Source of the DNA: a virus
IMG/VR virus record: IMGVR_UViG_3300017967_005407
Span: 1 to 64,000 of that record
DNA: 64,000 bases
Strand: one strand, 5' to 3'
Shown here: positions 1 to 64,000 of the stretch, one piece after another
Numbering within the stretch: position 1 is the stretch's first letter
How the letters are laid out: the number at the start of each line of letters is the position of its first letter
Position numbers and translations under genes: made by a program
Notes under the pieces: model-generated
Databases searched by the model: none
What the model saw: only the letters and a program-made list of their open reading frames with translations
Told to the model about the DNA's origin: nothing

Positions 1-973
1 CGATTTCCGCTTTCTTGTCCGCATGAAGCGTTTGACCGCAAGTGTAACAAATAGCATCGTCAAGTTCTTTGATATCCTTTTCTGCTTTGTCAACACCTTT
101 GGTTGCTCGCATTAATGCTGTTTCAAGTGTTGCTTTTTCTTTATTCAAACTAGTTATGCGATTATTCAGCTCTGTCCAGTTAGTAAGTTGGTCGTGTGCT
201 TCTAATTCTGCATCAATGTCTAGTTTTTCTAGTTCTTCTATAGCAGATTGCAGTTTTTTTACATCTTCTTTGCGTTTTGCTTCCCATGCACGTTGTCTTC
301 CTACAAGAGTTTGTATGCTTTGTTCGATTTTCTTGTTACTTGTTTCGATTGCATTGATTCTCATAGTCTCTTGTGTTATAGCATCTTTGGTTTGTTTAAC
401 TTTTTCTTTCAGCAAGTCTGCTTTTTCGGTAAGGATAGTAATGCCAAGTAACTGTTCAATGATTGCACGTTGATCATTTGCTCTCATACTCAAGAAAGGC
501 TCTGTATAAGTGTTCAATGCAAGTATATGTTTGAACATATCATGACTCATACCTAATAATTCACCAATTGACTCTTGTGTTTTACGACTATCACCTTGTG
601 ATTCGTCTATATCTTCTTTTTGTTCATGGTCATTTATGTAAAACTTAAGAACATTTGGAGATCGGCCACGTTCAATACGATATTTGTTACCGTTTTTCTC
701 AAAGTTTAGAGTAACTAACATGCCTTTGCTGTTGGTCTTGTTAATCAAGTTGTTACGCTTGATGTTTGTTAGTGCTTGACCGTACAATGCGTAAGACAGT
801 GCGTTGATTATGGTTGTTTTACCTGTACCGTTTCGTGATCCAGTGTCGTCTCCACCTTGATCAAGGTTTTCACCAAGTACTAGTGTTAGTTGTTCTTCGT
901 TAAAATCTACAGCTTGGGTAACATTACCCACACTCATAAAGTTTTTAACTGTTAAGTCTTTTACTTTTATCAT
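1..973 (-). CDS. gp46: gp46-like recombination endonuclease subunit (SbcC/Rad50 ATPase), partial
   Basis: This is the first 324 codons of a Rad50/SbcC-type ATPase; the C-terminal half lies beyond the window edge. In T4, gp46 pairs with gp47 to resect DNA ends for recombination-dependent replication. Visible features are an SMC-type Walker A motif (SRNGTGKT, residues 46-53), charged coiled-coil-like sequence from about residue 170, and a zinc-hook CxxC at C309/C312 (ICYTCGQ), where T4 gp46 also has its hook. The ATG at 971-973 overlaps the gp47 stop codon (ATGA), so the two subunits are translationally coupled. Family assignment is firm; the ATPase signature and Walker B are not visible here. 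Confidence 0.93.
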   Translation of the reverse strand, partial: MIKVKDLTVKNFMSVGNVTQAVDFNEEQLTLVLGENLDQGGDDTGSRNGTGKTTIINALSYALYGQALTNIKRNNLINKTNSKGMLVTLNFEKNGNKYRIERGRSPNVLKFYINDHEQKEDIDESQGDSRKTQESIGELLGMSHDMFKHILALNTYTEPFLSMRANDQRAIIEQLLGITILTEKADLLKEKVKQTKDAITQETMRINAIETSNKKIEQSIQTLVGRQRAWEAKRKEDVKKLQSAIEELEKLDIDAELEAHDQLTNWTELNNRITSLNKEKATLETALMRATKGVDKAEKDIKELDDAICYTCGQTLHADKKAEI

Positions 974-1983
974 TCTAATCCATTATATATGTCTAATAGT
1001 AACGATTTGTTGAAGTTGTCACTATCGATTGCAAGTATCTCGTTGCTAACAATCTGATCTACGCTTTCAAATTGTTCAATATCCAAGTCTGTAGTAATTT
1101 CTTCTAGATGTTTTTGAGGTATAAGTGTTATTTCTCTACAATTATATTGATCCATAAAAGTTTCCTTGATGAAACTTGCCTCTTCATAGCTAATATCAAT
1201 ATCTAGGTTAACACGCAAGTACATTTTACTTTTTATAAATGTATCTTTCTCATCAATCAACTGTGATAACTTGACTGTACGGTACTTAGGACACTCTGAC
1301 CAGTTGACATATTCCGGTTCTGCATTGTTCTCACGGTCTAATATCATCATACCACGGTCATCATCCCACGCATCAGCATAGTTGTGTGGGAAAGCATTAC
1401 CAATGTAATGGATCTTGCCCTGTTTCTGACGCTTGTGGAAGTGTCCTGAGAACACATACTCTTGGTTCTTGAAGTGTTCCGACTTTAGTTCACCGTGATC
1501 TGGCATCTGCACCATAGCATTCATGTAAAACGATGGTAGTTCGAAGTGTCCAAACAAGTATTTGGCTTGTAACTTCTCAATTCGGCGCCATTCATCACCT
1601 ACTAACCAAGGAACCAGTGCTACATCTTCTATAACTTGAATACTATCTACTACTGTGATACCAGGAATGTGCTTTGCAAACTCAGTTGACTTCACATCAC
1701 GCTTGTCTTTGTAGTATAAGTCGTGATTACCGGCAAACATATAGAACTGTTCAAAGGCATTACCTAGTTTTTCCAACAACCTAATGGTTGTATCCATAGT
1801 TGTAAGGTTTAAACTGTTCCTATTATGGTGCCAGTCACCGCAAAAGATACCTGTTTCGCAGTTATTTGCTTTTGCTTGTTCAATATACCAATCGATATAG
1901 TCTTCACAATCTTGATTGTGTATTCGTGAGTTACCCTTCATACCCAAATGTATGTCAGTAAACACTGCTGCTTTTTTAAACAA
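970..1983 (-). CDS. gp47: gp47-like recombination endonuclease subunit (Mre11/SbcD nuclease)
   Basis: A 337-residue calcineurin-like metallophosphoesterase, the nuclease partner of gp46. Metal-binding motifs appear in the family order: D10-x-H12, GD (D50), GNHD (residues 85-88), a single His in LFGHFE, and the GHFH motif in YVFSGHFHKR. The start codon is TTG at 1983, supported by an AAGGAT ribosome-binding site 7 nt upstream (1991-1996) and by a good Mre11 N-terminus immediately after it; no ATG fits better. It has its own sigma70-like promoter in the gap after gp55. T4 gp47 is of similar length. Confidence 0.93.
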   Translation of the reverse strand: MFKKAAVFTDIHLGMKGNSRIHNQDCEDYIDWYIEQAKANNCETGIFCGDWHHNRNSLNLTTMDTTIRLLEKLGNAFEQFYMFAGNHDLYYKDKRDVKSTEFAKHIPGITVVDSIQVIEDVALVPWLVGDEWRRIEKLQAKYLFGHFELPSFYMNAMVQMPDHGELKSEHFKNQEYVFSGHFHKRQKQGKIHYIGNAFPHNYADAWDDDRGMMILDRENNAEPEYVNWSECPKYRTVKLSQLIDEKDTFIKSKMYLRVNLDIDISYEEASFIKETFMDQYNCREITLIPQKHLEEITTDLDIEQFESVDQIVSNEILAIDSDNFNKSLLLDIYNGLE

Positions 1984-2010
1984 AATAATTATCCTTACAA
2001 TTGCACGTTA

Positions 2011-2039
2011 ATTGTATGATAACGATTAAACTAAGTCAA
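2011..2039 (-). promoter_or_regulatory. sigma70-like promoter for gp47-gp46
   Basis: On the minus strand TTGACT (2034-2039) is followed after 17 nt by TACAAT (2011-2016). The -35 box overlaps the TGA stop of the sigma-factor gene, so the 52-bp gap acts as a separate start for the gp47-gp46 pair. Confidence 0.65.
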
Positions 2040-2857
2040 CCGTTATTTTTTTCACGTCTTAGTGCTGCTTCCCATTCTCCGGAGTGCAATCTTGTATGAC
2101 TTGGATTCATATCATTCATTTCAAGTATGTCATCACGTATGTTTTGATTGCGTTTTTCTAAATTAATGACACGCACAAAGCTATTAGTAACAGCAGCGGT
2201 ATAATAAGCAAAAGGATTGTTGGATTTAGATTCATCAAATTGTAGTCCTATTTGTGAAAGTTGTAAAATAGCCTGGCCTTTCATTTCGTCGTTGTAAGTA
2301 TAACCACGAACATTGCCTCTAGTTGCATATCTATCAACTAGTTTTAACCACATCATTGCTAATTTGTTTGTAGCCATACCGTGTGTTTTGTCAAAATGTC
2401 CATTTTCCATGCCACCTGTCCAATGACTTTTACCTACACATATTAAATTGTCTTCTTCATCAAACTTATAGTGTTGAAAAGGAGGAAAGTTTAGTTTTGT
2501 TTTAGTATCTGCTATAGTTTTAGGGTTTTTCTTTCTACCAGGCTCTTCTGGAATATGATCAAATGTCATAATTCTAAAAATTAGTTCTTGTTTTTTAATT
2601 GTTTTGTAATCAACTTCGCAATCTGCCATCTTTGTCTTTTTGTTAATAGCTTTTTGTTGTTCGTATTCACGTTGACTCATTAATTTGGCTTTATTTCTTT
2701 TGGCTTCTGCAATTGTGCGTATGTTTATTTTGTCAACACTTGGTAAAATTATATCATAATTTGCATATTCGGGACTTACATAGCTGCAAAATGTTGCTTT
2801 TGACTTATGTATCTCAGCTAACATGTCTTTGTTGTTTAAATAGTTTACTCTTTTCAT
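2036..2857 (-). CDS. gp55: gp55-like late-transcription sigma factor
   Basis: 273 residues. The last ~100 residues look like the T4-like phage late sigma factor: EMKGQAILQLSQ, a conserved NPFAYYTAAVTNSFVR stretch (region-2-like helix) and LEKRNQNIRDDI near the C-terminus. In T4, gp55 replaces sigma70 on host RNA polymerase and recognises TATAAATA late promoters; matching boxes lie ahead of virion genes in this window. The protein is longer than T4 gp55 (185 aa), with a lysine-rich N-terminal extension of unknown role. It is transcribed from a consensus sigma70 promoter, as expected for a gene needed before late transcription. The start at 2857 follows an AGGA-containing leader of 23 nt. Confidence 0.78.
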   Translation of the reverse strand: MKRVNYLNNKDMLAEIHKSKATFCSYVSPEYANYDIILPSVDKINIRTIAEAKRNKAKLMSQREYEQQKAINKKTKMADCEVDYKTIKKQELIFRIMTFDHIPEEPGRKKNPKTIADTKTKLNFPPFQHYKFDEEDNLICVGKSHWTGGMENGHFDKTHGMATNKLAMMWLKLVDRYATRGNVRGYTYNDEMKGQAILQLSQIGLQFDESKSNNPFAYYTAAVTNSFVRVINLEKRNQNIRDDILEMNDMNPSHTRLHSGEWEAALRREKNNG

Positions 2858-2880
2858 ATATTTTTCCTAATCTTAACTTT

Positions 2881-2909
2881 ATTATAATACACGCACTTTA
2901 TTTTGTCAA
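2881..2909 (-). promoter_or_regulatory. consensus sigma70 promoter for the sigma-factor gene
   Basis: On the minus strand TTGACA (2904-2909), a 17-nt spacer and TATAAT (2881-2886) match the bacterial consensus at all 12 positions. The 76-bp region is divergent: the -35 box directly abuts a plus-strand late box (2910-2916), so early minus-strand and late plus-strand transcription start back to back. Confidence 0.85.
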
Positions 2910-2916
2910 CTAAATA
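2910..2916 (+). promoter_or_regulatory. late-type promoter box for the baseplate operon
   Basis: CTAAATA matches the T4-like late -10 element (TATAAATA, with CTAAATA as a variant). It lies 17 nt before the first baseplate gene's ATG, and an AGGAG ribosome-binding site falls between them. Confidence 0.6.
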
Positions 2917-2933
2917 CAATATAGGAGAATACC

Positions 2934-3743
2934 ATGACTACAAGAGTAAGTTCGCCTTCTTCGTTTGCAGGCAACCAACCAAATAATAATACACCTATAG
3001 CAGACTTTTTAGGAAATGTGAATAACCTAATGTCTAGTTTTAGGGCAAGAAACATATCACCTGGTGCAGAACCTCAAAGTGCTAATGCTGCACAGGCAAG
3101 TTTTTCCTATACAAATGATTACACAGATGATTGGAGAGTACGAGTCTCAGTTCCGTCATCTGGTGCATTTGCAAGTAGTCCTATTCTTTCTCCTTTAAGA
3201 GATACAAACAACTCCTTAGTATGGCCAACTGTGCCTACAGTATTACTTAGCCAATCTGCTAATTATAATGAACTGTCTCATGTACACAATAATTATGTTT
3301 TTCCGCAATACGAAAGCAGTAGAGTTGAAGATATACAAATTGCAGGCCAGTTTCCTGTGCAAAATGCAAATGATGGAAAATATTGGATAGCAGCAGTTCA
3401 TTTTTTACGCAGTGTAACCAAAATGTCTTACGGTCAAACCAGCAACAAAGGTGCTCCACCGCCGTTGTTAAGATTAAATGGTTATGGTGATTATGTATTA
3501 AAAAATATTCCAGTGCTTTGTACATCATTTACTGTTGATCTTCCTGCAGATGTTGATTATATACGTAGTGAATTTGCAACTGGAGCAGACATTGACGGTT
3601 TTGGTTTAAGTAACAACGGAATGGTTCCTACACTAAGCACAATTACATGTGTGTTCAAAGTTGCATACAGCAGAAACAAAGTAAATCAATTTAGTTTAGA
3701 TGATTTTGTTAATGGCAATTTAATTGATCAAGGATATTTATAA
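2934..3743 (+). CDS. gp48: gp48-like baseplate tail-tube cap protein
   Basis: 269 residues, first gene of the baseplate operon. The segment PQYESSRVEDIQIAGQF, then WIAAVHFLRSVTKM and LRLNGYGDYVLKNIPV, resembles the gp48/gp54 tail-tube initiator family of T4-like marine phages, which caps the baseplate hub and starts tail-tube assembly. Its place just before gp53 fits the gp48 position in related phages. The first ~60 residues are Ser/Asn/Ala-rich and look disordered. It ends in TAATG overlapping the gp53 start. gp54 is the alternative, since the two families are related. Confidence 0.62.
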   Translation: MTTRVSSPSSFAGNQPNNNTPIADFLGNVNNLMSSFRARNISPGAEPQSANAAQASFSYTNDYTDDWRVRVSVPSSGAFASSPILSPLRDTNNSLVWPTVPTVLLSQSANYNELSHVHNNYVFPQYESSRVEDIQIAGQFPVQNANDGKYWIAAVHFLRSVTKMSYGQTSNKGAPPPLLRLNGYGDYVLKNIPVLCTSFTVDLPADVDYIRSEFATGADIDGFGLSNNGMVPTLSTITCVFKVAYSRNKVNQFSLDDFVNGNLIDQGYL

Positions 3744-4045
3744 TGGCAGAATACAGTAATGCAAGTCCTTATGCTATAACTCCTACTGCAAAAGACGGAA
3801 CATTAGGCTATTTTAGCATTCGACCTGTTCCGGCACAGGATGATGATTTAGTTTATACTATCGAACCACAATACGAAAACCGTCCTGACCTGTTAGCTTA
3901 TGATTTATATGGAAATAGCAAGCTCTGGTGGGTGTTCACACAGAGAAATATGGATATAATAGAAGATCCTATCAATGATTTTAAGGCAGGAACTGAAATA
4001 TTTTTGCCTAAGAGTTCAAATATTAAAAGGGTATTAGGAATCTAA
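3743..4045 (+). CDS. gp53: gp53-like baseplate wedge protein
   Basis: 100 residues. The C-terminal half (ENRPDLLAYDLYGNSKLWW, then IEDPINDFKAGTEIFLP) is the LysM-like fold of T4 gp53, the wedge protein that joins neighbouring wedges around the hub. It is shorter than T4 gp53 (196 aa), being almost only that conserved domain, as in other marine T4-like phages. Start and stop each overlap their neighbours through TAATG, giving tight translational coupling. Confidence 0.82.
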   Translation: MAEYSNASPYAITPTAKDGTLGYFSIRPVPAQDDDLVYTIEPQYENRPDLLAYDLYGNSKLWWVFTQRNMDIIEDPINDFKAGTEIFLPKSSNIKRVLGI

Positions 4046-6165
4046 TGTCGTTACTCAACCCTCTGCATCAGTTCAGTACATTTAACACTATCTTTACTTT
4101 GTCTGTTTTGACAGCTGGAGAAGTAAATTCTCCTAATACAACTTACAAAGTTAGAGAACCTAATCACGTACTTTTAAGATCGGGCGGTGGAGCAACAAAT
4201 AAAACAACAACGTACTATGAAGATAGACTAGGAATTAAACTTGAATATTTTATTGATAATGTAAACATTGAAAGTTTAGTCACAAATAATAGTAAAACAA
4301 GAAGTTCTAACGCTACTGCAATAAGTTTTGATGTAATTGAACCATACAGTATGGGATTGTTTTTACAAACACTTGCTATTGCTGCTAAAGAAGCATACGG
4401 AAACGAATATGTAAACTATTTAGATACTCCTTATTTGCTTACAATAGAATTTATTGGGTATGATGATGATGGAAATCCTATTGCTATACAAGATAACTTA
4501 ACTAGACACTTCCCAATCCAACTTACAGATATGCAGTTTGATGTTAGTCAAAGCGGAAGTCAATATTCAGTTGAAGCTATACCTTGGAATGAAACTGCAT
4601 TTTTTGATCAAATCGAAAGAACCAATGCAGATATCCAAATCACTGGCAGAACTGTTGCTGAAGTATTACAAGATGGGCCATATAGTTTAAGCACTGTTCT
4701 TAATGCTAATCTAGCTCGACAGGTAGCAGAAGGAAAAGAAGTAGAAGCTGATAGTGTTGCTATTATATTTCCTCAAAGTATTACATCATCTAACAATTTA
4801 GGCACATTACAAGCAACACAAATAGATGCTGCACAACAAAATTTAAATATTGATGATGCAGGAGTACCTGGTGCAGTAATTACAGGTTTTAAAACAGGAG
4901 TTCTAGACAGTGGTGTAGGTCAAAATACAGTTGATCCTTCGATTAAAAATTATGTAGACAATTTTATTAGAGAACAAAGCGATGATTTTTCAGTTGCAGA
5001 GTCAATAGGCTTAAATGATTTTGGTGCAGCTAAAATTATTGATGGATTTCAAGAACCAGGTAAAACACCTATGCCGTTTGAAAGTGATCAATACAAAAAT
5101 GATGTGTTTTATAGGAGTGATGTTACACTAGATAATGAACTACGTGTTTATAATTATGGTCAAAATACAAAAATAACTAAAATCATCGAAGATGTGATAT
5201 TAAGCAGTAAATGGGGTCAAGGATTGACTAGTGTCTCGCCGGACGCAAACGGATATGTTGATTGGTTTAGAGTACAAAGTAAGGTTTTACTCGATAGCGA
5301 TAAAACACAGCAAAGACATAGTGGTAGATTAGCAAGAACGTACATATATGAAGTGGTTCCGTATAAGGTACATATGAGCACCATTCAACTTCCAACTACC
5401 GGCGGTCCAGGATATGGTCCTATGAAATCTGCAGTAGCAAAAGAATACAATTACATCTATACCGGTGAAAACAGTGATATACTTAATTTTGATATTAGAT
5501 TAAATGCTGCTTTCTTTGTTGGTTTAAAAACAGATATCGGTAACATAAACAATGAACACGCTACAGGAGCAACACAAGATCATTCAAAGCAACAAGACGT
5601 TGAATATGTTCAAGTAGGTACAGGCAGCGGCGTAGAAAATCCAGGAGGATTAGGTAAAACTGGAAATGTGTTAAGTTCTAATACTAGTAGTGCCGGTGGC
5701 AATGGCATATCTAATAGTAAAATTAGTGCAGCACAACAATTTCATAATTTAATTATTAATAGTGATGTTGATTTATTAGAATTAGATTTAGATATATTTG
5801 GAGATCCTTATTTTATGGCAGATAGCGGAATGGGAAATTACAATAGCCCTGAAGCTACACTATTTTTAAATGGAGACGGAACTTTAGATTATCAACGGAG
5901 CGAAACAAGTGTAATAGTAAACTTTAGAACACCTATAGATTACAATGATAATGGTGGTATGTATTTTCCAGAAGATCAATCTGTAGCTGTTGATGCGTTT
6001 AGTGGATTATATAGAGTATTGTCTATTACAAATACAATCAATGGTGGTAAATTTACCCAAAGATTAAACCTTCTTAGATTAAGAAACCAAGACGAAGTAC
6101 CAGAAGAAGAAAGTACACCAATTCTACAAGATGGTGCCAGTGGACCATATTCGCCGTTTGGTTAA
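4045..6165 (+). CDS. Baseplate hub structural protein (gp27-like candidate)
   Basis: 706 residues without signal peptide or membrane segment. The N-terminal 250 residues are beta-rich, with YSMGLFLQTLAIAAKEAYG followed by YLLTIEFIGYDDDGN, resembling hub proteins that present an OB-like platform to the central spike. The middle is Ser/Thr/Asn-rich, and the C-terminus (YRVLSITNTINGGKFTQRL) looks like the final strand of a tail-tube-like hub domain. It lies between gp53 and the gp5-like spike, where a gp27-type hub is expected. The exact equivalence to gp27 is inference from position and general character; no enzymatic motif is visible. Confidence 0.5.
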   Translation: MSLLNPLHQFSTFNTIFTLSVLTAGEVNSPNTTYKVREPNHVLLRSGGGATNKTTTYYEDRLGIKLEYFIDNVNIESLVTNNSKTRSSNATAISFDVIEPYSMGLFLQTLAIAAKEAYGNEYVNYLDTPYLLTIEFIGYDDDGNPIAIQDNLTRHFPIQLTDMQFDVSQSGSQYSVEAIPWNETAFFDQIERTNADIQITGRTVAEVLQDGPYSLSTVLNANLARQVAEGKEVEADSVAIIFPQSITSSNNLGTLQATQIDAAQQNLNIDDAGVPGAVITGFKTGVLDSGVGQNTVDPSIKNYVDNFIREQSDDFSVAESIGLNDFGAAKIIDGFQEPGKTPMPFESDQYKNDVFYRSDVTLDNELRVYNYGQNTKITKIIEDVILSSKWGQGLTSVSPDANGYVDWFRVQSKVLLDSDKTQQRHSGRLARTYIYEVVPYKVHMSTIQLPTTGGPGYGPMKSAVAKEYNYIYTGENSDILNFDIRLNAAFFVGLKTDIGNINNEHATGATQDHSKQQDVEYVQVGTGSGVENPGGLGKTGNVLSSNTSSAGGNGISNSKISAAQQFHNLIINSDVDLLELDLDIFGDPYFMADSGMGNYNSPEATLFLNGDGTLDYQRSETSVIVNFRTPIDYNDNGGMYFPEDQSVAVDAFSGLYRVLSITNTINGGKFTQRLNLLRLRNQDEVPEEESTPILQDGASGPYSPFG

Positions 6166-6174
6166 GGAAAACAA

Positions 6175-8070
6175 ATGACACAAGATAACACAAAAAACAA
6201 TCAGGTTACTAGAACGCAAGAGGATCCAAATGCGGCTAAAAAATATGGATTTAAAGTTGGTAGAATTGTAAGTCATTTAGATCCTCATTATATGGGATCA
6301 TTAAAAGTAACATTAATCAATTTTGATACAGCTGGTAATGAATTAGAAGATGAAGGCGAAACTGTTGATGTTGAATATGCTCCAGTGTTTTATGGAACTA
6401 CACCTGCAGAACACCTGACTCCTGGTGATACTTATGCTGACACACAACAAAGTTATGGTTTTTGGGCTGTTCCTCCTGATGTAGGTTCTAGAGTTTTATG
6501 TGGGTTTGTTGATGGTGATATTAATAGAGGCTATTGGTTTGCATGTATACAAGATAGATACATGAACTTTATGGTACCAGGAGCGCAACCAGCAACAGAA
6601 TACTATAAAGGCAAACCACCTGAAGGAGTAAAAGGTAAAAAATTACCAACAGCTGAGTATAATAAAAAGACAGATGGCGATAAACAAAAAGATCCAACAA
6701 AAAATAAAAAAGCACTTAATCTTAAATTTATAGAAAAATTAAAAGAAAGCGGATTAGCTGAAGATGACATACGGGGTATAACCAGCACAAGTGCAAGACG
6801 TGAAATACCTAGTGCAGTTTATGGAATAAGTAGTCCAGGTCCTTTGGATAAAGCAGGTCCTAGGGCGCAACGTGGTACAAAAAATGGTAAAGCAATTGTT
6901 CCAAAAAGCAGACTAGGCGGACAAAGTATCACAATTGACGACGGTGATGATAAAAGATTACGTAAAGGTCCTGCAGACAGCGTTCCTTATGAATATATTG
7001 ATCAAGAAGCTAGTGGTGGAGGTGATAAAGCTATACCTCATAATGAAATGGTGCGTTTAAGAACACGTACCGGTCATCAAATATTACTACATAATAGTGA
7101 AGATTTAATTTATATTTCAAATGGCAGAGGTACTAGCTGGATTGAACTTACCAGTAATGGTAAAATTGATATCTATGCACAAGATAGCATAAGTGTACAC
7201 AGCGAAAATGATATAAATTTTGTTGCTGATAGAGATATTAATTTAGAAGCAGGTAGAAATATTAATACAAACGCAGTGCAAAATCAATATCACACAGTTG
7301 GTAAAAATATTGAAAACCGTGTAGGAGAAACATACAAAACTAGTGCTGCAAAAAACATTGAACTATATGCAGTTAAAGACAATTTTGTAACAGCAGGAGA
7401 AAGAAATTTATTTAACAGTTATCTGCAAACATATATTACAGCACTCCAAGATATGCACGTTTTAACAGAAAAAAATCTGTTTAGTCATTCATTTGAAAAC
7501 ACACATATCACAGCAGACAAAAGTGTATTCATTAATGCAAAAGAAGGTTTTGAAGGTATTTCTGGTAGCGGAAGTATGAAATTAAAAGTTGGCAGCAATA
7601 TGGAAATACTTGTAGCTGAAACTACTAAAATTACCAGTGGAGGAAATTTAGAAACACTTACAACTGGTAATACAAATATAACTAGTAGCGGAAATAGTAA
7701 TATAAACAGCAAAGGACATTATGAAACAGCTAATCCGATACATATGAACGGTCCTACAGCAACTAAAGCAACAGCAGCTACAGAAGCAACTGAGGCAACT
7801 GTCTCAGAAGAATCAGAAATAATTGAAGAGGTTGCATTAGCAGCACTATTTCCTGCAAGAGTTCCACAACATGAGCCGTGGAGCGGCCATGAAAATTGGG
7901 ATCCTATGGCAGTTACACCAGATAAAACAGAAGCAAAACCAGATAGCCAAGATATTCACATTCCTGTTGAAGACGAATCAAGGCTTGCAACAGATCGATC
8001 ATTGATTAGTGACGTTTGGGACAGCGGAGAAGGTATCAAATATCCTGAAATTCCAAAACGTGACAGATAA
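6175..8070 (+). CDS. gp5: gp5-like central spike protein without a visible lysozyme domain
   Basis: 631 residues. An N-terminal OB-fold (about residues 20-130: FKVGRIVSHLDPHYMGSLKV, then GFWAVPPDVGSRVLCGFVDG) matches gp5/VgrG needle proteins. After a Lys-rich linker (about 140-250), residues from about 285 begin HNEMVRLRTRTGHQILLHNS, the usual entry to the triple-stranded beta-helix. This continues as short repeats (DINFVADRDINLEAGRNI and similar) to about residue 530. T4 gp5 carries a lysozyme between these parts; here only the low-complexity linker is present. The C-terminus after the helix is Ala/Glu/Asp-rich. It should form the membrane-piercing spike below the hub. Confidence 0.82.
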   Translation: MTQDNTKNNQVTRTQEDPNAAKKYGFKVGRIVSHLDPHYMGSLKVTLINFDTAGNELEDEGETVDVEYAPVFYGTTPAEHLTPGDTYADTQQSYGFWAVPPDVGSRVLCGFVDGDINRGYWFACIQDRYMNFMVPGAQPATEYYKGKPPEGVKGKKLPTAEYNKKTDGDKQKDPTKNKKALNLKFIEKLKESGLAEDDIRGITSTSARREIPSAVYGISSPGPLDKAGPRAQRGTKNGKAIVPKSRLGGQSITIDDGDDKRLRKGPADSVPYEYIDQEASGGGDKAIPHNEMVRLRTRTGHQILLHNSEDLIYISNGRGTSWIELTSNGKIDIYAQDSISVHSENDINFVADRDINLEAGRNINTNAVQNQYHTVGKNIENRVGETYKTSAAKNIELYAVKDNFVTAGERNLFNSYLQTYITALQDMHVLTEKNLFSHSFENTHITADKSVFINAKEGFEGISGSGSMKLKVGSNMEILVAETTKITSGGNLETLTTGNTNITSSGNSNINSKGHYETANPIHMNGPTATKATAATEATEATVSEESEIIEEVALAALFPARVPQHEPWSGHENWDPMAVTPDKTEAKPDSQDIHIPVEDESRLATDRSLISDVWDSGEGIKYPEIPKRDR

Positions 8071-8079
8071 GGGGGCAAT

Positions 8080-9606
8080 ATGAGTATTGTAAGAGACAGT
8101 AATGGAAATCCTGTTAGAGATAGTAGGGGCAATCCAGTAAGAAGTACACCACAAGTATTTGGTGTAAACAACGGAAGTGTAAGCACTGCTCCAATTGGCA
8201 ATCCTTTAAGAGCAATAAACAATACTCTAAACGATTTAGGTATAAATTTAGGAGGCCAAAATTTAGATTTTCGTAGTGCGCAAAATTTTAGTCGACAAGC
8301 AAGCCAAACTGTTGTGAATACTTTAGGAAATAACGGGTCTGTAAATATTAACGCAAATGGTTTATTTGCTAGAGTAACTAAAGATAATGCTAGTTTTGGG
8401 TTTGATAACGGTAATGCAGGAGTTATAATACAAGATGGTCAACTAGGAGGATTTAGAGTTGGTAGTGCTGGTGTAGGATTTCAAGATGGAAAGATACAAG
8501 GAATAACAGCAGGTCCATTAAGTTTGGGTTTTGATAGTAACGGCAATATCAGTGGAGGTAATATTACATCAGGTCCCCTTAGTTTAAGTTTAACCGAAGG
8601 CGGTATAAGTGGAGGAATAAACACAGGCCCATTAAATTTTCAATTTGGACCTCAAGGTATTACTAGCGGATCATTTAATGCAGGCGGAATAAGTGCTAGT
8701 TTTGGTCCAGGCGGTTTCGGAATAGGCGGCAGTGTAGGTGGACTAAACTTTAGTATAGGCAGCGGCGGATTTAATTTAAGTCTAGGCGGAAGTTACTTTG
8801 GCTTCGGCGGCGGAGGTCCTCATACAGTTGGCGGAAATGGCACAGGCGCAATAGATAGATATCAAAAAGAGAATCCTACCCAAGTAACCAATCCTGGAGA
8901 AAGTGCAGTTGAAATAACAATTGATACATTTTTAAAAGGTGCTGGAGGAGCATCTGGTTTAGGAGGATTAATATCAGGCTTATTAGGAACAGTAGCTGGC
9001 GGCGCTTTGCTTGCAAACTTGTCAGGTGATTTGCTAAAAGCAGTTGGAGGTGCGTCTGGAGCACTAGGTGATGCTTTAGGAAAATTAGGTGGTGCAATTG
9101 GCGATGTTGTAGGTGATTTTGCTGGAGGTTTAGGTGATGCATTAAATGGAATACCAGGCATAGGACCTTCATTATCTGCATTTGGCCAAGGAATTGGAAA
9201 TTTAGTTGGTGAAGTTGGTGATGCAATACTTGATGCGCCTACACCTGTACAAGATATTATAGCAGGTGCGTTTGCTTCAAAGCTAACAGGACAACCTATA
9301 GTTTTGACAGCAAACGAAAGAGGACAGATTACAGCAGGTTTACAGTTTGATTCACCTATAGGTTCTTTAGCATTGAATTTAGGAGAAGCAACACGAACTC
9401 TAATTAATGGTGCAACAGACAATAATATTACAAATACTGGTAGTCTTCTAACACTGACTAGTGCATCGAATAATTTATCTTTTATTGCAAATAATAACAT
9501 AACAAGCACTGGAAGAATTGGCACTAATGTATCACGCAATATTGTATTAGATCGCAATGGTAATCCTGTAACAGATAGTAGTGGAAATGCAGTAACTAGT
9601 GGATAG
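8080..9606 (+). CDS. Glycine-rich virion protein with matching octapeptide repeats at both ends
   Basis: 508 residues of unknown function. It begins with two octapeptides, RDSNGNPV and RDSRGNPV, and ends with two more, DRNGNPVT and DSSGNAVT. Residues about 100-255 are a Gly/Ser/Asn-rich array of short strands around GPLSLGF, GPLSLSL and GPLNFQF motifs. Residues about 287-370 are Gly/Ala/Leu-rich with few charges (GGLISGLLGTVAGGALLANL) and could be a membrane-active or tightly packed helical segment. Its place between the spike and gp25 in the late baseplate operon suggests a virion component tied to the spike or hub. A strong GGGGGC ribosome-binding site precedes the ATG. Confidence 0.5.
   Translation: MSIVRDSNGNPVRDSRGNPVRSTPQVFGVNNGSVSTAPIGNPLRAINNTLNDLGINLGGQNLDFRSAQNFSRQASQTVVNTLGNNGSVNINANGLFARVTKDNASFGFDNGNAGVIIQDGQLGGFRVGSAGVGFQDGKIQGITAGPLSLGFDSNGNISGGNITSGPLSLSLTEGGISGGINTGPLNFQFGPQGITSGSFNAGGISASFGPGGFGIGGSVGGLNFSIGSGGFNLSLGGSYFGFGGGGPHTVGGNGTGAIDRYQKENPTQVTNPGESAVEITIDTFLKGAGGASGLGGLISGLLGTVAGGALLANLSGDLLKAVGGASGALGDALGKLGGAIGDVVGDFAGGLGDALNGIPGIGPSLSAFGQGIGNLVGEVGDAILDAPTPVQDIIAGAFASKLTGQPIVLTANERGQITAGLQFDSPIGSLALNLGEATRTLINGATDNNITNTGSLLTLTSASNNLSFIANNNITSTGRIGTNVSRNIVLDRNGNPVTDSSGNAVTSG
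8092..8139 (+). repeat. Tandem octapeptide-coding repeat, N-terminal copy pair
   Basis: Two 24-bp units encode RDSNGNPV and RDSRGNPV at residues 5-20 of the glycine-rich protein. The same type of unit recurs at the far end of the gene. Confidence 0.8.
9547..9594 (+). repeat. Tandem octapeptide-coding repeat, C-terminal copy pair
   Basis: Two 24-bp units encode LDRNGNPV and TDSSGNAV just before the stop codon of the glycine-rich protein, mirroring the N-terminal pair. Codon choices differ between the two ends, so this is not a recent copy. Confidence 0.75.
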
Positions 9607-9613
9607 GTAAATA
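9607..9613 (+). promoter_or_regulatory. Late-type box immediately before gp25
   Basis: GTAAATA, a variant of the late -10 element, starts directly after the previous stop codon and lies only 4 nt before the gp25 ATG. No Shine-Dalgarno sequence fits in that space. If active, it would give a leaderless gp25 transcript. Confidence 0.4.
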
Positions 9614-9617
9614 CGTT

Positions 9618-10046
9618 ATGGTACAAAAAATATATAAAAATACTTCTGTAGGAACTAACACAAAACAATCACCTGTAAAAAGCAAATCTTACAGAGGAGT
9701 TAGTACTGTTAACCGTCCTAAAAAGTTTAAAATTTATGATTTAGAATTAATAAAACAAGATATATTAAATCATTTTCATATACGTCAAGGTGAAAAACTT
9801 GAAAATCCTACTTTTGGAACAATCATATGGGATATACTTTTTGAACCATTAACTGATGATTTAAAATTAGCAGTTGAAAAAAATGTTACAGATATAATCA
9901 ACTATGATCCTAGAGTAAGTGTTGATAAAGTTGCTATAGATAGTTACGAAAATGGCATACAAGTTGAAGTGCAACTTACATATCTTCCTTACAGTATAAG
10001 CGAACAACTTAAATTAAGATTTGATCAAAATGCAGGTTTAATTTAA
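9618..10046 (+). CDS. gp25: gp25-like baseplate wedge protein
   Basis: 142 residues. From about residue 38 the sequence (DLELIKQDILNHFHIRQGEK, ENPTFGTIIWDILFEPL, then NYDPRVSV) is the compact gp25/lysozyme-like fold that initiates sheath assembly and joins the gp6-gp7 wedge in contractile tails. The first ~35 residues are a basic extension. The alternative of a later start would remove only this extension; the ATG at 9618 follows a late box but has no ribosome-binding site. Confidence 0.88.
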   Translation: MVQKIYKNTSVGTNTKQSPVKSKSYRGVSTVNRPKKFKIYDLELIKQDILNHFHIRQGEKLENPTFGTIIWDILFEPLTDDLKLAVEKNVTDIINYDPRVSVDKVAIDSYENGIQVEVQLTYLPYSISEQLKLRFDQNAGLI

Positions 10047-10067
10047 ACTGCGTATATTATTCAATGC

Positions 10068-10075
10068 GATAAATA
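10068..10075 (+). promoter_or_regulatory. Late-type promoter box for gp6
   Basis: GATAAATA is a near match to the TATAAATA late element. It lies 24 nt before the gp6 ATG, and an AAAGGA ribosome-binding site falls in between, a conventional leader. Confidence 0.6.
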
Positions 10076-10099
10076 TTACTGTATTAAAGGAATATCTCT

Positions 10100-13000
10100 A
10101 TGGCTATAACTGATAGACAAAACAAATTGCTCAAAGCTGAAGATTGGAAGCGTATATATCAAACTTTCCGTAACGCTGATTTTAAGAGCTACGATTTTGA
10201 CAATCTACGCAGAACAATGATTAACTATCTGCGTGAAAACTATCCTGAAGATTTTAATGATTATATTGAAAGCAGTGAATATATTGCATTAATAGATTTG
10301 ATTGCATTTTTAGGACAAAATATCAGCTATCGTGTTGATCTTAATGCAAGAGATAACTTTATAGAACTTGCCGAACGTAGAGAAAGTGTGTTAAGACACG
10401 CACGTCTTTTAAGTTATAATCCAAAAAGAAACAAGCCTGCAAACGGTTTATTAAAAATTGTAAGCGTTAGCACAACAGAATCTATAATTGATAGTAATAA
10501 TATTAATGTTGCTAACCAAAGTATACTTTGGAATGATAATACAAACTCTAATTGGCAAGAACAATTTACAAGAATTTTAAATGCTGCACTACCGGCACAA
10601 AATGGTATTGGTAAACCACTAAAAGATGGCAGCGTTAACGGTGTATCAACACAGCTTTATAGATTTAATGGAACAAGTAATACTGTTCCTGTTTATGAAT
10701 TTTCAAAATCAATTGATAATAAAAAAGAAAGTTTTGAAGTTGTAAGCACCAATTTTGACAATAATAAAATATATGAGGAAGCGCCATTACCTGGTAATAA
10801 CTTAGCATTTTTATATAGAGATAATGGCCAAGGCCCTGGTAGTACAAACAGTGGATATTTTTTACATTTTAGACAAGGTAAACTTTTAAACAACCAATTC
10901 CGTTTAGATGTAGCTGCACCGCATGAAACCGTTGATGTAAACACAGCAAACATCAATAACGATGATGTTTGGCTTTACAAATTAAATACTGATGGCAACG
11001 AATCAGATTTATGGAATAAAGTTGATGCAGTAGAAGGCAACAACATTGTTTACAATAGTTTAGAAAAAAATATAACAAATATTTACACTGTGTTAACAAA
11101 AGTAAACGATACAGTAAGTCTTGTTTTCAGTGATGGTGTTTTTGGCACTATTCCAAAAGGTAATTTTAGAATTTATTATAGACAAAGTGCTAATCGTCCA
11201 ATTAGAATTATTCCTGCAGAATTTACTGGTGTAAATGTAGTTGTACCTTATATTAGTAAAGCAGGAAAAGTAGAAAAGATTTCTTTAGTTCTTGAACTAC
11301 AAAGCACTATTACAAATGCTACAACTAGCGAAACTAATGCTAGTATTAAACAAAATGCACCTTCAAATTATTATACACAAGATAGATTGATAACTGGTGA
11401 AGACTATAATGTTGGTCCTTTAAGTGTAAGCCAAGAAATTGTAAAAACCAAAAGTGTTAACCGAACTAGTAGTGGTGTTAGTAGATATTTTGATTTGAGA
11501 GATTCTACAGGAAAATATAGCAATACTAATTTGTATGGCAACGACGGTTTAATATATAGAAATTATTTAAATGAAAAATTAAACTTTGAATTTGTTAATC
11601 AAACTGACATTGAATTTTTTGCTAGGAATACAATTATTGAACTTATAAAAAATAGTAAAATGCGTAATTACTATTTAGATAAATTTCCTAGAAATGAAAC
11701 TATTGCAAATTTTGGATTGACCTGGAATAAAGAAACATTTGATTTAAATCGTTGTACTGGTAAATTTATTGATACTGATGGTATTACTGCTACTCTTGGT
11801 AGTTTTACAAGTGGACTTTTAACATATATTAAACCTGGTGCTTATTTGAAATTTGAAGCACCTGTAGGATATTATTTCGATAGCACTGATAATAATAAAC
11901 TTAAACAGGGCACTGCAACTGTTAAAGGTGCTATAACATATAAATGGATAAAAGTTATTAGTGTATTTGAAAATGGAACTACTAACGATCCAGATACTAA
12001 TTTAGGTCCTGTAATTATTAATGATAACATTGAAACTGGCAGTAAGCTAGTAGAAATTATCCCAGTTCTTACAAAATCATTAGATGACGATACAATTAAT
12101 TTGTTTGTAGAGCAGATGTTTGCTTTTAAACGTTTTGGATTACGTTATGATTTTGAAAAAAGCAGATGGGATATAATACTCGATAAAGATTTAAGTTCTA
12201 GCCAAGAATTTAGTTTAAGTAGTACCGGAGATATATCTGGAAGAAACTTAGATGGCAGTTGGCTAATATTGTTTGAAAACAACGGTGTATATTATACTGT
12301 TACATATAGAGGTTTAAAATACATATTCAGTAGTTTAGACGAAATACGTTTTTACTTTGATAAAGTTGATAAAATCTATGATAGCAGAACACAAAGAATT
12401 GTAAAAGATAAAATACAAATTTTAAATATTAATAATAAACCTTTTGCTCTAGATTATTTTACAACTGACATTGATTGGCAAATAGTTTCTGATTATATTA
12501 ATATTGACAATTATGTTGATAGCACTAAAATAGAAATTGACTTTTTTGATTCAGACGACGATGGTGTTGTAGATAATCCTGATATTTTTACTGATTTTGT
12601 TGCTATAGATAATAATAGTTACGTTTATGAAAAGAAAATGTCTACCGGAGATACCGAAGCGTTTTATGCGATAGATAATGCTGTCGAAGGTATTATTGAT
12701 ACGTTTGAACTAGAACAAAACATCGGTGCTTTAAGTCAATATGATGAAGGTACAGTATTCTATTTTAGATCCACTGATATTTTTAAAAGGTTAGAAAGTA
12801 ATAGACTAATTATTGATGATAGATATAGAGCGTATATCGGAAGAGATAATATTAAGTTTAGATATTATCATGCTGCTAATGAGAATCGCAGATTAGATCC
12901 AAGTGTATCAAATATGATTGATACATATCTTTTAACTAGATCTTATGATACAGAATATAGGAAATGGATAGGCAATGAAATCAGTGATAAACCGTTGCCT

Positions 13001-13525
13001 CCAAGCAGTGATGAATTGTTTATCCAATATGGACAAGAAATTAATCAACGCAAAAGTATCAGTGACGAAGTAATATATCATCCTGTAAAATACAAAGCAT
13101 TATTTGGTAGTAAAGCACCGGTTGATTTACAAGCAAAAATTAAAATTGTAAAAAACAATGAACAAGTATTAAATGACAATGATATTAAGGCACGTGTAGT
13201 TTCTGCTATTAATACATTTTTTAGTTTAGAAAATTGGGACTTTGGAGAAACTTTTTATTTTAGTGAATTATCTACTTACATAGTTTCAACATTATCTCCT
13301 GATATTGCAAGTATAGTTTTAGTTCCAGTACAAGAAAATCAAAGTTTTGGAAGTTTATATGAAATCAAAGCAGAAAGTGATGAAATATTTGTAAGTGCAG
13401 CAACAGTTAATGACATTGAAATTATTGATGCAATTACAGCAACACGCTTAAAAGCCACAGGCACAATTGTTACCGCAACTAACACACAAAACGTTAATAT
13501 TCAAAGCAGTACATTAAGTGAATAA
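10100..13525 (+). CDS. gp6: gp6-like baseplate wedge protein
   Basis: 1141 residues. The N-terminus has the conserved gp6/gpJ-type wedge signature: DFNDYIESSEYIALIDLIAF, ARDNFIELAERRESVLRHAR and LLSYNPKRNKPANG (about residues 55-120). gp6 forms the iris ring of the baseplate that transmits the trigger to the sheath. It is much longer than T4 gp6 (660 aa), with an expanded Asn/Asp-rich beta middle (about 450-950). A conserved C-terminal part around YHPVKYKALFGSKAPVDLQ again resembles gp6. It is followed after 17 nt by the giant gp7-like gene. Confidence 0.86.
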   Translation: MAITDRQNKLLKAEDWKRIYQTFRNADFKSYDFDNLRRTMINYLRENYPEDFNDYIESSEYIALIDLIAFLGQNISYRVDLNARDNFIELAERRESVLRHARLLSYNPKRNKPANGLLKIVSVSTTESIIDSNNINVANQSILWNDNTNSNWQEQFTRILNAALPAQNGIGKPLKDGSVNGVSTQLYRFNGTSNTVPVYEFSKSIDNKKESFEVVSTNFDNNKIYEEAPLPGNNLAFLYRDNGQGPGSTNSGYFLHFRQGKLLNNQFRLDVAAPHETVDVNTANINNDDVWLYKLNTDGNESDLWNKVDAVEGNNIVYNSLEKNITNIYTVLTKVNDTVSLVFSDGVFGTIPKGNFRIYYRQSANRPIRIIPAEFTGVNVVVPYISKAGKVEKISLVLELQSTITNATTSETNASIKQNAPSNYYTQDRLITGEDYNVGPLSVSQEIVKTKSVNRTSSGVSRYFDLRDSTGKYSNTNLYGNDGLIYRNYLNEKLNFEFVNQTDIEFFARNTIIELIKNSKMRNYYLDKFPRNETIANFGLTWNKETFDLNRCTGKFIDTDGITATLGSFTSGLLTYIKPGAYLKFEAPVGYYFDSTDNNKLKQGTATVKGAITYKWIKVISVFENGTTNDPDTNLGPVIINDNIETGSKLVEIIPVLTKSLDDDTINLFVEQMFAFKRFGLRYDFEKSRWDIILDKDLSSSQEFSLSSTGDISGRNLDGSWLILFENNGVYYTVTYRGLKYIFSSLDEIRFYFDKVDKIYDSRTQRIVKDKIQILNINNKPFALDYFTTDIDWQIVSDYINIDNYVDSTKIEIDFFDSDDDGVVDNPDIFTDFVAIDNNSYVYEKKMSTGDTEAFYAIDNAVEGIIDTFELEQNIGALSQYDEGTVFYFRSTDIFKRLESNRLIIDDRYRAYIGRDNIKFRYYHAANENRRLDPSVSNMIDTYLLTRSYDTEYRKWIGNEISDKPLPPSSDELFIQYGQEINQRKSISDEVIYHPVKYKALFGSKAPVDLQAKIKIVKNNEQVLNDNDIKARVVSAINTFFSLENWDFGETFYFSELSTYIVSTLSPDIASIVLVPVQENQSFGSLYEIKAESDEIFVSAATVNDIEIIDAITATRLKATGTIVTATNTQNVNIQSSTLSE

Positions 13526-13542
13526 TAGAGGAATATCAAAGT

Positions 13543-16500
13543 ATGGCATATAACGACCAGCAACAAGAATTTCCAGTTGGTGATAACAGGAAGAAGAGTA
13601 GCAAATTTTTACCTCGTTATTTTAGAACAAGTACCAATGAAAAACTTACAGGTTCTACTATAGACCAACTTTTTTCAACAGGCGCAGTTGAAAAAATAAA
13701 TGCATTTGTAGGTAGAAAAAACGCCAAAGCTAATATTAACAACAGCACTTATCTTACAGAAATAAACTCATTAAGACAAAATTATCAGTTAGATCCTAGT
13801 ATCAATATCAAAGATGATTTGGATAATGTTGTATTTCATAAAGATTACATTGACTATATTGGTCAATTAAACAGTTTTTACAGTAATACAAAAAATCAAA
13901 GCAAATTAAATGAACAAGAAATATATTCTTGGAATCCAAATATTAACTTTGATATGTTTACAAATTTCCGTGAATACTATTGGTTACCAAATGGGCCTCA
14001 AACAGTTACAGTTACAGGTAATCAAAGAAACGTAGTAAGCACTTACAAAGTAAGTGTTGTAGATGACGGTGATAATTTTGCATATGTTTTTACTCCTGAT
14101 AAACTTACTAGAAATCCACTACTTACATTATACAAAGGACAAACATACAGATTTGAAATTAATACTCCGGGACATCCTTTTGCATTTGCAATAAGTAGAG
14201 AATTTTTACCTGGTTTAACATATGAAGACAGTGTTAGAAATGAAAGCACACTTTATACAACTGGAATTACAACTACAAATGCAGATGTTGATGGATATGT
14301 AGAAAATGGTATTATAGAATTCACAATTGCAGATAACACACCAGATAGTTTATTTTATATTAGCAAAGAAGATATTAATACAAGTGGACTTCTTAATATA
14401 GCAAGTATTGAAGAAAACACAGTATTAGATGTTGATAAAGAAATAGTAGGAAAAACAACATATACTACAGGGCAAGGCTGGAGTTTGAGCAACGGTATGA
14501 AAATTACTTTTGCAGGAAATATTACACCAGAAAAGTATTCTTCGGGTGAGTTTTATGTTGAAGGTGTTGGAAAAGAAATAGTACTTATACCACTGGAAGA
14601 TTTAACAACTGTAGATTTATTATCAGATGACGAGAATGTTCCATTTGATGTATATGGATTTGATAGATTGCCGTGGAGTACTACAGTAGGATATCCTGCG
14701 GTAAAAGATTACATTATTAGTAATAGATCAAGTAAAGATAAAAATCCTTGGGCACGTTATAACAGATGGTTCCACATTAGTGTCATCAATGAAAGTGCAA
14801 ATATTAACAAACAGGATTATATTTTACCTGAAAATAGTAGAGCAAAACGTCCTATCATTGAATTTGCTCCTGGTATTAAAATGTGGCATAATGGAACAGT
14901 ATGCAAAACACCTATTGATTTAATTGATGATTGGACAAAAGACGTATTTTCTATTATAGAGGGCAGAGAAGGTTATAATATTGATAATGTCGATGTTGTG
15001 GATGGAATGCGTATCTTGTTTACAGCTGACACAGATCCTCAAGTTAAAAATAAAATTTACAAAGTAGAATTTATAAAGTTTCAAAACAAAACACAAATTT
15101 CTTTAGTAGAAGAGCCAGATGCTTTACCAAATGAAGATGAAATAGTTTTAGTTACTAGCGGAAAAATAAATTCTGGAAAACAGTATTTTTATACAAATGG
15201 ATCGTGGAAAAAAGCACAAGAAAAAATCAGTGTAAATCAAACTCCGTTGTTTGATATGTTTGATGAAAATGGAATTTCTTATGGTGATGAATTCTATACA
15301 AGCAATGACTTTGTAGGAAACACAATCTTTTCATATAAGCAAGGGTCGGGATCAAACGATAGTGAATTAGGATTTCCAATAAGTTATAAAAATATTGATA
15401 ATGTTGGTGATATAGTTTTTGAATTTAATTTGTTAAAACAAGTTAACACTTATATTGTAGATGATGAAACAGTAAACTTACCGTCAAACAAAGGTTTCCT
15501 AAAAATCACAGACAGTTATAATGCTGAAGAAAGTTTTACAAATGCTTGGAAAAAGCACTATAAGAAAAGTTCTCAAGCAGTAATATTGGATTATCAAGGC
15601 AATGAGCAAACAAACAATTACGAAATCAACTGTTTTGAAAAAAGCGAAAGATTAAATGATTTACAATTAAAAGTATTTACAAATCGTAAATTTTTGAAAC
15701 TAGGCACAGATTATACCCTAACTGCAAATGCTAGAGAAAATGTTGTTATTAATTTAGTAGAAGATATTGCTGAAAATGACAGACTTATAATCAAGTGTTA
15801 TAGTGAATCTGAAAAAAATTCTAATGGTTATTATGAGACTGCATATAACCTTGAAAGAAATCCTAATAATTTGGATGTTACTGAATTTACTATTGGCGAA
15901 GTAAATGATCATGTTCAAACAATTGTTGAGAATATTGACAACTTTAACGGAATACATCCAGGTGTAGGAAATTTACGAGATTTAGGACCTATAGAAATTT
16001 ATGGTGATAGATTTGTTACACATTCAGGACCAATTGGATTACCGTTATATCATTTAACATCAAAAGAACACAATGTTGTAAACAGTATAAAACTGGCATT
16101 AAGAGAATATAGTAAATTCAAAAGAGAGTTTTTAAGAATTGCCACATATGATGGATATAATAATACAATTGTAAAACATGTTGATTATTTGTTAGGTCAG
16201 TTTGCAAGTAGCAAAACTCGTAGTGATGCGTTTTATGATAGTGATACTGTGCCATTTGGCGGAAAAAATATAATCGAATATACAGTTTTAGATGCAGGAA
16301 ATCCTTATTATCCATTAACTACAGCGTTCGATATAACATCACTTAGCTCTAAAGCAGTTTTGATTTACAAAAACGGTGTACAATTATTATATGGTATTGA
16401 TTATGAATTTACTACCGAAGGATTTGTATATATTTTTACAGTTCAAAATGATGATAAAATTGAAATACACGAATATGAAACAACCGATGGTTGTTTTGTT

Positions 16501-19500
16501 CCGCCTACTCCTAGTAAGTTAGGACTATATCCATTATACGAACCAAAAATTTATGTTGATACTTCTTATAGTACTCCTACCAAAGTAGTTAGAGGACACG
16601 ATGGAAGTAGAACTGTTGCATTTGATGATTTTAGAGATGAATTGCTTTTAGAATTAGAGAAAAGAATCTTTAATAATGTTAAAAATAGATATGACGCAGA
16701 AATTTTTAATATCTATGATTTTGTACCAGGACGTTACAGAAACACTGGATTAAGTCAAAAAGATATAGATTTTATTCTTATCGCAGATTTTATAAATTGG
16801 ACTAATGTTTCTCAGGTTTACGATTATCAAGAAAACAAATACAGTGATATAAATGATTCTTTTTCATACAATTATAAAGTTTCAAGCGACATTGATGGAA
16901 ATAGATTAGAAGGCTTTTGGAGAGCTGTATATAAAAATGCGTATGATACAGATACTCCTAATTTAACACCTTGGGAAATGTTAGGTTTTACTGTACAGCC
17001 AACTTGGTGGGAAAGTGTTTACGGTCCTGCGCCTTATACATTAGATAACATTCCATTATGGAAAGACTTAGAAGCAGGTATAATTAGAGAACCAAATAAA
17101 CTAATTAGAAAAAATGTAAAATTTGCTCGTCCTAATCTTACAAAACAAATACCAGTTAACGAAAATGGGCAGTTGAGAAGTCCTTTTGAAACTGGATTTG
17201 CAAAAGATTTTAGTTTTGCAAATCAAATTGGATACAGTCTTGAATTTGGTGATCAAGGACCTGCTGAAACAGCATGGCGTAGAAGTAGCGAATATCCATT
17301 TAGTTTAATTACAGCACTATTGTTACTTAGACCTGCACAAATTTTTGGTTTAACTTATGATAATAGTAAAATTAAGAAAAACTTAGCAGGAAATATAGTT
17401 TACAATGATGCCGGAATAAGAACTTCTAAAATTGATTTCGATAATCTTACTAGTGGATTAATAAATTATATCAAAGGATTAATCAATTTTAAAAGCATGT
17501 CTTTTGAAAAATATAAAGATGATGTTAAAAATATAAGTTTTAATTTAAGTTTTAGACTTGCTGGCTTTAGTGATAAAGAAAAAGTAAATCTTGTGTTAGA
17601 CAGTAAAACTCCTAACAGCAGCGGCGACATATTTACGCCTCAAGAAAATTACAATTTATTTTTAAAAACTAGCAGTCCATATGATGTAGCTACTTATAGT
17701 GGTGTTGTAATAGAAAAAGTTGCAACTGGATATAATATAAGAGGTTACGATAGATATAATCCGCAATTTACATATTATGATGTTATACCATCAAATAATG
17801 ATCCGTTTTTCACAGTAGGAGGTATAAGCGAAACATTTAGTAATTGGACAAGTGAAAAATTATATGTTGCAGGTGGAATTGTTAGATTTAGTGACGTTTA
17901 CTACAGAGTTAACGAAACACACACAAGTGGAAATGATTTTGATAATACAAAATTTAGCAAGTTAGCAGAATTGCCAACTGTTGGTGGTAGAACAGCAAGA
18001 TTTAGTAAAAGATTTTCAACTCAAAAATCTACTCTCCAATATGGTACAGTTTTAAAAACTTATCAGCAAGTTGTAGATTTTCTTTTAGGATATGATAGAT
18101 ACTTACAAGAAATTGGATTTGAATTTGACTACAATAATTCAAATTACGGAATTGTTGAAAACTTTAGACTAAGTGCAAAAGAATTCTTGTTTTGGACTAC
18201 ACAAAACTGGGGCGAAAATAGTGTAATAAGTTTATCACCTAGTGCAAACCAAATAAAATTTAAAAGAAATTTCTACTTACCCGACAGCTTGTATGATGGT
18301 ATTTTTGACTATGAAATACTAGATCAAGACGGTAAATTGCTTTCTAATGAATTTGTTAATTTGGTTAGAGATACAGACAATACTTTTAGTTTAGCAAGTA
18401 ACGATGAAAATATAGGTGTTTACTTTGTAAGACTATTCTTAGTTCAAAAAGAACATTGTATTGTTATAGATAATAACACTGTTTTTGCTGATACTATCTA
18501 TAATGAAACAAGTGGATATAGACAAGAGAGAATCAAAGTAGTTGGTTATAAAACAGCAGATTGGAGTGGTACATTAAATATTCCAGGATTTGTGTTTGAC
18601 GAACCTAAAGCAACAAAATGGAAAAGTTATGCTGATTACATAATTGGTGATGTAGTACAATATAAAGACAAATATTATACAGCTATATTAAGTCATACGA
18701 GTGCAGAATTCTTTAATGCTACAAATTGGACTATCTTAAGTGAAAAGCCAACTAATCAGCTAATACCAAACTTTGATTACCGTGCAAGTCAATTTGCTGA
18801 TTTTTATGACCTAGATACAGATAATTTTGATACAGAACAACAAAGGTTAGCACAACATCTAATTGGATATCAAAAAAGAGAATACCTAAAAAATATAATC
18901 AACGATGATATTAGTCAATACAAATTCTATCAAGGAATGATACAAGACAAAGGCACTAAAAATGTTTTAACAAAATTGTTTGACAAATTAAGTGCTGCTG
19001 ATAAAGATAGCATTGAGTTTTTTGAAGAATGGGCTATTAGAGCAGGACAATATGGTGCTACAGATAGTTTTGATGAGTTTGAAATTACTATAGATGAATC
19101 TAAATATAAGTTATCACCTCAACCCTTTGAATTAGTTAAATCTGTTGATAGAACAAGAACTGATTTTATCTATCAAGTTCCTACAACTGATATAGAAATT
19201 AAACCTTTAAATTATAATGAAACTATTTTTGAATACAAAGATTATGAAGAAATTACTAAAACAGCTGGATATGTAGCACCGGCACAAATAGACTTTATCA
19301 CATCTGGTATAGATCAACTTCTTGGTTTTGATATAAATTTAGTTACACAAGGACAGTATGTTTGGGTAACTGAAGATGGACTAGATTGGAGTGTTTACGA
19401 ATTTGTTAAAAAAGATTATCAAGTTGAACGTATTGTAAAAACTCTTACAGGTTTTAAAGTTTTCTTTGATAAACAACACGATTTATCACCTAACGATGTT

Positions 19501-22500
19501 ATAGGCTTGACAAATATTACTGATGAACTTGACGGATTTAGACAAGTAATATATACTGGATATAAAGAAGTAGAATTTTACACAGAATCAGACATTGCTG
19601 AAGATGAAATTAATTTAGAAGATAGTAGCAAAGGTATTGTACTTAAAGTTGCATCGAGAAGATTTAATGATATTGATTCTTGTAATACAAATTTAACAGT
19701 TACAGACGTATCTGATGGTAAAAAAGTATGGATTGACAATATTGGAAATAACAAATGGTCAGTATTAGAAAATAAATCTGTATTTGATGTTGAAGATATT
19801 ATTGTAAATCCGCAAACAGGATTAAAAACTAACTTTGCAGATGCTATTGCTGTAGATCAAACAAACACCAGACTTGCTATAGGTGATCCTAATAGCAATG
19901 GCAGAGTTATAGTTTATAGTCGTATTGGTGAAAACGGAGACTTTACATCTACTGAAAATTATCAAGCAGATACAGCAATAGTAGGAAACAACAGCAGATT
20001 TGGTGCAAGTTTAGCTATGTCACCAAATGGAGACTACTTGTTTGTTGCAGCGCCAAATGCTGCAAACTTAAACACTAGATTCAAAGGTAATATTTTATCA
20101 GGCACCAGTTATAGTGCAGGTGATATTGTTAATGACCGAGGTACACTCTGGAGAGCTAAAGTAGATATTGATGGTAGTGATACAAGTACAATTAATAAAC
20201 TTAGCCAAGATTGGGAAGTTGCGCCGTTAATCGAAGTTGATAATGATGGCAGTTCAACAGCATCAGTAAGTGGTGCAGTTTCAATTTATAAAAAAGCCGA
20301 AGTAGGAACAACATATGAATTACAAACCACAATTGTAAGCCCAGACCCTACAGCCGCAGAGCAATTTGGCAGAATTGTAAAGTGTAGAAAAGACTTAGAC
20401 GGTATTTTACGTTTGTATATTGCTAGTAATGTAGCTGAAGGTAGAATATATTTCTTTGATAACGATACCGAAGATGGAAGTTTTAAATTCAGCAAAGATA
20501 ACAATTATAGAGGTAGTTTTTCTGTTGCAGAAAATTATGTCGAAGGTGAAATAGTCTGGTATAATACTACTGGTGGTGCCGACGGAGATAGTAACTTATA
20601 TCGTGCTACTAAAGATTTACCGGCTCAAACATTTAATTCAGCATTTTGGGAAGTATTAGATGTTTATGTAGATTATAAAGGATATATTCCACCACAAATT
20701 AACTTGTTAAAAGAAGAAAGCGATAATCTTGGTGTTGCAGATGGATTTGACATTGCTACTGACTTTGATGTAAGTTTAGATGGCGAAGTAATTATAGTTA
20801 ACGGCGAAGATGTTCTTAATACAAATAAAGTTAGCATATACAGAAGAGTTGATAACAGATACGCTTATTACGAAACTATTGAAACAAATGATATAGGCGA
20901 AGACTTTGGAAGAAATATTGCGGTCAGTGCAAACGGAAAAGCAATAGCAATATCGGCGATAAGAAATGATGACTTAGGAACCGATTATGGTGCTGTATAT
21001 GTTTACAGATACAATGGAAACGAATATGCACTCACACAAACTCTTTATCCGCCAACTGGCAATGATGGAGAATTGTTTGGTATTGATTTAAACTTCAGCG
21101 ATGAAAACTTAATCATTGCTAGTGCAAATGGATTTAGATCTAATCCAACATTGTTTGATCAAACGTTAATCCGTGTTGAAGATACAACATTTGACAATAA
21201 CACAACCAAGTTCTTTAATAAATTTGAAAATGGCGGAACTATATACATTTTCCAAAATTTCAATAACAACTATTTGTATGCTGAAGAATTGGATTGGAAC
21301 TACAACACAAAAGGCAGTTCGACTCCAATCTTATTAAGTAATTTTAATCACATTTATATAGGGTATCCTAGATTAGAATACACAGCAGATTACGGTGTTG
21401 TTGTTAATTTAAAAAGAGATAAAACAAAATATACTTGGAACAAATTATCGGAACAAATTGACACACCAGATATTAATAAAATTAAACGTGCATTCTTGTT
21501 TGATAAAACCAACAATGATATAATTACATTCCTTGATGTTGTGGATCCGATCCAAGGAAAAATAGCAGGTCCAGCAGAAGAAGCTATTGATTTAAAACTT
21601 GCATTTGATCCTGCAAGTTATTCTGTAGATGTAACCAATAACAACAACCAAGATTTTTGGGCTAGTGAATTTGTAGGTACATATTGGTGGAATACTGGAT
21701 CTACTAAGTGGTATAATCCTTATCAAGGTAATGCAGAAAACCAAACAAGTTTTTGGAATAAATTAATTCCTAATAGTACTACAGAAGTTTACGAATGGGT
21801 AGAGTCAGATTACTTGCCAAGTGAATGGGACGAACTTGCAGATACAAACGACGGTATCATAGAAGGCATCAGCGGTATTAGTAAATATGGAGATTTTAAA
21901 TACAGTGTTGGTCGTAAATTTAATAGTGTAACAGAAACATTTGAAACAAAGTATTATTTCTGGGTGCAAAACAATAAGCTTCGTACAAGCGAAAACAAAA
22001 AAATTAGTTCTTATGATGCACAACAATTAATAGTAGATCCTCAAGGATCAGGATATAGATTCATGAGTGCCTTAAGCACTGATAAATTTGCATTGCATAA
22101 CGTAGGTTCTTTAATAAAGGATAAAGATGTTGCTTTACACATTGATGTTTACAAAGGTGAAATAAACGATAGAAATATTCACACTGAATATAAACTTTTA
22201 AGTGAAGGATTAGCAGGAAGTAATCCACCAGAAACATTTATTAATAAATGGATTGATAGCTTGGTAGGTTATGATGTTAATAACAGACCAGTACCTGATC
22301 CTGATTTAGGCGAAACTAAAAAATACGGCATTGAAAATCGTCCAAGACAAGGTTTATTTAGGAACAATTTAGAAGCACTGAAACAAACTTTAGAAAGAAC
22401 AAACTATATTTTAAGACAACAAATTATTACTGATTTTAAAGATATAGACGACTTGTTCAAAGAAGATCAAAAACCTAGATTGTTAGAAGGCTTATTTGAT

Positions 22501-25500
22501 GTTGAAGTTGATACAGTTGATGATATAACAACAATAGGGGTAGCAAATACTAAACAAGCAACACTGACTCCTGTATTAGAAAATGGTAGACTTGTAAGTG
22601 TTATTGTAGATGACAGAGGGTATGGTTACAAATCTGCACCCCAAGTAACTGTTACAGGAACAGGCACAGATGCAGAAGTACAAGTAACTATCGATAATGT
22701 TGGCAGAATTAGTTCTGTGAAAATTGTTAATCAGGGTAATAATTATTCTTCTATGAACTTGTCAGTCCGTCCATTTAGTTTATTAATAAATTCTGATGCA
22801 GAACTTAATGGTAAATGGGCAATTTATGATTATGATTATAATGGCAACTTTGAAAGAGTAAAATATCAAAGGTGGACTGTTCCAAGTTACTGGAACTACA
22901 GCGATTGGTATGAAACAGGATATGATGCAAATACAGCTATTGATTACTTAATAGATGGTAGCTATCAGTTAGACAGTATTAACGATACAATTGGCGATGT
23001 TGTTAAAATCAAAGATGTTGGAACAGGTGGATGGTTGTTGTTACAAAAAATAGATGTCCAACCAGAAGTTGACTACACTGTAAACTACAAAACTATAGGA
23101 CGTCAAAATGGTACTATACAGTTTAGTAGTAGATTGTATCAAAATACAAATTTTGGTTTTGATAAAATCGGATTTGATAATTTAGTGTACGATACTGAAC
23201 CAGTTAATGAAAGACGTATTATATTAGAAACACTAAGAGATAAAATTCTAATAGATGATTTAGAATTAAAATTCAATGAAATACTGTTTACAGGTATTAG
23301 ATATGCATTGTATGAGCAACAAACAGTGGATTGGATATTTAAAACTAGCTTCTTAACAGCAAAACACAATGTAGGCGAATTAGATCAAAGAATCAACTTT
23401 AAATCAGATAATCTTGATAGTTACAAAGATTTTATTAGTGAAGTTAAACCTTACAGTAGTAAAATTAGAGAATACATCAGCGCATATGATAAAGTAGAAA
23501 ATTCTCAAACTATGATAAGTGATTTTGATTTACCTCCTAGATATGATCAGATTCAAAACAAAATTGTTACCGAAACAGTAAAATTCTACAATGAAAGAAT
23601 TGTAGGAGATAGAGAATTTATTGATACATATCCTCAAAAGAATTGGCTTGAAAATTACAAGTTTAAAATTCAAGAACTTGTAATTTACAATCAAGGTTAC
23701 GGTTTAAACAGTCAGCCAGTAATTACCATATCTGGAGGCAACGGACCTACACTAACAGGTAAAGGATTTAGAACCGGTGACAAACTTACATCAATTGACA
23801 TTGATTTTAGCGATGCGCTGTACACAAGTCAGCCTACTGTAACAGTAAATGGCAGTTTTGAAGATGATTATGAAATGCCAAGGATTATTGCAGTGATAGG
23901 TGATAGTCCTGTAAGAAGCACACATATGATTATGAAATTTGATCGTGTGTCAGGAAATTTTGTATTCACTGATTTGAAAACTGTTGAAACTTTTACAGGC
24001 ACAGGTGCAAAAAAAGTTTATACAACAAAATGGCCGTTAGATTTACGCAAGAGCAGAATTAATGTTACTGTCGATGGTAACAAAGTGTTATATACAGACT
24101 TTACAACAAGTAACATTGATGATACTTTAAAAACCTATGATAGAACTATTGGACAAATTGAATTTGAAACTGCACCAGAAAATAATAGTGTAATTGAAAT
24201 AACCTATTATAAAGATCCTGCAATGCTAGAAGCAGCTGATAGAATTAACTTTTTCTACAACCCAACAAGCGGTATGCCTGGTATAACTAAAAACGAAGAT
24301 GGCACAAAAAATCTTGGTCAGTTAATGACTGGCGTAGACTATGAAGGTGTTAAAGTTGAAAGTGTTGATTTTGAAACAGATCAAGGATTTGACATCGGTG
24401 GCTTTGGAATAATTCCGTGGGATATTTTTAATGAAACTGAAGATGAAATATTCACACTTGATGGCAGCACACTTGTACTAACATTGAGCAAGCCTTTAGA
24501 AGATGGAGTTGCATACAACATTTACAAAAATAATGTTCGTATAGATGATCCTAATTTTGATGGTAGTAGTGCAATTACAAATAAAAATGCTTTAATGAAT
24601 ACTGTTTACGGCGATGGTGTACAAGACGAAATAGCAATTGACAACGAAGTACCAACAGCCGAAGGCGATGTTTTCATTGTACGTAAATCTACAAGTGATG
24701 GTAGCTTTAATCCTGCAGACAACGTTTTAGATACCGAATTAACTGGCGGCGGATTTAACAATACTGCAAAAGGTTTAGATAGCGGTGAAATAGTTGTAGA
24801 CGGCGACGGTTTTGTAACTCCAATAACCAGTGCAGGACCTGAAGAAGTTGTACCTGGACAAATTGTTGATACATTAGACATACAGGTAAAACATAAGCCT
24901 GCAGATGGACAAGGTATTAAAACCAGTTACATTTATAAAACAAGTAGTAGTATTTTGTCTTATGCTATAGACATGTTGCCACAAAGTCAACAAGCAATAA
25001 TAGTTAATTTAAATGGTAACAAAGTAGATGATGCTTCGTATACTGTAGATTATGAAAACAATCTTTTAACATTTGAAGATGATAGTACAATACAAGATGA
25101 TATGGATTTACATATTATTGTCATAGGAAACAATGGTACTGATATACTAGAAAGCGATACATTTATCGGCGATGGAGTTACAAATATTTTTGTAACTGGT
25201 ATTAAATTTATAGATCCTTTAAGTAGTTTTGTTACTTTAAATGGTGAAGTACAGCAATTGGGTTTGAATTATGAAATTTTTGAAACTGATAGTACTTACA
25301 AGCAAGAAAATTGTGCTGCAATTAGATTCAGTAGAACACCTGCCATCGGCGAAGTAATTGGTTTCAGTTTATACAACAATGACGCAAAATCATTCAGTGA
25401 AATTATGGTTGATAAAAGTTTTATTGGCGATGGTGTAAATTATGTATACAAATTTGATGCAGATAAATTACCGTTTACTGAAAAACCATTTACTCACAAA

Positions 25501-27129
25501 ATGCTTGTAAAACAAGGAAATAGATTCTTAAATGCAGGTTATAATATAAGACATGTATTAACTAATGATAGAGTTTATGGGATACAAACATGGCAGTTTG
25601 AACAACCTACAAAAATTTCAAACGATGATGTTGTAGTATTACTTAATAATAAAGTTATCGTTGATGCAATTGATTATAGATGGGATGCAATCAATAGTAG
25701 AATAGAATTCTTGGATCCTAACTTAGGTGCAGTAGGTGATATTTTAGAAATATATGTTTTAGGTAATGGTGAATATTATTTCATCGATACAGTTGTTGAC
25801 TTAGTTGACATGGAAGATAGCACTAGAGATGGATTGTTACACGACGAAGGCGATTTAGTTAGTTTTGTAATGGAAGACAGTACACAAATTTTTGCTACTG
25901 TAAAAAGTTCAGAAACTACAGATACTGGAGTTAGATTAACACTAAATGGTTATTTTAAAGAGCTTAAAGTCAAAGCAGCAGAAAATGATGTACCTCTTTC
26001 TATTACAGGTGTAAAAACAGAAAGTTATCCACTTGCAGTCAGAATAGATGACGTTAAATTTGTAGAAAGTGAAAATTTAACATTTAAAGATGTTCCAGGA
26101 GTAGGCGAAAAAGTTGAAATAATAACATTCAGTGAACATGATGTTAATAACTTTGATAGACTAAGTTTTGAAGTGTTATACTCTCCTGTTATTTCAGTAA
26201 GTAGTACTGAATATAGCACTGCAATACAATTAACCAATGGTAGAATAACATTAAACACACCAGCGGCAGGTGTAAACTATGTTTGGGTAATACAAAACCA
26301 CAAATTGTTACGTCCAAGTATTGATTATAATTTAATGAGTGATAACACTGTTGTAAACTTGTTTACAAAACCAGAAGATAACGAAGTAATTGAAGTTATC
26401 CAATTCGGAGCAAATGTTACAACTGAAAAATACGGATTTAGAATATTCAAAGACATGCTTAATAGAGTGCATTACAAACGTCTCAACGAAGATACTGTTT
26501 ACAAACTAGCACAACCTTTAAACTATTACGACCAATATATTACAGTTGAAGATGCTTCTGATATTCCTGTGCCAAACAGAACAAAAGGCCAACCTGGTGT
26601 CCTGTTTATTGAAGGCGAAAGAATTGAATATTATGCAGTAGAAGGCAACCTATTAAGACAAATACGTAGAGGTACTTTAGGAACTGGTGTAAAAGCACAA
26701 TATCCGGCAGGTACTAAACTACAAGATCAGGGCGAACGTGAAAGTATTCCTTACAAAGATAAGGATATACAACAGATATTTGTGTCTGACGGATCAACAA
26801 ACATATATAATTTAGACTTTGATGTAACTGACGAAAATCAAATTGAAGTTGTTGTCGGAGGTAAAAAATTAAGAAAATCAACCACTGATGATTTCACTGT
26901 TTTTGATCCTATAATTGATCAAGATAGTCCTGAAGGAGATCAAGTTGTTGCTCCAGAGTTTACAGTTGACGTAACAGAAGACACTGTTACACTTAGAGAC
27001 GATGTTCCTACTGGTGTAAGAATTGTAGTTCAACGCAAAGAAGGAAAACTCTGGACAGATGATTTGTCAACTAGTGATTCAAAAATTGCTAGATTTATAA
27101 GAGCAGGAACAATTAAGTTAAGCAAATAA
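13543..27129 (+). CDS. gp7: Giant gp7-like baseplate wedge protein (4528 aa)
   Basis: 4528 residues, more than four times T4 gp7 (1032 aa). The N-terminal ~500 residues resemble gp7 of marine T4-like phages (NFREYYWLPNGPQTV, then ARYNRWFHISVINES); its position directly after gp6 supports the call. A cupredoxin-like strand pair (LYKGQTYRFEINTPGHPFAF) lies near residue 200. Further on are four aromatic-rich modules resembling carbohydrate-binding CBM5/12 units (17836-17976, 18610-18750, 20086-20226, 20509-20661), a propeller-like region around residues 2100-2530, GxGY/sPxV strand repeats near residues 3022 and 3383, and [F/Y]xGDG beta-sandwich repeats toward the C-terminus. The whole is Asn/Asp/Lys-rich and uninterrupted. 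The gp7 role is inferred from the N-terminus and order; the appended modules suggest a large peripheral appendage. Confidence 0.72.
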   Translation: MAYNDQQQEFPVGDNRKKSSKFLPRYFRTSTNEKLTGSTIDQLFSTGAVEKINAFVGRKNAKANINNSTYLTEINSLRQNYQLDPSINIKDDLDNVVFHKDYIDYIGQLNSFYSNTKNQSKLNEQEIYSWNPNINFDMFTNFREYYWLPNGPQTVTVTGNQRNVVSTYKVSVVDDGDNFAYVFTPDKLTRNPLLTLYKGQTYRFEINTPGHPFAFAISREFLPGLTYEDSVRNESTLYTTGITTTNADVDGYVENGIIEFTIADNTPDSLFYISKEDINTSGLLNIASIEENTVLDVDKEIVGKTTYTTGQGWSLSNGMKITFAGNITPEKYSSGEFYVEGVGKEIVLIPLEDLTTVDLLSDDENVPFDVYGFDRLPWSTTVGYPAVKDYIISNRSSKDKNPWARYNRWFHISVINESANINKQDYILPENSRAKRPIIEFAPGIKMWHNGTVCKTPIDLIDDWTKDVFSIIEGREGYNIDNVDVVDGMRILFTADTDPQVKNKIYKVEFIKFQNKTQISLVEEPDALPNEDEIVLVTSGKINSGKQYFYTNGSWKKAQEKISVNQTPLFDMFDENGISYGDEFYTSNDFVGNTIFSYKQGSGSNDSELGFPISYKNIDNVGDIVFEFNLLKQVNTYIVDDETVNLPSNKGFLKITDSYNAEESFTNAWKKHYKKSSQAVILDYQGNEQTNNYEINCFEKSERLNDLQLKVFTNRKFLKLGTDYTLTANARENVVINLVEDIAENDRLIIKCYSESEKNSNGYYETAYNLERNPNNLDVTEFTIGEVNDHVQTIVENIDNFNGIHPGVGNLRDLGPIEIYGDRFVTHSGPIGLPLYHLTSKEHNVVNSIKLALREYSKFKREFLRIATYDGYNNTIVKHVDYLLGQFASSKTRSDAFYDSDTVPFGGKNIIEYTVLDAGNPYYPLTTAFDITSLSSKAVLIYKNGVQLLYGIDYEFTTEGFVYIFTVQNDDKIEIHEYETTDGCFVPPTPSKLGLYPLYEPKIYVDTSYSTPTKVVRGHDGSRTVAFDDFRDELLLELEKRIFNNVKNRYDAEIFNIYDFVPGRYRNTGLSQKDIDFILIADFINWTNVSQVYDYQENKYSDINDSFSYNYKVSSDIDGNRLEGFWRAVYKNAYDTDTPNLTPWEMLGFTVQPTWWESVYGPAPYTLDNIPLWKDLEAGIIREPNKLIRKNVKFARPNLTKQIPVNENGQLRSPFETGFAKDFSFANQIGYSLEFGDQGPAETAWRRSSEYPFSLITALLLLRPAQIFGLTYDNSKIKKNLAGNIVYNDAGIRTSKIDFDNLTSGLINYIKGLINFKSMSFEKYKDDVKNISFNLSFRLAGFSDKEKVNLVLDSKTPNSSGDIFTPQENYNLFLKTSSPYDVATYSGVVIEKVATGYNIRGYDRYNPQFTYYDVIPSNNDPFFTVGGISETFSNWTSEKLYVAGGIVRFSDVYYRVNETHTSGNDFDNTKFSKLAELPTVGGRTARFSKRFSTQKSTLQYGTVLKTYQQVVDFLLGYDRYLQEIGFEFDYNNSNYGIVENFRLSAKEFLFWTTQNWGENSVISLSPSANQIKFKRNFYLPDSLYDGIFDYEILDQDGKLLSNEFVNLVRDTDNTFSLASNDENIGVYFVRLFLVQKEHCIVIDNNTVFADTIYNETSGYRQERIKVVGYKTADWSGTLNIPGFVFDEPKATKWKSYADYIIGDVVQYKDKYYTAILSHTSAEFFNATNWTILSEKPTNQLIPNFDYRASQFADFYDLDTDNFDTEQQRLAQHLIGYQKREYLKNIINDDISQYKFYQGMIQDKGTKNVLTKLFDKLSAADKDSIEFFEEWAIRAGQYGATDSFDEFEITIDESKYKLSPQPFELVKSVDRTRTDFIYQVPTTDIEIKPLNYNETIFEYKDYEEITKTAGYVAPAQIDFITSGIDQLLGFDINLVTQGQYVWVTEDGLDWSVYEFVKKDYQVERIVKTLTGFKVFFDKQHDLSPNDVIGLTNITDELDGFRQVIYTGYKEVEFYTESDIAEDEINLEDSSKGIVLKVASRRFNDIDSCNTNLTVTDVSDGKKVWIDNIGNNKWSVLENKSVFDVEDIIVNPQTGLKTNFADAIAVDQTNTRLAIGDPNSNGRVIVYSRIGENGDFTSTENYQADTAIVGNNSRFGASLAMSPNGDYLFVAAPNAANLNTRFKGNILSGTSYSAGDIVNDRGTLWRAKVDIDGSDTSTINKLSQDWEVAPLIEVDNDGSSTASVSGAVSIYKKAEVGTTYELQTTIVSPDPTAAEQFGRIVKCRKDLDGILRLYIASNVAEGRIYFFDNDTEDGSFKFSKDNNYRGSFSVAENYVEGEIVWYNTTGGADGDSNLYRATKDLPAQTFNSAFWEVLDVYVDYKGYIPPQINLLKEESDNLGVADGFDIATDFDVSLDGEVIIVNGEDVLNTNKVSIYRRVDNRYAYYETIETNDIGEDFGRNIAVSANGKAIAISAIRNDDLGTDYGAVYVYRYNGNEYALTQTLYPPTGNDGELFGIDLNFSDENLIIASANGFRSNPTLFDQTLIRVEDTTFDNNTTKFFNKFENGGTIYIFQNFNNNYLYAEELDWNYNTKGSSTPILLSNFNHIYIGYPRLEYTADYGVVVNLKRDKTKYTWNKLSEQIDTPDINKIKRAFLFDKTNNDIITFLDVVDPIQGKIAGPAEEAIDLKLAFDPASYSVDVTNNNNQDFWASEFVGTYWWNTGSTKWYNPYQGNAENQTSFWNKLIPNSTTEVYEWVESDYLPSEWDELADTNDGIIEGISGISKYGDFKYSVGRKFNSVTETFETKYYFWVQNNKLRTSENKKISSYDAQQLIVDPQGSGYRFMSALSTDKFALHNVGSLIKDKDVALHIDVYKGEINDRNIHTEYKLLSEGLAGSNPPETFINKWIDSLVGYDVNNRPVPDPDLGETKKYGIENRPRQGLFRNNLEALKQTLERTNYILRQQIITDFKDIDDLFKEDQKPRLLEGLFDVEVDTVDDITTIGVANTKQATLTPVLENGRLVSVIVDDRGYGYKSAPQVTVTGTGTDAEVQVTIDNVGRISSVKIVNQGNNYSSMNLSVRPFSLLINSDAELNGKWAIYDYDYNGNFERVKYQRWTVPSYWNYSDWYETGYDANTAIDYLIDGSYQLDSINDTIGDVVKIKDVGTGGWLLLQKIDVQPEVDYTVNYKTIGRQNGTIQFSSRLYQNTNFGFDKIGFDNLVYDTEPVNERRIILETLRDKILIDDLELKFNEILFTGIRYALYEQQTVDWIFKTSFLTAKHNVGELDQRINFKSDNLDSYKDFISEVKPYSSKIREYISAYDKVENSQTMISDFDLPPRYDQIQNKIVTETVKFYNERIVGDREFIDTYPQKNWLENYKFKIQELVIYNQGYGLNSQPVITISGGNGPTLTGKGFRTGDKLTSIDIDFSDALYTSQPTVTVNGSFEDDYEMPRIIAVIGDSPVRSTHMIMKFDRVSGNFVFTDLKTVETFTGTGAKKVYTTKWPLDLRKSRINVTVDGNKVLYTDFTTSNIDDTLKTYDRTIGQIEFETAPENNSVIEITYYKDPAMLEAADRINFFYNPTSGMPGITKNEDGTKNLGQLMTGVDYEGVKVESVDFETDQGFDIGGFGIIPWDIFNETEDEIFTLDGSTLVLTLSKPLEDGVAYNIYKNNVRIDDPNFDGSSAITNKNALMNTVYGDGVQDEIAIDNEVPTAEGDVFIVRKSTSDGSFNPADNVLDTELTGGGFNNTAKGLDSGEIVVDGDGFVTPITSAGPEEVVPGQIVDTLDIQVKHKPADGQGIKTSYIYKTSSSILSYAIDMLPQSQQAIIVNLNGNKVDDASYTVDYENNLLTFEDDSTIQDDMDLHIIVIGNNGTDILESDTFIGDGVTNIFVTGIKFIDPLSSFVTLNGEVQQLGLNYEIFETDSTYKQENCAAIRFSRTPAIGEVIGFSLYNNDAKSFSEIMVDKSFIGDGVNYVYKFDADKLPFTEKPFTHKMLVKQGNRFLNAGYNIRHVLTNDRVYGIQTWQFEQPTKISNDDVVVLLNNKVIVDAIDYRWDAINSRIEFLDPNLGAVGDILEIYVLGNGEYYFIDTVVDLVDMEDSTRDGLLHDEGDLVSFVMEDSTQIFATVKSSETTDTGVRLTLNGYFKELKVKAAENDVPLSITGVKTESYPLAVRIDDVKFVESENLTFKDVPGVGEKVEIITFSEHDVNNFDRLSFEVLYSPVISVSSTEYSTAIQLTNGRITLNTPAAGVNYVWVIQNHKLLRPSIDYNLMSDNTVVNLFTKPEDNEVIEVIQFGANVTTEKYGFRIFKDMLNRVHYKRLNEDTVYKLAQPLNYYDQYITVEDASDIPVPNRTKGQPGVLFIEGERIEYYAVEGNLLRQIRRGTLGTGVKAQYPAGTKLQDQGERESIPYKDKDIQQIFVSDGSTNIYNLDFDVTDENQIEVVVGGKKLRKSTTDDFTVFDPIIDQDSPEGDQVVAPEFTVDVTEDTVTLRDDVPTGVRIVVQRKEGKLWTDDLSTSDSKIARFIRAGTIKLSK
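19840..21132 (+). other. Beta-propeller-like repeat region within the gp7-like protein
   Basis: Residues about 2100-2530 show recurrent FG-GAP/Kelch-like blades. Examples are RLAIGDPNSNGRVIVYS, SLAMSPNGDYLFVAAPNA, FGRNIAVSANGKAIAISA and AVYVYRYNGNEYALTQTL, each pairing a hydrophobic A-hS-NG strand with a V-hY strand. Two CBM-like modules are inserted between blades. A propeller in a baseplate appendage would fit a binding role. Confidence 0.5.
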
Positions 27130-27132
27130 ATA
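27125..27132 (+). promoter_or_regulatory. Late-type promoter box after gp7
   Basis: AATAAATA spans the gp7-like stop codon (27127-27129). It lies 26 nt before the next ATG at 27159, and an AAAGG element falls between them. The box and the following 14 nt are nearly identical to the sequence at 49997. Confidence 0.6.
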
Positions 27133-27158
27133 CAGTATAAGTAAAGGTAAGCAAGCAA

Positions 27159-27764
27159 ATGCAATACAATGATTCAAATAAACTTAACATACAAGGTCAT
27201 ATAAAAATACATGATCCATTGTCTGGAGAAGTTTTTATTAATAAAAGGAATGCAATACATTATGAAAATATGAGTATTGCATTAGCAGAAAGTTTAGGCA
27301 ACCAAGGATCTGGTTTCGTTTATGAAATGAGTTTTGGTAATGGAGGTACTAGTGTTGATCCTACTGGTGTTATTACATATCTAACACCTAACAGCACAGG
27401 TACTACAGCAAGTTTATACAATCAAACATACAGCAAAGTTGTCGATGAACGCAGTGTTAACAACACAGATCCAACTCGTAATAAAATGGAAATTAGACAC
27501 GTTAGCGGTCAAAATTATACTGATTTGTTTGTTAATTGTTTGCTTGATTACAGTGAGCCTAATGGACAAGATGCATTTGATACCAGTGGCGATAGTGAAA
27601 ATCAATTTGTATTCGACGAGTTAGGTTTAAGAGGTTACAGTGATGATGGAAATGGCAGACTGCTTACCCATGTTATTTTCCATCCTGTGCAAAAATCTTT
27701 AAACAGATTGATTCAAATTGATTATACTGTAAGAATACAGAGTCTAAGCGGAGGTAACAGCTAA
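27159..27764 (+). CDS. Virion structural protein downstream of gp7 (gp8 position)
   Basis: 201 residues, acidic and beta-rich, without membrane segments. Recognisable stretches are INKRNAIHYENMSIALAESL near the N-terminus and LLTHVIFHPVQKSLNRLIQI near the C-terminus. It sits between gp7 and the fibre genes, where T4 has gp8, but at 201 residues it is shorter than T4 gp8 (334 aa) and I see no decisive gp8 motif. The final TAATG overlaps the start of the first fibre gene. A baseplate-to-fibre connector is the best guess. Confidence 0.5.
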   Translation: MQYNDSNKLNIQGHIKIHDPLSGEVFINKRNAIHYENMSIALAESLGNQGSGFVYEMSFGNGGTSVDPTGVITYLTPNSTGTTASLYNQTYSKVVDERSVNNTDPTRNKMEIRHVSGQNYTDLFVNCLLDYSEPNGQDAFDTSGDSENQFVFDELGLRGYSDDGNGRLLTHVIFHPVQKSLNRLIQIDYTVRIQSLSGGNS

Positions 27765-29761
27765 TGGCATACCAGATTAAGTTCACTGACAGTGTAAACA
27801 AAGGCGAAATTGAAGTTGTTGAAAAAGAAATTAACACAGATACAAGTTTGCGTTTGCCTGGCAGAGGCGCAACAAACTTTGGAGAAGCAGTATTAACAAA
27901 CTTTTTACATTTGCTTGAAAACTTTGCTGACAACAATCCGCCTAGTAATCCTGTTGAAGGACAACTTTGGTATGATAATACTTCTCAAAACGATACATTA
28001 AAAGTTTATGATGGTACTAATTGGGTTAGTGCAGGTGGATTAAAGAAAGGCACTGATGAGCCCGATATATCCAACAGTGTATTAGGAGATTTGTGGGTAA
28101 ACACCAGTACACAGCAACTCTACTTGTACAGCGGCAGCGGTTGGATTTTGGTAGGACCGGAAATTGCCAGCGGAACAAACACAGGTGCAAAAGCAGTTAC
28201 AATAACAGATACCGACAATGTAGATAGACAAGCAATAATCAATTATGTTGATGATGTTGCAGTTAGTATTATAGTTGGTACAACATTTACACCTAAAATA
28301 TTAATTCCTGGATTTGGACAGTTATCACCAGGCGTTAATATAAGTTCTAGTATTGATAGTACTGTTGCAAGATTTAAAGGCATAGCAGACAAAGCTGAAC
28401 AACTACTTGTAAATGGTAATCCTGTTGATGGCAATAAATTTGTTAGGAATGACGAAGCAACAATTACAACATTTCCTTTTACAGTAAGAACAAACGAAGG
28501 TATAGAAATTGGCAATACAAGAACTTTGGCATTTGAAGTAGAAGGAACTAATGCAGTTATTAGCCAAAATCAAAGCACTGGATTTTTTGATTTAAGAACA
28601 AATAATAATGGTAGCACCATTACACCTATACGAATAAAAAATAACGGAAATGTTGGTATACTTACAGCTGATCCTGTTGAAGCATTAGACGTTACCGGTA
28701 ATATTATAAACACAGGAGATATTACAACAGCAGGGGATTTAACTGTTGCAGGGATATCTAGTTTTAGTGATAACATTACAGTTACTGGTAGTGCAAATAT
28801 AAGCGGCGCACTTACAACTGATAATATTTTTCCTGAAGAAGCTGGAATAACAAATATCGGAACAAATGCAAATAGATTTAATAATATTTTTGCAAATAAA
28901 TTTACAGGAAGTTTAGTTGGCGATGTTACTGGTAATGTCACAGGTAGTTCAGGTAGTACAAATAAACTTACAAGTGCAACTACATTTAGTATGACAGGTG
29001 AAGTAAGTTCAACTAATAGCGTTGCATTTGACGGACAAACAGGCGGCTTGACCAAACAATTTACCACTCAAATTAACCAAACCTTTATTGCAGATAAAAC
29101 AGCAGTAACTACACCTGATTCTGCAGACGAAATTGTAATAAACAGACCTGGCACAGGTTTACGTAAAATTACACAATCTAATCTTGTAAGCACTATTCCT
29201 GTTATACCAATTGGTACATTAGTTCCATATGCAGGACTTACTGCCCCAACTGGATGGTTCTTGTGTGATGGATCAGAAAAAAGTTTATTAACATATGTTT
29301 TATTAGCAAATACTCTAGGTTATGATCCTGCTGATAACAACACATGGTATTGGGGAACATCTAGCAATCCTGCAACATTCTTTAATATTCCGGATCTTAG
29401 GGGTAGAATGCCAACTGGTATATCTTCGAGTTTAACTGGACCAAACAGATTAGTTAGTGATCCGGCACTTGGCCAAATGGGCGGAATCGGCGGCGAAGAA
29501 AGTGTTGTTTTAGATATAAACAATATACCAGATCACACGCATAACCTAGAAAGTGATGCAGGAGACACTTATTATGCAGTCAGTAAAGTTGACAACAGTG
29601 GCGAAACAGATGTGGATTTATATACACAAGAGGTTTCATCAAATGCTGCTAGTGGTATCACTACAACAGGAGGCGTAGATAATCCAACATTAGCTTCTAG
29701 TGTAGACATTACTCCGCCCTATGTTGCAATTAATTATATAATTTATCATGGAGTACTGTAA
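27764..29761 (+). CDS. Tail fibre protein with C-terminal phage collar domain
   Basis: 665 residues. Residues 1-135 form a module shared with the next two genes (GEAVLTNFLHLLENFADN, then VEGQLWYDNT and LKVYDGTNWVSAG, repeated as LGDLWVNTSTQQLYLYSGSG). The middle is a Thr/Asn/Gly-rich shaft containing GDVTGNVTG. From about residue 485 a tail-collar domain follows (IGTLVPYAGLTAPTGWFLCD, NIPDLRGRMPTGI, INNIPDHTHNL), as in T4 gp12-type short fibres. It probably trimerises and mediates host attachment. It is translationally coupled at both ends by TAATG. Confidence 0.85.
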   Translation: MAYQIKFTDSVNKGEIEVVEKEINTDTSLRLPGRGATNFGEAVLTNFLHLLENFADNNPPSNPVEGQLWYDNTSQNDTLKVYDGTNWVSAGGLKKGTDEPDISNSVLGDLWVNTSTQQLYLYSGSGWILVGPEIASGTNTGAKAVTITDTDNVDRQAIINYVDDVAVSIIVGTTFTPKILIPGFGQLSPGVNISSSIDSTVARFKGIADKAEQLLVNGNPVDGNKFVRNDEATITTFPFTVRTNEGIEIGNTRTLAFEVEGTNAVISQNQSTGFFDLRTNNNGSTITPIRIKNNGNVGILTADPVEALDVTGNIINTGDITTAGDLTVAGISSFSDNITVTGSANISGALTTDNIFPEEAGITNIGTNANRFNNIFANKFTGSLVGDVTGNVTGSSGSTNKLTSATTFSMTGEVSSTNSVAFDGQTGGLTKQFTTQINQTFIADKTAVTTPDSADEIVINRPGTGLRKITQSNLVSTIPVIPIGTLVPYAGLTAPTGWFLCDGSEKSLLTYVLLANTLGYDPADNNTWYWGTSSNPATFFNIPDLRGRMPTGISSSLTGPNRLVSDPALGQMGGIGGEESVVLDINNIPDHTHNLESDAGDTYYAVSKVDNSGETDVDLYTQEVSSNAASGITTTGGVDNPTLASSVDITPPYVAINYIIYHGVL

Positions 29762-31593
29762 TGGCATATCAATTAAACAAAACTGACGGATCTTTACTTA
29801 CAGAAATAATTGACGGTAAAATAGACGAAAACAGTACTAACTTAATTTTTATAGGTAGAAACTATAAAGGCTTTGGAGAATTTATAAATGAAAACTTTAT
29901 AAAACTTTTAGAAACTTTTGCTAATACTGCACCACCTAGTAAACCAATTAAAGGTCAGTTATGGTTTGATACTAGTGAAAATAGATTAAAAGTTTATGAC
30001 GGCACTACATTTAGAAGCACAGATAATAGTACATATACTTCACCTCAACCAACGAGTTTAGTCGAAGGTGATATTTGGATTGATAGCGAAAACCAACAAA
30101 TGTATTTTGCTACAGGTGAAGGAATTCAACTTGTAGGACCAAATTATACATCCAGCCAGTTGAAGTCAGGTCAGTTTATCGAAACTATACGAGATACAAC
30201 AGGTACTAACCAAACAATAACACAAGAATATATAAATGGAAGTTTGGTTTTGATTCACAGTAAAACTGCATTTACACCAGCTATTCCAATTAATGGATTT
30301 ACCAGTATAAAAGTAGGTACAAATGTAAGTTCTCTGTTTAACTTCCAGTTTTATGGTACAGCATCAAACAGTTTAAAACTTACAGATAGCACAGGTACAG
30401 AATATACTCAAAATGACTTTTTAACAACACAGTCGGGTCAAGGACAAAACACTACCAGCGCAGAAATTAATTTTTATAATAATAATGGTATTGTTATTGG
30501 ACAAAGTCCACTTGTAAGGATTGCAACTGGATCTGATATTTTATTTAAAGCTGAAACAGAAGATACTGATATTAAAATTCAAGTTCAGCATGATACAGAT
30601 TCTGATAATCAACCTGATGTGTTAGATGCTATTCATATAGATACAATTAATCAAAGAGTAGGTATTTTTAAAACAGATCCTGAATTCAATTTGGACGTTA
30701 CAGGTGACGCAAGAATTACAGGCAATTTACGTGTAGAAGGTGATACTACAAGTTTAGATGTAAGTAACTTACGTGTTGAAGATAAATTAATCGAGCTTGC
30801 TATTACAAGTGATAGTACATTATTAGAAGAAGCCGATGTAGATGGATCCGGAATAGCAATCAGAGTATCAGGTGATGACAAATATTGGACTTGGGAATTA
30901 GCTAATGATGCATGGACAAGTAGCACAAATATTGATATTCCTAAAGATTATGCTTATAAAATAAATGGTGTAAATGTATTAACGGCTACAAGTTTAGCTT
31001 CTAGTGTAGTAAATGCACCTGGTTTAACAAATATAGGTGTACTTGGAGATTTAACAGTTGATAATATTGATATAGATGGCAACAGAATAACAAGTAGAAT
31101 TAGCGGATTACAATTAGATAGTGTTAACACAATTAGTTTGGTAACACAACAAAAAATTGCCAATGTTGCAGAACCCACTACGTCAACTGATGTTGCTACC
31201 AAGGGTTATGTAGATACAAAATCAAATGCACAGCCACTTTACTTCAGTTTAGTAATAGATGGTATGGGTACAGGTGTTACATTACAAGCTAATGTTGGCA
31301 CTGTGTTAAATGAATTAGCGCCAGCAGCTGGATTAGCAGTTGGAACAATAGCTAAAGTTTATTGTGTTGCAAGTTCTTCAAGTACAGATCCAATTGATGT
31401 AAACACAGCAATCAGTAAAACATTTACAAACGTTGACAGTAACGGTGTACAAAACCAATCAGTAGTTGAAGACTTTAGTATTGCTGATGTATCAACAACT
31501 ATTACCACAAATTATACAAGAACAATTATGTCTTATAGTGTAAACGGTAGTAATGTTTGGACATATAGCTCAACAGTAACTTCGGCGGTATAA
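29761..31593 (+). CDS. Tail fibre protein, second paralogue
   Basis: 610 residues. The N-terminal ~130 residues are homologous to those of both neighbours (YKGFGEFINENFIKLLETF, KGQLWFDTSENRLKVYDGT). The shaft contains fibre-type strands such as NLDVTGDARITGNLRVEGDT (about residues 310-330) and a KGYVDTKSNAQPL motif near residue 485. The C-terminus is a short beta domain ending in SVNGSNVWTYSSTVTSAV. No collar or peptidase-like end is seen, so its tip differs from the first paralogue while the baseplate-docking part is shared. Confidence 0.78.
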   Translation: MAYQLNKTDGSLLTEIIDGKIDENSTNLIFIGRNYKGFGEFINENFIKLLETFANTAPPSKPIKGQLWFDTSENRLKVYDGTTFRSTDNSTYTSPQPTSLVEGDIWIDSENQQMYFATGEGIQLVGPNYTSSQLKSGQFIETIRDTTGTNQTITQEYINGSLVLIHSKTAFTPAIPINGFTSIKVGTNVSSLFNFQFYGTASNSLKLTDSTGTEYTQNDFLTTQSGQGQNTTSAEINFYNNNGIVIGQSPLVRIATGSDILFKAETEDTDIKIQVQHDTDSDNQPDVLDAIHIDTINQRVGIFKTDPEFNLDVTGDARITGNLRVEGDTTSLDVSNLRVEDKLIELAITSDSTLLEEADVDGSGIAIRVSGDDKYWTWELANDAWTSSTNIDIPKDYAYKINGVNVLTATSLASSVVNAPGLTNIGVLGDLTVDNIDIDGNRITSRISGLQLDSVNTISLVTQQKIANVAEPTTSTDVATKGYVDTKSNAQPLYFSLVIDGMGTGVTLQANVGTVLNELAPAAGLAVGTIAKVYCVASSSSTDPIDVNTAISKTFTNVDSNGVQNQSVVEDFSIADVSTTITTNYTRTIMSYSVNGSNVWTYSSTVTSAV

Positions 31594-31594
31594 G

Positions 31595-31602
31595 CATAAA
31601 TA
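31595..31602 (+). promoter_or_regulatory. Late-type promoter box for the third fibre gene
   Basis: CATAAATA resembles the late element. It lies 26 nt before the ATG at 31629, with a GAGGAAA ribosome-binding site between them. Confidence 0.6.
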
Positions 31603-31628
31603 TAGTGTAGAATGAGGAAAATCGTCAA

Positions 31629-33143
31629 ATGGCATACATAATTAACAAATTTAACGGTACACAACTTTTAACAGTTGAAGACGGTACAGTTGATAATACA
31701 ACAGATCTAAAATTTGTAGGAAAAAACTACAGTGGATATGGTGAAATACAAAACGAAAATTATTTGTTTTTACTAGAAAATTTTGCAGGAACAGCTTCGC
31801 CTACTAAGGCAATCAGTGGTCAGATTTGGTTTGATGCATCTTTGAATAAATTAAAATTTTATACAGGATCTCAATGGAAAAACACTGGAGGTTCTGAAGT
31901 AAGCAGTAGTGCTCCAACAGGTTTGACTGTAGGTGATTTTTGGTTTAATAATGCCACAAACCAATTATATGCTAGAACTTCACAAGACGATTTTGTACTA
32001 GTAGGTCCACAAGCAGCAGGTGACGGACAAACACAAATGCGCAGTATTGATGTTGTTGATACTGGTAACACTAGTAAAGCTATTATAGCAGCATTGGTAA
32101 ATGACAATGTGCAATTTGTTATAAGTGATGAAGAATTTACACTCAAATCTACACAAGATTCTAATGTTCCTGTCGGAGTAAACAGTACTAATTTTCCAAA
32201 GATCAAAAAAGGTTTAACATTAATTAATACTGATTCTATTGGTGTTACTACAAATGCAGGACAAACAAACGAACCTGTGCTTTGGGCAACAGCTAGTGAT
32301 GCACTTAGATTAGGCGGCATTCCTGCTGCTGATTATATTACTGTAAATGAAACAGATTTTACTAACCTAGTAACTTTTGACGATATTGGTTTTAGAGTAG
32401 GTGATAGTAATGATTTAGCAGTAAAAGTTGTTGACGGAAATGTTGGACAAATTGAAAATACAGTTGGCGAAGAAGTACGTTTAGGTGCAAAATTAAATAC
32501 AGATACAAACGCTAAAGTAATTGCAAAAGTAATTCATAACAATGAAAGAAAAGGTATTTTACCAGGATTAACAGAAGCTTACAACTTGGGCATTGAAACC
32601 GAAAAGTGGAATAATGTTTGGGCAAATAATTTCAGAGGTATTGCAGACAAAGCAGATACAGTAAAATTAGGTAGTAGTTATGTAAGTGCTACCGCAGCTA
32701 GTTCAGCAGACACAGTAGTAGCTAGAGATGCTGATCAAAAAATTTACGCAGTAGAATTTGTAGGTGTAGCAAGCAGAGCTAGATATGCTGACTTAGCAGA
32801 AAAGTACACAACCGGCGAAACAGAATTACCAGCAGGTACAGCAGTAGCAGTTGGCGCAGACGATTGTTGTGAAGTAGTACCGGCTAAAGCAAGTGATATT
32901 TGCATTGGTGTTGTAAGCACAGATCCAGCGTATATGATGAATAGCGAAGCAGAAGGTCAGTACATTGGTTTAAAAGGTCGTGTGCCTGTTCGTGTAAAAG
33001 GTGCTGTTAAAAAAGGACAAGCAGTATACGCTTGGGAAGACGGAGTATGTGGTACTATACAAACAACTGGTTTAGTTGGGGTTGCATTAGAGTCAAATGA
33101 TAGCGAAGAAGAAAAACTTGTAGAATGTGTTTTAAAAACATAA
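31629..33143 (+). CDS. Tail fibre protein, third paralogue with C-terminal capping domain
   Basis: 504 residues. It shares the N-terminal docking module (YSGYGEIQNENYLFLLENF, SGQIWFDASLNKLKFYTGS). The last ~110 residues, from ARYADLAEKYTTGETELPAG through GLKGRVPVRVKGAVKKGQAV to the end, resemble the C-terminal peptidase_G2/chaperone-type domain on many phage fibres. Whether it is autocleaved cannot be judged; I see no certain Ser-Lys pair. The differing tips of the three paralogues suggest parallel receptor options or distinct positions on the baseplate. Confidence 0.75.
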   Translation: MAYIINKFNGTQLLTVEDGTVDNTTDLKFVGKNYSGYGEIQNENYLFLLENFAGTASPTKAISGQIWFDASLNKLKFYTGSQWKNTGGSEVSSSAPTGLTVGDFWFNNATNQLYARTSQDDFVLVGPQAAGDGQTQMRSIDVVDTGNTSKAIIAALVNDNVQFVISDEEFTLKSTQDSNVPVGVNSTNFPKIKKGLTLINTDSIGVTTNAGQTNEPVLWATASDALRLGGIPAADYITVNETDFTNLVTFDDIGFRVGDSNDLAVKVVDGNVGQIENTVGEEVRLGAKLNTDTNAKVIAKVIHNNERKGILPGLTEAYNLGIETEKWNNVWANNFRGIADKADTVKLGSSYVSATAASSADTVVARDADQKIYAVEFVGVASRARYADLAEKYTTGETELPAGTAVAVGADDCCEVVPAKASDICIGVVSTDPAYMMNSEAEGQYIGLKGRVPVRVKGAVKKGQAVYAWEDGVCGTIQTTGLVGVALESNDSEEEKLVECVLKT

Positions 33144-33163
33144 GTATATAAAAGGACTCTAAA

Positions 33164-34066
33164 ATGGTTAACCAAATTATTTCAGCATATAGATATAATG
33201 TTTTATTTGAAGCAATTGAAAATATATTAGGTATTCCAAGTGGAGAAGGCATTGGCTATAATCAAAATGTTGAAAGTGAACGGCTTCCTAAAACTCGTAT
33301 AGTTTATGCAGAAGACATGAATAAACTATATAATGATTATGTAGCTGTGTATGCACATCAAAATGGAACTATACCTGCAACAATTAGCACTGTATCAGAT
33401 GAAAATGAGATAACAGAGTCTTTGTATTCTGCTTATGAAACACTTTATCCTCTATTGTTTACAAATAGATTTGATGCAGATGCATCGCAAATGGATTTAG
33501 GTGTTTCTGCAGGTATTGATAGTATTAGAACAAGCACATGGGGCGGCACAGGAACACCACAAAGTATCACACACGAATGGAGTGCTACATTTAGCAGTGG
33601 TAATAACCTAAATGGTTTTTTCAATGCAGGCGGCAGTTTTGAAATGTCTTTTTCAATGGGTTCGACTGGTAGTGATGATAAATCACAAGGCTGGGAAACT
33701 ATGTTAAACAACATAGGAAATGTTACAATTGATTATACAGGCACTACTGTTAGCGGTTCTGGTAGCCCAGCAAGCAACACTGGTATATACGATTTAACAA
33801 CTTCTTACGTAAAAATCTTTGAAAAACTAGGAACAGGAATTTATACTAATAACGATTTAGAAATATATGCCAGAAAAGACGGCAATGTAATTTATTTCAA
33901 AACTGTACTTGCTGACGAAAGCATTGGATCAGATCCAGGCGGAGTAGGGCCTATTGACGAAGTTGTTACTGGTAGAATTACTAGTTTTGTAAGACAAAAC
34001 AGACCAGTTGGTAGTTATGTAGAACTGCCTTCTCCATCATATCAAAATATCACTGTTTTCCAATAA
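33164..34066 (+). CDS. Virion structural protein A
   Basis: 300 residues, paralogous to the protein starting at 35062. Shared layout: an N-terminal helical segment (YRYNVLFEAIENILGIPSG), a second helix with AEDMNKLYNDYVAVYAHQNG, a Gly/Ser-rich beta domain with FFNAGGSFEMSFSMG, and an acidic Gly/Pro loop with PIDEVVTGRI near the C-terminus. Such proteins occur beside fibre genes in T4-like marine phages. The precise role is unknown. Its 3' end overlaps the convergent radical SAM gene by 30 bp. Confidence 0.6.
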   Translation: MVNQIISAYRYNVLFEAIENILGIPSGEGIGYNQNVESERLPKTRIVYAEDMNKLYNDYVAVYAHQNGTIPATISTVSDENEITESLYSAYETLYPLLFTNRFDADASQMDLGVSAGIDSIRTSTWGGTGTPQSITHEWSATFSSGNNLNGFFNAGGSFEMSFSMGSTGSDDKSQGWETMLNNIGNVTIDYTGTTVSGSGSPASNTGIYDLTTSYVKIFEKLGTGIYTNNDLEIYARKDGNVIYFKTVLADESIGSDPGGVGPIDEVVTGRITSFVRQNRPVGSYVELPSPSYQNITVFQ

Positions 34067-34996
34067 TTTGCCTTTGTAATCTTTTATCTTTTTAGTTGTT
34101 AAATCTGTTAAACAACTGCAAAATTCATATTGGCATTTAACTGGAACATAAGGTATGTTAAAATTCATGTCGTGTATATTTCCTAAAATAAAATTAGGAA
34201 AACATTGACTACCTATAGTAACATTGCCTTGTCTTGTTATGTTTAATGTGTCTATACCAATCCAACAAGCCCAACCTTTAAATTTATTTTTCTTTTCCAG
34301 TAAAAGTTTTTGTAAGTCTATAATATTATTGTTTTCGTCTACCATTGTAACGCCATAGTTGTCTTTTTTGATACCTGGCAATTTTATTAATGATTGCATC
34401 TGTTTTATTTGTTTAGATGTATAAGGCATAGATTCTGCTTTGTCTAAACTTACACGTAAAGGTTTGTAATCTAATCTTATGTGTTTGTTCAAGTTTTTTA
34501 AACAGTAATCATATTGTTGTAGTGCTAAATCAAAATTTTCAATATCCATACATATTTGAAAATGTATATCAAAACTTCCAGCACATGCATTAAATTTGTC
34601 TACTAAATCTACAATATTAACCTGAGCAACATGAACACTTACAACTACACTATCTATATTGTTTTGATTTTTTTGCCACCAACGTTTTGTTTTATTACCG
34701 TTTGTTAGCAACTGTACTTTGTTTTTTGGACTGATGCTTTTTACATAGGAAAAAAACTCAGGAATTTCTCGCCATATAGTTGGCTCACCACCAAATAAAT
34801 TATACACAGCAAATTTATCTGTATAAGTTGCTGCTATTTTATCAACTAAAAGTTTTGCATTTTCTAATGTAGGAAAATTGTATTTTCCGTCGTGTGCTGC
34901 TGGTTCACAATAATGGCATGCGTAATTACATCTACTACTCATATCCCAATCAATGTAAACAAAATCTCTAGATTGTGCGTAATCAAATTGATCCAT
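34037..34996 (-). CDS. Radical SAM enzyme with C-terminal SPASM-like cysteines
   Basis: 319 residues from the ATG at 34996; an upstream in-frame start would add 29 residues that do not resemble family N-termini. The SAM-binding Fe-S motif is C23-x3-C27-x2-C30 (RCNYACHYC), followed by FGGEPTIW near residue 87. The C-terminal third has further cysteines (GWACWIGID, SQCFPNFILGNI, CQYEFCSC) like a SPASM auxiliary-cluster domain. The family makes 5'-deoxyadenosyl radicals, often to modify peptides. The gene is inserted on the opposite strand between two paralogous structural genes. A late box (35001-35008) ends 4 nt before the ATG. Confidence 0.88.
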   Translation of the reverse strand: MDQFDYAQSRDFVYIDWDMSSRCNYACHYCEPAAHDGKYNFPTLENAKLLVDKIAATYTDKFAVYNLFGGEPTIWREIPEFFSYVKSISPKNKVQLLTNGNKTKRWWQKNQNNIDSVVVSVHVAQVNIVDLVDKFNACAGSFDIHFQICMDIENFDLALQQYDYCLKNLNKHIRLDYKPLRVSLDKAESMPYTSKQIKQMQSLIKLPGIKKDNYGVTMVDENNNIIDLQKLLLEKKNKFKGWACWIGIDTLNITRQGNVTIGSQCFPNFILGNIHDMNFNIPYVPVKCQYEFCSCLTDLTTKKIKDYKGKLLENSDILI

Positions 34997-35000
34997 GCAG

Positions 35001-35008
35001 TATTTAAC
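35001..35008 (-). promoter_or_regulatory. Late-type box immediately before the minus-strand radical SAM gene
   Basis: On the minus strand GTTAAATA is followed by 4 nt and the ATG at 34996. The spacing is the same as at gp25 and at the gene starting at 50009, and there is no ribosome-binding site. Confidence 0.35.
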
Positions 35009-35011
35009 CGG

Positions 35012-35041
35012 TTGACAAAAACTAGGTAAATAAAGTATACT
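35012..35041 (+). promoter_or_regulatory. sigma70-like promoter for structural protein B
   Basis: TTGACA (35012-35017), an 18-nt spacer and TATACT (35036-35041). The predicted start near 35048 leaves a short leader with a CTGGAG ribosome-binding site before the ATG at 35062. A structural gene read from a sigma70-type promoter is unusual for this module. Confidence 0.6.
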
Positions 35042-35061
35042 ATTAAGAAACTGGAGTGTAC

Positions 35062-36117
35062 ATGAGCGGTCAAGGTACAGCAATATTAGCTACTGACTTT
35101 AACAATATAAAAAGTATTTTAGAAAATAATTTTGGTATAGGTAATTATGGATTTAGCACCGGAACTGGTGCTAATGATATTCCTAATGATGTTGTAGGCG
35201 GTAGTGACCCAGCTACAAGTGATACTGTTTTGTCTGCTGATGTTGAAAGACTGTATAGCGTAGGACAACTAATACACTATCATCAAAATGGTGCAGTTAA
35301 AAGTTTATCAAGTGCCACGGGTTATGCAGATTTGCAAGTTGGAGAATTAATAGAATTTGCAGATTGGGGAGATGCTGCTAGTGTACAAGGGTTATATGAT
35401 CTTGCAAATTCTTGTGCTGCATTTAATAGGTATACTACAGAATTCAGCGGCGACTTTAGTGTTGCAAATAATAGATCGCTTCGTTTTTTGTCTGACTGGC
35501 AATCATTAAACATAATCTACATACATACATGGAACAGTGCAAACGAAATGACACACTTTTTCATGACCGGTGGAGAAGTTCGTATGAGTGTAGATATGAT
35601 TAATATAGGCACAGCGGGCGATGCTAGTTACGATAAAAACCTTAATTGGCAAACTATGATGAGTAATATGGGTACAGTCAGGTTATTCTTGCGTCCTAAT
35701 AGTGCCGGAACTGGCTACGAATGGGTTACTGAAAGTTTAAGCGGCGGTGGCACAGGAAGCATAATAGCTGATACTAACAATGCTGGACCTGCTAACAGTG
35801 GCAATGCGTATCTAGCTTATCAAAGAAACGGAGCCGGCTCAATTTATAATGACAATGAAATACGTATTACTGCAACCATATCTGCATCATCAGTGCGTTT
35901 AGAGCTTGATCTAATTGATGGAGATACAGGTACAGGTAATCCAGCAGATGGTCCATCTAGCACACCTATTGATGAACCTGTAACTGGAGATGTAAGAGCA
36001 AATAGTCAAATATCTTATGCAGATAGTACTATTACCTTAAATGATGGTACTGCTGATACAGACTTTACATTACTTGGACCTCAACCTACAACAACTACAG
36101 GTCTTTGGGCAACCTAA
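35062..36117 (+). CDS. Virion structural protein B
   Basis: 351 residues from the ATG at 35062; the GTG at 35056 also reads in frame but lies inside the GGAG ribosome-binding site. It is paralogous to protein A: an N-terminal helix (LATDFNNIKSILENNFGIGN), a second helix ending in IHYHQNGAV, the core FFMTGGEVRMSVDM matching FFNAGGSFEMSFSM of protein A, and PIDEPVTGDVR near the C-terminus. A Gly/Asn-rich loop lies between. Probably a fibre- or baseplate-associated virion protein; no enzymatic motif is visible. Confidence 0.6.
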   Translation: MSGQGTAILATDFNNIKSILENNFGIGNYGFSTGTGANDIPNDVVGGSDPATSDTVLSADVERLYSVGQLIHYHQNGAVKSLSSATGYADLQVGELIEFADWGDAASVQGLYDLANSCAAFNRYTTEFSGDFSVANNRSLRFLSDWQSLNIIYIHTWNSANEMTHFFMTGGEVRMSVDMINIGTAGDASYDKNLNWQTMMSNMGTVRLFLRPNSAGTGYEWVTESLSGGGTGSIIADTNNAGPANSGNAYLAYQRNGAGSIYNDNEIRITATISASSVRLELDLIDGDTGTGNPADGPSSTPIDEPVTGDVRANSQISYADSTITLNDGTADTDFTLLGPQPTTTTGLWAT

Positions 36118-36129
36118 ATCATATATCCG

Positions 36130-36158
36130 TTGACAATCACTTAAAAATAATATATACT
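36130..36158 (+). promoter_or_regulatory. sigma70-like promoter opening the accessory region
   Basis: TTGACA (36130-36135), a 17-nt spacer and TATACT (36153-36158). It is followed by a leader with a GGAGG ribosome-binding site (36171-36175) and the ATG at 36181, and probably drives the run of coupled genes to about 41022. Confidence 0.72.
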
Positions 36159-36180
36159 GTAACCACAATTGGAGGTTTCT

Positions 36181-36528
36181 ATGGACGAGCGTCTTGAAAA
36201 AGCATTAGACATCAGTAACTACATGGTTACATTAAACAATCAAACACGTATTTTAAAAGAAAAGTATTACGAAAATCTTGTGTATTATTTCAATGGTGCT
36301 ACTTTTACTGTTACAAGAGAGTTAATTAACTTTATCAAAGGTTTAATAGATAGTGATCAGCAATCTGTAATTATAAGCGATGATAATGATATTCCTATTG
36401 AGATTGAAAACTTAGAAGAATTTCATCAAAATATTTTGAATACATATTTTACAGCATCAAATGAATACTTTGTTGAATACAACAAAATGAAAAGTAATAG
36501 AAACGTTGAAGGTATTTTAGATATATGA
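36181..36528 (+). CDS. Conserved hypothetical protein
   Basis: 115 residues from the ATG at 36181, chosen over an in-frame TTG at 36169 because GGAGG sits 5 nt upstream. The protein is acidic, mostly helical by appearance, with ILKEKYYENLVYYFNG, FTVTRELINFIKGLID and a C-terminal helix of Asn/Glu/Tyr character. I recognise it only as a small protein type found in marine T4-like phages and cannot give a function. The ATGA overlap couples it to the following glycosyltransferase-like gene. Confidence 0.6.
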   Translation: MDERLEKALDISNYMVTLNNQTRILKEKYYENLVYYFNGATFTVTRELINFIKGLIDSDQQSVIISDDNDIPIEIENLEEFHQNILNTYFTASNEYFVEYNKMKSNRNVEGILDI

Positions 36529-37349
36529 GCAAAGGTGTTTTACTGTTTGCCAAAAGAAACAATGCATTAGATTATATTAAACAAGCTATATTTTGTGCTA
36601 AACGTGTAAAAAAATATTTAGACGTTCCAGTATCAATTGCTACTGATATGGTAGATGATGATAGACTTGATTTTTTTGATCATGTAATTAAATTACAGCC
36701 AAGCAATAATGATAACTCTAGAAAATTTAGAGATGGAAATCTTGCAACTAAGTTGGCAAACTTTAATAATGCAGATAGATATTTTGCATACGAATTAAGT
36801 CCTTATGACGAAACTATCGTAATGGATACAGATTACATACTTGCTAATGATAAACTTAAAAATTGTTTTGGTTCTAAACAAGATTTGATGATGTATAGCA
36901 GTGCTGTAGATTTATGTCATTGGCGTAATTTGACTGAATTTGATAGAGTAACTGATACAAGTATAAAGTTTTATTGGGCTACAGTTGTATATTTTAAAAA
37001 AACAGAAAAAACTAAATGCTTTTTTGATCTTGTGCAACACGTAAAAGAAAATTATACTCATTACAAAAGTTTGTATCAAATAATTAATCCGCTGTATAGA
37101 AATGATTTTGCCTTTAGTATTGCTGCTCATATACTAAATGGATTTACAGAAGATTTAACAATTGCAAGTTTACCAGGTAAAAAATACTTTACTACTGATA
37201 GAGATATATTGCAGAGTATTGACAATGATAAAATGATAATGTTGTTAGAAAAACAAAATCATGTTGGAGAATATACTGCAATAAAAACCAATAAACAAAG
37301 CATACATGTAATGAATAAAATTAGTTTAGAAAGAGTGATTGATGGATAA
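36525..37349 (+). CDS. Glycosyltransferase-like protein (GT-A fold, GT8-like)
   Basis: 274 residues. The N-terminus GVLLFAKRNNALDYIKQAIF starts a Rossmann-like strand-helix. A metal/nucleotide-sugar motif MDTDY lies near residues 99-103 (DETIVMDTDYILAN), preceded by ATKLANF, as in GT8-like enzymes. The order matches the next protein, its distant paralogue. It probably transfers a sugar to a virion or cell-surface component, but substrate and activity are not readable. Membrane segments and signal peptide are absent. Confidence 0.6.
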   Translation: MSKGVLLFAKRNNALDYIKQAIFCAKRVKKYLDVPVSIATDMVDDDRLDFFDHVIKLQPSNNDNSRKFRDGNLATKLANFNNADRYFAYELSPYDETIVMDTDYILANDKLKNCFGSKQDLMMYSSAVDLCHWRNLTEFDRVTDTSIKFYWATVVYFKKTEKTKCFFDLVQHVKENYTHYKSLYQIINPLYRNDFAFSIAAHILNGFTEDLTIASLPGKKYFTTDRDILQSIDNDKMIMLLEKQNHVGEYTAIKTNKQSIHVMNKISLERVIDG

Positions 37350-38181
37350 AAACTTTACTCTCCTAGCTCAAAATAGTGACCAAGATTACGTTAAGCAAGC
37401 GTGTTTATGTGCAATGAGTATACATGCTACAAATCCTGAAAGCAATGTTTCTTTAATTACTAATGACACTGTGCCTGAGAAGTATAAACAACTTTTTGAT
37501 CACATAGTAGAAATACCGTGGGGCGATCACGCAGCAGAAGAAGATTGGAAAATAAGTAATCGTTGGAAAATATATCATGCAACACCGTATGATAATACTA
37601 TGGTGCTTGACACTGATATGTTAATATTACAAAATTTAGATAGATGGTTTACTTATTTAGATAATTATGATCTATATTACACTAGCAATGTGTTAACATA
37701 TAGAGGAGAAACGGTAACAAGTGATTACTATAGAAAAGCATTTACACAATTTGACTTGCCTAATTTATATAGTGGAGTGCATTGGTTTAAAGAACGTCCT
37801 CTAGCAAAAGAATTTTATGCTTGGTTAGAAATGATTACTAATAATTGGCAATTGTTTTACAAACATCATGCAGGAGGCAAAACGTTTCAAAAAAAATGTA
37901 GTATGGATTTAAGTGCAGCTATCGCAGCAAAGATAATGAACTGCGAAAATCAAATCACAAGTAATACTAGTTTTCCAACTTTTGTTCATATGAAACCAAA
38001 GTTACAAAAATGGAATGCTTATGATAGTTTATCATGGCAATCACGTATTAGTGTTTACTTGAACGATGATTTAGATTTGTATGTTGGTAATTTTAAACAA
38101 AGTGGTATATTTCATTATACAGAAAAAGATTTTGCAAAAGACGAAATAATAAACACATACGAAAAGCACTTGGGGATATAA
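37342..38181 (+). CDS. Glycosyltransferase-like protein (GT-A fold, GT8-like)
   Basis: 279 residues from the ATG at 37342 (a TTG one codon earlier is also in frame). It begins FTLLAQNSDQDYVKQACLCA, parallel to its upstream neighbour. It has a DxD motif near residue 90 (NTMVLDTDMLILQNLDRWF) and later YSGVHWFKERPLAKEFYAWL, typical of GT8-like nucleotide-sugar transferases. It overlaps the upstream gene by 8 bp. Two different GT-A proteins in tandem suggest successive sugar additions or two acceptors. Confidence 0.65.
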   Translation: MDKNFTLLAQNSDQDYVKQACLCAMSIHATNPESNVSLITNDTVPEKYKQLFDHIVEIPWGDHAAEEDWKISNRWKIYHATPYDNTMVLDTDMLILQNLDRWFTYLDNYDLYYTSNVLTYRGETVTSDYYRKAFTQFDLPNLYSGVHWFKERPLAKEFYAWLEMITNNWQLFYKHHAGGKTFQKKCSMDLSAAIAAKIMNCENQITSNTSFPTFVHMKPKLQKWNAYDSLSWQSRISVYLNDDLDLYVGNFKQSGIFHYTEKDFAKDEIINTYEKHLGI

Positions 38182-38742
38182 ATGCCAATAGTAGTAAAAA
38201 GTAATACAAAAAAATATATTGAATTTGACGACGAAGGTAATATACAGGCTATAGTGAATACACCAAGCAGTGATCAATACATTCAAGTAGATAGCAAGGA
38301 TATAATAGATTTAATTAAAGGTATTGTACCTACACATCAATATCGAGTAGAGTTTGATATTGTAAAAAAAGATTATGTGTTGAATAAAACTGATTATTGG
38401 GAAGAAGCAAGAAGCTCTGATAGTTTTTTACATAAAATAGAATACAATGAAGATGCTGATGCTACATTAATCCAAAATAACATAAAAAAACAATGGGAAT
38501 TAAAATTAGGTAAAAAAGTTTTACAAAATATGGATAAAATAAATGTCAATATGAAAAACTTGATTACCGGATTTAGTATTACTGATAAAAATAATCCTTA
38601 TAATTTACATTATATTTTAAACTTTGAAACTGATAAATTTACAATTCCTTTTCCTGATAATTTTCAGTTTGACAAATCTCTAGTAAGTGTTTATACTGTA
38701 AGGAGATTAGAGTCTTATTCTCACGAGGTAATCAATGACTGA
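38182..38742 (+). CDS. Hypothetical protein
   Basis: 186 residues, not recognised. It is mixed alpha/beta with YIEFDDEGNIQAIVNTP at the N-terminus, a central segment rich in Lys/Asn/Asp (about 70-120), and HYILNFETDKFTIPFPDNF near the C-terminus. It lies between glycosyltransferase-like genes, with its ATG one base after the previous stop and an 8-bp overlap with the next gene. Translation is therefore coupled and a role in the same pathway is likely. Confidence 0.5.
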   Translation: MPIVVKSNTKKYIEFDDEGNIQAIVNTPSSDQYIQVDSKDIIDLIKGIVPTHQYRVEFDIVKKDYVLNKTDYWEEARSSDSFLHKIEYNEDADATLIQNNIKKQWELKLGKKVLQNMDKINVNMKNLITGFSITDKNNPYNLHYILNFETDKFTIPFPDNFQFDKSLVSVYTVRRLESYSHEVIND

Positions 38743-39652
38743 TATTTTTAGAGTAGTTGATCATGACATAATTTATCTTAGTTATGATGAGCCCAATGCC
38801 GAACAAAACTATGCAGATTTGCTTACAAAAGTTCCTTGGGCTAAACGTGTACACGGTGTAAAAGGAAGTGATGCTGCACACAAAGCTGCTGCAAATGCAA
38901 GTGATACAGAAAGATTTATTACTATCGATGGTGATAATCGAATACGTGAAACTTTTTTAAGCCAAGAAGCAGATTTAAGTGAATATGACTTAACTGATAA
39001 AGTCATAAGTTGGACTGCTTATAATCAAATAAACGGACTTGCATATGGCAACGGCGGTATTAAGTGTTGGCCTAAACATAAAGTTTTAAGTATGAAAACG
39101 CATGAAAACGCAGATCCAGACAATGCACATGCACAAGTAGATTTTTGTTGGGACTTGCAATATATTCAAATGAATGGAACATTCAGTGACATTTACAATA
39201 ATGCAACACCTCAACAAGCATGGAGAGCAGGATTCCGTGAAGGTGTTAAAATGGCACTAGATCAAGGTATAAAACCAGATATTGAAGATTTTAAACGCAA
39301 TCATTGGAAAAATTTGCATAGACTTTGGATATGGTTAATGGTAGGTGCAGATGCTGATAACGGACGTTGGGCAATTTATGGAGCAAGAGAAGGTTTGTAC
39401 AAAACTATGTGTACAGATTGGAACTTTATCAACGTGCGTGATTTTGAATGGTTAAACGATTATTGGAATAATATCGAGGTTAATGAAGAAACATTAGAAG
39501 ATGAAACTCAAAGACTCGGTGATGAACTTATGAATGAATTACAGGCTCCAATTGCATTACAGCCGTTAGATGCAAATCAAAGTAAGTTTTTTAAAACAGT
39601 GTATCAAAATCCTGTACGTAATCCTAAGTTTATCGATAAGGAACTTGGATGA
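38735..39652 (+). CDS. GT-A-like phage protein (paralogue of the gene at 43039)
   Basis: 305 residues. The N-terminus IIYLSYDEPNAEQNYADLL, then VHGVKGSDAAHKAA and ERFITIDGDNRI (about residues 60-75), gives a nucleotide-sugar-transferase-like order in which DGD takes the place of DxD. AYGNGGIKCWPKHKVL follows. The same blocks recur in the gene at 43039 (FISYKEPNADENY, IHGVKGIHQAH, IVDGDAQI, EYGYGGIKLFPREET). Related proteins occur in T4-like cyanophages without known activity. Coupled by ATGA to the following radical SAM gene. Confidence 0.55.
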   Translation: MTDIFRVVDHDIIYLSYDEPNAEQNYADLLTKVPWAKRVHGVKGSDAAHKAAANASDTERFITIDGDNRIRETFLSQEADLSEYDLTDKVISWTAYNQINGLAYGNGGIKCWPKHKVLSMKTHENADPDNAHAQVDFCWDLQYIQMNGTFSDIYNNATPQQAWRAGFREGVKMALDQGIKPDIEDFKRNHWKNLHRLWIWLMVGADADNGRWAIYGAREGLYKTMCTDWNFINVRDFEWLNDYWNNIEVNEETLEDETQRLGDELMNELQAPIALQPLDANQSKFFKTVYQNPVRNPKFIDKELG

Positions 39653-41022
39653 GCGAAAGAGACGAAGCAGTTCGTATAACAAAATACACAGACGAACAGA
39701 TTTCTCCTACATTTTGTTTTGCTAAATGGTATCATGCAAACATTTATTTTCAGACAGGTGAAACACACAGTTGTTATCATCCTGCTCCTCATACAATTGA
39801 TACACAAGCTATTTTAAAAAATCCTAGTGCTATTCATAATACAAAACAAAAAATTGAAGAACGTGCTGCAATGTTGCGTGGTGAACAACCTAAAGGCTGT
39901 CAATACTGTTGGAACATTGAGAATATGGGTCCTGATTATATCAGCGATCGTAAAACCCGTAGCAGTAGTATTTACAACGAGGAAAGATTAAATGCTGTAA
40001 AACAAGGTGGCGCAGAATTTAATGTTAATCCGGAATATTTAGAAGTTAGCTTTGGTAATGAATGTAACTTCCGTTGTGGTTATTGTCATCCAAAAGCCAG
40101 CAGCAGATACTATCAAGAAATTAAGCAACACGGTCCATATGATATGGTGCGCAATCACCGATGTGATGTTGATTGGTTTAAAATTTATGAAGAAGACAAT
40201 AATCCGTACCTAGATGCATTTTGGAAATGGTGGCCTGATTTAAGCAACGACTTAACTATTTTACGCATCACAGGTGGAGAACCAACAATACAAAAGAGCA
40301 CATATAAACTTTTTGATTTGTTGGAGCAGGATCCAAAGCCTCATTTAGAATTGAATGTTAACAGTAATTTAGGAGGCAAACCAAAGCAATTAGAAAAATT
40401 TACCGATGCAGTAAATAGTTTGCTTAGTCAAAATAAAATTCGTAGATTCAAACTGTTTACAAGTATTGACACTTGGGGTAAACGTGCTGAGTACATACGT
40501 AACGGATTAGATATTGATGTATTTGAGCGTAATTTAGATTATTTTATGCGTAATACAAATGCACCTGTAACTATAATGATTACATTTAATATTTTCAGTG
40601 TTACAACTTTTCAAACATTACTTGAAAAAATATTAGAATGGCGCCGAAAGTATAATGATGTTGAAACATTTCGGTGGAATCGTTTAAGTTTTGATACACC
40701 TTATCTAAAAGAACCATTACAATACGATATTAATATTTTGCCTCAGGAATATATGAAGTATATGCACAGTCATTTACAGTTTATAAAAGACAACTTAGAT
40801 GATGAACGTAAAGATGCATTTACTACAATGGAATATGAACGTTTTAGGCGTGTAGTTGATTACATGGATTCAACACAGTATGATCCTGCAAAAGTTATGC
40901 AAGGTCGTATTGACTTTTGGCGTTTTTTCAATGAGCAAGATAAAAGAAGAAATACAAATTTTAAAGAAGCATTTCCTGAAATGGCTGACTTTTTTGAAAC
41001 TTGTAAAGATACTGCTAGTTAA
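39649..41022 (+). CDS. Radical SAM protein with N-terminal auxiliary-cysteine (twitch-like) domain
   Basis: 457 residues. The N-terminal ~100 residues hold the auxiliary pattern FCFAKWYHANI, HSCYHP and GCQYCWNIE. The core motif CNFRCGYC lies near residue 140, then ILRITGGEPTIQ near residue 205. The C-terminus carries RRNTNFKEAFPEMADFF, a signature shared with the genes at 50009, 51402 and 61897. I therefore place it in one family in which the auxiliary Fe-S site precedes the core. The substrate is unknown. Its stop shares TTAA with the stop of the convergent gene. Confidence 0.85.
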   Translation: MSERDEAVRITKYTDEQISPTFCFAKWYHANIYFQTGETHSCYHPAPHTIDTQAILKNPSAIHNTKQKIEERAAMLRGEQPKGCQYCWNIENMGPDYISDRKTRSSSIYNEERLNAVKQGGAEFNVNPEYLEVSFGNECNFRCGYCHPKASSRYYQEIKQHGPYDMVRNHRCDVDWFKIYEEDNNPYLDAFWKWWPDLSNDLTILRITGGEPTIQKSTYKLFDLLEQDPKPHLELNVNSNLGGKPKQLEKFTDAVNSLLSQNKIRRFKLFTSIDTWGKRAEYIRNGLDIDVFERNLDYFMRNTNAPVTIMITFNIFSVTTFQTLLEKILEWRRKYNDVETFRWNRLSFDTPYLKEPLQYDINILPQEYMKYMHSHLQFIKDNLDDERKDAFTTMEYERFRRVVDYMDSTQYDPAKVMQGRIDFWRFFNEQDKRRNTNFKEAFPEMADFFETCKDTAS

Positions 41023-41621
41023 AACAAAGGCAAAATTTCTTCAGCTTCTGGCCAACGTTCGTCTTCCATTTCTTTGTAGTAATTATCTACCTTAAACTTC
41101 CAAAAACTTTGTATAGTTCCTCTATATTCTAGTTCAATCGGTTCTTCTAAAAATCCTTGCTTACGCCATTCTGGAGCCCAACGTGTGTGTACAGCTCGTT
41201 GTTTTGCAATTGGGCTAGGGTGAGTGCTTATGTACAAAGGATTATCTCTGCCGCAATGCTCAATACATGCAGGAATTAAAAATTGCGCACTTGGGTGATC
41301 ATGTGGCCGCGGCGCACCTCTTAAGTTTCTTAAAGTGTTATGATTGCGTACACCTTGTACTAGATGTCCTAGCATACAAATTCTAGCACCTATGCGATAA
41401 GCGTTTCGTCCTAATATTTCTAAGCCTGTTAACTTATGGCTTACAACACAGCCTACAATATTTTCATAGTTGTATAATAAGAATAAAGTTGAATCTTTTT
41501 CTTTTTCAAGAGATGATAAAAGCATATCGGCGTTACTATTGTTGTAGTAACGCTTTTTTTCTGCTTCAATAAAAAAGTTTGTTAAATTTTGTGAACCATC
41601 ATAGGTTTCAATTTTCCACAT
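41019..41621 (-). CDS. GNAT-like acetyltransferase (tentative)
   Basis: 200 residues. FLLYNYENIVGCVVSHKLTG, then YRIGARICMLGHLVQGVRN, resembles the beta4-beta5 core of GNAT N-acetyltransferases. LIPACIEHCGRDNPLYISTH and KQGFLEEPIELEYRGTIQSF fit the final strands. A clear Q/RxxGxG/A acetyl-CoA loop is not visible, so the call is cautious. The gene is read from a promoter inside the 3' end of the adjacent fibre gene with no room for a leader. Transferring an acyl group to a sugar or amino group would fit the neighbouring glycosyltransferase-like genes. Confidence 0.45.
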   Translation of the reverse strand: MWKIETYDGSQNLTNFFIEAEKKRYYNNSNADMLLSSLEKEKDSTLFLLYNYENIVGCVVSHKLTGLEILGRNAYRIGARICMLGHLVQGVRNHNTLRNLRGAPRPHDHPSAQFLIPACIEHCGRDNPLYISTHPSPIAKQRAVHTRWAPEWRKQGFLEEPIELEYRGTIQSFWKFKVDNYYKEMEDERWPEAEEILPLF

Positions 41622-41627
41622 ACTTGC

Positions 41628-41656
41628 ATTATAGTATAAAAATTATCCTAAGTCAA
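41628..41656 (-). promoter_or_regulatory. sigma70-like promoter giving a leaderless transcript
   Basis: On the minus strand TTGACT (41651-41656), a 17-nt spacer and TATAAT (41628-41633) are followed by exactly 6 nt and the ATG at 41621. The expected +1 is the A of the ATG. The -35 box lies in the last codons of the fibre gene. Confidence 0.65.
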
Positions 41657-42968
41657 CCCAAGAATTGCCGTTATATCCTTGGAATTTATTTGTGCTGCTA
41701 TTAAAGATAATCATGCCTGCTGTTGCCGAAAGTGCATTACGTTCTGTGCTGTTTATAGGATGCGCTTTAAATGCATAACCGCCGACTGTACCTTGTCCGT
41801 CTACACTCAATTTTTTAGGACCGAGAACATCTGGCTGATTAGTGCCATCTGCTACACTTACGCCAAAAATTGTTTTGATGCTATTTGCGTTATCAGGAAC
41901 AGTCCAATTTGGATCAACTGCATATCCCCAATGTCCGGCAGTTTTATATTCTGTTCCGTTATAAGCTAATATAGCTCTTAGGTCTAGTAAATCTCCTGGT
42001 ATAACTTTTGCTTTACCGTCTGCGTTTACTCTATTGTAATGCATACGTCTTTGAGCAAATGGTCCACTTGGGTGTGGAATAACAACAAAATCATTGTATT
42101 CTCTATAATTTGCGTTAATTGTAAGTGTATCATCCACTGCCCCAAAAGACAAAGATCCGTTGTTATTTGTTGCAAGAGAAACATTGCCTTCTGCTGTAAC
42201 ACTCAAACCGATATGTGTGCCTGCTGCATTCAATAAATCGCCTTGTATATTGCCTGTAACGTTACCTGTTATATCCCCAGTGATGTTACCTACAACATCT
42301 CCTACAACATTACCATTTACATTACCTACAACATCGCCATTTAAATTTCCGTAAAATTCCGCAATATCTTGACTTGTGTCTACAACAGTTTGAGCACCTC
42401 TACCAATTACATCACCAGTATGATCACCGATTGTGTCTCCCACTAAACTACCTTCTACGTCACCGTAAACATTACCAAAGTGTTGACCAGATACATCTCC
42501 TAATAATGGACCGTTAAATGTTCCTGCTGTAATGTCGGATACACTCAGACTTGAAACTTCTAAATTACCTAAATTAATAGTTTGAGTATTAATTCTATCA
42601 ACTGTAAGAGTTCTATTTGTAGCATCTAACATTACATTTTCTTGTTCGTCTAATATATCGCCTTGTACATTTCCAGTAACGTCACCAAACAAGTCTCCTA
42701 CAACATCTCCGGTCACATCGCCGATAAACACAGCATCAGTACCATTAGTTCCGCTGTTGAGAACTACACTTCCGTTGGTTGCTGTTACATTACCAGCTAA
42801 TTCACCTTCGTGCTTTCCAAGTAAAACATTATTCACAGTATCAACTAGTGTGGTATTGTCACTACCTACCACCGGCCCTTTTAAAGCACTATTCCAGCTA
42901 TCTACCAAAATTGTGCTATCACTGCCCGTAATATTTAATCTAATTGTATCCCCAGGTAATATGCTCAT
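41643..42968 (-). CDS. Tail fibre protein with G-[D/N]-[V/I]-x tetrapeptide repeats
   Basis: 441 residues. After a start with DTIRLNITGSDSTILVDSW, the shaft has three blocks of strict four-residue repeats: residues 83-104, 157-189 and 207-244 (for example VVGNVNGNVVGDVVGNITGD). The C-terminal third is a globular domain with FVVIPHPSGPFAQRRMHYNR, and the end is AGMIIFNSSTNKFQGYNGNS, the short motif common at fibre tips. A late box precedes it with an AGGAG site, so it is a late virion gene although it lies within the modification cluster on the opposite strand. Confidence 0.8.
   Translation of the reverse strand: MSILPGDTIRLNITGSDSTILVDSWNSALKGPVVGSDNTTLVDTVNNVLLGKHEGELAGNVTATNGSVVLNSGTNGTDAVFIGDVTGDVVGDLFGDVTGNVQGDILDEQENVMLDATNRTLTVDRINTQTINLGNLEVSSLSVSDITAGTFNGPLLGDVSGQHFGNVYGDVEGSLVGDTIGDHTGDVIGRGAQTVVDTSQDIAEFYGNLNGDVVGNVNGNVVGDVVGNITGDITGNVTGNIQGDLLNAAGTHIGLSVTAEGNVSLATNNNGSLSFGAVDDTLTINANYREYNDFVVIPHPSGPFAQRRMHYNRVNADGKAKVIPGDLLDLRAILAYNGTEYKTAGHWGYAVDPNWTVPDNANSIKTIFGVSVADGTNQPDVLGPKKLSVDGQGTVGGYAFKAHPINSTERNALSATAGMIIFNSSTNKFQGYNGNSWVDLG
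42237..42722 (-). repeat. Degenerate 12-bp repeats encoding tetrapeptides
   Basis: Three blocks (42657-42722, 42402-42500, 42237-42350) consist of 12-bp units coding for Gly-Asp/Asn-Val/Ile-x. Some units are near-identical in DNA, which makes the block prone to length change by recombination or slippage. Confidence 0.75.
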
Positions 42969-42986
42969 GTTTCTTCTCCTACTTTT

Positions 42987-42994
42987 TATTTATC
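42987..42994 (-). promoter_or_regulatory. Late-type promoter box for the tetrapeptide-repeat fibre
   Basis: On the minus strand GATAAATA lies 18 nt before the ATG at 42968, with an AGGAGAAG ribosome-binding site between them. Confidence 0.65.
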
Positions 42995-43003
42995 AGTAAA
43001 TAG

Positions 43004-43032
43004 TTGACAAAACAATTTTACTATGCTAAGTT
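43004..43032 (+). promoter_or_regulatory. Candidate sigma70-like promoter, leaderless
   Basis: TTGACA (43004-43009), a 17-nt spacer and a weak -10 TAAGTT (43027-43032) are followed by exactly 6 nt and the ATG at 43039. No ribosome-binding site is present. The -10 is poor (three of six matches), but the geometry repeats that of two stronger promoters in this window. Confidence 0.45.
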
Positions 43033-43038
43033 ATTATT

Positions 43039-44070
43039 ATGTATGATATCTATTTTATCGGATCAAACTCTCATCCACAATTTACTAAACTTAAAAACAG
43101 ATTTATAACTGCAAAAGCAGTAGATTCTGTAATTACAGCCAAAACTCAATCTAATACTAAAATGCTGTGGGTTGTATATCCTGAACTTGAAATAAATGAA
43201 GATTGGGATTTTATGTACAAGTCTAAACCTGATGATTTAAAATATACTCATGTTTTCCTTAATGGAAAAAATTATGATGGTATATGCTTGATGCCTAAAG
43301 ATAGTCATCATGGACCAGGTGAATTAGCTGCACGTTTTTATATCAACAAAAAATTTACAGATATTTCTGCTAGTACACCAATAGCTGAAACAAGCGATAT
43401 AGTTTTTATAAGTTACAAAGAACCAAATGCAGATGAAAATTATCAACGTCTGCTAGATAGATTCCCAAGAGCAAAACGTATACATGGAGTAAAAGGCATA
43501 CACCAAGCACACATTGAAGCTGCAAAGTTATGCGATACAGAACGTATATGGATCGTAGACGGTGATGCACAAATAGTAGATAATTTTAATTTTGACTATA
43601 TACCCGAATGGTGGAATAAACGTGCTGTGCATGTATGGCGTAGTATAAATCCTGTAAATGGATTAGAATATGGATACGGCGGTATAAAATTATTTCCAAG
43701 AGAAGAAACTATTAACATGGATACAAGTAAGCCTGATATGACTACAAGTATTAGTAACAAATTTGTACCAATGATGCAGGTTAGTAACTATACTTGTTTT
43801 GATACTGATCCTTTTAACACTTGGAAAAGTGCATTTAGAGAGTGTGTTAAATTAAGTAGTAGAGTAATTGATAGACAGAAAAACAATGAAACACAAACTA
43901 GATTAGTTGCTTGGTGTACTAAAAGCTCAGGCGAGTACAAAGAATATGCACTCATAGGTGCCAAATCTGGTGCTGCATATGGCGCAAGAAATAAAACTAA
44001 TAAAGAAGCATTATCCAAAATAAACGACTTTGATTGGCTAGAAGAAAGGTTCAACGATGAATGTAAATAA
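43039..44070 (+). CDS. GT-A-like phage protein (paralogue of the gene at 38735)
   Basis: 343 residues. The first ~120 residues are an extra domain (YDIYFIGSNSHPQFTKLKNR, LWVVYPELEINEDWDFMY) absent from the paralogue. The shared part follows: DIVFISYKEPNADENYQRLL, AKRIHGVKGIHQAH, IWIVDGDAQIVDNF and GLEYGYGGIKLFPREE, with a DGD motif at the place of a DxD. Presumably a nucleotide-sugar or related transferase; activity unknown. The ATG has no Shine-Dalgarno and appears leaderless. It overlaps the methyltransferase-like gene by 14 bp. Confidence 0.55.
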   Translation: MYDIYFIGSNSHPQFTKLKNRFITAKAVDSVITAKTQSNTKMLWVVYPELEINEDWDFMYKSKPDDLKYTHVFLNGKNYDGICLMPKDSHHGPGELAARFYINKKFTDISASTPIAETSDIVFISYKEPNADENYQRLLDRFPRAKRIHGVKGIHQAHIEAAKLCDTERIWIVDGDAQIVDNFNFDYIPEWWNKRAVHVWRSINPVNGLEYGYGGIKLFPREETINMDTSKPDMTTSISNKFVPMMQVSNYTCFDTDPFNTWKSAFRECVKLSSRVIDRQKNNETQTRLVAWCTKSSGEYKEYALIGAKSGAAYGARNKTNKEALSKINDFDWLEERFNDECK

Positions 44071-44944
44071 CGAAATTGCAGTTGATAATATTAGCTGGTT
44101 ACATGGACTTCAAGAGTATTTTGATTTTGTAAATGATAAAGAATCAAAAATGCTTGTAGATTTCTTTTTGAGTATGATGTATTCTAAAGACGATATGATA
44201 CAATTATCATTGGATTTTAATATTGCAGAATTTTTACATTTTTTAAGAAAACAAACTACTAATGAAATATTTGATATTTTTGACAAGTATTACAGAAATA
44301 ATTACAACCCTATTTTTTTGCAAGATGCATTTAGTAGAGGACAAGTAAACAGTAAAATTTGGGCAATGGAAGAATTGTCTAAAATACAAAAAGAATTTGA
44401 TACTGTTTATGTATTAGGAGGTTGGTACGGACAAGTTAGACTGTTCCTTGAACAAGTTATAAAATACAATAAAATAAGAGTCTTTGATGTTGATTCTGAA
44501 GCATGTTACATCAGTGACAAGATTTTTAATTTTTCACGTATACAAGATTACAAGGTAAAATCTGTAGAAATGAAGTTGCCAATGGCAAGTAGTAGTGATG
44601 ATGAAAAAAACATGGGCTGGGTAAGCAGAACTGGATGTACTTATAATGTAAAAAATTATACAAACGACAAAGAAATTTTTGAAAAAACACAGCCTGATTT
44701 AATTTTAAACACAAGTGCAGAGCATATGCCTAGTATTTGGTATCAAAAGTTTATACATAGACCAATGGAAAGTGATCCGTTGTTTATAATACAAAGCAAT
44801 AACTTATTTGATGTAGAAGAACATGTAAATTGTGTACACAGTATTGATCATATGTGCAAAAAATTTCCAATGGAGCGTCTTGAATATGCAGGCGAACAAG
44901 AATTATATGGTTACAAAAGATTTATGGTAATAGGACGTCCATGA
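44057..44944 (+). CDS. SAM-dependent methyltransferase-like protein (class I fold)
   Basis: 295 residues. A helical N-terminal ~95 residues precede a Rossmann-like core: FDTVYVLGGWYGQVRLFLEQ (motif I position, GGWYG), then IRVFDVDSEACYISDKIF (acidic end of strand 2), KTQPDLILNTSAEHMPSIWY (motif IV position) and DPLFIIQSNN. This order fits class I methyltransferases. The glycine loop is atypical, so another Rossmann enzyme cannot be excluded. It is coupled to both neighbours and begins a run of overlapping genes that continues to 49981. Confidence 0.62.
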   Translation: MNVNNEIAVDNISWLHGLQEYFDFVNDKESKMLVDFFLSMMYSKDDMIQLSLDFNIAEFLHFLRKQTTNEIFDIFDKYYRNNYNPIFLQDAFSRGQVNSKIWAMEELSKIQKEFDTVYVLGGWYGQVRLFLEQVIKYNKIRVFDVDSEACYISDKIFNFSRIQDYKVKSVEMKLPMASSSDDEKNMGWVSRTGCTYNVKNYTNDKEIFEKTQPDLILNTSAEHMPSIWYQKFIHRPMESDPLFIIQSNNLFDVEEHVNCVHSIDHMCKKFPMERLEYAGEQELYGYKRFMVIGRP

Positions 44945-45165
44945 TAGATTTAGATATTTTAAGTTTAAGACAATTGCAAAAAGAAAGTGCTAGAGCATTG
45001 AGTACTATGCAAGCAACTAATAACAATATTTGGCAGTTTAACAAACAAGCACATCACAATAGTCAGCAATGGTACAAAGCAGTAATACAATGGTATATCG
45101 ATGAGTATGGAGATTTGCCTAGTCAAACTGGACCTGGTAAAAAAGTAAAGTTAGTTATGGAATGA
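44941..45165 (+). CDS. Small hypothetical protein
   Basis: 74 residues, not recognised. It looks helical (DILSLRQLQKESARALSTMQ, then a Trp/Gln/His-rich stretch with QQWYKAVIQWYIDEYG) and ends in a Gly/Lys tail. ATGA overlaps at both ends tie it to the methyltransferase-like gene and the next small gene. It has no cysteine, so it is not an obvious substrate for thioether-forming radical SAM enzymes. A carrier or adaptor role is possible but unsupported. Confidence 0.5.
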   Translation: MIDLDILSLRQLQKESARALSTMQATNNNIWQFNKQAHHNSQQWYKAVIQWYIDEYGDLPSQTGPGKKVKLVME

Positions 45166-45515
45166 AATATACAAAACCTATTAAAATATACTTGTTTAAA
45201 GATCAAAACAGAGTAGATGTTAGTGTAAAAGTTACAGACGATCTTGTTAATGGTTACAGATTTACAATTGATGAATTTGAAAAAATAATCGATAACTGGA
45301 AACATGGTGTTGAATTTCAATTCGAAGGTGGTTATGCAGTTGTGGAGTATAAAAAACACGGACCGAGACCTGAACGTAAAATAGATCCTTATGTGCGTTT
45401 TAGCATAAGTATTGGGTATGGTACATTTCATCATAGATTAACATATGATGATATGATTACAATAGAAAAAGAATATTTCTATCAAAAAAATAATAAAATG
45501 TATTGGGACGAATAA
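45162..45515 (+). CDS. Small hypothetical protein
   Basis: 117 residues, basic, not recognised. Beta strands dominate (KPIKIYLFKDQNRVDVSVKV, then GVEFQFEGGYAVVEYKKHG and VRFSISIGYGTFHHRLTYDD). It directly precedes a radical SAM/SPASM gene and overlaps it (TAATG). Small beta-rich partner proteins of radical SAM enzymes can be precursor-recognition domains, but I see no winged-helix RRE pattern, so that is only a possibility. Confidence 0.5.
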   Translation: MKYTKPIKIYLFKDQNRVDVSVKVTDDLVNGYRFTIDEFEKIIDNWKHGVEFQFEGGYAVVEYKKHGPRPERKIDPYVRFSISIGYGTFHHRLTYDDMITIEKEYFYQKNNKMYWDE

Positions 45516-46600
45516 TGTATAGATATGAAGATGTAAAAGTTGTGCATTTAGAAGTAACACAACGATGCCAAGCAGCATGTCCTATGTGTGATCGTAATAT
45601 GAACGGTGGTGCCGATAATCCTCATATAACAAACGCAGAGCTTAGTTTAGAAGATTGTAAACGTATATTCAAACCTGAATTTATCCAACAACTCAAAACA
45701 ATGTTTATGTGTGGCAATTTGGGCGATCCTATTGTTGCACGAGATACATTAGAAATATTCAAATATTTTAGAGAACACAACCCTAATATGTGGTTGAGTA
45801 TGAACACAAACGCAGGAGCAAAAGATGAAACGTGGTGGCGTGAACTTGCCAAAGTCTTTGGTAGAATGGGCGCTGTTATTTTCAGCGTGGATGGTCTTAG
45901 TGACACTAATCATTTATACAGGCAGAATGTTGTCTGGGATAATGTAGAACGTAATATGAGAGCATTTATAGATGCCGGCGGTAGAGCTCGTTGGGATTAT
46001 ATTATTTTTGCACACAACGAACATCAAGTAGAAGAAGCAGAAGCACTTGCTAATTCTTGGGGATGTGAAAAATTTATTAAAAAGAAAACTGGAAGATTTT
46101 ACAGTACTGCTAAGTTAACAGGAAAAGAAACACACCAAGCAAAAAATCGCAAAGGTGAAGATACACAAAACTTAGCTAAACCTAAGAAAAAAGAAAATAT
46201 TAACATTGCGTTGTTAAAAGAAAAACAACTTACCAAAGAATACGGTAGTATGAAAGATTACTACGATACTTGTAAAATTAAATGTAAAGTAGCAGAAGAA
46301 GGTAACATCTTTATCACTGCCGAAGGACTAATGATGCCTTGTTGTTGGACTGCTGGACGCATGTATAAATGGTGGCATCCTGATCCTCGTGTAGAACAAG
46401 TATGGGACTTTATTGATCGTGCTGGGGGTAAAGAAGGCATAGATGTTATAGAAAATAATTTACAGGATGTAATGAATGGAACATTATTATCTGATATTGA
46501 AAATAGTTGGCATCTACCAAGCGTAAATGAAGGAAAATTAGGAGTATGTGCTCAAAAATGTGGCACAGAGTTCGATCCTTTTGCGGAGCAATTTAAATGA
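45515..46600 (+). CDS. Radical SAM enzyme with C-terminal SPASM domain
   Basis: 361 residues from the ATG at 45515 in TAATG; an in-frame TTG at 45503 is less likely. The core motif is C18-x3-C22-x2-C25 (RCQAACPMCDR), very near the N-terminus. FMCGNLGDPIV replaces the GGEP region, and FSVDGLSDTNHLYRQ follows. The C-terminal SPASM cysteines are CKIKCKVAEEGNIFI, GLMMPCCW and LGVCAQKCG. Closely related to the genes at 47605 and 54090 and to the split pair at 46597/47315. SPASM enzymes usually modify peptides; the substrate here is unknown. Confidence 0.9.
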   Translation: MYRYEDVKVVHLEVTQRCQAACPMCDRNMNGGADNPHITNAELSLEDCKRIFKPEFIQQLKTMFMCGNLGDPIVARDTLEIFKYFREHNPNMWLSMNTNAGAKDETWWRELAKVFGRMGAVIFSVDGLSDTNHLYRQNVVWDNVERNMRAFIDAGGRARWDYIIFAHNEHQVEEAEALANSWGCEKFIKKKTGRFYSTAKLTGKETHQAKNRKGEDTQNLAKPKKKENINIALLKEKQLTKEYGSMKDYYDTCKIKCKVAEEGNIFITAEGLMMPCCWTAGRMYKWWHPDPRVEQVWDFIDRAGGKEGIDVIENNLQDVMNGTLLSDIENSWHLPSVNEGKLGVCAQKCGTEFDPFAEQFK

Positions 46601-47322
46601 ATTGGAAAGGTAGAGAAATTGAATCTTTACATTTTGGACTTACATATAAATGCACATTAGGATGCTTAGAATGTGCAAGGACCTACGCTACAAAAAACAA
46701 AATTGCCGATATATCAAATACTGTTCATGTTGATTATAAAAATTATACAAAATTAATTAATAAAATTAATCCTTCGTCGATTGAGTTTTGTGGAAATTGG
46801 GGAGATCCGATTTACTATCCTGATTTAATACCTCTTGTGCAATTTATTAGGGAAAAAGAAAAAGACCTAGGCTTTCCAATAAAGATAAAGATGCATACAA
46901 ATGGAAGTTATAGAGATAAAACGTTTTGGAATGAATTGGGCAATGTAATGACTTCAAATGATTGTATATTTTTTTCAATTGATGGTACAAGAGAAAATTT
47001 TACCAAATACAGAGTTAACGGAGATATTCAAAGCATAGACGTAGGTATTCAATCATTATTAGAAGTTGAAAATAAACCTACTTTGTATCAAAAAACTATT
47101 TGTTTTTCTTATAACAAGTGGAAGTTAGTTGATATAGTAAAAGAAGCTATTAATGCTAAGTTTGATTATATAAGGTTTGACTGGCCGCATGTGAGTGAGC
47201 ACGAATGGCTTCGTCCTGATTTTTCAGCACGTTGGGCTTGGAAAGTTTTAAAATTAGCTGGATATGATTTTAATTATCCAAAAAACAATACAGATATATT
47301 AGTAAAGTCGTTAAATGTTTAA
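46597..47322 (+). CDS. Radical SAM core protein lacking its SPASM domain
   Basis: 241 residues. The core motif is C19-x3-C23-x2-C26 (KCTLGCLECAR), with EFCGNWGDPIYYPDL and FFSIDGTRENFTKYRVNG aligning with the intact paralogues on either side. The ORF ends at about the point where those paralogues enter the SPASM domain. The missing part is encoded by the next ORF, which starts 8 bp upstream of this stop in the +1 frame. It is either a natural two-subunit enzyme, a recent frameshift, or a product joined by programmed frameshifting. Confidence 0.85.
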   Translation: MNWKGREIESLHFGLTYKCTLGCLECARTYATKNKIADISNTVHVDYKNYTKLINKINPSSIEFCGNWGDPIYYPDLIPLVQFIREKEKDLGFPIKIKMHTNGSYRDKTFWNELGNVMTSNDCIFFSIDGTRENFTKYRVNGDIQSIDVGIQSLLEVENKPTLYQKTICFSYNKWKLVDIVKEAINAKFDYIRFDWPHVSEHEWLRPDFSARWAWKVLKLAGYDFNYPKNNTDILVKSLNV

Positions 47323-47605
47323 AAAAATTAAACCTATGTGTATGGAAAATTTACACCCCTTTGTAGAAATAAATGGTTTATTTTTACCGTGTTGTTATTT
47401 AACAACTCATTCTAATCATGAGCAGGAGTTAAGAAGTTTATTTGGTGACGATTACGAAATGTTAAAATTACAAAACAATCACCCAAAAAAAATTATGAAA
47501 CTTTGGAATAAAATTTATATGACTTGGAGAACAAAAAATCCTTATGTAGGATGCCTTAGGCATTGTCCTAAAAATGGCTCTTTAAAAATTAAGGAAAATG
47601 ATTAA
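47315..47605 (+). CDS. Stand-alone SPASM-like auxiliary domain
   Basis: 96 residues that correspond to the C-terminal SPASM part of the neighbouring enzymes: MCMENLHPFVEINGLFLPCC matches the GLMMPCCW region of the gene at 45515, and GCLRHCPKNG matches its LGVCAQKCG. It has an ATG that overlaps the upstream stop by 8 bp and no independent ribosome-binding site. Together with the upstream ORF the total length (about 337) equals that of the intact paralogue at 47605 (340). By itself it would bind auxiliary Fe-S clusters but have no radical SAM core. Confidence 0.78.
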   Translation: MFKKIKPMCMENLHPFVEINGLFLPCCYLTTHSNHEQELRSLFGDDYEMLKLQNNHPKKIMKLWNKIYMTWRTKNPYVGCLRHCPKNGSLKIKEND

Positions 47606-48627
47606 TGTTTGGTAATGCTAAAATATTACAATTAGAATTAAGTAGTATGTGTAATGCATTGTGTTTAGGTTGTCATAGGACCGAAACAATAAATTTTAAT
47701 GAAACAAAAAAAGTAATACCAAAAAAACAATTAGTAAAATTAGAAACATTTGAAAAACTTTTGAAATCAAAAACTATGTCTACACTTACTGATTTAGAAT
47801 TTTGTGGAACAATTGATGATCCGTTAATGCATCCAGATTTTGATAAATTTTTGTCAACAGCTAGTAAAATTAATAAAGATTTTGTTACTAGTGTGCATAC
47901 AAATGGAAGTTTACGTTCTCCTGAATATTTTAAAAAAATAGGCAAAGAATTACTAAAGTTTCCTAATCACAGTTTGCATTTTAGTATTGATGGATTGAGA
48001 AATACAAATCATATATATAGACAAAAGACCGATTTTGATAAAATCATAGAAAATGCCAAAGCAGCAATTGATAGCGGTGCTAGAGTTATTTGGCAATACT
48101 TGATATTTCCTTGGAATGAACATCAAGTTGATCAAGCAGAAGAATTAGCTTATAAAATGGGGTTTAAAAGTTTTCATAAAAGATACGATTTGTCTCATAT
48201 AAGCGAAACCGAAACACCTGAAAGTGTAGTGGTAAAAAAGGCAAAAAATAAGCCGTTACCGGATGATGATTTTGAGCCAAAAGATTATACAGAAAAAGAA
48301 AAACTTGAAATAAGTTGTCATAGTTTAGAACGTAAAATGTATTTTATGGGTTATGATAGTAAAATTTGGCCCTGTTGTTTTTTACATAATGGTTATTTTA
48401 TGAATCACGGAATGTACAATCATATGACCGACCGTATCAATAAAAATTATGGAGATAACTTTAACAACTTAGAATATTATACAATGGATGAAATCGTCAA
48501 ACACGAATTTTTTCAAAATGATTTAATAAAAAGTTTTGAAGCAAAAGTAGGCGAAGGCAAATGTGATAAAATAAAAAGATGTGCAGATACTTGCACAGTT
48601 AAAAGGAAAACAAAGCATGATGCGTAA
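47605..48627 (+). CDS. Radical SAM enzyme with C-terminal SPASM domain
   Basis: 340 residues. The core motif is C16-x3-C20-x2-C23 (MCNALCLGCHR), followed by LEFCGTIDDPLMHPDF and LHFSIDGLRNTNHIYRQ. The C-terminal SPASM region has CHSLERKMYFMGYDSKIW, PCCF and CDKIKRCADTC. It is the third radical SAM core in a row and is translationally coupled on both sides (TAATG at the start, overlap with the next gene at the end). Closely related to the genes at 45515 and 54090. Confidence 0.9.
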   Translation: MFGNAKILQLELSSMCNALCLGCHRTETINFNETKKVIPKKQLVKLETFEKLLKSKTMSTLTDLEFCGTIDDPLMHPDFDKFLSTASKINKDFVTSVHTNGSLRSPEYFKKIGKELLKFPNHSLHFSIDGLRNTNHIYRQKTDFDKIIENAKAAIDSGARVIWQYLIFPWNEHQVDQAEELAYKMGFKSFHKRYDLSHISETETPESVVVKKAKNKPLPDDDFEPKDYTEKEKLEISCHSLERKMYFMGYDSKIWPCCFLHNGYFMNHGMYNHMTDRINKNYGDNFNNLEYYTMDEIVKHEFFQNDLIKSFEAKVGEGKCDKIKRCADTCTVKRKTKHDA

Positions 48628-49981
48628 TTATACAGTAGCATTTATAGATAATACCGAATTAGCAAACAATGATATAGCCAGAGGAGTTAGTAAAAATTTA
48701 ACTGAATTTTGGTGGGTAGAATTAGGAGCTCAAATAGGATTAAAAAATATTAAAAAGTTTTTGAGCCATCAGCAAGCTATTAAATATGCCGTTAAAAATA
48801 ATGTAGAACACTTAGTATGTATTAATATGGGTAATGATTTAGAAGTACAAGGAAGATTCCTAGAAACCTTGGATAGCTTTTTAGTTGAAGATGATATATT
48901 AGTAGGGCACATACTAGATAGAAAAGAACGTTATATTGAAATACATGATCAAGCATTTTATCTAAATACAAAAAAATTAAAAGAAATTAGCGATTGTGAT
49001 TTCACAAGACACGAAGATAGTATAGAATTGATTGAGCCAACAAGAAGTGAAGAAAATCATCACGATGAATACACTCCATTTTGGATTGCGCCAAGTTTAT
49101 TTACAAATACATATAAAAATTGTAAGCGTGGTTATAAAATTGTAAATGATATTTTAAAAGCTGGATATACGATTAGAAGTTTTGATAATTATGTTAGAAA
49201 AAGCAAGTTTTATTTGTATCCAGACACTGATGATACTAGTGATAAATTAGCACAGCTTACAGAAAAACAGTTAATAAGTAAATTTTATGTATACAATACT
49301 GATACAAACAATACTAATTCTAGGTTTGTTAAATCCTGTACTAATGCGCAACCTCTAAGTAGAATGGTTACAGTTGCAGCAGGATTAAATCATTTAAAAA
49401 TTATAAAAGAAATAGGATACACAAAGGATTTTGAATTAATGTTTGCAGACTATGATAGATTTAGTTTGTATGTAATGCGTAAAATGTATGAAACATGGGA
49501 TGGTAGAGATTACAAAAAATTTATTCAAAGTATAGATACACGTACATACAATGGAAACTTTGTAGCAGAAAACTTTGGCGATTTTGATAATGATTTTATA
49601 GAACACTGGGGAGGGTTTGAGGAGTGGTGTACTTGGTGGACCGAATTTAGAGATAATATCAAAGTTAAATTTGAAAGAGTAAACTATTTACTTGTTAGAC
49701 AGCATACAGATCAAGTGAATAAAATACATGATTTTTTAAATGTTGAAGGAAATAAAATACTTTGGTTGAGTAATGTTTATCATTATAAACCTACAAGTAT
49801 TTTCCATAGTCTGATAGATAGGGCTAGAGCACAAGATTATTTAATTAGTCGAATACCAAATACTGTTCATATATTTGGTGATTTTGCTATGCCTTATGGA
49901 TCTCCTGGACTTACTAGTGACAAATATATAAAAATTGAAAAAATTGCACATCAATTTTTAAATCAAATAGAAAATAATTAA
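48617..49981 (+). CDS. Unknown protein, distant homologue of the gene at 57680-58969
   Basis: 454 residues from the first ATG of ATGATG at 48617; the 12 codons before it in frame lie deep in the previous gene. Not recognised. The middle (MFADYDRFSLYVMRKMYETW, then DGRDYKKF) resembles FDIFDRNLLWKKLITKNWDG of the minus-strand gene at 57680-58969, and both have a preceding hydrophobic V-x-G stretch. The N-terminus (VEHLVCINMGNDLEVQGRFL) looks like a GT-A-type domain and the second half (ILWLSNVYHYKPTS) like a Rossmann or methyltransferase-like domain. A two-domain sugar-modifying enzyme is possible. Confidence 0.5.
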   Translation: MMRNYTVAFIDNTELANNDIARGVSKNLTEFWWVELGAQIGLKNIKKFLSHQQAIKYAVKNNVEHLVCINMGNDLEVQGRFLETLDSFLVEDDILVGHILDRKERYIEIHDQAFYLNTKKLKEISDCDFTRHEDSIELIEPTRSEENHHDEYTPFWIAPSLFTNTYKNCKRGYKIVNDILKAGYTIRSFDNYVRKSKFYLYPDTDDTSDKLAQLTEKQLISKFYVYNTDTNNTNSRFVKSCTNAQPLSRMVTVAAGLNHLKIIKEIGYTKDFELMFADYDRFSLYVMRKMYETWDGRDYKKFIQSIDTRTYNGNFVAENFGDFDNDFIEHWGGFEEWCTWWTEFRDNIKVKFERVNYLLVRQHTDQVNKIHDFLNVEGNKILWLSNVYHYKPTSIFHSLIDRARAQDYLISRIPNTVHIFGDFAMPYGSPGLTSDKYIKIEKIAHQFLNQIENN

Positions 49982-49996
49982 GTGCGCAGTTAATGG

Positions 49997-50004
49997 AATA
50001 AATA
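49997..50004 (+). promoter_or_regulatory. Late-type box immediately before the radical SAM gene at 50009
   Basis: AATAAATA ends 4 nt before the ATG at 50009, without a ribosome-binding site. The 22 bp from 49997 match those at 27125 except for one base, and that difference creates the start codon here. Confidence 0.5.
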
Positions 50005-50008
50005 CAGT

Positions 50009-51409
50009 ATGAGTAAAGTATCAGATACATTTTGCATCCTTCCATGGGTGCATCTAAGCACAAGACCAGACGGAAGTATGCGTGTTTGTTGTACAGCAAA
50101 CGCTAGTAGCGTTGGACCAACAAACGATAAAGAGCATGGTGGCCAAGTTGGTATCTTAAAAACGGATGATGGTAAACCAAACAATTTAAACGTAACAGAT
50201 TTCCAAACTGCTTGGAACAGCAAATACATGAAAAATGTGCGTAAGCAAATGATGAATGGCGAAAAGCCGCCTAGTTGTTTAAAATGTTATAAAGAAGAAG
50301 CAGCAGGACACAATTCAAAACGCATGTGGGAAACAGCGTATTGGAGTCAACGTGTAAATGTAGATGATTTGATTGCTAACACAACTGATGATGGCGAAGT
50401 GCCTCCTCAGCTTGCATACATTGATTTGCGTTTTGGAACCAAATGTCAGTTAGCTTGTGTAATGTGTAGTCCCCACGATAGTTCGGGTTGGATAAAAGAT
50501 TATAAAAAGATCTTTCCAGATGTAAAAAATGAATCTCTAAAAGAAACAATGCAATGGCAAGACAAAGGCAGTTATAATGGTAGTAGTTATAACTGGCATA
50601 AACAGAATGATACGTTTTGGGAACAGTTTTATGAGCAAATGCCTAATATGCAGCAAATATATTTTGCTGGCGGCGAAAGTTTAATTATTGAGGAGCATTA
50701 TGAGATACTTGAAGAAGCAATTCGACAAGGTATTGCAAAAGATCTTGAACTACGTTATAACTCAAATGGAGTTGAATGGAGAGAGGATTTATTTGATTTA
50801 TGGAAAGAATTCAAACTGGTGCGTTTTCACTATTCGGTAGATAGTATACACGAAATGAATAGCTATATTCGTTATCCTAGTGAATGGAAACGCACAGAAG
50901 AAGTATTCCACATATTAGATAAAGAAACTAGCAATAATGTTGAAGTTACTATTGCTTGTGCAGTACAAGCGTTAAATGTGTATTACTTACCAGACTTTAT
51001 TAAATGGAAACTTGAACAAGGGTTTAGTAAAATTAATATGTGGCCATTTGGCGCAGGCGGTATTAACTATCACTTTGTATATCATCCCCCACATCTTAAT
51101 GTAAAAGTGTTACCTAAATGGTTTAAAGAAGAAGTGCGTAAAAAGTACGAAGAGTTTTATCCTTGGTGGAAAGAAAACTGGGAACTAGGTGTTCCTAGTT
51201 GGCACAAGGGCAAAGTTAATGAAAGCATGTTTGAAGCAGCACCGTACGGATTAAAACGTCTCGAAGGTATGTTAAGTTTTATGGAAAGTGAAGACTGGAG
51301 TGTTCGCTTACCAGAAATGAAAGAATTTATTGAGTTGTGCGACAAACAACGTGGATTAAACTGGCAGGAAATATTTCCTGAAATGAAGGATATATTTAAA
51401 GATGTCTGA
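50009..51409 (+). CDS. Radical SAM protein with N-terminal auxiliary-cysteine (twitch-like) domain
   Basis: 466 residues. The N-terminal auxiliary domain has FCILPWVHLSTRPDGSMRVC plus a second Cys and CLKCYKEEAAGHNSKR. The core motif is C146-x3-C150-x2-C153 (KCQLACVMC), followed by YFAGGESLIIEEHYE near residue 220, where GGES replaces the usual GGEP. The C-terminal signature is RGLNWQEIFPEMKDIF. It is a close paralogue of the next gene, which overlaps it by 8 bp. The start agrees with the paralogue N-termini although the transcript would be leaderless. Confidence 0.88.
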   Translation: MSKVSDTFCILPWVHLSTRPDGSMRVCCTANASSVGPTNDKEHGGQVGILKTDDGKPNNLNVTDFQTAWNSKYMKNVRKQMMNGEKPPSCLKCYKEEAAGHNSKRMWETAYWSQRVNVDDLIANTTDDGEVPPQLAYIDLRFGTKCQLACVMCSPHDSSGWIKDYKKIFPDVKNESLKETMQWQDKGSYNGSSYNWHKQNDTFWEQFYEQMPNMQQIYFAGGESLIIEEHYEILEEAIRQGIAKDLELRYNSNGVEWREDLFDLWKEFKLVRFHYSVDSIHEMNSYIRYPSEWKRTEEVFHILDKETSNNVEVTIACAVQALNVYYLPDFIKWKLEQGFSKINMWPFGAGGINYHFVYHPPHLNVKVLPKWFKEEVRKKYEEFYPWWKENWELGVPSWHKGKVNESMFEAAPYGLKRLEGMLSFMESEDWSVRLPEMKEFIELCDKQRGLNWQEIFPEMKDIFKDV

Positions 51410-52715
51410 TACATTTTGTCCAATACCTTGGATTTTTCAAGCAGTGCGAGCAAACGGAGACATACGTGTTTGTTGTCAAGCAAACGTGACAAAAAACAAA
51501 GGTGTTATACGTAAAGAGGACGGAACTGCTTATAACGCTGGAGTTGATGTATTACAAGATGCACGTAACGCAGATTTTATGAAAACTATACGAAGTAATA
51601 TGTTAATAGGCAAGTGGAGTGAAGAGTGCGGTCGTTGTCGTAGTGAAGAAGAAAATGGTTTGAATAGTAGACGCAAATACGAACAACAGAATTGGCCTCA
51701 ATTTACATTAGAGAAAGCACAAGCTCAAACTGAATTAGATGGTAGTATTGATATAGAAGAAACACCTATTGAATATTATGATTTGCGTTTTGGTAACTTT
51801 TGTAATCTAAAATGTCGTATGTGCGGACCTACGGACAGTGACGCCTGGTATGATGACTGGATAAAACTTACAGGAAAAAATACATTTAAAGATACTAGTG
51901 GCGAAGTTGAAATCAAAATAGTTGGTAATAAGTTGTGTGCAACTGAATTTGATTGGCCAACATACGAGCCATTTTGGGAACAATTAGAAGCAAATGCACA
52001 CAACATAAAACATGTTTATTTTGCAGGTGGAGAACCGATGCTAATTGAAAGGCATTATGATTTTTTAGAGCGCTGTATTGAAAACGGCAGTGCAAAAAAT
52101 ATGATTGTAGAATACAATACCAACATGAGTACATTGCCTTCTAGAGTTTTGAAATTGTGGGAAAGTTTTAAACAAGTACGAGTAGGTGCTAGTGTTGATG
52201 GAATGAATGCAGTTTTAGAATATCAACGTCATCCTGCAAAATGGAATAAAATACTTAAAAATTTACATTTATTAGATAACACGCCATCTAATATAATGGG
52301 TTGGTTAGCTTTTACAGTTACAGCATATAACGTAAATCATATGATAGATTTTATGAAATGGAAATTAACTGAAAGCAAATTTAAAAAAATTAACAGCACT
52401 AAAAGAAGACCTATTATTACTCATCACGTAGCACACCATCCTAAGCATTTGAATATACGTGTGTTACCAGACGAAATGAAAAGCGAAATAATCAAAAGAT
52501 TTGAAGGTTTTATGTATTGGGCAATGGAGCAAGATTTAGATGACAATACTTTTAACAAAGCACAAGATATAAAAAATAGTGTAATAAAATACATGACAAG
52601 TGAAAGTTATTATGATACGCATTGGGAAGAGTTTTTAAAGTATACACAAGATCTTGATCGTATACGAGGAGAAAGTCTTTTAGATGTTGAACCAATGTTT
52701 TCGGAGTACATATGA
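51402..52715 (+). CDS. Radical SAM protein with N-terminal auxiliary-cysteine (twitch-like) domain
   Basis: 437 residues. The N-terminal domain has FCPIPWIFQAVRANGDIRVC and CGRCRSEEENGLNSRR. The core motif is C134-x3-C138-x2-C141 (FCNLKCRMC), followed by VYFAGGEPMLIERHYDFL near residue 206. The C-terminus carries DRIRGESLLDVEPMF, the degenerate family signature. It is a tandem paralogue of the upstream gene that has diverged widely outside the motifs, so the duplication is old. ATGA couples it to the SDR-like gene. Confidence 0.88.
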   Translation: MSDTFCPIPWIFQAVRANGDIRVCCQANVTKNKGVIRKEDGTAYNAGVDVLQDARNADFMKTIRSNMLIGKWSEECGRCRSEEENGLNSRRKYEQQNWPQFTLEKAQAQTELDGSIDIEETPIEYYDLRFGNFCNLKCRMCGPTDSDAWYDDWIKLTGKNTFKDTSGEVEIKIVGNKLCATEFDWPTYEPFWEQLEANAHNIKHVYFAGGEPMLIERHYDFLERCIENGSAKNMIVEYNTNMSTLPSRVLKLWESFKQVRVGASVDGMNAVLEYQRHPAKWNKILKNLHLLDNTPSNIMGWLAFTVTAYNVNHMIDFMKWKLTESKFKKINSTKRRPIITHHVAHHPKHLNIRVLPDEMKSEIIKRFEGFMYWAMEQDLDDNTFNKAQDIKNSVIKYMTSESYYDTHWEEFLKYTQDLDRIRGESLLDVEPMFSEYI

Positions 52716-53269
52716 TCATTACAGGAAATTTAGAAGAAAATTTAGCAAACGCATTGCATAAAATATACCCATATGCTCAATATTGCAGTCGTACAACAGG
52801 ATTTGATTTAAGTTTACGTGAAGATCAAGTACGTGTAGCACAACTAGTTTTAGAACATGATGTTTTTATAAATTGTGCAGCATTATTTAAATTCCATCAA
52901 ACAAATTTGTTAGATGAAGTATATCGTGTGTGTACTGAAAATAATCATCGTCCTCATATTATTAATATAGGCAGTACAACCGATCGTGTAAAAAACGGAA
53001 AAGCATGGAGATACAATGCCGAAAAGAAGGCGTTGCGTGATTACAGTAACACACTTGGTATAAGCGGAGTATGGGGTAAAACGCCAAAAATTACATACAT
53101 AAGTTTTGGTACGCTAAGTAATAATAGTAAAAAACATCCAGAAAGAGTTTGCTTAGATATTAACCGAGCAGCAGAATATATTAAATGGATTGTAGATCAA
53201 CCTAAAGACATAGGTATAAATGAAATAAGTATTGATCCTATGCAAGACAAATATTGGAACGAAGAATGA
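52712..53269 (+). CDS. SDR-like short-chain dehydrogenase/epimerase, reduced
   Basis: 185 residues, shorter than typical SDRs (about 250). It begins MIITGNLEENLANALHKI, where the TGxxxGxG cofactor loop is degenerate. FINCAALFKFHQTN corresponds to the NNAG strand, INIGST provides the catalytic-Ser position, and the catalytic pair is Y101/K105 (RYNAEKKAL). ISFGTL matches the strand after the active site. The poor cofactor loop leaves activity open. It would fit oxidation/reduction of a sugar or modified residue. It sits between radical SAM and oxygenase genes with ATGA overlaps on both sides. Confidence 0.6.
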   Translation: MIITGNLEENLANALHKIYPYAQYCSRTTGFDLSLREDQVRVAQLVLEHDVFINCAALFKFHQTNLLDEVYRVCTENNHRPHIINIGSTTDRVKNGKAWRYNAEKKALRDYSNTLGISGVWGKTPKITYISFGTLSNNSKKHPERVCLDINRAAEYIKWIVDQPKDIGINEISIDPMQDKYWNEE

Positions 53270-54090
53270 GTATAGCTAAACTAGATACAGATCCAGATAC
53301 AAAAATAGATTTTGAAGTTGCAGAAGAATATCACGAAGCATGGAAAGCTACATGGACTGATAGTTTTCAAGTACATGATGTAATGGATGAAGATGAACTT
53401 GAATGGCTCAAAGAACACATGCTCAAACGCTATGACAAGATGCGTGTAAAAGAAACAGGTACACTACATTTTTTCAGTGATAACGCTGCTATTGAAGACA
53501 AGTTTTTTGATAAGTGGAAAAAATATATACCAGAACTAGAACAAACAGGCATGTGGGAAGGTAATTTTGTTATGACTGCAAGTCCATACAACTTGCATAT
53601 TGATACAGGTCGTCCAGAATATCTTATGGATCGCGGGCTAGTACCAGGTAGACAAATTATTATTCCGTTGTGGGTTGGACATACAAATAAAACATACAAA
53701 GGTACAGATAAAATACCCCCTGCAGGTACCTGTTTGTTTGACAATAGATTTATCAAGTTTGGAACTAACTTTGCAAAAAGTGATAACAAATATGACACAG
53801 ATGTTTTTTATACAGTGCGTAACTATGACAATTTGACTTGTTATAACAAAGATGGAAGCATTAAAGAAGTAGATTGGGATAAACCGTTTGACCCAGAAGT
53901 GCGAGAAAAATATTTAAGCCATTTTCCAGCACGTTGGTTAGATGGCTTTGACTTTGAAGCAATGTATAACTGGGACAGAGGCAGTATAATTGCATTTGAT
54001 AGATGTCAAGCACACAGTGGTATGGATTTTCCAAAATACAAAGTTACAATGAAAGCTGGATTAAGTTTAATGACTACAAGGAAACTTTAA
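53266..54090 (+). CDS. 2-oxoglutarate/Fe(II)-dependent oxygenase-like protein
   Basis: 274 residues from the ATG at 53266 (ATGA); an in-frame start 4 codons upstream is possible. The facial-triad candidates are H111-x-D113 (NLHIDTGRPEYL) and H250 (RCQAHSGMDF), with a basic residue about 13 further on (K263) that could hold 2-oxoglutarate. RQIIIPLWVG and GTCLFDNRFIKFG fit the strands between. This resembles phytanoyl-CoA-dioxygenase-type hydroxylases. Its coupling to a radical SAM gene (TAATG) suggests both act on one product. No structural evidence for the substrate is visible. Confidence 0.6.
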   Translation: MSIAKLDTDPDTKIDFEVAEEYHEAWKATWTDSFQVHDVMDEDELEWLKEHMLKRYDKMRVKETGTLHFFSDNAAIEDKFFDKWKKYIPELEQTGMWEGNFVMTASPYNLHIDTGRPEYLMDRGLVPGRQIIIPLWVGHTNKTYKGTDKIPPAGTCLFDNRFIKFGTNFAKSDNKYDTDVFYTVRNYDNLTCYNKDGSIKEVDWDKPFDPEVREKYLSHFPARWLDGFDFEAMYNWDRGSIIAFDRCQAHSGMDFPKYKVTMKAGLSLMTTRKL

Positions 54091-55130
54091 TGGTTCCTAA
54101 TTTAAAACGTGTACATATAGAAGCAAGCGGACGTTGTAATAGCAAATGTCCTATGTGCAGTAGATTTACTACAGATGGATATTTACAACCTGGTTTAAAC
54201 ACAATGGATTTAGAGGATGAAATGTTCTTTAAATTTTTTACTGAAGAAAGAACAAACAATTTAGATCATGTTTACTTTAGTGGTGTATATGGAGATCCTT
54301 GTCTTAACAAAAGTCTTGTAGATTATGTAAAATGGTTTAAAAAACATGATGTAGATGTCGCTATTGATACAAATGCAGGGTATCGAAGCACAAAATGGTG
54401 GGCTGAATTAGGTGCTATGAACACAAGAGTGCATTTTGCAATAGATGGACTTGAAGATACAAATCATCTGTATCGACGTGGCGTTGTGTGGGATAAAGTT
54501 TGGAAAAATGTAAATGCATTCCAAGAAGCAGGCGGTAATGGTGCTTGGACATTTATAGTTTTTAAACATAATGAACATCAAGTAGAAGAAGCTAAAGAAC
54601 TTGCTGCAAAACTTGGTATGGATTTTAGATTAAAAGTTACTCAAAAATTTAGAGGACACAAAAACTGGGCAGTAATGGAAGATGGTGAACGTCTATATGA
54701 TTTAGAACCTCCTGAAACACCAGAATATAGACATCCAAATGTTGGCGAACAGCACCATTATCCTGGTCCTGCGACTTTTGAGTTTAAGTTAGATAAGCCG
54801 TCGCCTTTTGATAATGTAGAAATACAATGTCAAATACAAGATTGGAAAGAATTATTTTTAGCACATACTGGTCATGTGATGCCTTGTTGTTTTTTAGGAA
54901 CATTACATCACGACAGTCCTGGCGCTTATCAGTTTAACAAAGAGTTTGATATGAACAGTGTAGACTTGCATAAAGTTACACCAGAAGAAGCAATAGAAAA
55001 CTTATATGATATCGAAAGACGTTTCAAATTAAAAAGTATTGCAGAAGGTAAATTGCTTACTTGTGCTAGAACATGCGGAAAGCAATTTCAAAACAAAACG
55101 GTTTATGTAAATGACAGTAGTAAAAAATAG
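54090..55130 (+). CDS. Radical SAM enzyme with C-terminal SPASM domain
   Basis: 346 residues from the ATG at 54090 in TAATG; 29 earlier in-frame codons lie in the oxygenase gene. The core motif is C16-x3-C20-x2-C23 (RCNSKCPMCSR). FSGVYGDPCLNKSLV and VHFAIDGLEDTNHLYRRG follow, as in the genes at 45515 and 47605. The SPASM part has CQIQDWKELFLAHTGHVMPC with a second Cys directly after, and LLTCARTCGKQF. This group conserves a Gly-Asp-Pro in place of GGEP. It overlaps the next gene by 20 bp. Confidence 0.9.
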   Translation: MVPNLKRVHIEASGRCNSKCPMCSRFTTDGYLQPGLNTMDLEDEMFFKFFTEERTNNLDHVYFSGVYGDPCLNKSLVDYVKWFKKHDVDVAIDTNAGYRSTKWWAELGAMNTRVHFAIDGLEDTNHLYRRGVVWDKVWKNVNAFQEAGGNGAWTFIVFKHNEHQVEEAKELAAKLGMDFRLKVTQKFRGHKNWAVMEDGERLYDLEPPETPEYRHPNVGEQHHYPGPATFEFKLDKPSPFDNVEIQCQIQDWKELFLAHTGHVMPCCFLGTLHHDSPGAYQFNKEFDMNSVDLHKVTPEEAIENLYDIERRFKLKSIAEGKLLTCARTCGKQFQNKTVYVNDSSKK

Positions 55131-56472
55131 TTTTTGTATATATCCTTGGATACACATGCAACTCAAACCAAACGGACAAGCAAAACCTTGTTGTAGATTT
55201 GACCATATGAACGCAGCATATAGAGACGAAAAAGGCAATCCTACAATGTCTCAGTATAATGTAAAAGAAAAATCATTTAAAGAAATTATGGAAAGTGATT
55301 TTTGGAACGAATTACGCACAGATATGCTCAAAGGAAACACTATACCAGGATGCTACAAGTGCGACAGAGAAGATGCTGGCGATAAATTTAGTATGCGATT
55401 TAATGCTAATAATGCATGGAATGAACAAAACGAATTTCGTCCAATAGATGTTAATCAAGAACTAAGTTTTAAATACTTAGAATTAACAACTGGTAGATAC
55501 TGCAATCTAGCTTGTAGAATGTGTAGTAGTGATTTAAGTACAACTTGGGATGCTGATGATAAAGTTTTAGCAGAAAAATATGAAGATAGATTTGATTTTA
55601 GTAAGCGTCCGCAAATATTAAACTTAAATTTTACTGCTGATGATTTCAAAGAAACGCAATTAATTAAAATGACAGGTGGCGAACCTATGATTGTTCCTAC
55701 CTTTATACCATTTATAGATAAAGTAATAGAAAGCGGATACACAGATAATATAATGCTGCAAATTTATACAAATTGTAGTTGGGTGCCAAAAGCAAAAATT
55801 ATTGATAGGTTAAAAAAGTTTGGATTAGTACAAATATATTTGAGCGTGGACGGATTAGATGAAGTTAATGATTACATAAGATATCCTAGTAAATGGTCAA
55901 CAGTTGAAGAAAGTGCAAAAAAGTGGTTAAGTATTGCTAAAGATCACAGTAATTTTGATATAGTGTTTTCTCCAACTATTAGTTTGTACAATATACTTCA
56001 ACTTCCGAAAATGTGGAATTGGTGGGAAAATTTACAAGAAGAAATATACGGAGAAAAGTTTATCGTTGACAATAACTTGTATTCAAAATATACTAGAAAA
56101 AATAAACACGGAACTGACGTAAGTTACATATACGAAATTGCAAGATTTAGTCCTACTATGTTACAAACTCCGTCCTATTTAAGTAGCACTATGTTACCGC
56201 AAAAAGAAAAAGTGATTGAACAATTAGATGAAATAATTAAAAAACATTCTAAACGTGTAGAAAATTTAGATGAATATGAAATATTTGTACGGTTTAGATA
56301 TATGATAAAACATATTATTAGTAGCTTCAATAAAAATACAAATACTAGTTTACAAGATTTTGTTGAGTATAGTGCAGATTTAGATAAACTTAGAAATCAA
56401 AAGTTGCAAGATTCATTGCCAGAGTTATGGGAACAAATTAAAACAAGTGTTGAATATAAAGGAAAACTATGA
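55111..56472 (+). CDS. Radical SAM protein with N-terminal auxiliary-cysteine (twitch-like) domain
   Basis: 453 residues. The N-terminal domain has FCIYPWIHMQLKPNGQAKPC plus a second Cys and GCYKCDREDAGDKFSMR. The core motif is C131-x3-C135-x2-C138 (YCNLACRMC), followed by LIKMTGGEPMIVPTF near residue 187. The C-terminus has DKLRNQKLQDSLPELWEQI, the degenerate family signature. It belongs with the genes at 50009, 51402, 56469 and 61897. The start lies well inside the upstream gene (20-bp overlap), so translation is probably coupled. Confidence 0.88.
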   Translation: MTVVKNSFCIYPWIHMQLKPNGQAKPCCRFDHMNAAYRDEKGNPTMSQYNVKEKSFKEIMESDFWNELRTDMLKGNTIPGCYKCDREDAGDKFSMRFNANNAWNEQNEFRPIDVNQELSFKYLELTTGRYCNLACRMCSSDLSTTWDADDKVLAEKYEDRFDFSKRPQILNLNFTADDFKETQLIKMTGGEPMIVPTFIPFIDKVIESGYTDNIMLQIYTNCSWVPKAKIIDRLKKFGLVQIYLSVDGLDEVNDYIRYPSKWSTVEESAKKWLSIAKDHSNFDIVFSPTISLYNILQLPKMWNWWENLQEEIYGEKFIVDNNLYSKYTRKNKHGTDVSYIYEIARFSPTMLQTPSYLSSTMLPQKEKVIEQLDEIIKKHSKRVENLDEYEIFVRFRYMIKHIISSFNKNTNTSLQDFVEYSADLDKLRNQKLQDSLPELWEQIKTSVEYKGKL

Positions 56473-57716
56473 GTAAAACATTTTGTCCTATGCCATTTAC
56501 TCATTTGAATATTAAACAAGAAGGCAAAGTTAGTGCCTGTTGGCGTTTTCCTGATAAATTAGGCGATTATAGAACTCAAACATTACAAGAAATTTGGAAC
56601 GATGACGCATTGCAAAAACTAAGACACGACAGTTTAAATGATGTGCAAAATATTGGATGTAGAAGCTGTTGGGATATGGAGAAAAGTGAAAGTATTAGCA
56701 CACGTATGCAGTGCAGTCAAACTTTTCCTTATGTCAACCAACCGTTTGTAGAAGAACATATTCAAGAAGATTATAGCTTTCCAACAAAATATATACGCAG
56801 TGTTGAAATACGTTTCGATAATATTTGCAATTTAATGTGTAGGCATTGTAGTCCTGATTATAGTAGTGTTTGGGAACAAGCAGTCAAGCGTGATCCTACA
56901 CTAATGGACAAGATGCAAGAATATGGAACTTATAGAAAAGATGTTAACCATGTAAGTCTTACACAAGAAATGGTAGACGAAATAGCAAATGAGCTGGCAC
57001 CTAACTTAGAAGAAATAATGATTGCCGGCGGCGAACCATTGTATCATGACAAGCACTACAAATTTCTTGAAGACATGCAACCATATGCAAGTAACATACG
57101 CTTGAGTTACAACACTAACCTAAACATATTAGAATACAAAGGTAAAAGTGTGTTAGACTTGTGGAAAAATTTCAAAGAAATTTGGTTGCGTATTAGTATA
57201 GATGGCGATCCTAGTTGTTATGAATATGTACGTGCAGCAGGTAATCTACACAAAGTTGAAGAAAACATAAAAAAACTAAACGAAACACTAATTAATACAG
57301 ATATAAGTGCTACTTGTACTGTGAGTTTGTACAACATAACAAGATTTACTAACATTGTAAAATATTTTTGCGGATTAGATGTTTATTTTCACACAAGTTT
57401 GGTGCAATATCCAGAAGCTCTAAACATAAAATTGCTTCCACAAGAATTAAAAGATTCTATTACACAAGAATTTTGGCATTGGTATGAAAATGAAGCTGAA
57501 GATTATGTTAAAAGTGTTAGTAAAAAAGTAAAAGTACAAAAACAACTAGACAGAATTAAAAAATTTGCTACAAATACACTCAATTACATGAACAGCGAAG
57601 ATAGACATGACAAATGGCATTTGTTTTTAGATTACAGTGCCGCTTTAGATAGCTATCACGGCACTGATTTGTTCGAGAGTTACTCCGAATATTCTTCAAA
57701 ATTAAATAAATCGTAA
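56469..57716 (+). CDS. Radical SAM protein with N-terminal auxiliary-cysteine (twitch-like) domain
   Basis: 415 residues. The N-terminal pattern is FCPMPFTHLNIKQEGKVSAC then GCRSCWDMEKSESISTRM; the CC pair of its relatives is CW here. The core motif is C120-x3-C124-x2-C127 (ICNLMCRHC), followed by IMIAGGEPLYHDKHYKFL near residue 188. The C-terminus (LDSYHGTDLFESYSEYSS) is a variant of the family signature. The 3' end overlaps the convergent gene by 37 bp, with both strands coding. Confidence 0.88.
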   Translation: MSKTFCPMPFTHLNIKQEGKVSACWRFPDKLGDYRTQTLQEIWNDDALQKLRHDSLNDVQNIGCRSCWDMEKSESISTRMQCSQTFPYVNQPFVEEHIQEDYSFPTKYIRSVEIRFDNICNLMCRHCSPDYSSVWEQAVKRDPTLMDKMQEYGTYRKDVNHVSLTQEMVDEIANELAPNLEEIMIAGGEPLYHDKHYKFLEDMQPYASNIRLSYNTNLNILEYKGKSVLDLWKNFKEIWLRISIDGDPSCYEYVRAAGNLHKVEENIKKLNETLINTDISATCTVSLYNITRFTNIVKYFCGLDVYFHTSLVQYPEALNIKLLPQELKDSITQEFWHWYENEAEDYVKSVSKKVKVQKQLDRIKKFATNTLNYMNSEDRHDKWHLFLDYSAALDSYHGTDLFESYSEYSSKLNKS

Positions 57717-58969
57717 TCTTTTTGCAAATCATCTAATATATCATTATATTTTTTGAACTTTTGTAAATCGCTTGCTGGAACTTTGATATCACAATATAAG
57801 TTTGAGTTTATTTTTGCAACACGTTTAATATGACTTGCTGTAAGTGTGTTTATTTGTTGTAATCCAAACTGTAATGCATTGCTTCTAAACCCTGGAATGT
57901 CACCAATTGCATGATATATACCAGTAATATTGAATTTTTCTAATTCGTTAATAATTGCAGCATCATCAAACAACATATTTGCAAGTGCATATGAATGATT
58001 TTTTGTTTTGTATATTTGCCATGCATCGTATATAGCATCTTTGCTACCAAATTCTTGTAACAGCACATTCCATTGTTTCTCTATAATGTTATCTGAGCTA
58101 TTATTCCAAAAATCAAAATCTCCATCACCTGCGTCATTGCACAAAGAAAGAGTTTTAACTAATCCTTTTTTTGTACCATCCCAATTTTTTGTAATTAGCT
58201 TTTTCCAAAGTAGATTTCGATCAAAAATATCAAAGTGTAAATAGTTTTCTACATTGTCTATATACTTACTACCTAGTATAAATGCTTTAAACATGCTACA
58301 AGGGCCTACAACAGTGTTTATAGCGCCCTGTACGGTACTCAAATGTGTTTTATCAGTGCATATAGCTTCTGTATTATAAAGAAAAAACACCCCTTTATCC
58401 TGATCATTTGCGTGCCTTGGATTACGTGTTGTAAGAAGTTTAATAAACAAATCAGTAAGGTTTGTATTAATAATAGGAAGTTTAGTAAAATGATTTAACT
58501 CGTCATTCCATGCCTGTGGATTTTGTGTTGCTTTAGAATCTAATAACTGTTTAATTATTACGTTATTGATTTTTTTACTATCTGATTTTATGTAATCAGC
58601 AATCTTGGGTTTTCCTTTTTGTCGCCAATGTTTTAAATTTATTATCTGTATAGTTGGAGATTTTTTGTCGTGTATTACACTCCACTCTGTTTTATGACTT
58701 TCTATATCATATATACACATTTTATGAATATGCCAAAAATCGTGATGATACATTCCAAACCAAGTCACAATTAGATATTCAGTTTTTTTGTCAGCAATTA
58801 TATCTAATATGTCATCTACTGATTCTGCCCATACAAATGGATGCTGCTCAACACTTTGTTTTACATAATGTCCACGTTGATAATACAACATCCAGCTTTG
58901 ATAAAGGTCTCGATCAATATTGTTTTTTATATTTTTAGGTACAACAACGGCATGTTGTATATTAAGCAT
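57680..58969 (-). CDS. Unknown protein, distant homologue of the gene at 48617
   Basis: 429 residues from the ATG at 58969, which overlaps the upstream stop; an in-frame start at 59023 lies inside that gene. Not recognised. It shares with the gene at 48617 a block around HFDIFDRNLLWKKLITKNWD, preceded by a hydrophobic stretch with VVGPCSMFKAFILGSKYI. The N-terminal segment has TEYLIVTWFGMYHHDFWHIH. The co-occurrence of two such proteins with radical SAM genes suggests a shared pathway. It is read after the Asp/Asn-hydroxylase-like gene as one unit. Confidence 0.5.
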   Translation of the reverse strand: MLNIQHAVVVPKNIKNNIDRDLYQSWMLYYQRGHYVKQSVEQHPFVWAESVDDILDIIADKKTEYLIVTWFGMYHHDFWHIHKMCIYDIESHKTEWSVIHDKKSPTIQIINLKHWRQKGKPKIADYIKSDSKKINNVIIKQLLDSKATQNPQAWNDELNHFTKLPIINTNLTDLFIKLLTTRNPRHANDQDKGVFFLYNTEAICTDKTHLSTVQGAINTVVGPCSMFKAFILGSKYIDNVENYLHFDIFDRNLLWKKLITKNWDGTKKGLVKTLSLCNDAGDGDFDFWNNSSDNIIEKQWNVLLQEFGSKDAIYDAWQIYKTKNHSYALANMLFDDAAIINELEKFNITGIYHAIGDIPGFRSNALQFGLQQINTLTASHIKRVAKINSNLYCDIKVPASDLQKFKKYNDILDDLQKDYDLFNFEEYSE

Positions 58970-59696
58970 AAATTTTTCTCCAGTGATGGTAACTTTCTTC
59001 AATACGTTTGTTCCAACCGTCACCTAACCTGCCGTGTGCAATAATATGATATCTATCCTCATTGCTCCAATTATATACACAATGTATATTATAGAGATTT
59101 AACTTGATAATACGTCCTTGTTCCCAAGGCAAATAGCCTATTTCGTCCATGTAGAAATGGCATTCTTCTGGATTGTTTAATGCTATATTAGTAGGACCGA
59201 TATGATTTTCGTCTAGTGTAATACTATCTCTATGTGGAATAATCCAGCCTCCTGGAGATAATTTCATAATACGTATTCTGTCATACTGTTTGTAATCAAA
59301 TCTGTTTTCAAAAAAATCTCTAATAGTAGGACACCAGTCTGCTACGTCGGTCCACCTGTATGGTGCGTCTTTTCTGTCATTGTATCCGTAAGTATGATGA
59401 GATTCTGTGTGTACACTACTCAAGCCATGGATGCACAAACTACTCCAACCGCTGTGACTTTCATGATGTCTATGAGGAACATAGTGTTTTTCTAATCTTT
59501 TAGCTTCCCAAAGCATTTTCTCCCAATCAGCATCTTCAAAACCTGTAATAGGTAAAAAGTCTAGTTGATCACTCATGTGTATTTCACGAGATGTTTTTAA
59601 GTTTTGTGGATATTTTGGTTTAGCTGGAAATTTATTACGTTCTGCAAATATCTCTGGCGGTTCGTTGCTTACTCCCCATTCTGTAATTGTATACAT
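58962..59696 (-). CDS. Aspartyl/asparaginyl beta-hydroxylase-like 2OG-Fe(II) oxygenase
   Basis: 244 residues. The iron ligands are H155-x-D157 (WIIPHRDSITLDENHIGPTN) and H205 (KLNLYNIHCVYN), with R215 (SNEDRYHIIAHG) in the 2-oxoglutarate position; RIRIMKLSPGG precedes the first motif as in the family. These enzymes hydroxylate protein side chains or free amino acids, so a virion or host protein is a plausible target. An AAAAGGA ribosome-binding site precedes the ATG, and a late box on the minus strand (59726-59732) lies upstream. Confidence 0.82.
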   Translation of the reverse strand: MYTITEWGVSNEPPEIFAERNKFPAKPKYPQNLKTSREIHMSDQLDFLPITGFEDADWEKMLWEAKRLEKHYVPHRHHESHSGWSSLCIHGLSSVHTESHHTYGYNDRKDAPYRWTDVADWCPTIRDFFENRFDYKQYDRIRIMKLSPGGWIIPHRDSITLDENHIGPTNIALNNPEECHFYMDEIGYLPWEQGRIIKLNLYNIHCVYNWSNEDRYHIIAHGRLGDGWNKRIEESYHHWRKIYA

Positions 59697-59725
59697 GTCG
59701 AATCCTTTTCTTCATTATATACGTA

Positions 59726-59741
59726 TATTTAGTGCTAAATA
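59726..59741. promoter_or_regulatory. Back-to-back late-type boxes forming a palindrome
   Basis: TATTTAG-TG-CTAAATA: the plus strand reads CTAAATA at 59735-59741 toward the nitroreductase-like gene. The minus strand reads CTAAATA at 59726-59732 toward the hydroxylase-like gene. The two boxes are separated by only 2 bp, so polymerase can occupy just one direction at a time. Confidence 0.6.
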
Positions 59742-59759
59742 CTGCGGAGAATAGAAAAT

Positions 59760-60743
59760 ATGAGCCTTGTTGCATATCATAAATTACACAAAAAAATAGA
59801 TGACTTATCCGAATGGGGAATGTTTTTTAGAAAAGTAAACTTTCCAAAAAGAACAACAGACAATTGTAGATGTAAAAGAGATTTGAAATATATTTTGTGG
59901 GGCATAGCTAGATGTATTTTGCATCAAGATCCAAAATTAATTAACGAGATTTCTCATAAATTTGTAAAAAATAAAAAACTTGTCCTAACTGATCATAGAG
60001 TAGAATTAGCTGTTTATGCTTATATAGAAGGTGAGTTATACAAACTACTTAAACACCATAGAGATGATGTTGAAATTATGATAGAAGCAATGCAGTTGCT
60101 AAAAGATAATTTTAAAAAACTAGAAGAAGCAAACTACACTAGAGAATTTAGTGATTTGATTAAAGAAAGAAAAACTACATTTACATGGTTAGATAAAAAA
60201 GTTACGCAAGAAACAGTTGAAGATATATTGTTAGACTTACACATGTACGCACCTAGTAAACAAAATAGAATGCCTTACTATCTTGATGTTTTAGATTGGA
60301 AGGACCCTGAGTTGAGACATAATATTTTTGAATGGTGCTGGAGAGACCTTAAACATGATGCACAAACAGATAAAGGAAATCCTCAAACATTAGCACCTTA
60401 TCTATTTTGTTTTACTCCACGGATATCTAATAATCCTGACGATAATGCTTTGGAAGAAGCAATGATTGAAATAGGTATAGCCAGTAGCTTTATTATTTGG
60501 AATGCACAAAGTAGAGGATTAAGTACAGGTTATTGTGCATGTATTCAAGATCCTACAATGATAAGTAATGCATTAGGACGTCCGAATAATCAGGTTAAAT
60601 TGTTATTAGGTATGGGCTACAAAGATGAGAACGCTAACAGTTATTTTGATCCAAGAATACAGGCCGATAAATTGCTACCAAGTGATAATTCATTCCATAA
60701 ATCTAATCAGGAAAATATAGGATCTTATATCGTATGGCATTAA
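59760..60743 (+). CDS. Nitroreductase-like flavoprotein
   Basis: 327 residues. A helical N-terminal ~145 residues of unknown role precede a nitroreductase-type domain. Its markers are LHMYAPSKQNRMPYYLDVLD (FMN-binding Ser-x-x-N region), AMIEIGIASSFIIWNAQSRG and LSTGYCACIQDP (central helix and loop), and QVKLLLGMGYKDENANSYF (C-terminal strand). Such FMN enzymes reduce or dehydrogenate small molecules or azoline-type rings in peptides. The gene overlaps the next radical SAM gene by 10 bp. Confidence 0.78.
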   Translation: MSLVAYHKLHKKIDDLSEWGMFFRKVNFPKRTTDNCRCKRDLKYILWGIARCILHQDPKLINEISHKFVKNKKLVLTDHRVELAVYAYIEGELYKLLKHHRDDVEIMIEAMQLLKDNFKKLEEANYTREFSDLIKERKTTFTWLDKKVTQETVEDILLDLHMYAPSKQNRMPYYLDVLDWKDPELRHNIFEWCWRDLKHDAQTDKGNPQTLAPYLFCFTPRISNNPDDNALEEAMIEIGIASSFIIWNAQSRGLSTGYCACIQDPTMISNALGRPNNQVKLLLGMGYKDENANSYFDPRIQADKLLPSDNSFHKSNQENIGSYIVWH

Positions 60744-61900
60744 CAAAAACATTGTGCAGTGCAGCATGGTATGATATAAATGTTGACTTTGGAGCAAAAA
60801 CATTAAGCCATTGTTGTAAAAGTCAACGTGAATCTTTTCCTGAGGTTGTTACAGAAGACTTTTTTAACAATAGTTTACACATACAAAAATTACGTGATGA
60901 TTTAGTAAATGGTATAGAAAATCCTGCATGTAATTTTTGTTGGAATAGTTATAAAGAAACTGGAACTGCATACAGAGATTTTAAAAACAAATGGATAGAT
61001 AATTCTAGTGTTAACTACAATGTAAATAATATAGAAATTACACTTGATAATATTTGTGATATGGCATGTATATATTGTGATGCTACTAGTAGCAGTAGGA
61101 TTGCACAAGAATTAGGACATGAGCATGTTATGAATATTCCTAATGATGCTCATATGCAAACTTTCATAAATTGGTTTGAGCATGTAGCATTAAAACAAAA
61201 GTTTATACCTTTGAGTTTTTTAGGTGGCGAAATTAGTTACAGTAAAAACTTTTATAAATTTATGAATATGATTTTGCAAAAAAAGTCTATTTACAATAGC
61301 AGAATAAATTTTAGTGTATTAACCAATGGCAATGCAACTGAAAAAAATCAAAAAAAACTTTTAGCATTATTTGATAGTTTGCCTGAAAAATGGGGAATTA
61401 GTTTAGGCATCAGTAACGAATCTACTGGAGTTGTTGCTGAGTCAGTAAGATATGGACTGAATTGGAATCGTTTTCAAAACAACTTCATTGATTATATTAA
61501 TCATCCTAGATTGGTAAATGTAACACTTGCTCCTACTCCTAATATTTTTACTGTAAAGCATATGTATGAGTATTTTGATTGGGTCATAAACGAATTGCGG
61601 AAAACAGATACCAAACTTGCAATTTTTGGAAATTGGGTAAACTGGCCAAACGAACTAGATCCAAGTAAATTAGATGATGCATATAAGATACATGTGGATA
61701 AATGCTTGCAATTAATCAAAACAAATAAAGATTTATTTTTAGATGCGGGACAATATAATCATACGTACAAATGGTTAGAACAATTAAAAGCACGTATAGG
61801 TACACAACAGCAAAATGATGTTGAATTAGATAATTGGATACGTAAAACTGCAATACAAAAGAAAGATAACAGTCTTTTGAATTTAAGAGAGTATATATGA
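60734..61900 (+). CDS. Radical SAM protein with N-terminal auxiliary cysteines
   Basis: 388 residues. The N-terminal pattern is LCSAAWYDINVDFGAKTLSH then CC and ACNFCWNSYKETGTAYRDFK, a divergent form of the family. The core motif is C108-x3-C112-x2-C115 (ICDMACIYC), followed by LSFLGGEISYSKNFYKF near residue 165 (GGEI for GGEP). FSVLTNGN and GISLGISNE fit the later strands. The usual family signature at the end is missing. It starts inside the nitroreductase-like gene and is probably cotranslated. Confidence 0.82.
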   Translation: MALTKTLCSAAWYDINVDFGAKTLSHCCKSQRESFPEVVTEDFFNNSLHIQKLRDDLVNGIENPACNFCWNSYKETGTAYRDFKNKWIDNSSVNYNVNNIEITLDNICDMACIYCDATSSSRIAQELGHEHVMNIPNDAHMQTFINWFEHVALKQKFIPLSFLGGEISYSKNFYKFMNMILQKKSIYNSRINFSVLTNGNATEKNQKKLLALFDSLPEKWGISLGISNESTGVVAESVRYGLNWNRFQNNFIDYINHPRLVNVTLAPTPNIFTVKHMYEYFDWVINELRKTDTKLAIFGNWVNWPNELDPSKLDDAYKIHVDKCLQLIKTNKDLFLDAGQYNHTYKWLEQLKARIGTQQQNDVELDNWIRKTAIQKKDNSLLNLREYI

Positions 61901-63162
61901 CAAAGGAATGGAAAAACCCAGATTGGTTCCCTGCAAAAGGCAATAGAGCGTGTTTGCTTAAATGGAGTCAAGTTACATTAAGTTTATGGGATAACACTAG
62001 TAGTAGTTGTCACAGAAATGGAATGCATCAAATAGGTGAGGATTTTGATTTTCATAATGAACCAAAATGGGTAGAACATAGAGAAAAAATGTTAAATGGC
62101 GATTGGCCTAGTGATGGATGGGGTTGCGAACATTGTCGAGATCAAGAAGCTATAGGCGGAACTAGCGATAGGATGCAATGGCTTAGTAATAACAATAACA
62201 AAAGATATGTTCCAAAAGAACTTTTTAATAATCCAACTGCCACTCGTATAAAACCTACACAAGTAAGTATGCATTTTAATAATAAATGTAATTTAAAGTG
62301 TGTTTATTGTGGGCCTCAGTATAGCAGTGCTTGGGTGAAAGAAATGCAAAAATATGAACCTAAACATAGTTTTATACAAGATGTAGATATAAAAGAAAAA
62401 ACGTACGAACAAAGACTGGAAAAATTCTACAAATGGATGGAAAACAATTATAGCAGTCTTAAAGCGTTTGATTTATTAGGCGGTGAACCTTTTATACAAC
62501 AAGAAACATGGGACTGTGTTGATTGGATGATAAAGCATCCTAATCCGGAATGTGATATAGAAATATACAGCAATATGGAAGTAAAACCTAAACTTTTTAA
62601 AAGAGGATGCGAAAAATTAAAAGAACTTAGCAAAACAGTCAAAGAAGTTGTATTTGTAATTAGTGTAGATACTTTTGGACCAGAAAGTGAGTATATAAGA
62701 TTTCCACATAATTGGGAAGTTATGGAAGATAATATAAATTATTTAATTTATGAATGCCCAGAAATTATTCCAACTATGAATTGGACTGTTACTAATCTTA
62801 GTCTAAAAACTACTCCGGCATTAGTCCGTAAAGTTATTGAATGGAATAAACATCGGTATGTAAGTGTAAATTATAATAGATGTCACGATCCACATTTTTT
62901 TGATCCAAAAATTATGCCAGAAGGGTTTTACGATGATGTAATTGATGAACTAAAAGAATTAAATCAAATAATGTATCAAGGAAACAACAGTCCATATATG
63001 GATTATGTAAACACTATTTTCAAAGAAATAAACGAAACACCTGCAGATTACGAAGCTATAAAAATGCTTAAATGGCGCCTAACAGAACTTGATAAACGTA
63101 GAGGCACAAATTGGCAAGAAACATTTCCTTGGTTAACAACTGTTGGACATAATAGAATTTGA
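61897..63162 (+). CDS. Radical SAM protein with N-terminal auxiliary cysteines
   Basis: 421 residues. The N-terminal pattern is ACLLKWSQVTLSLWDNTSSS followed by CHRN, then GCEHCRDQEAIGGTSDRM. The core motif is C131-x3-C135-x2-C138 (KCNLKCVYC), followed by FDLLGGEPFIQQETWDCV near residue 192. The C-terminus KRRGTNWQETFPWLTTVG is a clear copy of the family signature. It closes the run of coupled genes; only 34 bp, holding a promoter, separate it from the last gene. Confidence 0.87.
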   Translation: MTKEWKNPDWFPAKGNRACLLKWSQVTLSLWDNTSSSCHRNGMHQIGEDFDFHNEPKWVEHREKMLNGDWPSDGWGCEHCRDQEAIGGTSDRMQWLSNNNNKRYVPKELFNNPTATRIKPTQVSMHFNNKCNLKCVYCGPQYSSAWVKEMQKYEPKHSFIQDVDIKEKTYEQRLEKFYKWMENNYSSLKAFDLLGGEPFIQQETWDCVDWMIKHPNPECDIEIYSNMEVKPKLFKRGCEKLKELSKTVKEVVFVISVDTFGPESEYIRFPHNWEVMEDNINYLIYECPEIIPTMNWTVTNLSLKTTPALVRKVIEWNKHRYVSVNYNRCHDPHFFDPKIMPEGFYDDVIDELKELNQIMYQGNNSPYMDYVNTIFKEINETPADYEAIKMLKWRLTELDKRRGTNWQETFPWLTTVGHNRI

Positions 63163-63190
63163 TTGACAAAATAATTAAAGATAGTATACT
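63163..63190 (+). promoter_or_regulatory. sigma70-like promoter giving a leaderless transcript
   Basis: TTGACA (63163-63168), a 16-nt spacer and TATACT (63185-63190), directly after the previous stop codon. Exactly 6 nt separate the -10 from the ATG at 63197, so transcription should begin at the start codon. Confidence 0.7.
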
Positions 63191-63196
63191 ATAGAT

Positions 63197-64000
63197 ATGA
63201 CTGAAGATTTAAAATGGTCTAATTATGACTTTACTAAAATACCTTTTAATGACATTATCCAAGTGGGACAACGAACGCTCCTCTACCGAGATATCTTTAC
63301 GGTATCTTGGTTACTAGGAAGATTTTGTAACTATAGGTGTAGTTACTGTTGGCCTTATGCAAGAAGTGACAGAAAAGATCATAGACCAACTGAGTTGTGT
63401 CTAGCAACTATAGATGAGATAAAGAAGCAAGCACGTGATAACGGTTTTAACAGTTTCCATTTTAGTCTGTCTGGCGGCGAGCCTACCTTTCATCCAGGGT
63501 ACTTGGACATACTTGGTCACTTGGCTAATGATGTGCCTAATACTAATTATACTTCCATACATATGACATCAAACTGCTCACGCCCAATGAAGTGGTTTGA
63601 AGATTATGTAGAAAAAGCAAAACCTTTCCATAGAGCAAGTATAACGGCTAGTTTGCACACAGAACACTTAAATACAAAGGAGAAGATGCAGGACTTTGCA
63701 GATAAATTAATCCTGTGTCAAGAACACGATGTACAAGTTACAATTAATATGGTCATGGTTCCGGAATGGTTTGAAAGAGATTGGGAAAACGCCCTCTTCT
63801 TCCACGAGCAAGGAATCAACGTTACACTTAAACCCCAATCGGATCCGACTGCGTCAAAAGTGGTTGATGGATACACTGGGGATATGCTTAAAAGACTCTG
63901 GAACGGAATGCCACAAAGAGCCTACACAGAAACAAAACGCAAGTGGGAAGGTAGACCCAAACCAAACTTCAAAATTCCTGTAGGTATTATGGGCAAACCT
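63197..64000 (+). CDS. Radical SAM protein, partial (runs off the window)
   Basis: 268 codons are present without a stop. The core motif is C44-x3-C48-x2-C51 (FCNYRCSYCWP), then FHFSLSGGEPTFHPGYLDIL near residue 95 and ASLHTEHLNTKEKMQDFADK. It differs from the other twelve: no auxiliary cysteines before the core, and its later part is visibly richer in G+C than the preceding genes, which suggests a different origin. Its C-terminal domain is outside the window. It is read from its own sigma70-like promoter. Confidence 0.88.
   Translation, partial: MTEDLKWSNYDFTKIPFNDIIQVGQRTLLYRDIFTVSWLLGRFCNYRCSYCWPYARSDRKDHRPTELCLATIDEIKKQARDNGFNSFHFSLSGGEPTFHPGYLDILGHLANDVPNTNYTSIHMTSNCSRPMKWFEDYVEKAKPFHRASITASLHTEHLNTKEKMQDFADKLILCQEHDVQVTINMVMVPEWFERDWENALFFHEQGINVTLKPQSDPTASKVVDGYTGDMLKRLWNGMPQRAYTETKRKWEGRPKPNFKIPVGIMGKP

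Follow-up and report, generated by a model that had tools for sequence, protein, structure and literature searches.

The radical SAM genes in a 64,000-nucleotide stretch of an IMG/VR virus record (the window), from a virus that we take to be marine, form one island of about 33 kb with a nearly invariant gene order at a fixed site adjoining tail-fibre genes, and a core of three of them is shared with Bdellovibrio-like bacteria. The island is probably a pathway that builds or alters an unusual sugar structure. More specifically, we put at roughly four in ten the probability that it constitutes a soluble glycan-building or glycan-tailoring pathway which stems from a Bdellovibrionota-like donor and acts most likely on the phage's own fibres.

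The radical SAM gene set

A sequence-only reading of the window had counted 13 radical SAM genes, and all 13 are borne out by the CxxxCxxC motif together with profile matches. A DNA-level scan of the complete 76,597-base record with PF04055 yielded 14 places (11 above the cut-off), 13 of which start inside the window while the 14th, at 65404-65877, lies just beyond it. Among the record's 68 tiled ORFs the motif is confined to the 14 radical SAM genes, at 34930 (minus strand), 40063, 45566, 46651, 47650, 50444, 51801, 54135, 55501, 56826, 61055, 62287, 63326 and 65410; the 13 positions given earlier for the motif cores are in fact gene starts. In protein scans 12 of the 14 genes pass the Pfam cut-off of 29.5 bits. 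The gene at 39649 falls short of it (28.6 bits, E 1.9e-6) and yet reaches 318 bits with NF033640 (N_Twi_rSAM; cut-off 170 bits). The short gene at 46597..47322, which lacks a SPASM domain, scores 19.8 bits (E 9.6e-4) and is the weakest call of the set, being assigned as a putative radical SAM gene from its motif at 46651 and sub-threshold matches.

Genes lie on the plus strand unless stated otherwise. The NF033640 cut-off is passed by six of the 14 genes, all with an N-terminal twitch: 39649..41022, 50009..51409 (core gene r1; 427 bits), its paralogue 51402..52715 (372 bits), 55111..56472 (296 bits; SPASM PF13186 34 bits), 56469..57716 (294 bits; PF13186 41.6 bits) and 61897..63162 (248 bits). 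Two further genes reach 146-160 bits, among them the N-twitch gene 60734..61900 (159.5 bits, just under 170; PF04055 29.9 bits). Four cysteines ahead of the core (C9, C27, C90 and C93) are invariant in all 16 rows of the N_Twi_rSAM alignment, eight of which come from the record. The remaining genes include 34037..35083 on the minus strand (PF04055 40.5 bits), core gene r0 at 45503..46600 (40.4 bits) and 54003..55130 (45.8 bits), the latter two with a C-terminal Cys cluster, 47605..48627 (44.7 bits), and core gene r10, which starts at 63197, runs to the window's end at 64000 and continues to 64330 in the record (57.3 bits). SPASM matches exceed the Pfam cut-off in three radical SAM genes. Recent tandem copying was considered and rejected as the origin of the set, the best identity within the record being 35% (50009/51402), with 19-33% among 39 further pairs listed.

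The free SPASM-like ORF noted earlier (47315..47605) does contain five cysteines in a SPASM-like pattern, but a search of Pfam (including PF13186) and NCBIfam returned nothing at E≤0.01. It is immediately preceded by 46597, whose C-terminus lacks a comparable set of cysteines. A sequencing error is an unlikely cause of this split because the same pair recurs in four further stretches (L110-L113), and the SPASM-like ORF of L113 is clearly divergent.

Large radical SAM sets are usual for this virus group, and the number as such, which had been taken for an oddity, was rejected as exceptional: 30 related IMG/VR records contain 4 to 22 PF04055 matches each (median 13), and 13 of the 30 have at least 14, although these records were picked via r1, are therefore biased towards radical SAM carriers and include some near-duplicates. 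Relatives of r1 are encoded in 382 stretches of public viral contigs, and in the longer records examined they belong to such series of 4 to 22. Equally large sets are thus routine in close relatives, but none with a known function was found. A marine genome of T4-like type, TARA_ERS488813_N000010, was printed in 2017 with 12 radical SAM genes (PMC5332604); it resembles the present record in radical SAM number and differs in that the relevant part of that paper describes it in terms of Fe-S metabolism, without site, order or pathway. By analogy, the genes could be auxiliary metabolic genes of a general iron-sulfur type that enhance the metabolism of the host. We consider this very improbable, since none of the 14 genes reaches an NCBIfam equivalog cut-off and only the NF033640 subfamily cut-off is reached, by six.

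Island architecture and site

The island's left flank is formed by a tail-fibre-like protein (31629..33143), whose homologue abuts the right flank directly in one relative with an empty site, G033. Both flank markers occur in 19 of 67 viral records (68 viral handles minus G002). They are separated by 37-62 kb, with 4-16 radical SAM matches per record, in 18 of these, and by 11.5 kb with zero such matches in G033. A second left marker (970-1983) is present in 37 of the 67 records. Gene order is nearly invariant, with 1598 pairs in order versus 17 reversed, a count of first occurrences on the plus strand in loci that share ancestry. Some contigs entered the clustering twice (G007/L127 and G035/L173). 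Within the mostly co-oriented island, neighbouring genes abut or overlap at 24 of the 28 joints on the plus strand. The earlier proposal of a dedicated biosynthetic or modification system is supported by this co-oriented, overlapping block, its fixed site and conserved order, and from the cellular counterpart described below.

Next to this flank lie a tail-fibre/virion-type protein of family 16 (33164..34066), which is conserved before the island and has a 28% homologue in the chromosomal stretch L227, the minus-strand radical SAM gene, and a second fibre/virion-type protein (35056..36117), to which G007 and G006 have 28-29% homologues in the corresponding position. They are followed by a small conserved 119-aa protein (36169..36528; family 18), found in 20 of 94 stretches and with one homologue in 358 Bdellovibrionota genomes. 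Four glycosyltransferase-like genes come next or nearby. Two are GT8-like paralogues of one family (36525..37349 and 37339..38181), which have no Pfam match and whose profile A6 leads to glycogenin (E 4.6e-4). The other two belong to family 2 and are GT-A-like: 38735..39652, itself without Pfam match, has an AF2 model (pLDDT 79) with GT-A enzymes as top fold matches, plus some nucleotidyltransferases of like fold, and a chromosomal family member passes PF00535; its paralogue at 43039..44070 is placed by alignments A2 and A4. A conserved protein without assigned function (38182..38742) has 26-34% homologues, likewise in the corresponding position, in G007, G006, G029, G028 and G019. On the minus strand lie a conserved enzyme-like protein (41019..41621), acyltransferase-like by eye only and without match in Pfam, PHROGs or the PDB, and the adjacent tail-fibre-like protein of family 39 (41643..42968), recognized by its sequence repeats and by family clustering.

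Downstream, a methyltransferase-like protein of family 3 (44057..44944; 69 of 94 stretches) is called from a motif seen by eye, with a PDB match at E 0.78 only. Conserved proteins of 74 aa (44941..45165; family 4; 68 of 94 stretches) and 117 aa (45162..45515; family 23; 11 of 94) precede r0. The protein at 48581..49981 appears glycosyltransferase-like by eye only; it gave no profile match and has 22-31% homologues in L216. A short-chain dehydrogenase of family 8 (52712..53269) is identified through profile A13 (SDR structures, E 6.1e-12), and a 2OG-oxygenase-like protein (53254..54090) by a conserved HxD...H in alignment A11, with no match in Pfam, PHROGs or the PDB. Two further minus-strand genes encode a conserved protein without assigned function (57680..59023; no Pfam or PHROG match, 4 of 94 stretches) and an aspartyl/asparaginyl hydroxylase-type 2OG oxygenase (58962..59696; PF05118 35.3 bits, cut-off 22.6). 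A nitroreductase-family flavoprotein (59760..60743) matches PF00881 with 31.7 bits (cut-off 23.5). The glycosyltransferases, SDR, nitroreductase and PF05118 hydroxylase among the neighbours named by the sequence-only reading thus hold up, while its methyltransferase stays an assignment by eye. PDB profile searches of 38735 and 48581 likewise gave no match. Ten non-radical-SAM proteins matched no PHROG family, and in a search of ten others the radical SAM genes among them matched radical SAM families of PHROGs.

The closest relatives of the baseplate wedge protein are those of jumbo myoviruses (32-37%, among 30 of 62 matching records listed). Positions 1-25000 of the window gave no match in a DNA-level search of a phage collection, and a protein search of the same collection with r1 gave two matches at 25%, in Vibrio phages K566 and K567. 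The terms 'radical SAM' and 'SPASM' do not occur in the text of PMC11360552. Pelagimyophages likewise have a variable island of considerable size in their structural region, the host recognition cluster (HRC); it combines tail fibres with glycosyltransferases, among which GT8 is the commonest, and two close genomes carry different radical SAM cassettes (PMC7029224). Unlike there, radical SAM genes dominate the present island, their order is nearly fixed and the lineage is another one.

A counterpart in Bdellovibrionota

Bdellovibrionota is the phylum of Bdellovibrio-type predators. The complete core trio of 45503, 50009 and 63197 is carried by 10 of the 20 Bdellovibrionota stretches examined, with identities of 40-49%, 55-64% and 57-67%, respectively, to the viral proteins; 7 of the 20 have no r1 above 480 bits. 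Among viruses, r1 identity amounts to 82-100% in the best 80 loci. In a rooted r1 tree the viral 50009 genes (21 rows, thinned from 84) are nested inside Bdellovibrionota, and in the r10 tree, which is unrooted, the viral rows form one clade. NF033640 is present in 126 of 368 Bdellovibrionota genomes versus 3 of 398 and 4 of 396 in two other phyla, in a survey of three bacterial phyla with differing E-values and, for most genomes, no more than four scored candidates each; phylum names of the sampled genomes were inferred, and further phyla were sampled through 14 control genomes. The NF033640 model names no substrate, and its members here run in series with classical SPASM-type genes.

In addition to the trio (40-67% identity overall), the Bdellovibrionota loci share the GT-A, methyltransferase-like and SDR families with the viral island. 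They differ from it in their mixed strands and their cellular polysaccharide neighbours, and fibre genes are found in L227 only. This chromosomal island adjoins pheT and contains a fibre gene, both GT8s, the GT-A and radical SAM genes. The fibre cassette was present in 1 of 358 Bdellovibrionota genomes, and the idea that it is common there was rejected. Two apparent cellular homes, L190 and L191 from Neisseriaceae and Acidimicrobiaceae MAGs, were rejected as well: they have the gene complement of the phage island and are likely mis-binned phage contigs.

Judging from the genes around it, the trio sits among sugar-coat genes in the Bdellovibrio-like bacteria. GT2 was assigned to 17 of 95 cellular neighbour ORFs as opposed to no more than 1 among 95 control ORFs, pooled over stretches and with the first 25 families listed. 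The 95 neighbours come from 117 listed, minus the twelve of L227 and several ORFs that were short or cut at an end, and the controls were picked at random among 146 ORFs in nine stretches, on contigs of eight of the genomes, not all of which supplied neighbours. In L202, from another phylum, the radical SAM family lies inside an O-antigen-type cluster by eye. On the opposing side, the trio of L213 has two family-2 glycosyltransferase genes as its only glycan neighbours by eye. A Brachyspira hyodysenteriae plasmid carries adjacent radical SAM genes beside a glycosyltransferase, an epimerase and rfbC (PMC4267127); this radical SAM/rfb block is bacterial and is likened to the island by gene content only. 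The cellular context points to glycans as the substrate of the island. The neighbours are envelope-polysaccharide genes and as such fit a product of the host surface no less than one of the virion.

Candidate product and recipient

In the pathway that we favour, a fixed-site island within the tail-fibre, that is host-recognition, locus of uncultured large myoviruses would encode soluble carbohydrate enzymes. The GT8- and GT-A-type glycosyltransferases would make a glycan chain, the sugars of which would be altered by the radical SAM enzymes through radical chemistry (deoxygenation, epimerisation, C-C or C-N changes) with the assistance of the dehydrogenase, the oxygenases and flavin reductases. 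The core genes 45503, 50009 and 63197 would have been acquired from a Bdellovibrionota-like donor. We infer a sugar as substrate, fibres as recipient and late co-expression. The glycan would most likely be attached to the fibre proteins in the cytoplasm because none of the 36 island ORFs looks membrane-spanning by a hydropathy rule. This pointer is of little weight, since Bdellovibrionota stretches are also low in ORFs with at least two membrane segments (20 of 358 versus 29 of 163 in control stretches); in 80 related loci the figure is 21 of 1523, some of them desaturase-like. A nucleotide-sugar synthesis gene was not identified in the window's island.

The same enzymes may instead remodel the O-antigen or capsule of infected host cells and thereby exclude competing phages, as was proposed for the glycosyltransferases in the comparable pelagimyophage region (PMC7029224). 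The position of the cellular homologues in polysaccharide loci is in line with this. Against it, no flippase, polymerase, exporter or lipid-carrier transferase had a Pfam match among the scanned island proteins and no membrane-bound transferase was recognised, functions which the host could supply; we regard host-surface remodelling as unlikely.

Somewhat unlikely, too, is a role without any glycan, in which the radical SAM enzymes mature proteins in the manner of RiPP maturases, either side chains of fibres and other virion proteins or the 74-aa protein. SPASM/twitch enzymes with established function act mostly on peptides and proteins. Foldseek ranks the peptide maturase SkfB first for r1, followed closely by CteB, SuiB and anSME, SPASM matches were obtained for three genes, fibre genes surround the island, and the 74-aa ORF lies upstream of r0 in all 63 loci that have both, directly adjacent in 32. 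However, viperin, DesII and BlsE fit the r1 fold equally well (Z about 11, as for SkfB, SuiB, CteB and anSME), so that the fold comparison was rejected as a decider between sugar, nucleoside and peptide substrates. The 74-aa protein, moreover, is conserved from end to end with no variable core seen, no precursor is recognisable, no homologue turned up among tiled ORFs of at least 80 aa in the 20 Bdellovibrionota stretches, where shorter ones could escape, and the cellular context consists of glycosyltransferases.

The islands of relatives contain genes for an AMP-binding enzyme, a NodU-type carbamoyltransferase, PP-loop/QueC proteins, a desaturase and TauD, as would suit a diffusible secondary metabolite acting on the host or its neighbours. 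That is quite improbable given that neither an assembly-line enzyme nor an exporter was found among the scanned proteins and that the island is linked to fibre genes by its location and its strand. Carbamoyltransferase and QueC-like enzymes are also known from phage DNA modification. Hypermodification of phage DNA is nevertheless extremely improbable: the listed Pfam matches of island proteins include no nucleotide hydroxymethylase or kinase, the record being a fragment, and many radical SAM genes for one base are not to be expected.

With the viral and Bdellovibrionota sets both linked to glycan loci, the phage battery becomes a pathway that can be tested and that has a counterpart in cells. 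The link is also an initial hint at the donor, which may be the host, of these uncultured phages. A wider version of the fibre-glycan proposal is decidedly doubtful: a widespread phage group would coat its fibres with a glycan of non-standard sugars by way of an ordered, slot-by-slot radical SAM series, a module held in common with Bdellovibrionota as its hosts. Were they the hosts, prey-attacking bacteria and their phages would use the same radical-tailored surface chemistry. If the favoured pathway is right, a large and mostly uncharacterised set of oxygen-sensitive enzymes that tailor sugars (or proteins) would be added. The fibre genes around the enzyme genes are mostly read in the same direction as these.

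Radical SAM genes of the record and their partner enzymes

The source record in IMG/VR comprises 76,597 bases, of which the window covers positions 1-64000, and a T4-type baseplate region occupies the left part of the window together with tail-fibre-like genes. The gene at 10100-13525 shares 32-37% identity with baseplate wedge proteins, mostly of jumbo myoviruses, Salicola SCTP-2 and Atu_ph07 among them (best 30 of 62 matching records). It is followed by a single gene of 4528 codons (13543-27129) with counterparts of 5050 aa and 5254 aa in the related records G014 and G033, respectively.

The sequence-only reading had claimed 13 radical SAM genes from position 34037 onward. All of these were borne out and each contains CxxxCxxC, the positions listed for the motif itself being, more precisely, gene starts. 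A 14th gene lies beyond the window end (65101-66234), and CxxxCxxC occurs in exactly 14 of the 68 tiled ORFs of the record, namely in these 14 genes. As proteins, 12 of them pass the Pfam cut-off (PF04055); 39649 and 46597 (genes are named by start coordinate) stay under it. Assignment of 39649 is nevertheless safe because it matches NF033640, the model for N-terminal twitch radical SAM proteins. The cut-off of this model (170 bits) is passed by six proteins and approached by two, 60734 (159.5 bits) and 65101 (145.6 bits). These eight are probably active, as judged from their alignment, since they share, without variation, the N-terminal cysteines, CxxxCxxC and GGE. In 45503, 47605, 54003 and 63197 the core is located at the front and cysteines follow. 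With 35% identity for the best pair within the record and 19-33% for the 39 other listed pairs, the paralogues are, on sequence grounds, old.

Gene 46597 encodes a core only, and a free SPASM-like ORF, 47315, comes next, such that core and Cys-rich part form two overlapping ORFs (46597-47605). The split pair was found again in four loci of related viruses (L110-L113), with a clearly different SPASM sequence in L113, and a similar split was seen by eye in a chromosomal island of G524 (L229:4363-5513).

Two of the partner enzymes, 36525 and 37339, resemble GT8 enzymes of the glycogenin type (E 4.6e-4); no Pfam model matched either. The structure model of 38735 (pLDDT 79, built from nine sequences) has its top fold matches among GT-A glycosyltransferases (Z up to 10.9, 141 residues, 3.1 Å), nucleotidyltransferases with a similar fold ranking below, and a chromosomal member of the same family passes the PF00535 cut-off. 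Further genes encode an SDR (52712), nitroreductases (59760 and 66814) and an Asp/Arg hydroxylase (58962); types of 53254 and 44057 are given by motif only, and no type was found for 41019 and 48581. The model of 50009 (pLDDT 81) has the radical SAM fold, for which DesII, SkfB, viperin-like enzymes, CteB, BlsE, anSME and SuiB are tied; the fold therefore does not name the substrate.

An ordered island in related viruses

ORFs of 83 loci plus eleven longer stretches, with the record of the window among them, were clustered into families. Around 50009 (r1) the order is a GT family, a methyltransferase-like family, a 74-aa protein, r0 (45503) and r1, followed downstream, where present, by r9, r7, SDR, r13 and r10 (63197). 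For ten families in L110-L189, first occurrences gave 1598 pairs in order versus 17 reversed. Insertions vary among records and comprise genes for PP-loop/QueC, AMP-binding, carbamoyltransferase, TauD, desaturase, nitroreductase and Asp/Arg hydroxylase proteins (97 representatives scanned). On the reverse strand, a tail-fibre-like gene of family 14 or 39 forms a cassette with genes of families 12, 19, 44 and 46; for 26 of 33 fibre copies such a partner is on the same strand at most four genes away. The remaining seven lie near locus ends, four of them with family 12 on the opposite strand.

The 74-aa protein (44941-45165) is present in 68 of 94 stretches, conserved over its full length, and matched nothing in Pfam, NCBIfam or PHROG. 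TTG is the first possible start in 54 of the 68, and the gene precedes r0 in all 63 loci having both. A 1008-aa ORF in G035 (L092/L093, 20266-23292) contains a GT-A family stretch with no separate methyltransferase-like gene adjoining and is possibly a fusion.

Two flanking genes, 27159 and 71908, served as markers and are both present in 19 of 67 records. In 18 of the 19 they are 37 to 62 kb apart, with 4-16 PF04055 matches, counted per whole record rather than per marker interval. In the window's own record the distance is 44 kb. In G033 the distance is 11.5 kb, PF04055 has no match, and a homologue of 31629 is directly followed by homologues of 67482 and 69029, that is, the site is empty. 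Three of the 19 records were picked without a radical SAM gene; the island is present in G025 and G029 and absent from G033. The otherwise conserved 27159 homologue has an internal stop codon in G057:C1:40553-41140 and G059:C1:33449-34036.

Relatives of 50009 occur in 382 viral stretches, the best 80 at 82-100% identity. Of these 80, 32 sit on records of at least 50 kb; in 30 of the latter, chosen via 50009, PF04055 matches number 4 to 22 (median 13; at least 14 in 13 records), and the two others, counted separately, have 8 (G007) and 9 (G035). Among records chosen via the baseplate gene, most of them fragments, 8 of 38 have a match. One study describes 12 radical SAM genes in a 183 kb T4-like marine genome (PMC5332604), so that, together with the median of 13, the view of such a battery as a rarity was overstated. 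Radical SAM cassettes also distinguish the host-recognition clusters of two pelagimyophages from each other (PMC7029224), and the island is a variant of such a cluster. Apparently new relative to the literature searched are a gene order that is fixed, a site that is empty in one record, a core shared with Bdellovibrionota and probably captured, and the setting of that core among glycan genes.

The core in Bdellovibrionota

The phylum of G071, a MAG with the title Bdellovibrionales, has NF033640 matches in 126 of 368 genomes (E<=1e-30). G070's phylum has them in 4 of 396 at the same threshold and G069's in 3 of 398 at E<=1e-25; the latter two counts include G070 and G069 themselves, whose hit contigs are phage-like. 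An 80 kb contig of the Acidimicrobiaceae MAG G070 (C81; L191, L207-L208) carries a long radical SAM series and phage-island families and is likely a mis-binned phage.

In 20 Bdellovibrionota stretches around hits, r10 is present in 12 (57-67% identity to viral), r1 above 480 bits in 13, with seven lacking such an r1, and the trio r0, r1 and r10 in 10. The pair r1-r10 occurs on contigs of up to 1.6 Mb, the trio on contigs of up to 0.94 Mb. When the r1 tree is rooted on 51402, the viral rows (21, thinned from 84) group with two MAG contigs in a single clade (100/94) that lies within the 20 Bdellovibrionota rows, adjoining L227 (100/97). In the unrooted r10 tree, too, the viral rows and one MAG contig make up one clade (99/99). 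Within the three phyla sampled, and with long branches present, the trees fit a single capture of the core by phages from the Bdellovibrionota side.

Possible function and cellular glycan context

A simple hydropathy rule found membrane-like segments in none of 36 island ORFs, so the island holds no complete lipid-carrier pathway. This is a weak pointer only, as cellular loci are low too: ORFs with at least two such segments number 21 of 1523 in viral loci, 20 of 358 in Bdellovibrionota stretches and 29 of 163 in control stretches. Since, in addition, genes abut or overlap at 24 of 28 plus-strand joints and the direction of the tail genes is shared by 31 of 36 island genes, we favour a cytoplasmic glycan pathway that would act on fibre proteins. 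Remodelling of the host surface is a near rival that would need the same enzymes. Another near rival is radical maturation of proteins, as most SPASM-type enzymes with a known function have peptide substrates.

Among 95 core neighbours in cells without a viral homologue are 17 Glycos_transf_2, 4 Polysacc_synt_2, 3 Epimerase, one Epimerase_2 and one Bac_transf member; in a control set of 95 ORFs, taken from nine further stretches of genomes of this kind, no glycosyltransferase family has two or more members. L227, which is chromosomal because it carries RNase HII, L19, TrmD, RimM, PheS and PheT, has r1, GT-A and r10, then homologues of 33164, 36169, 36525, 37339 and 38735, thus uniting a fibre gene and glycosyltransferases. 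Of 358 genomes searched for the family-18 gene of this cassette, one had it. In L202, from another phylum, N-twitch genes lie beside genes identified by eye as ABC-2 permease, ABC ATPase, RmlC, RmlD and methyltransferases. The same locus contains one 854-aa ORF (L202:8579-11143) in which, by eye, an ABC ATPase of O-antigen type seems to be fused to an N-twitch radical SAM domain.
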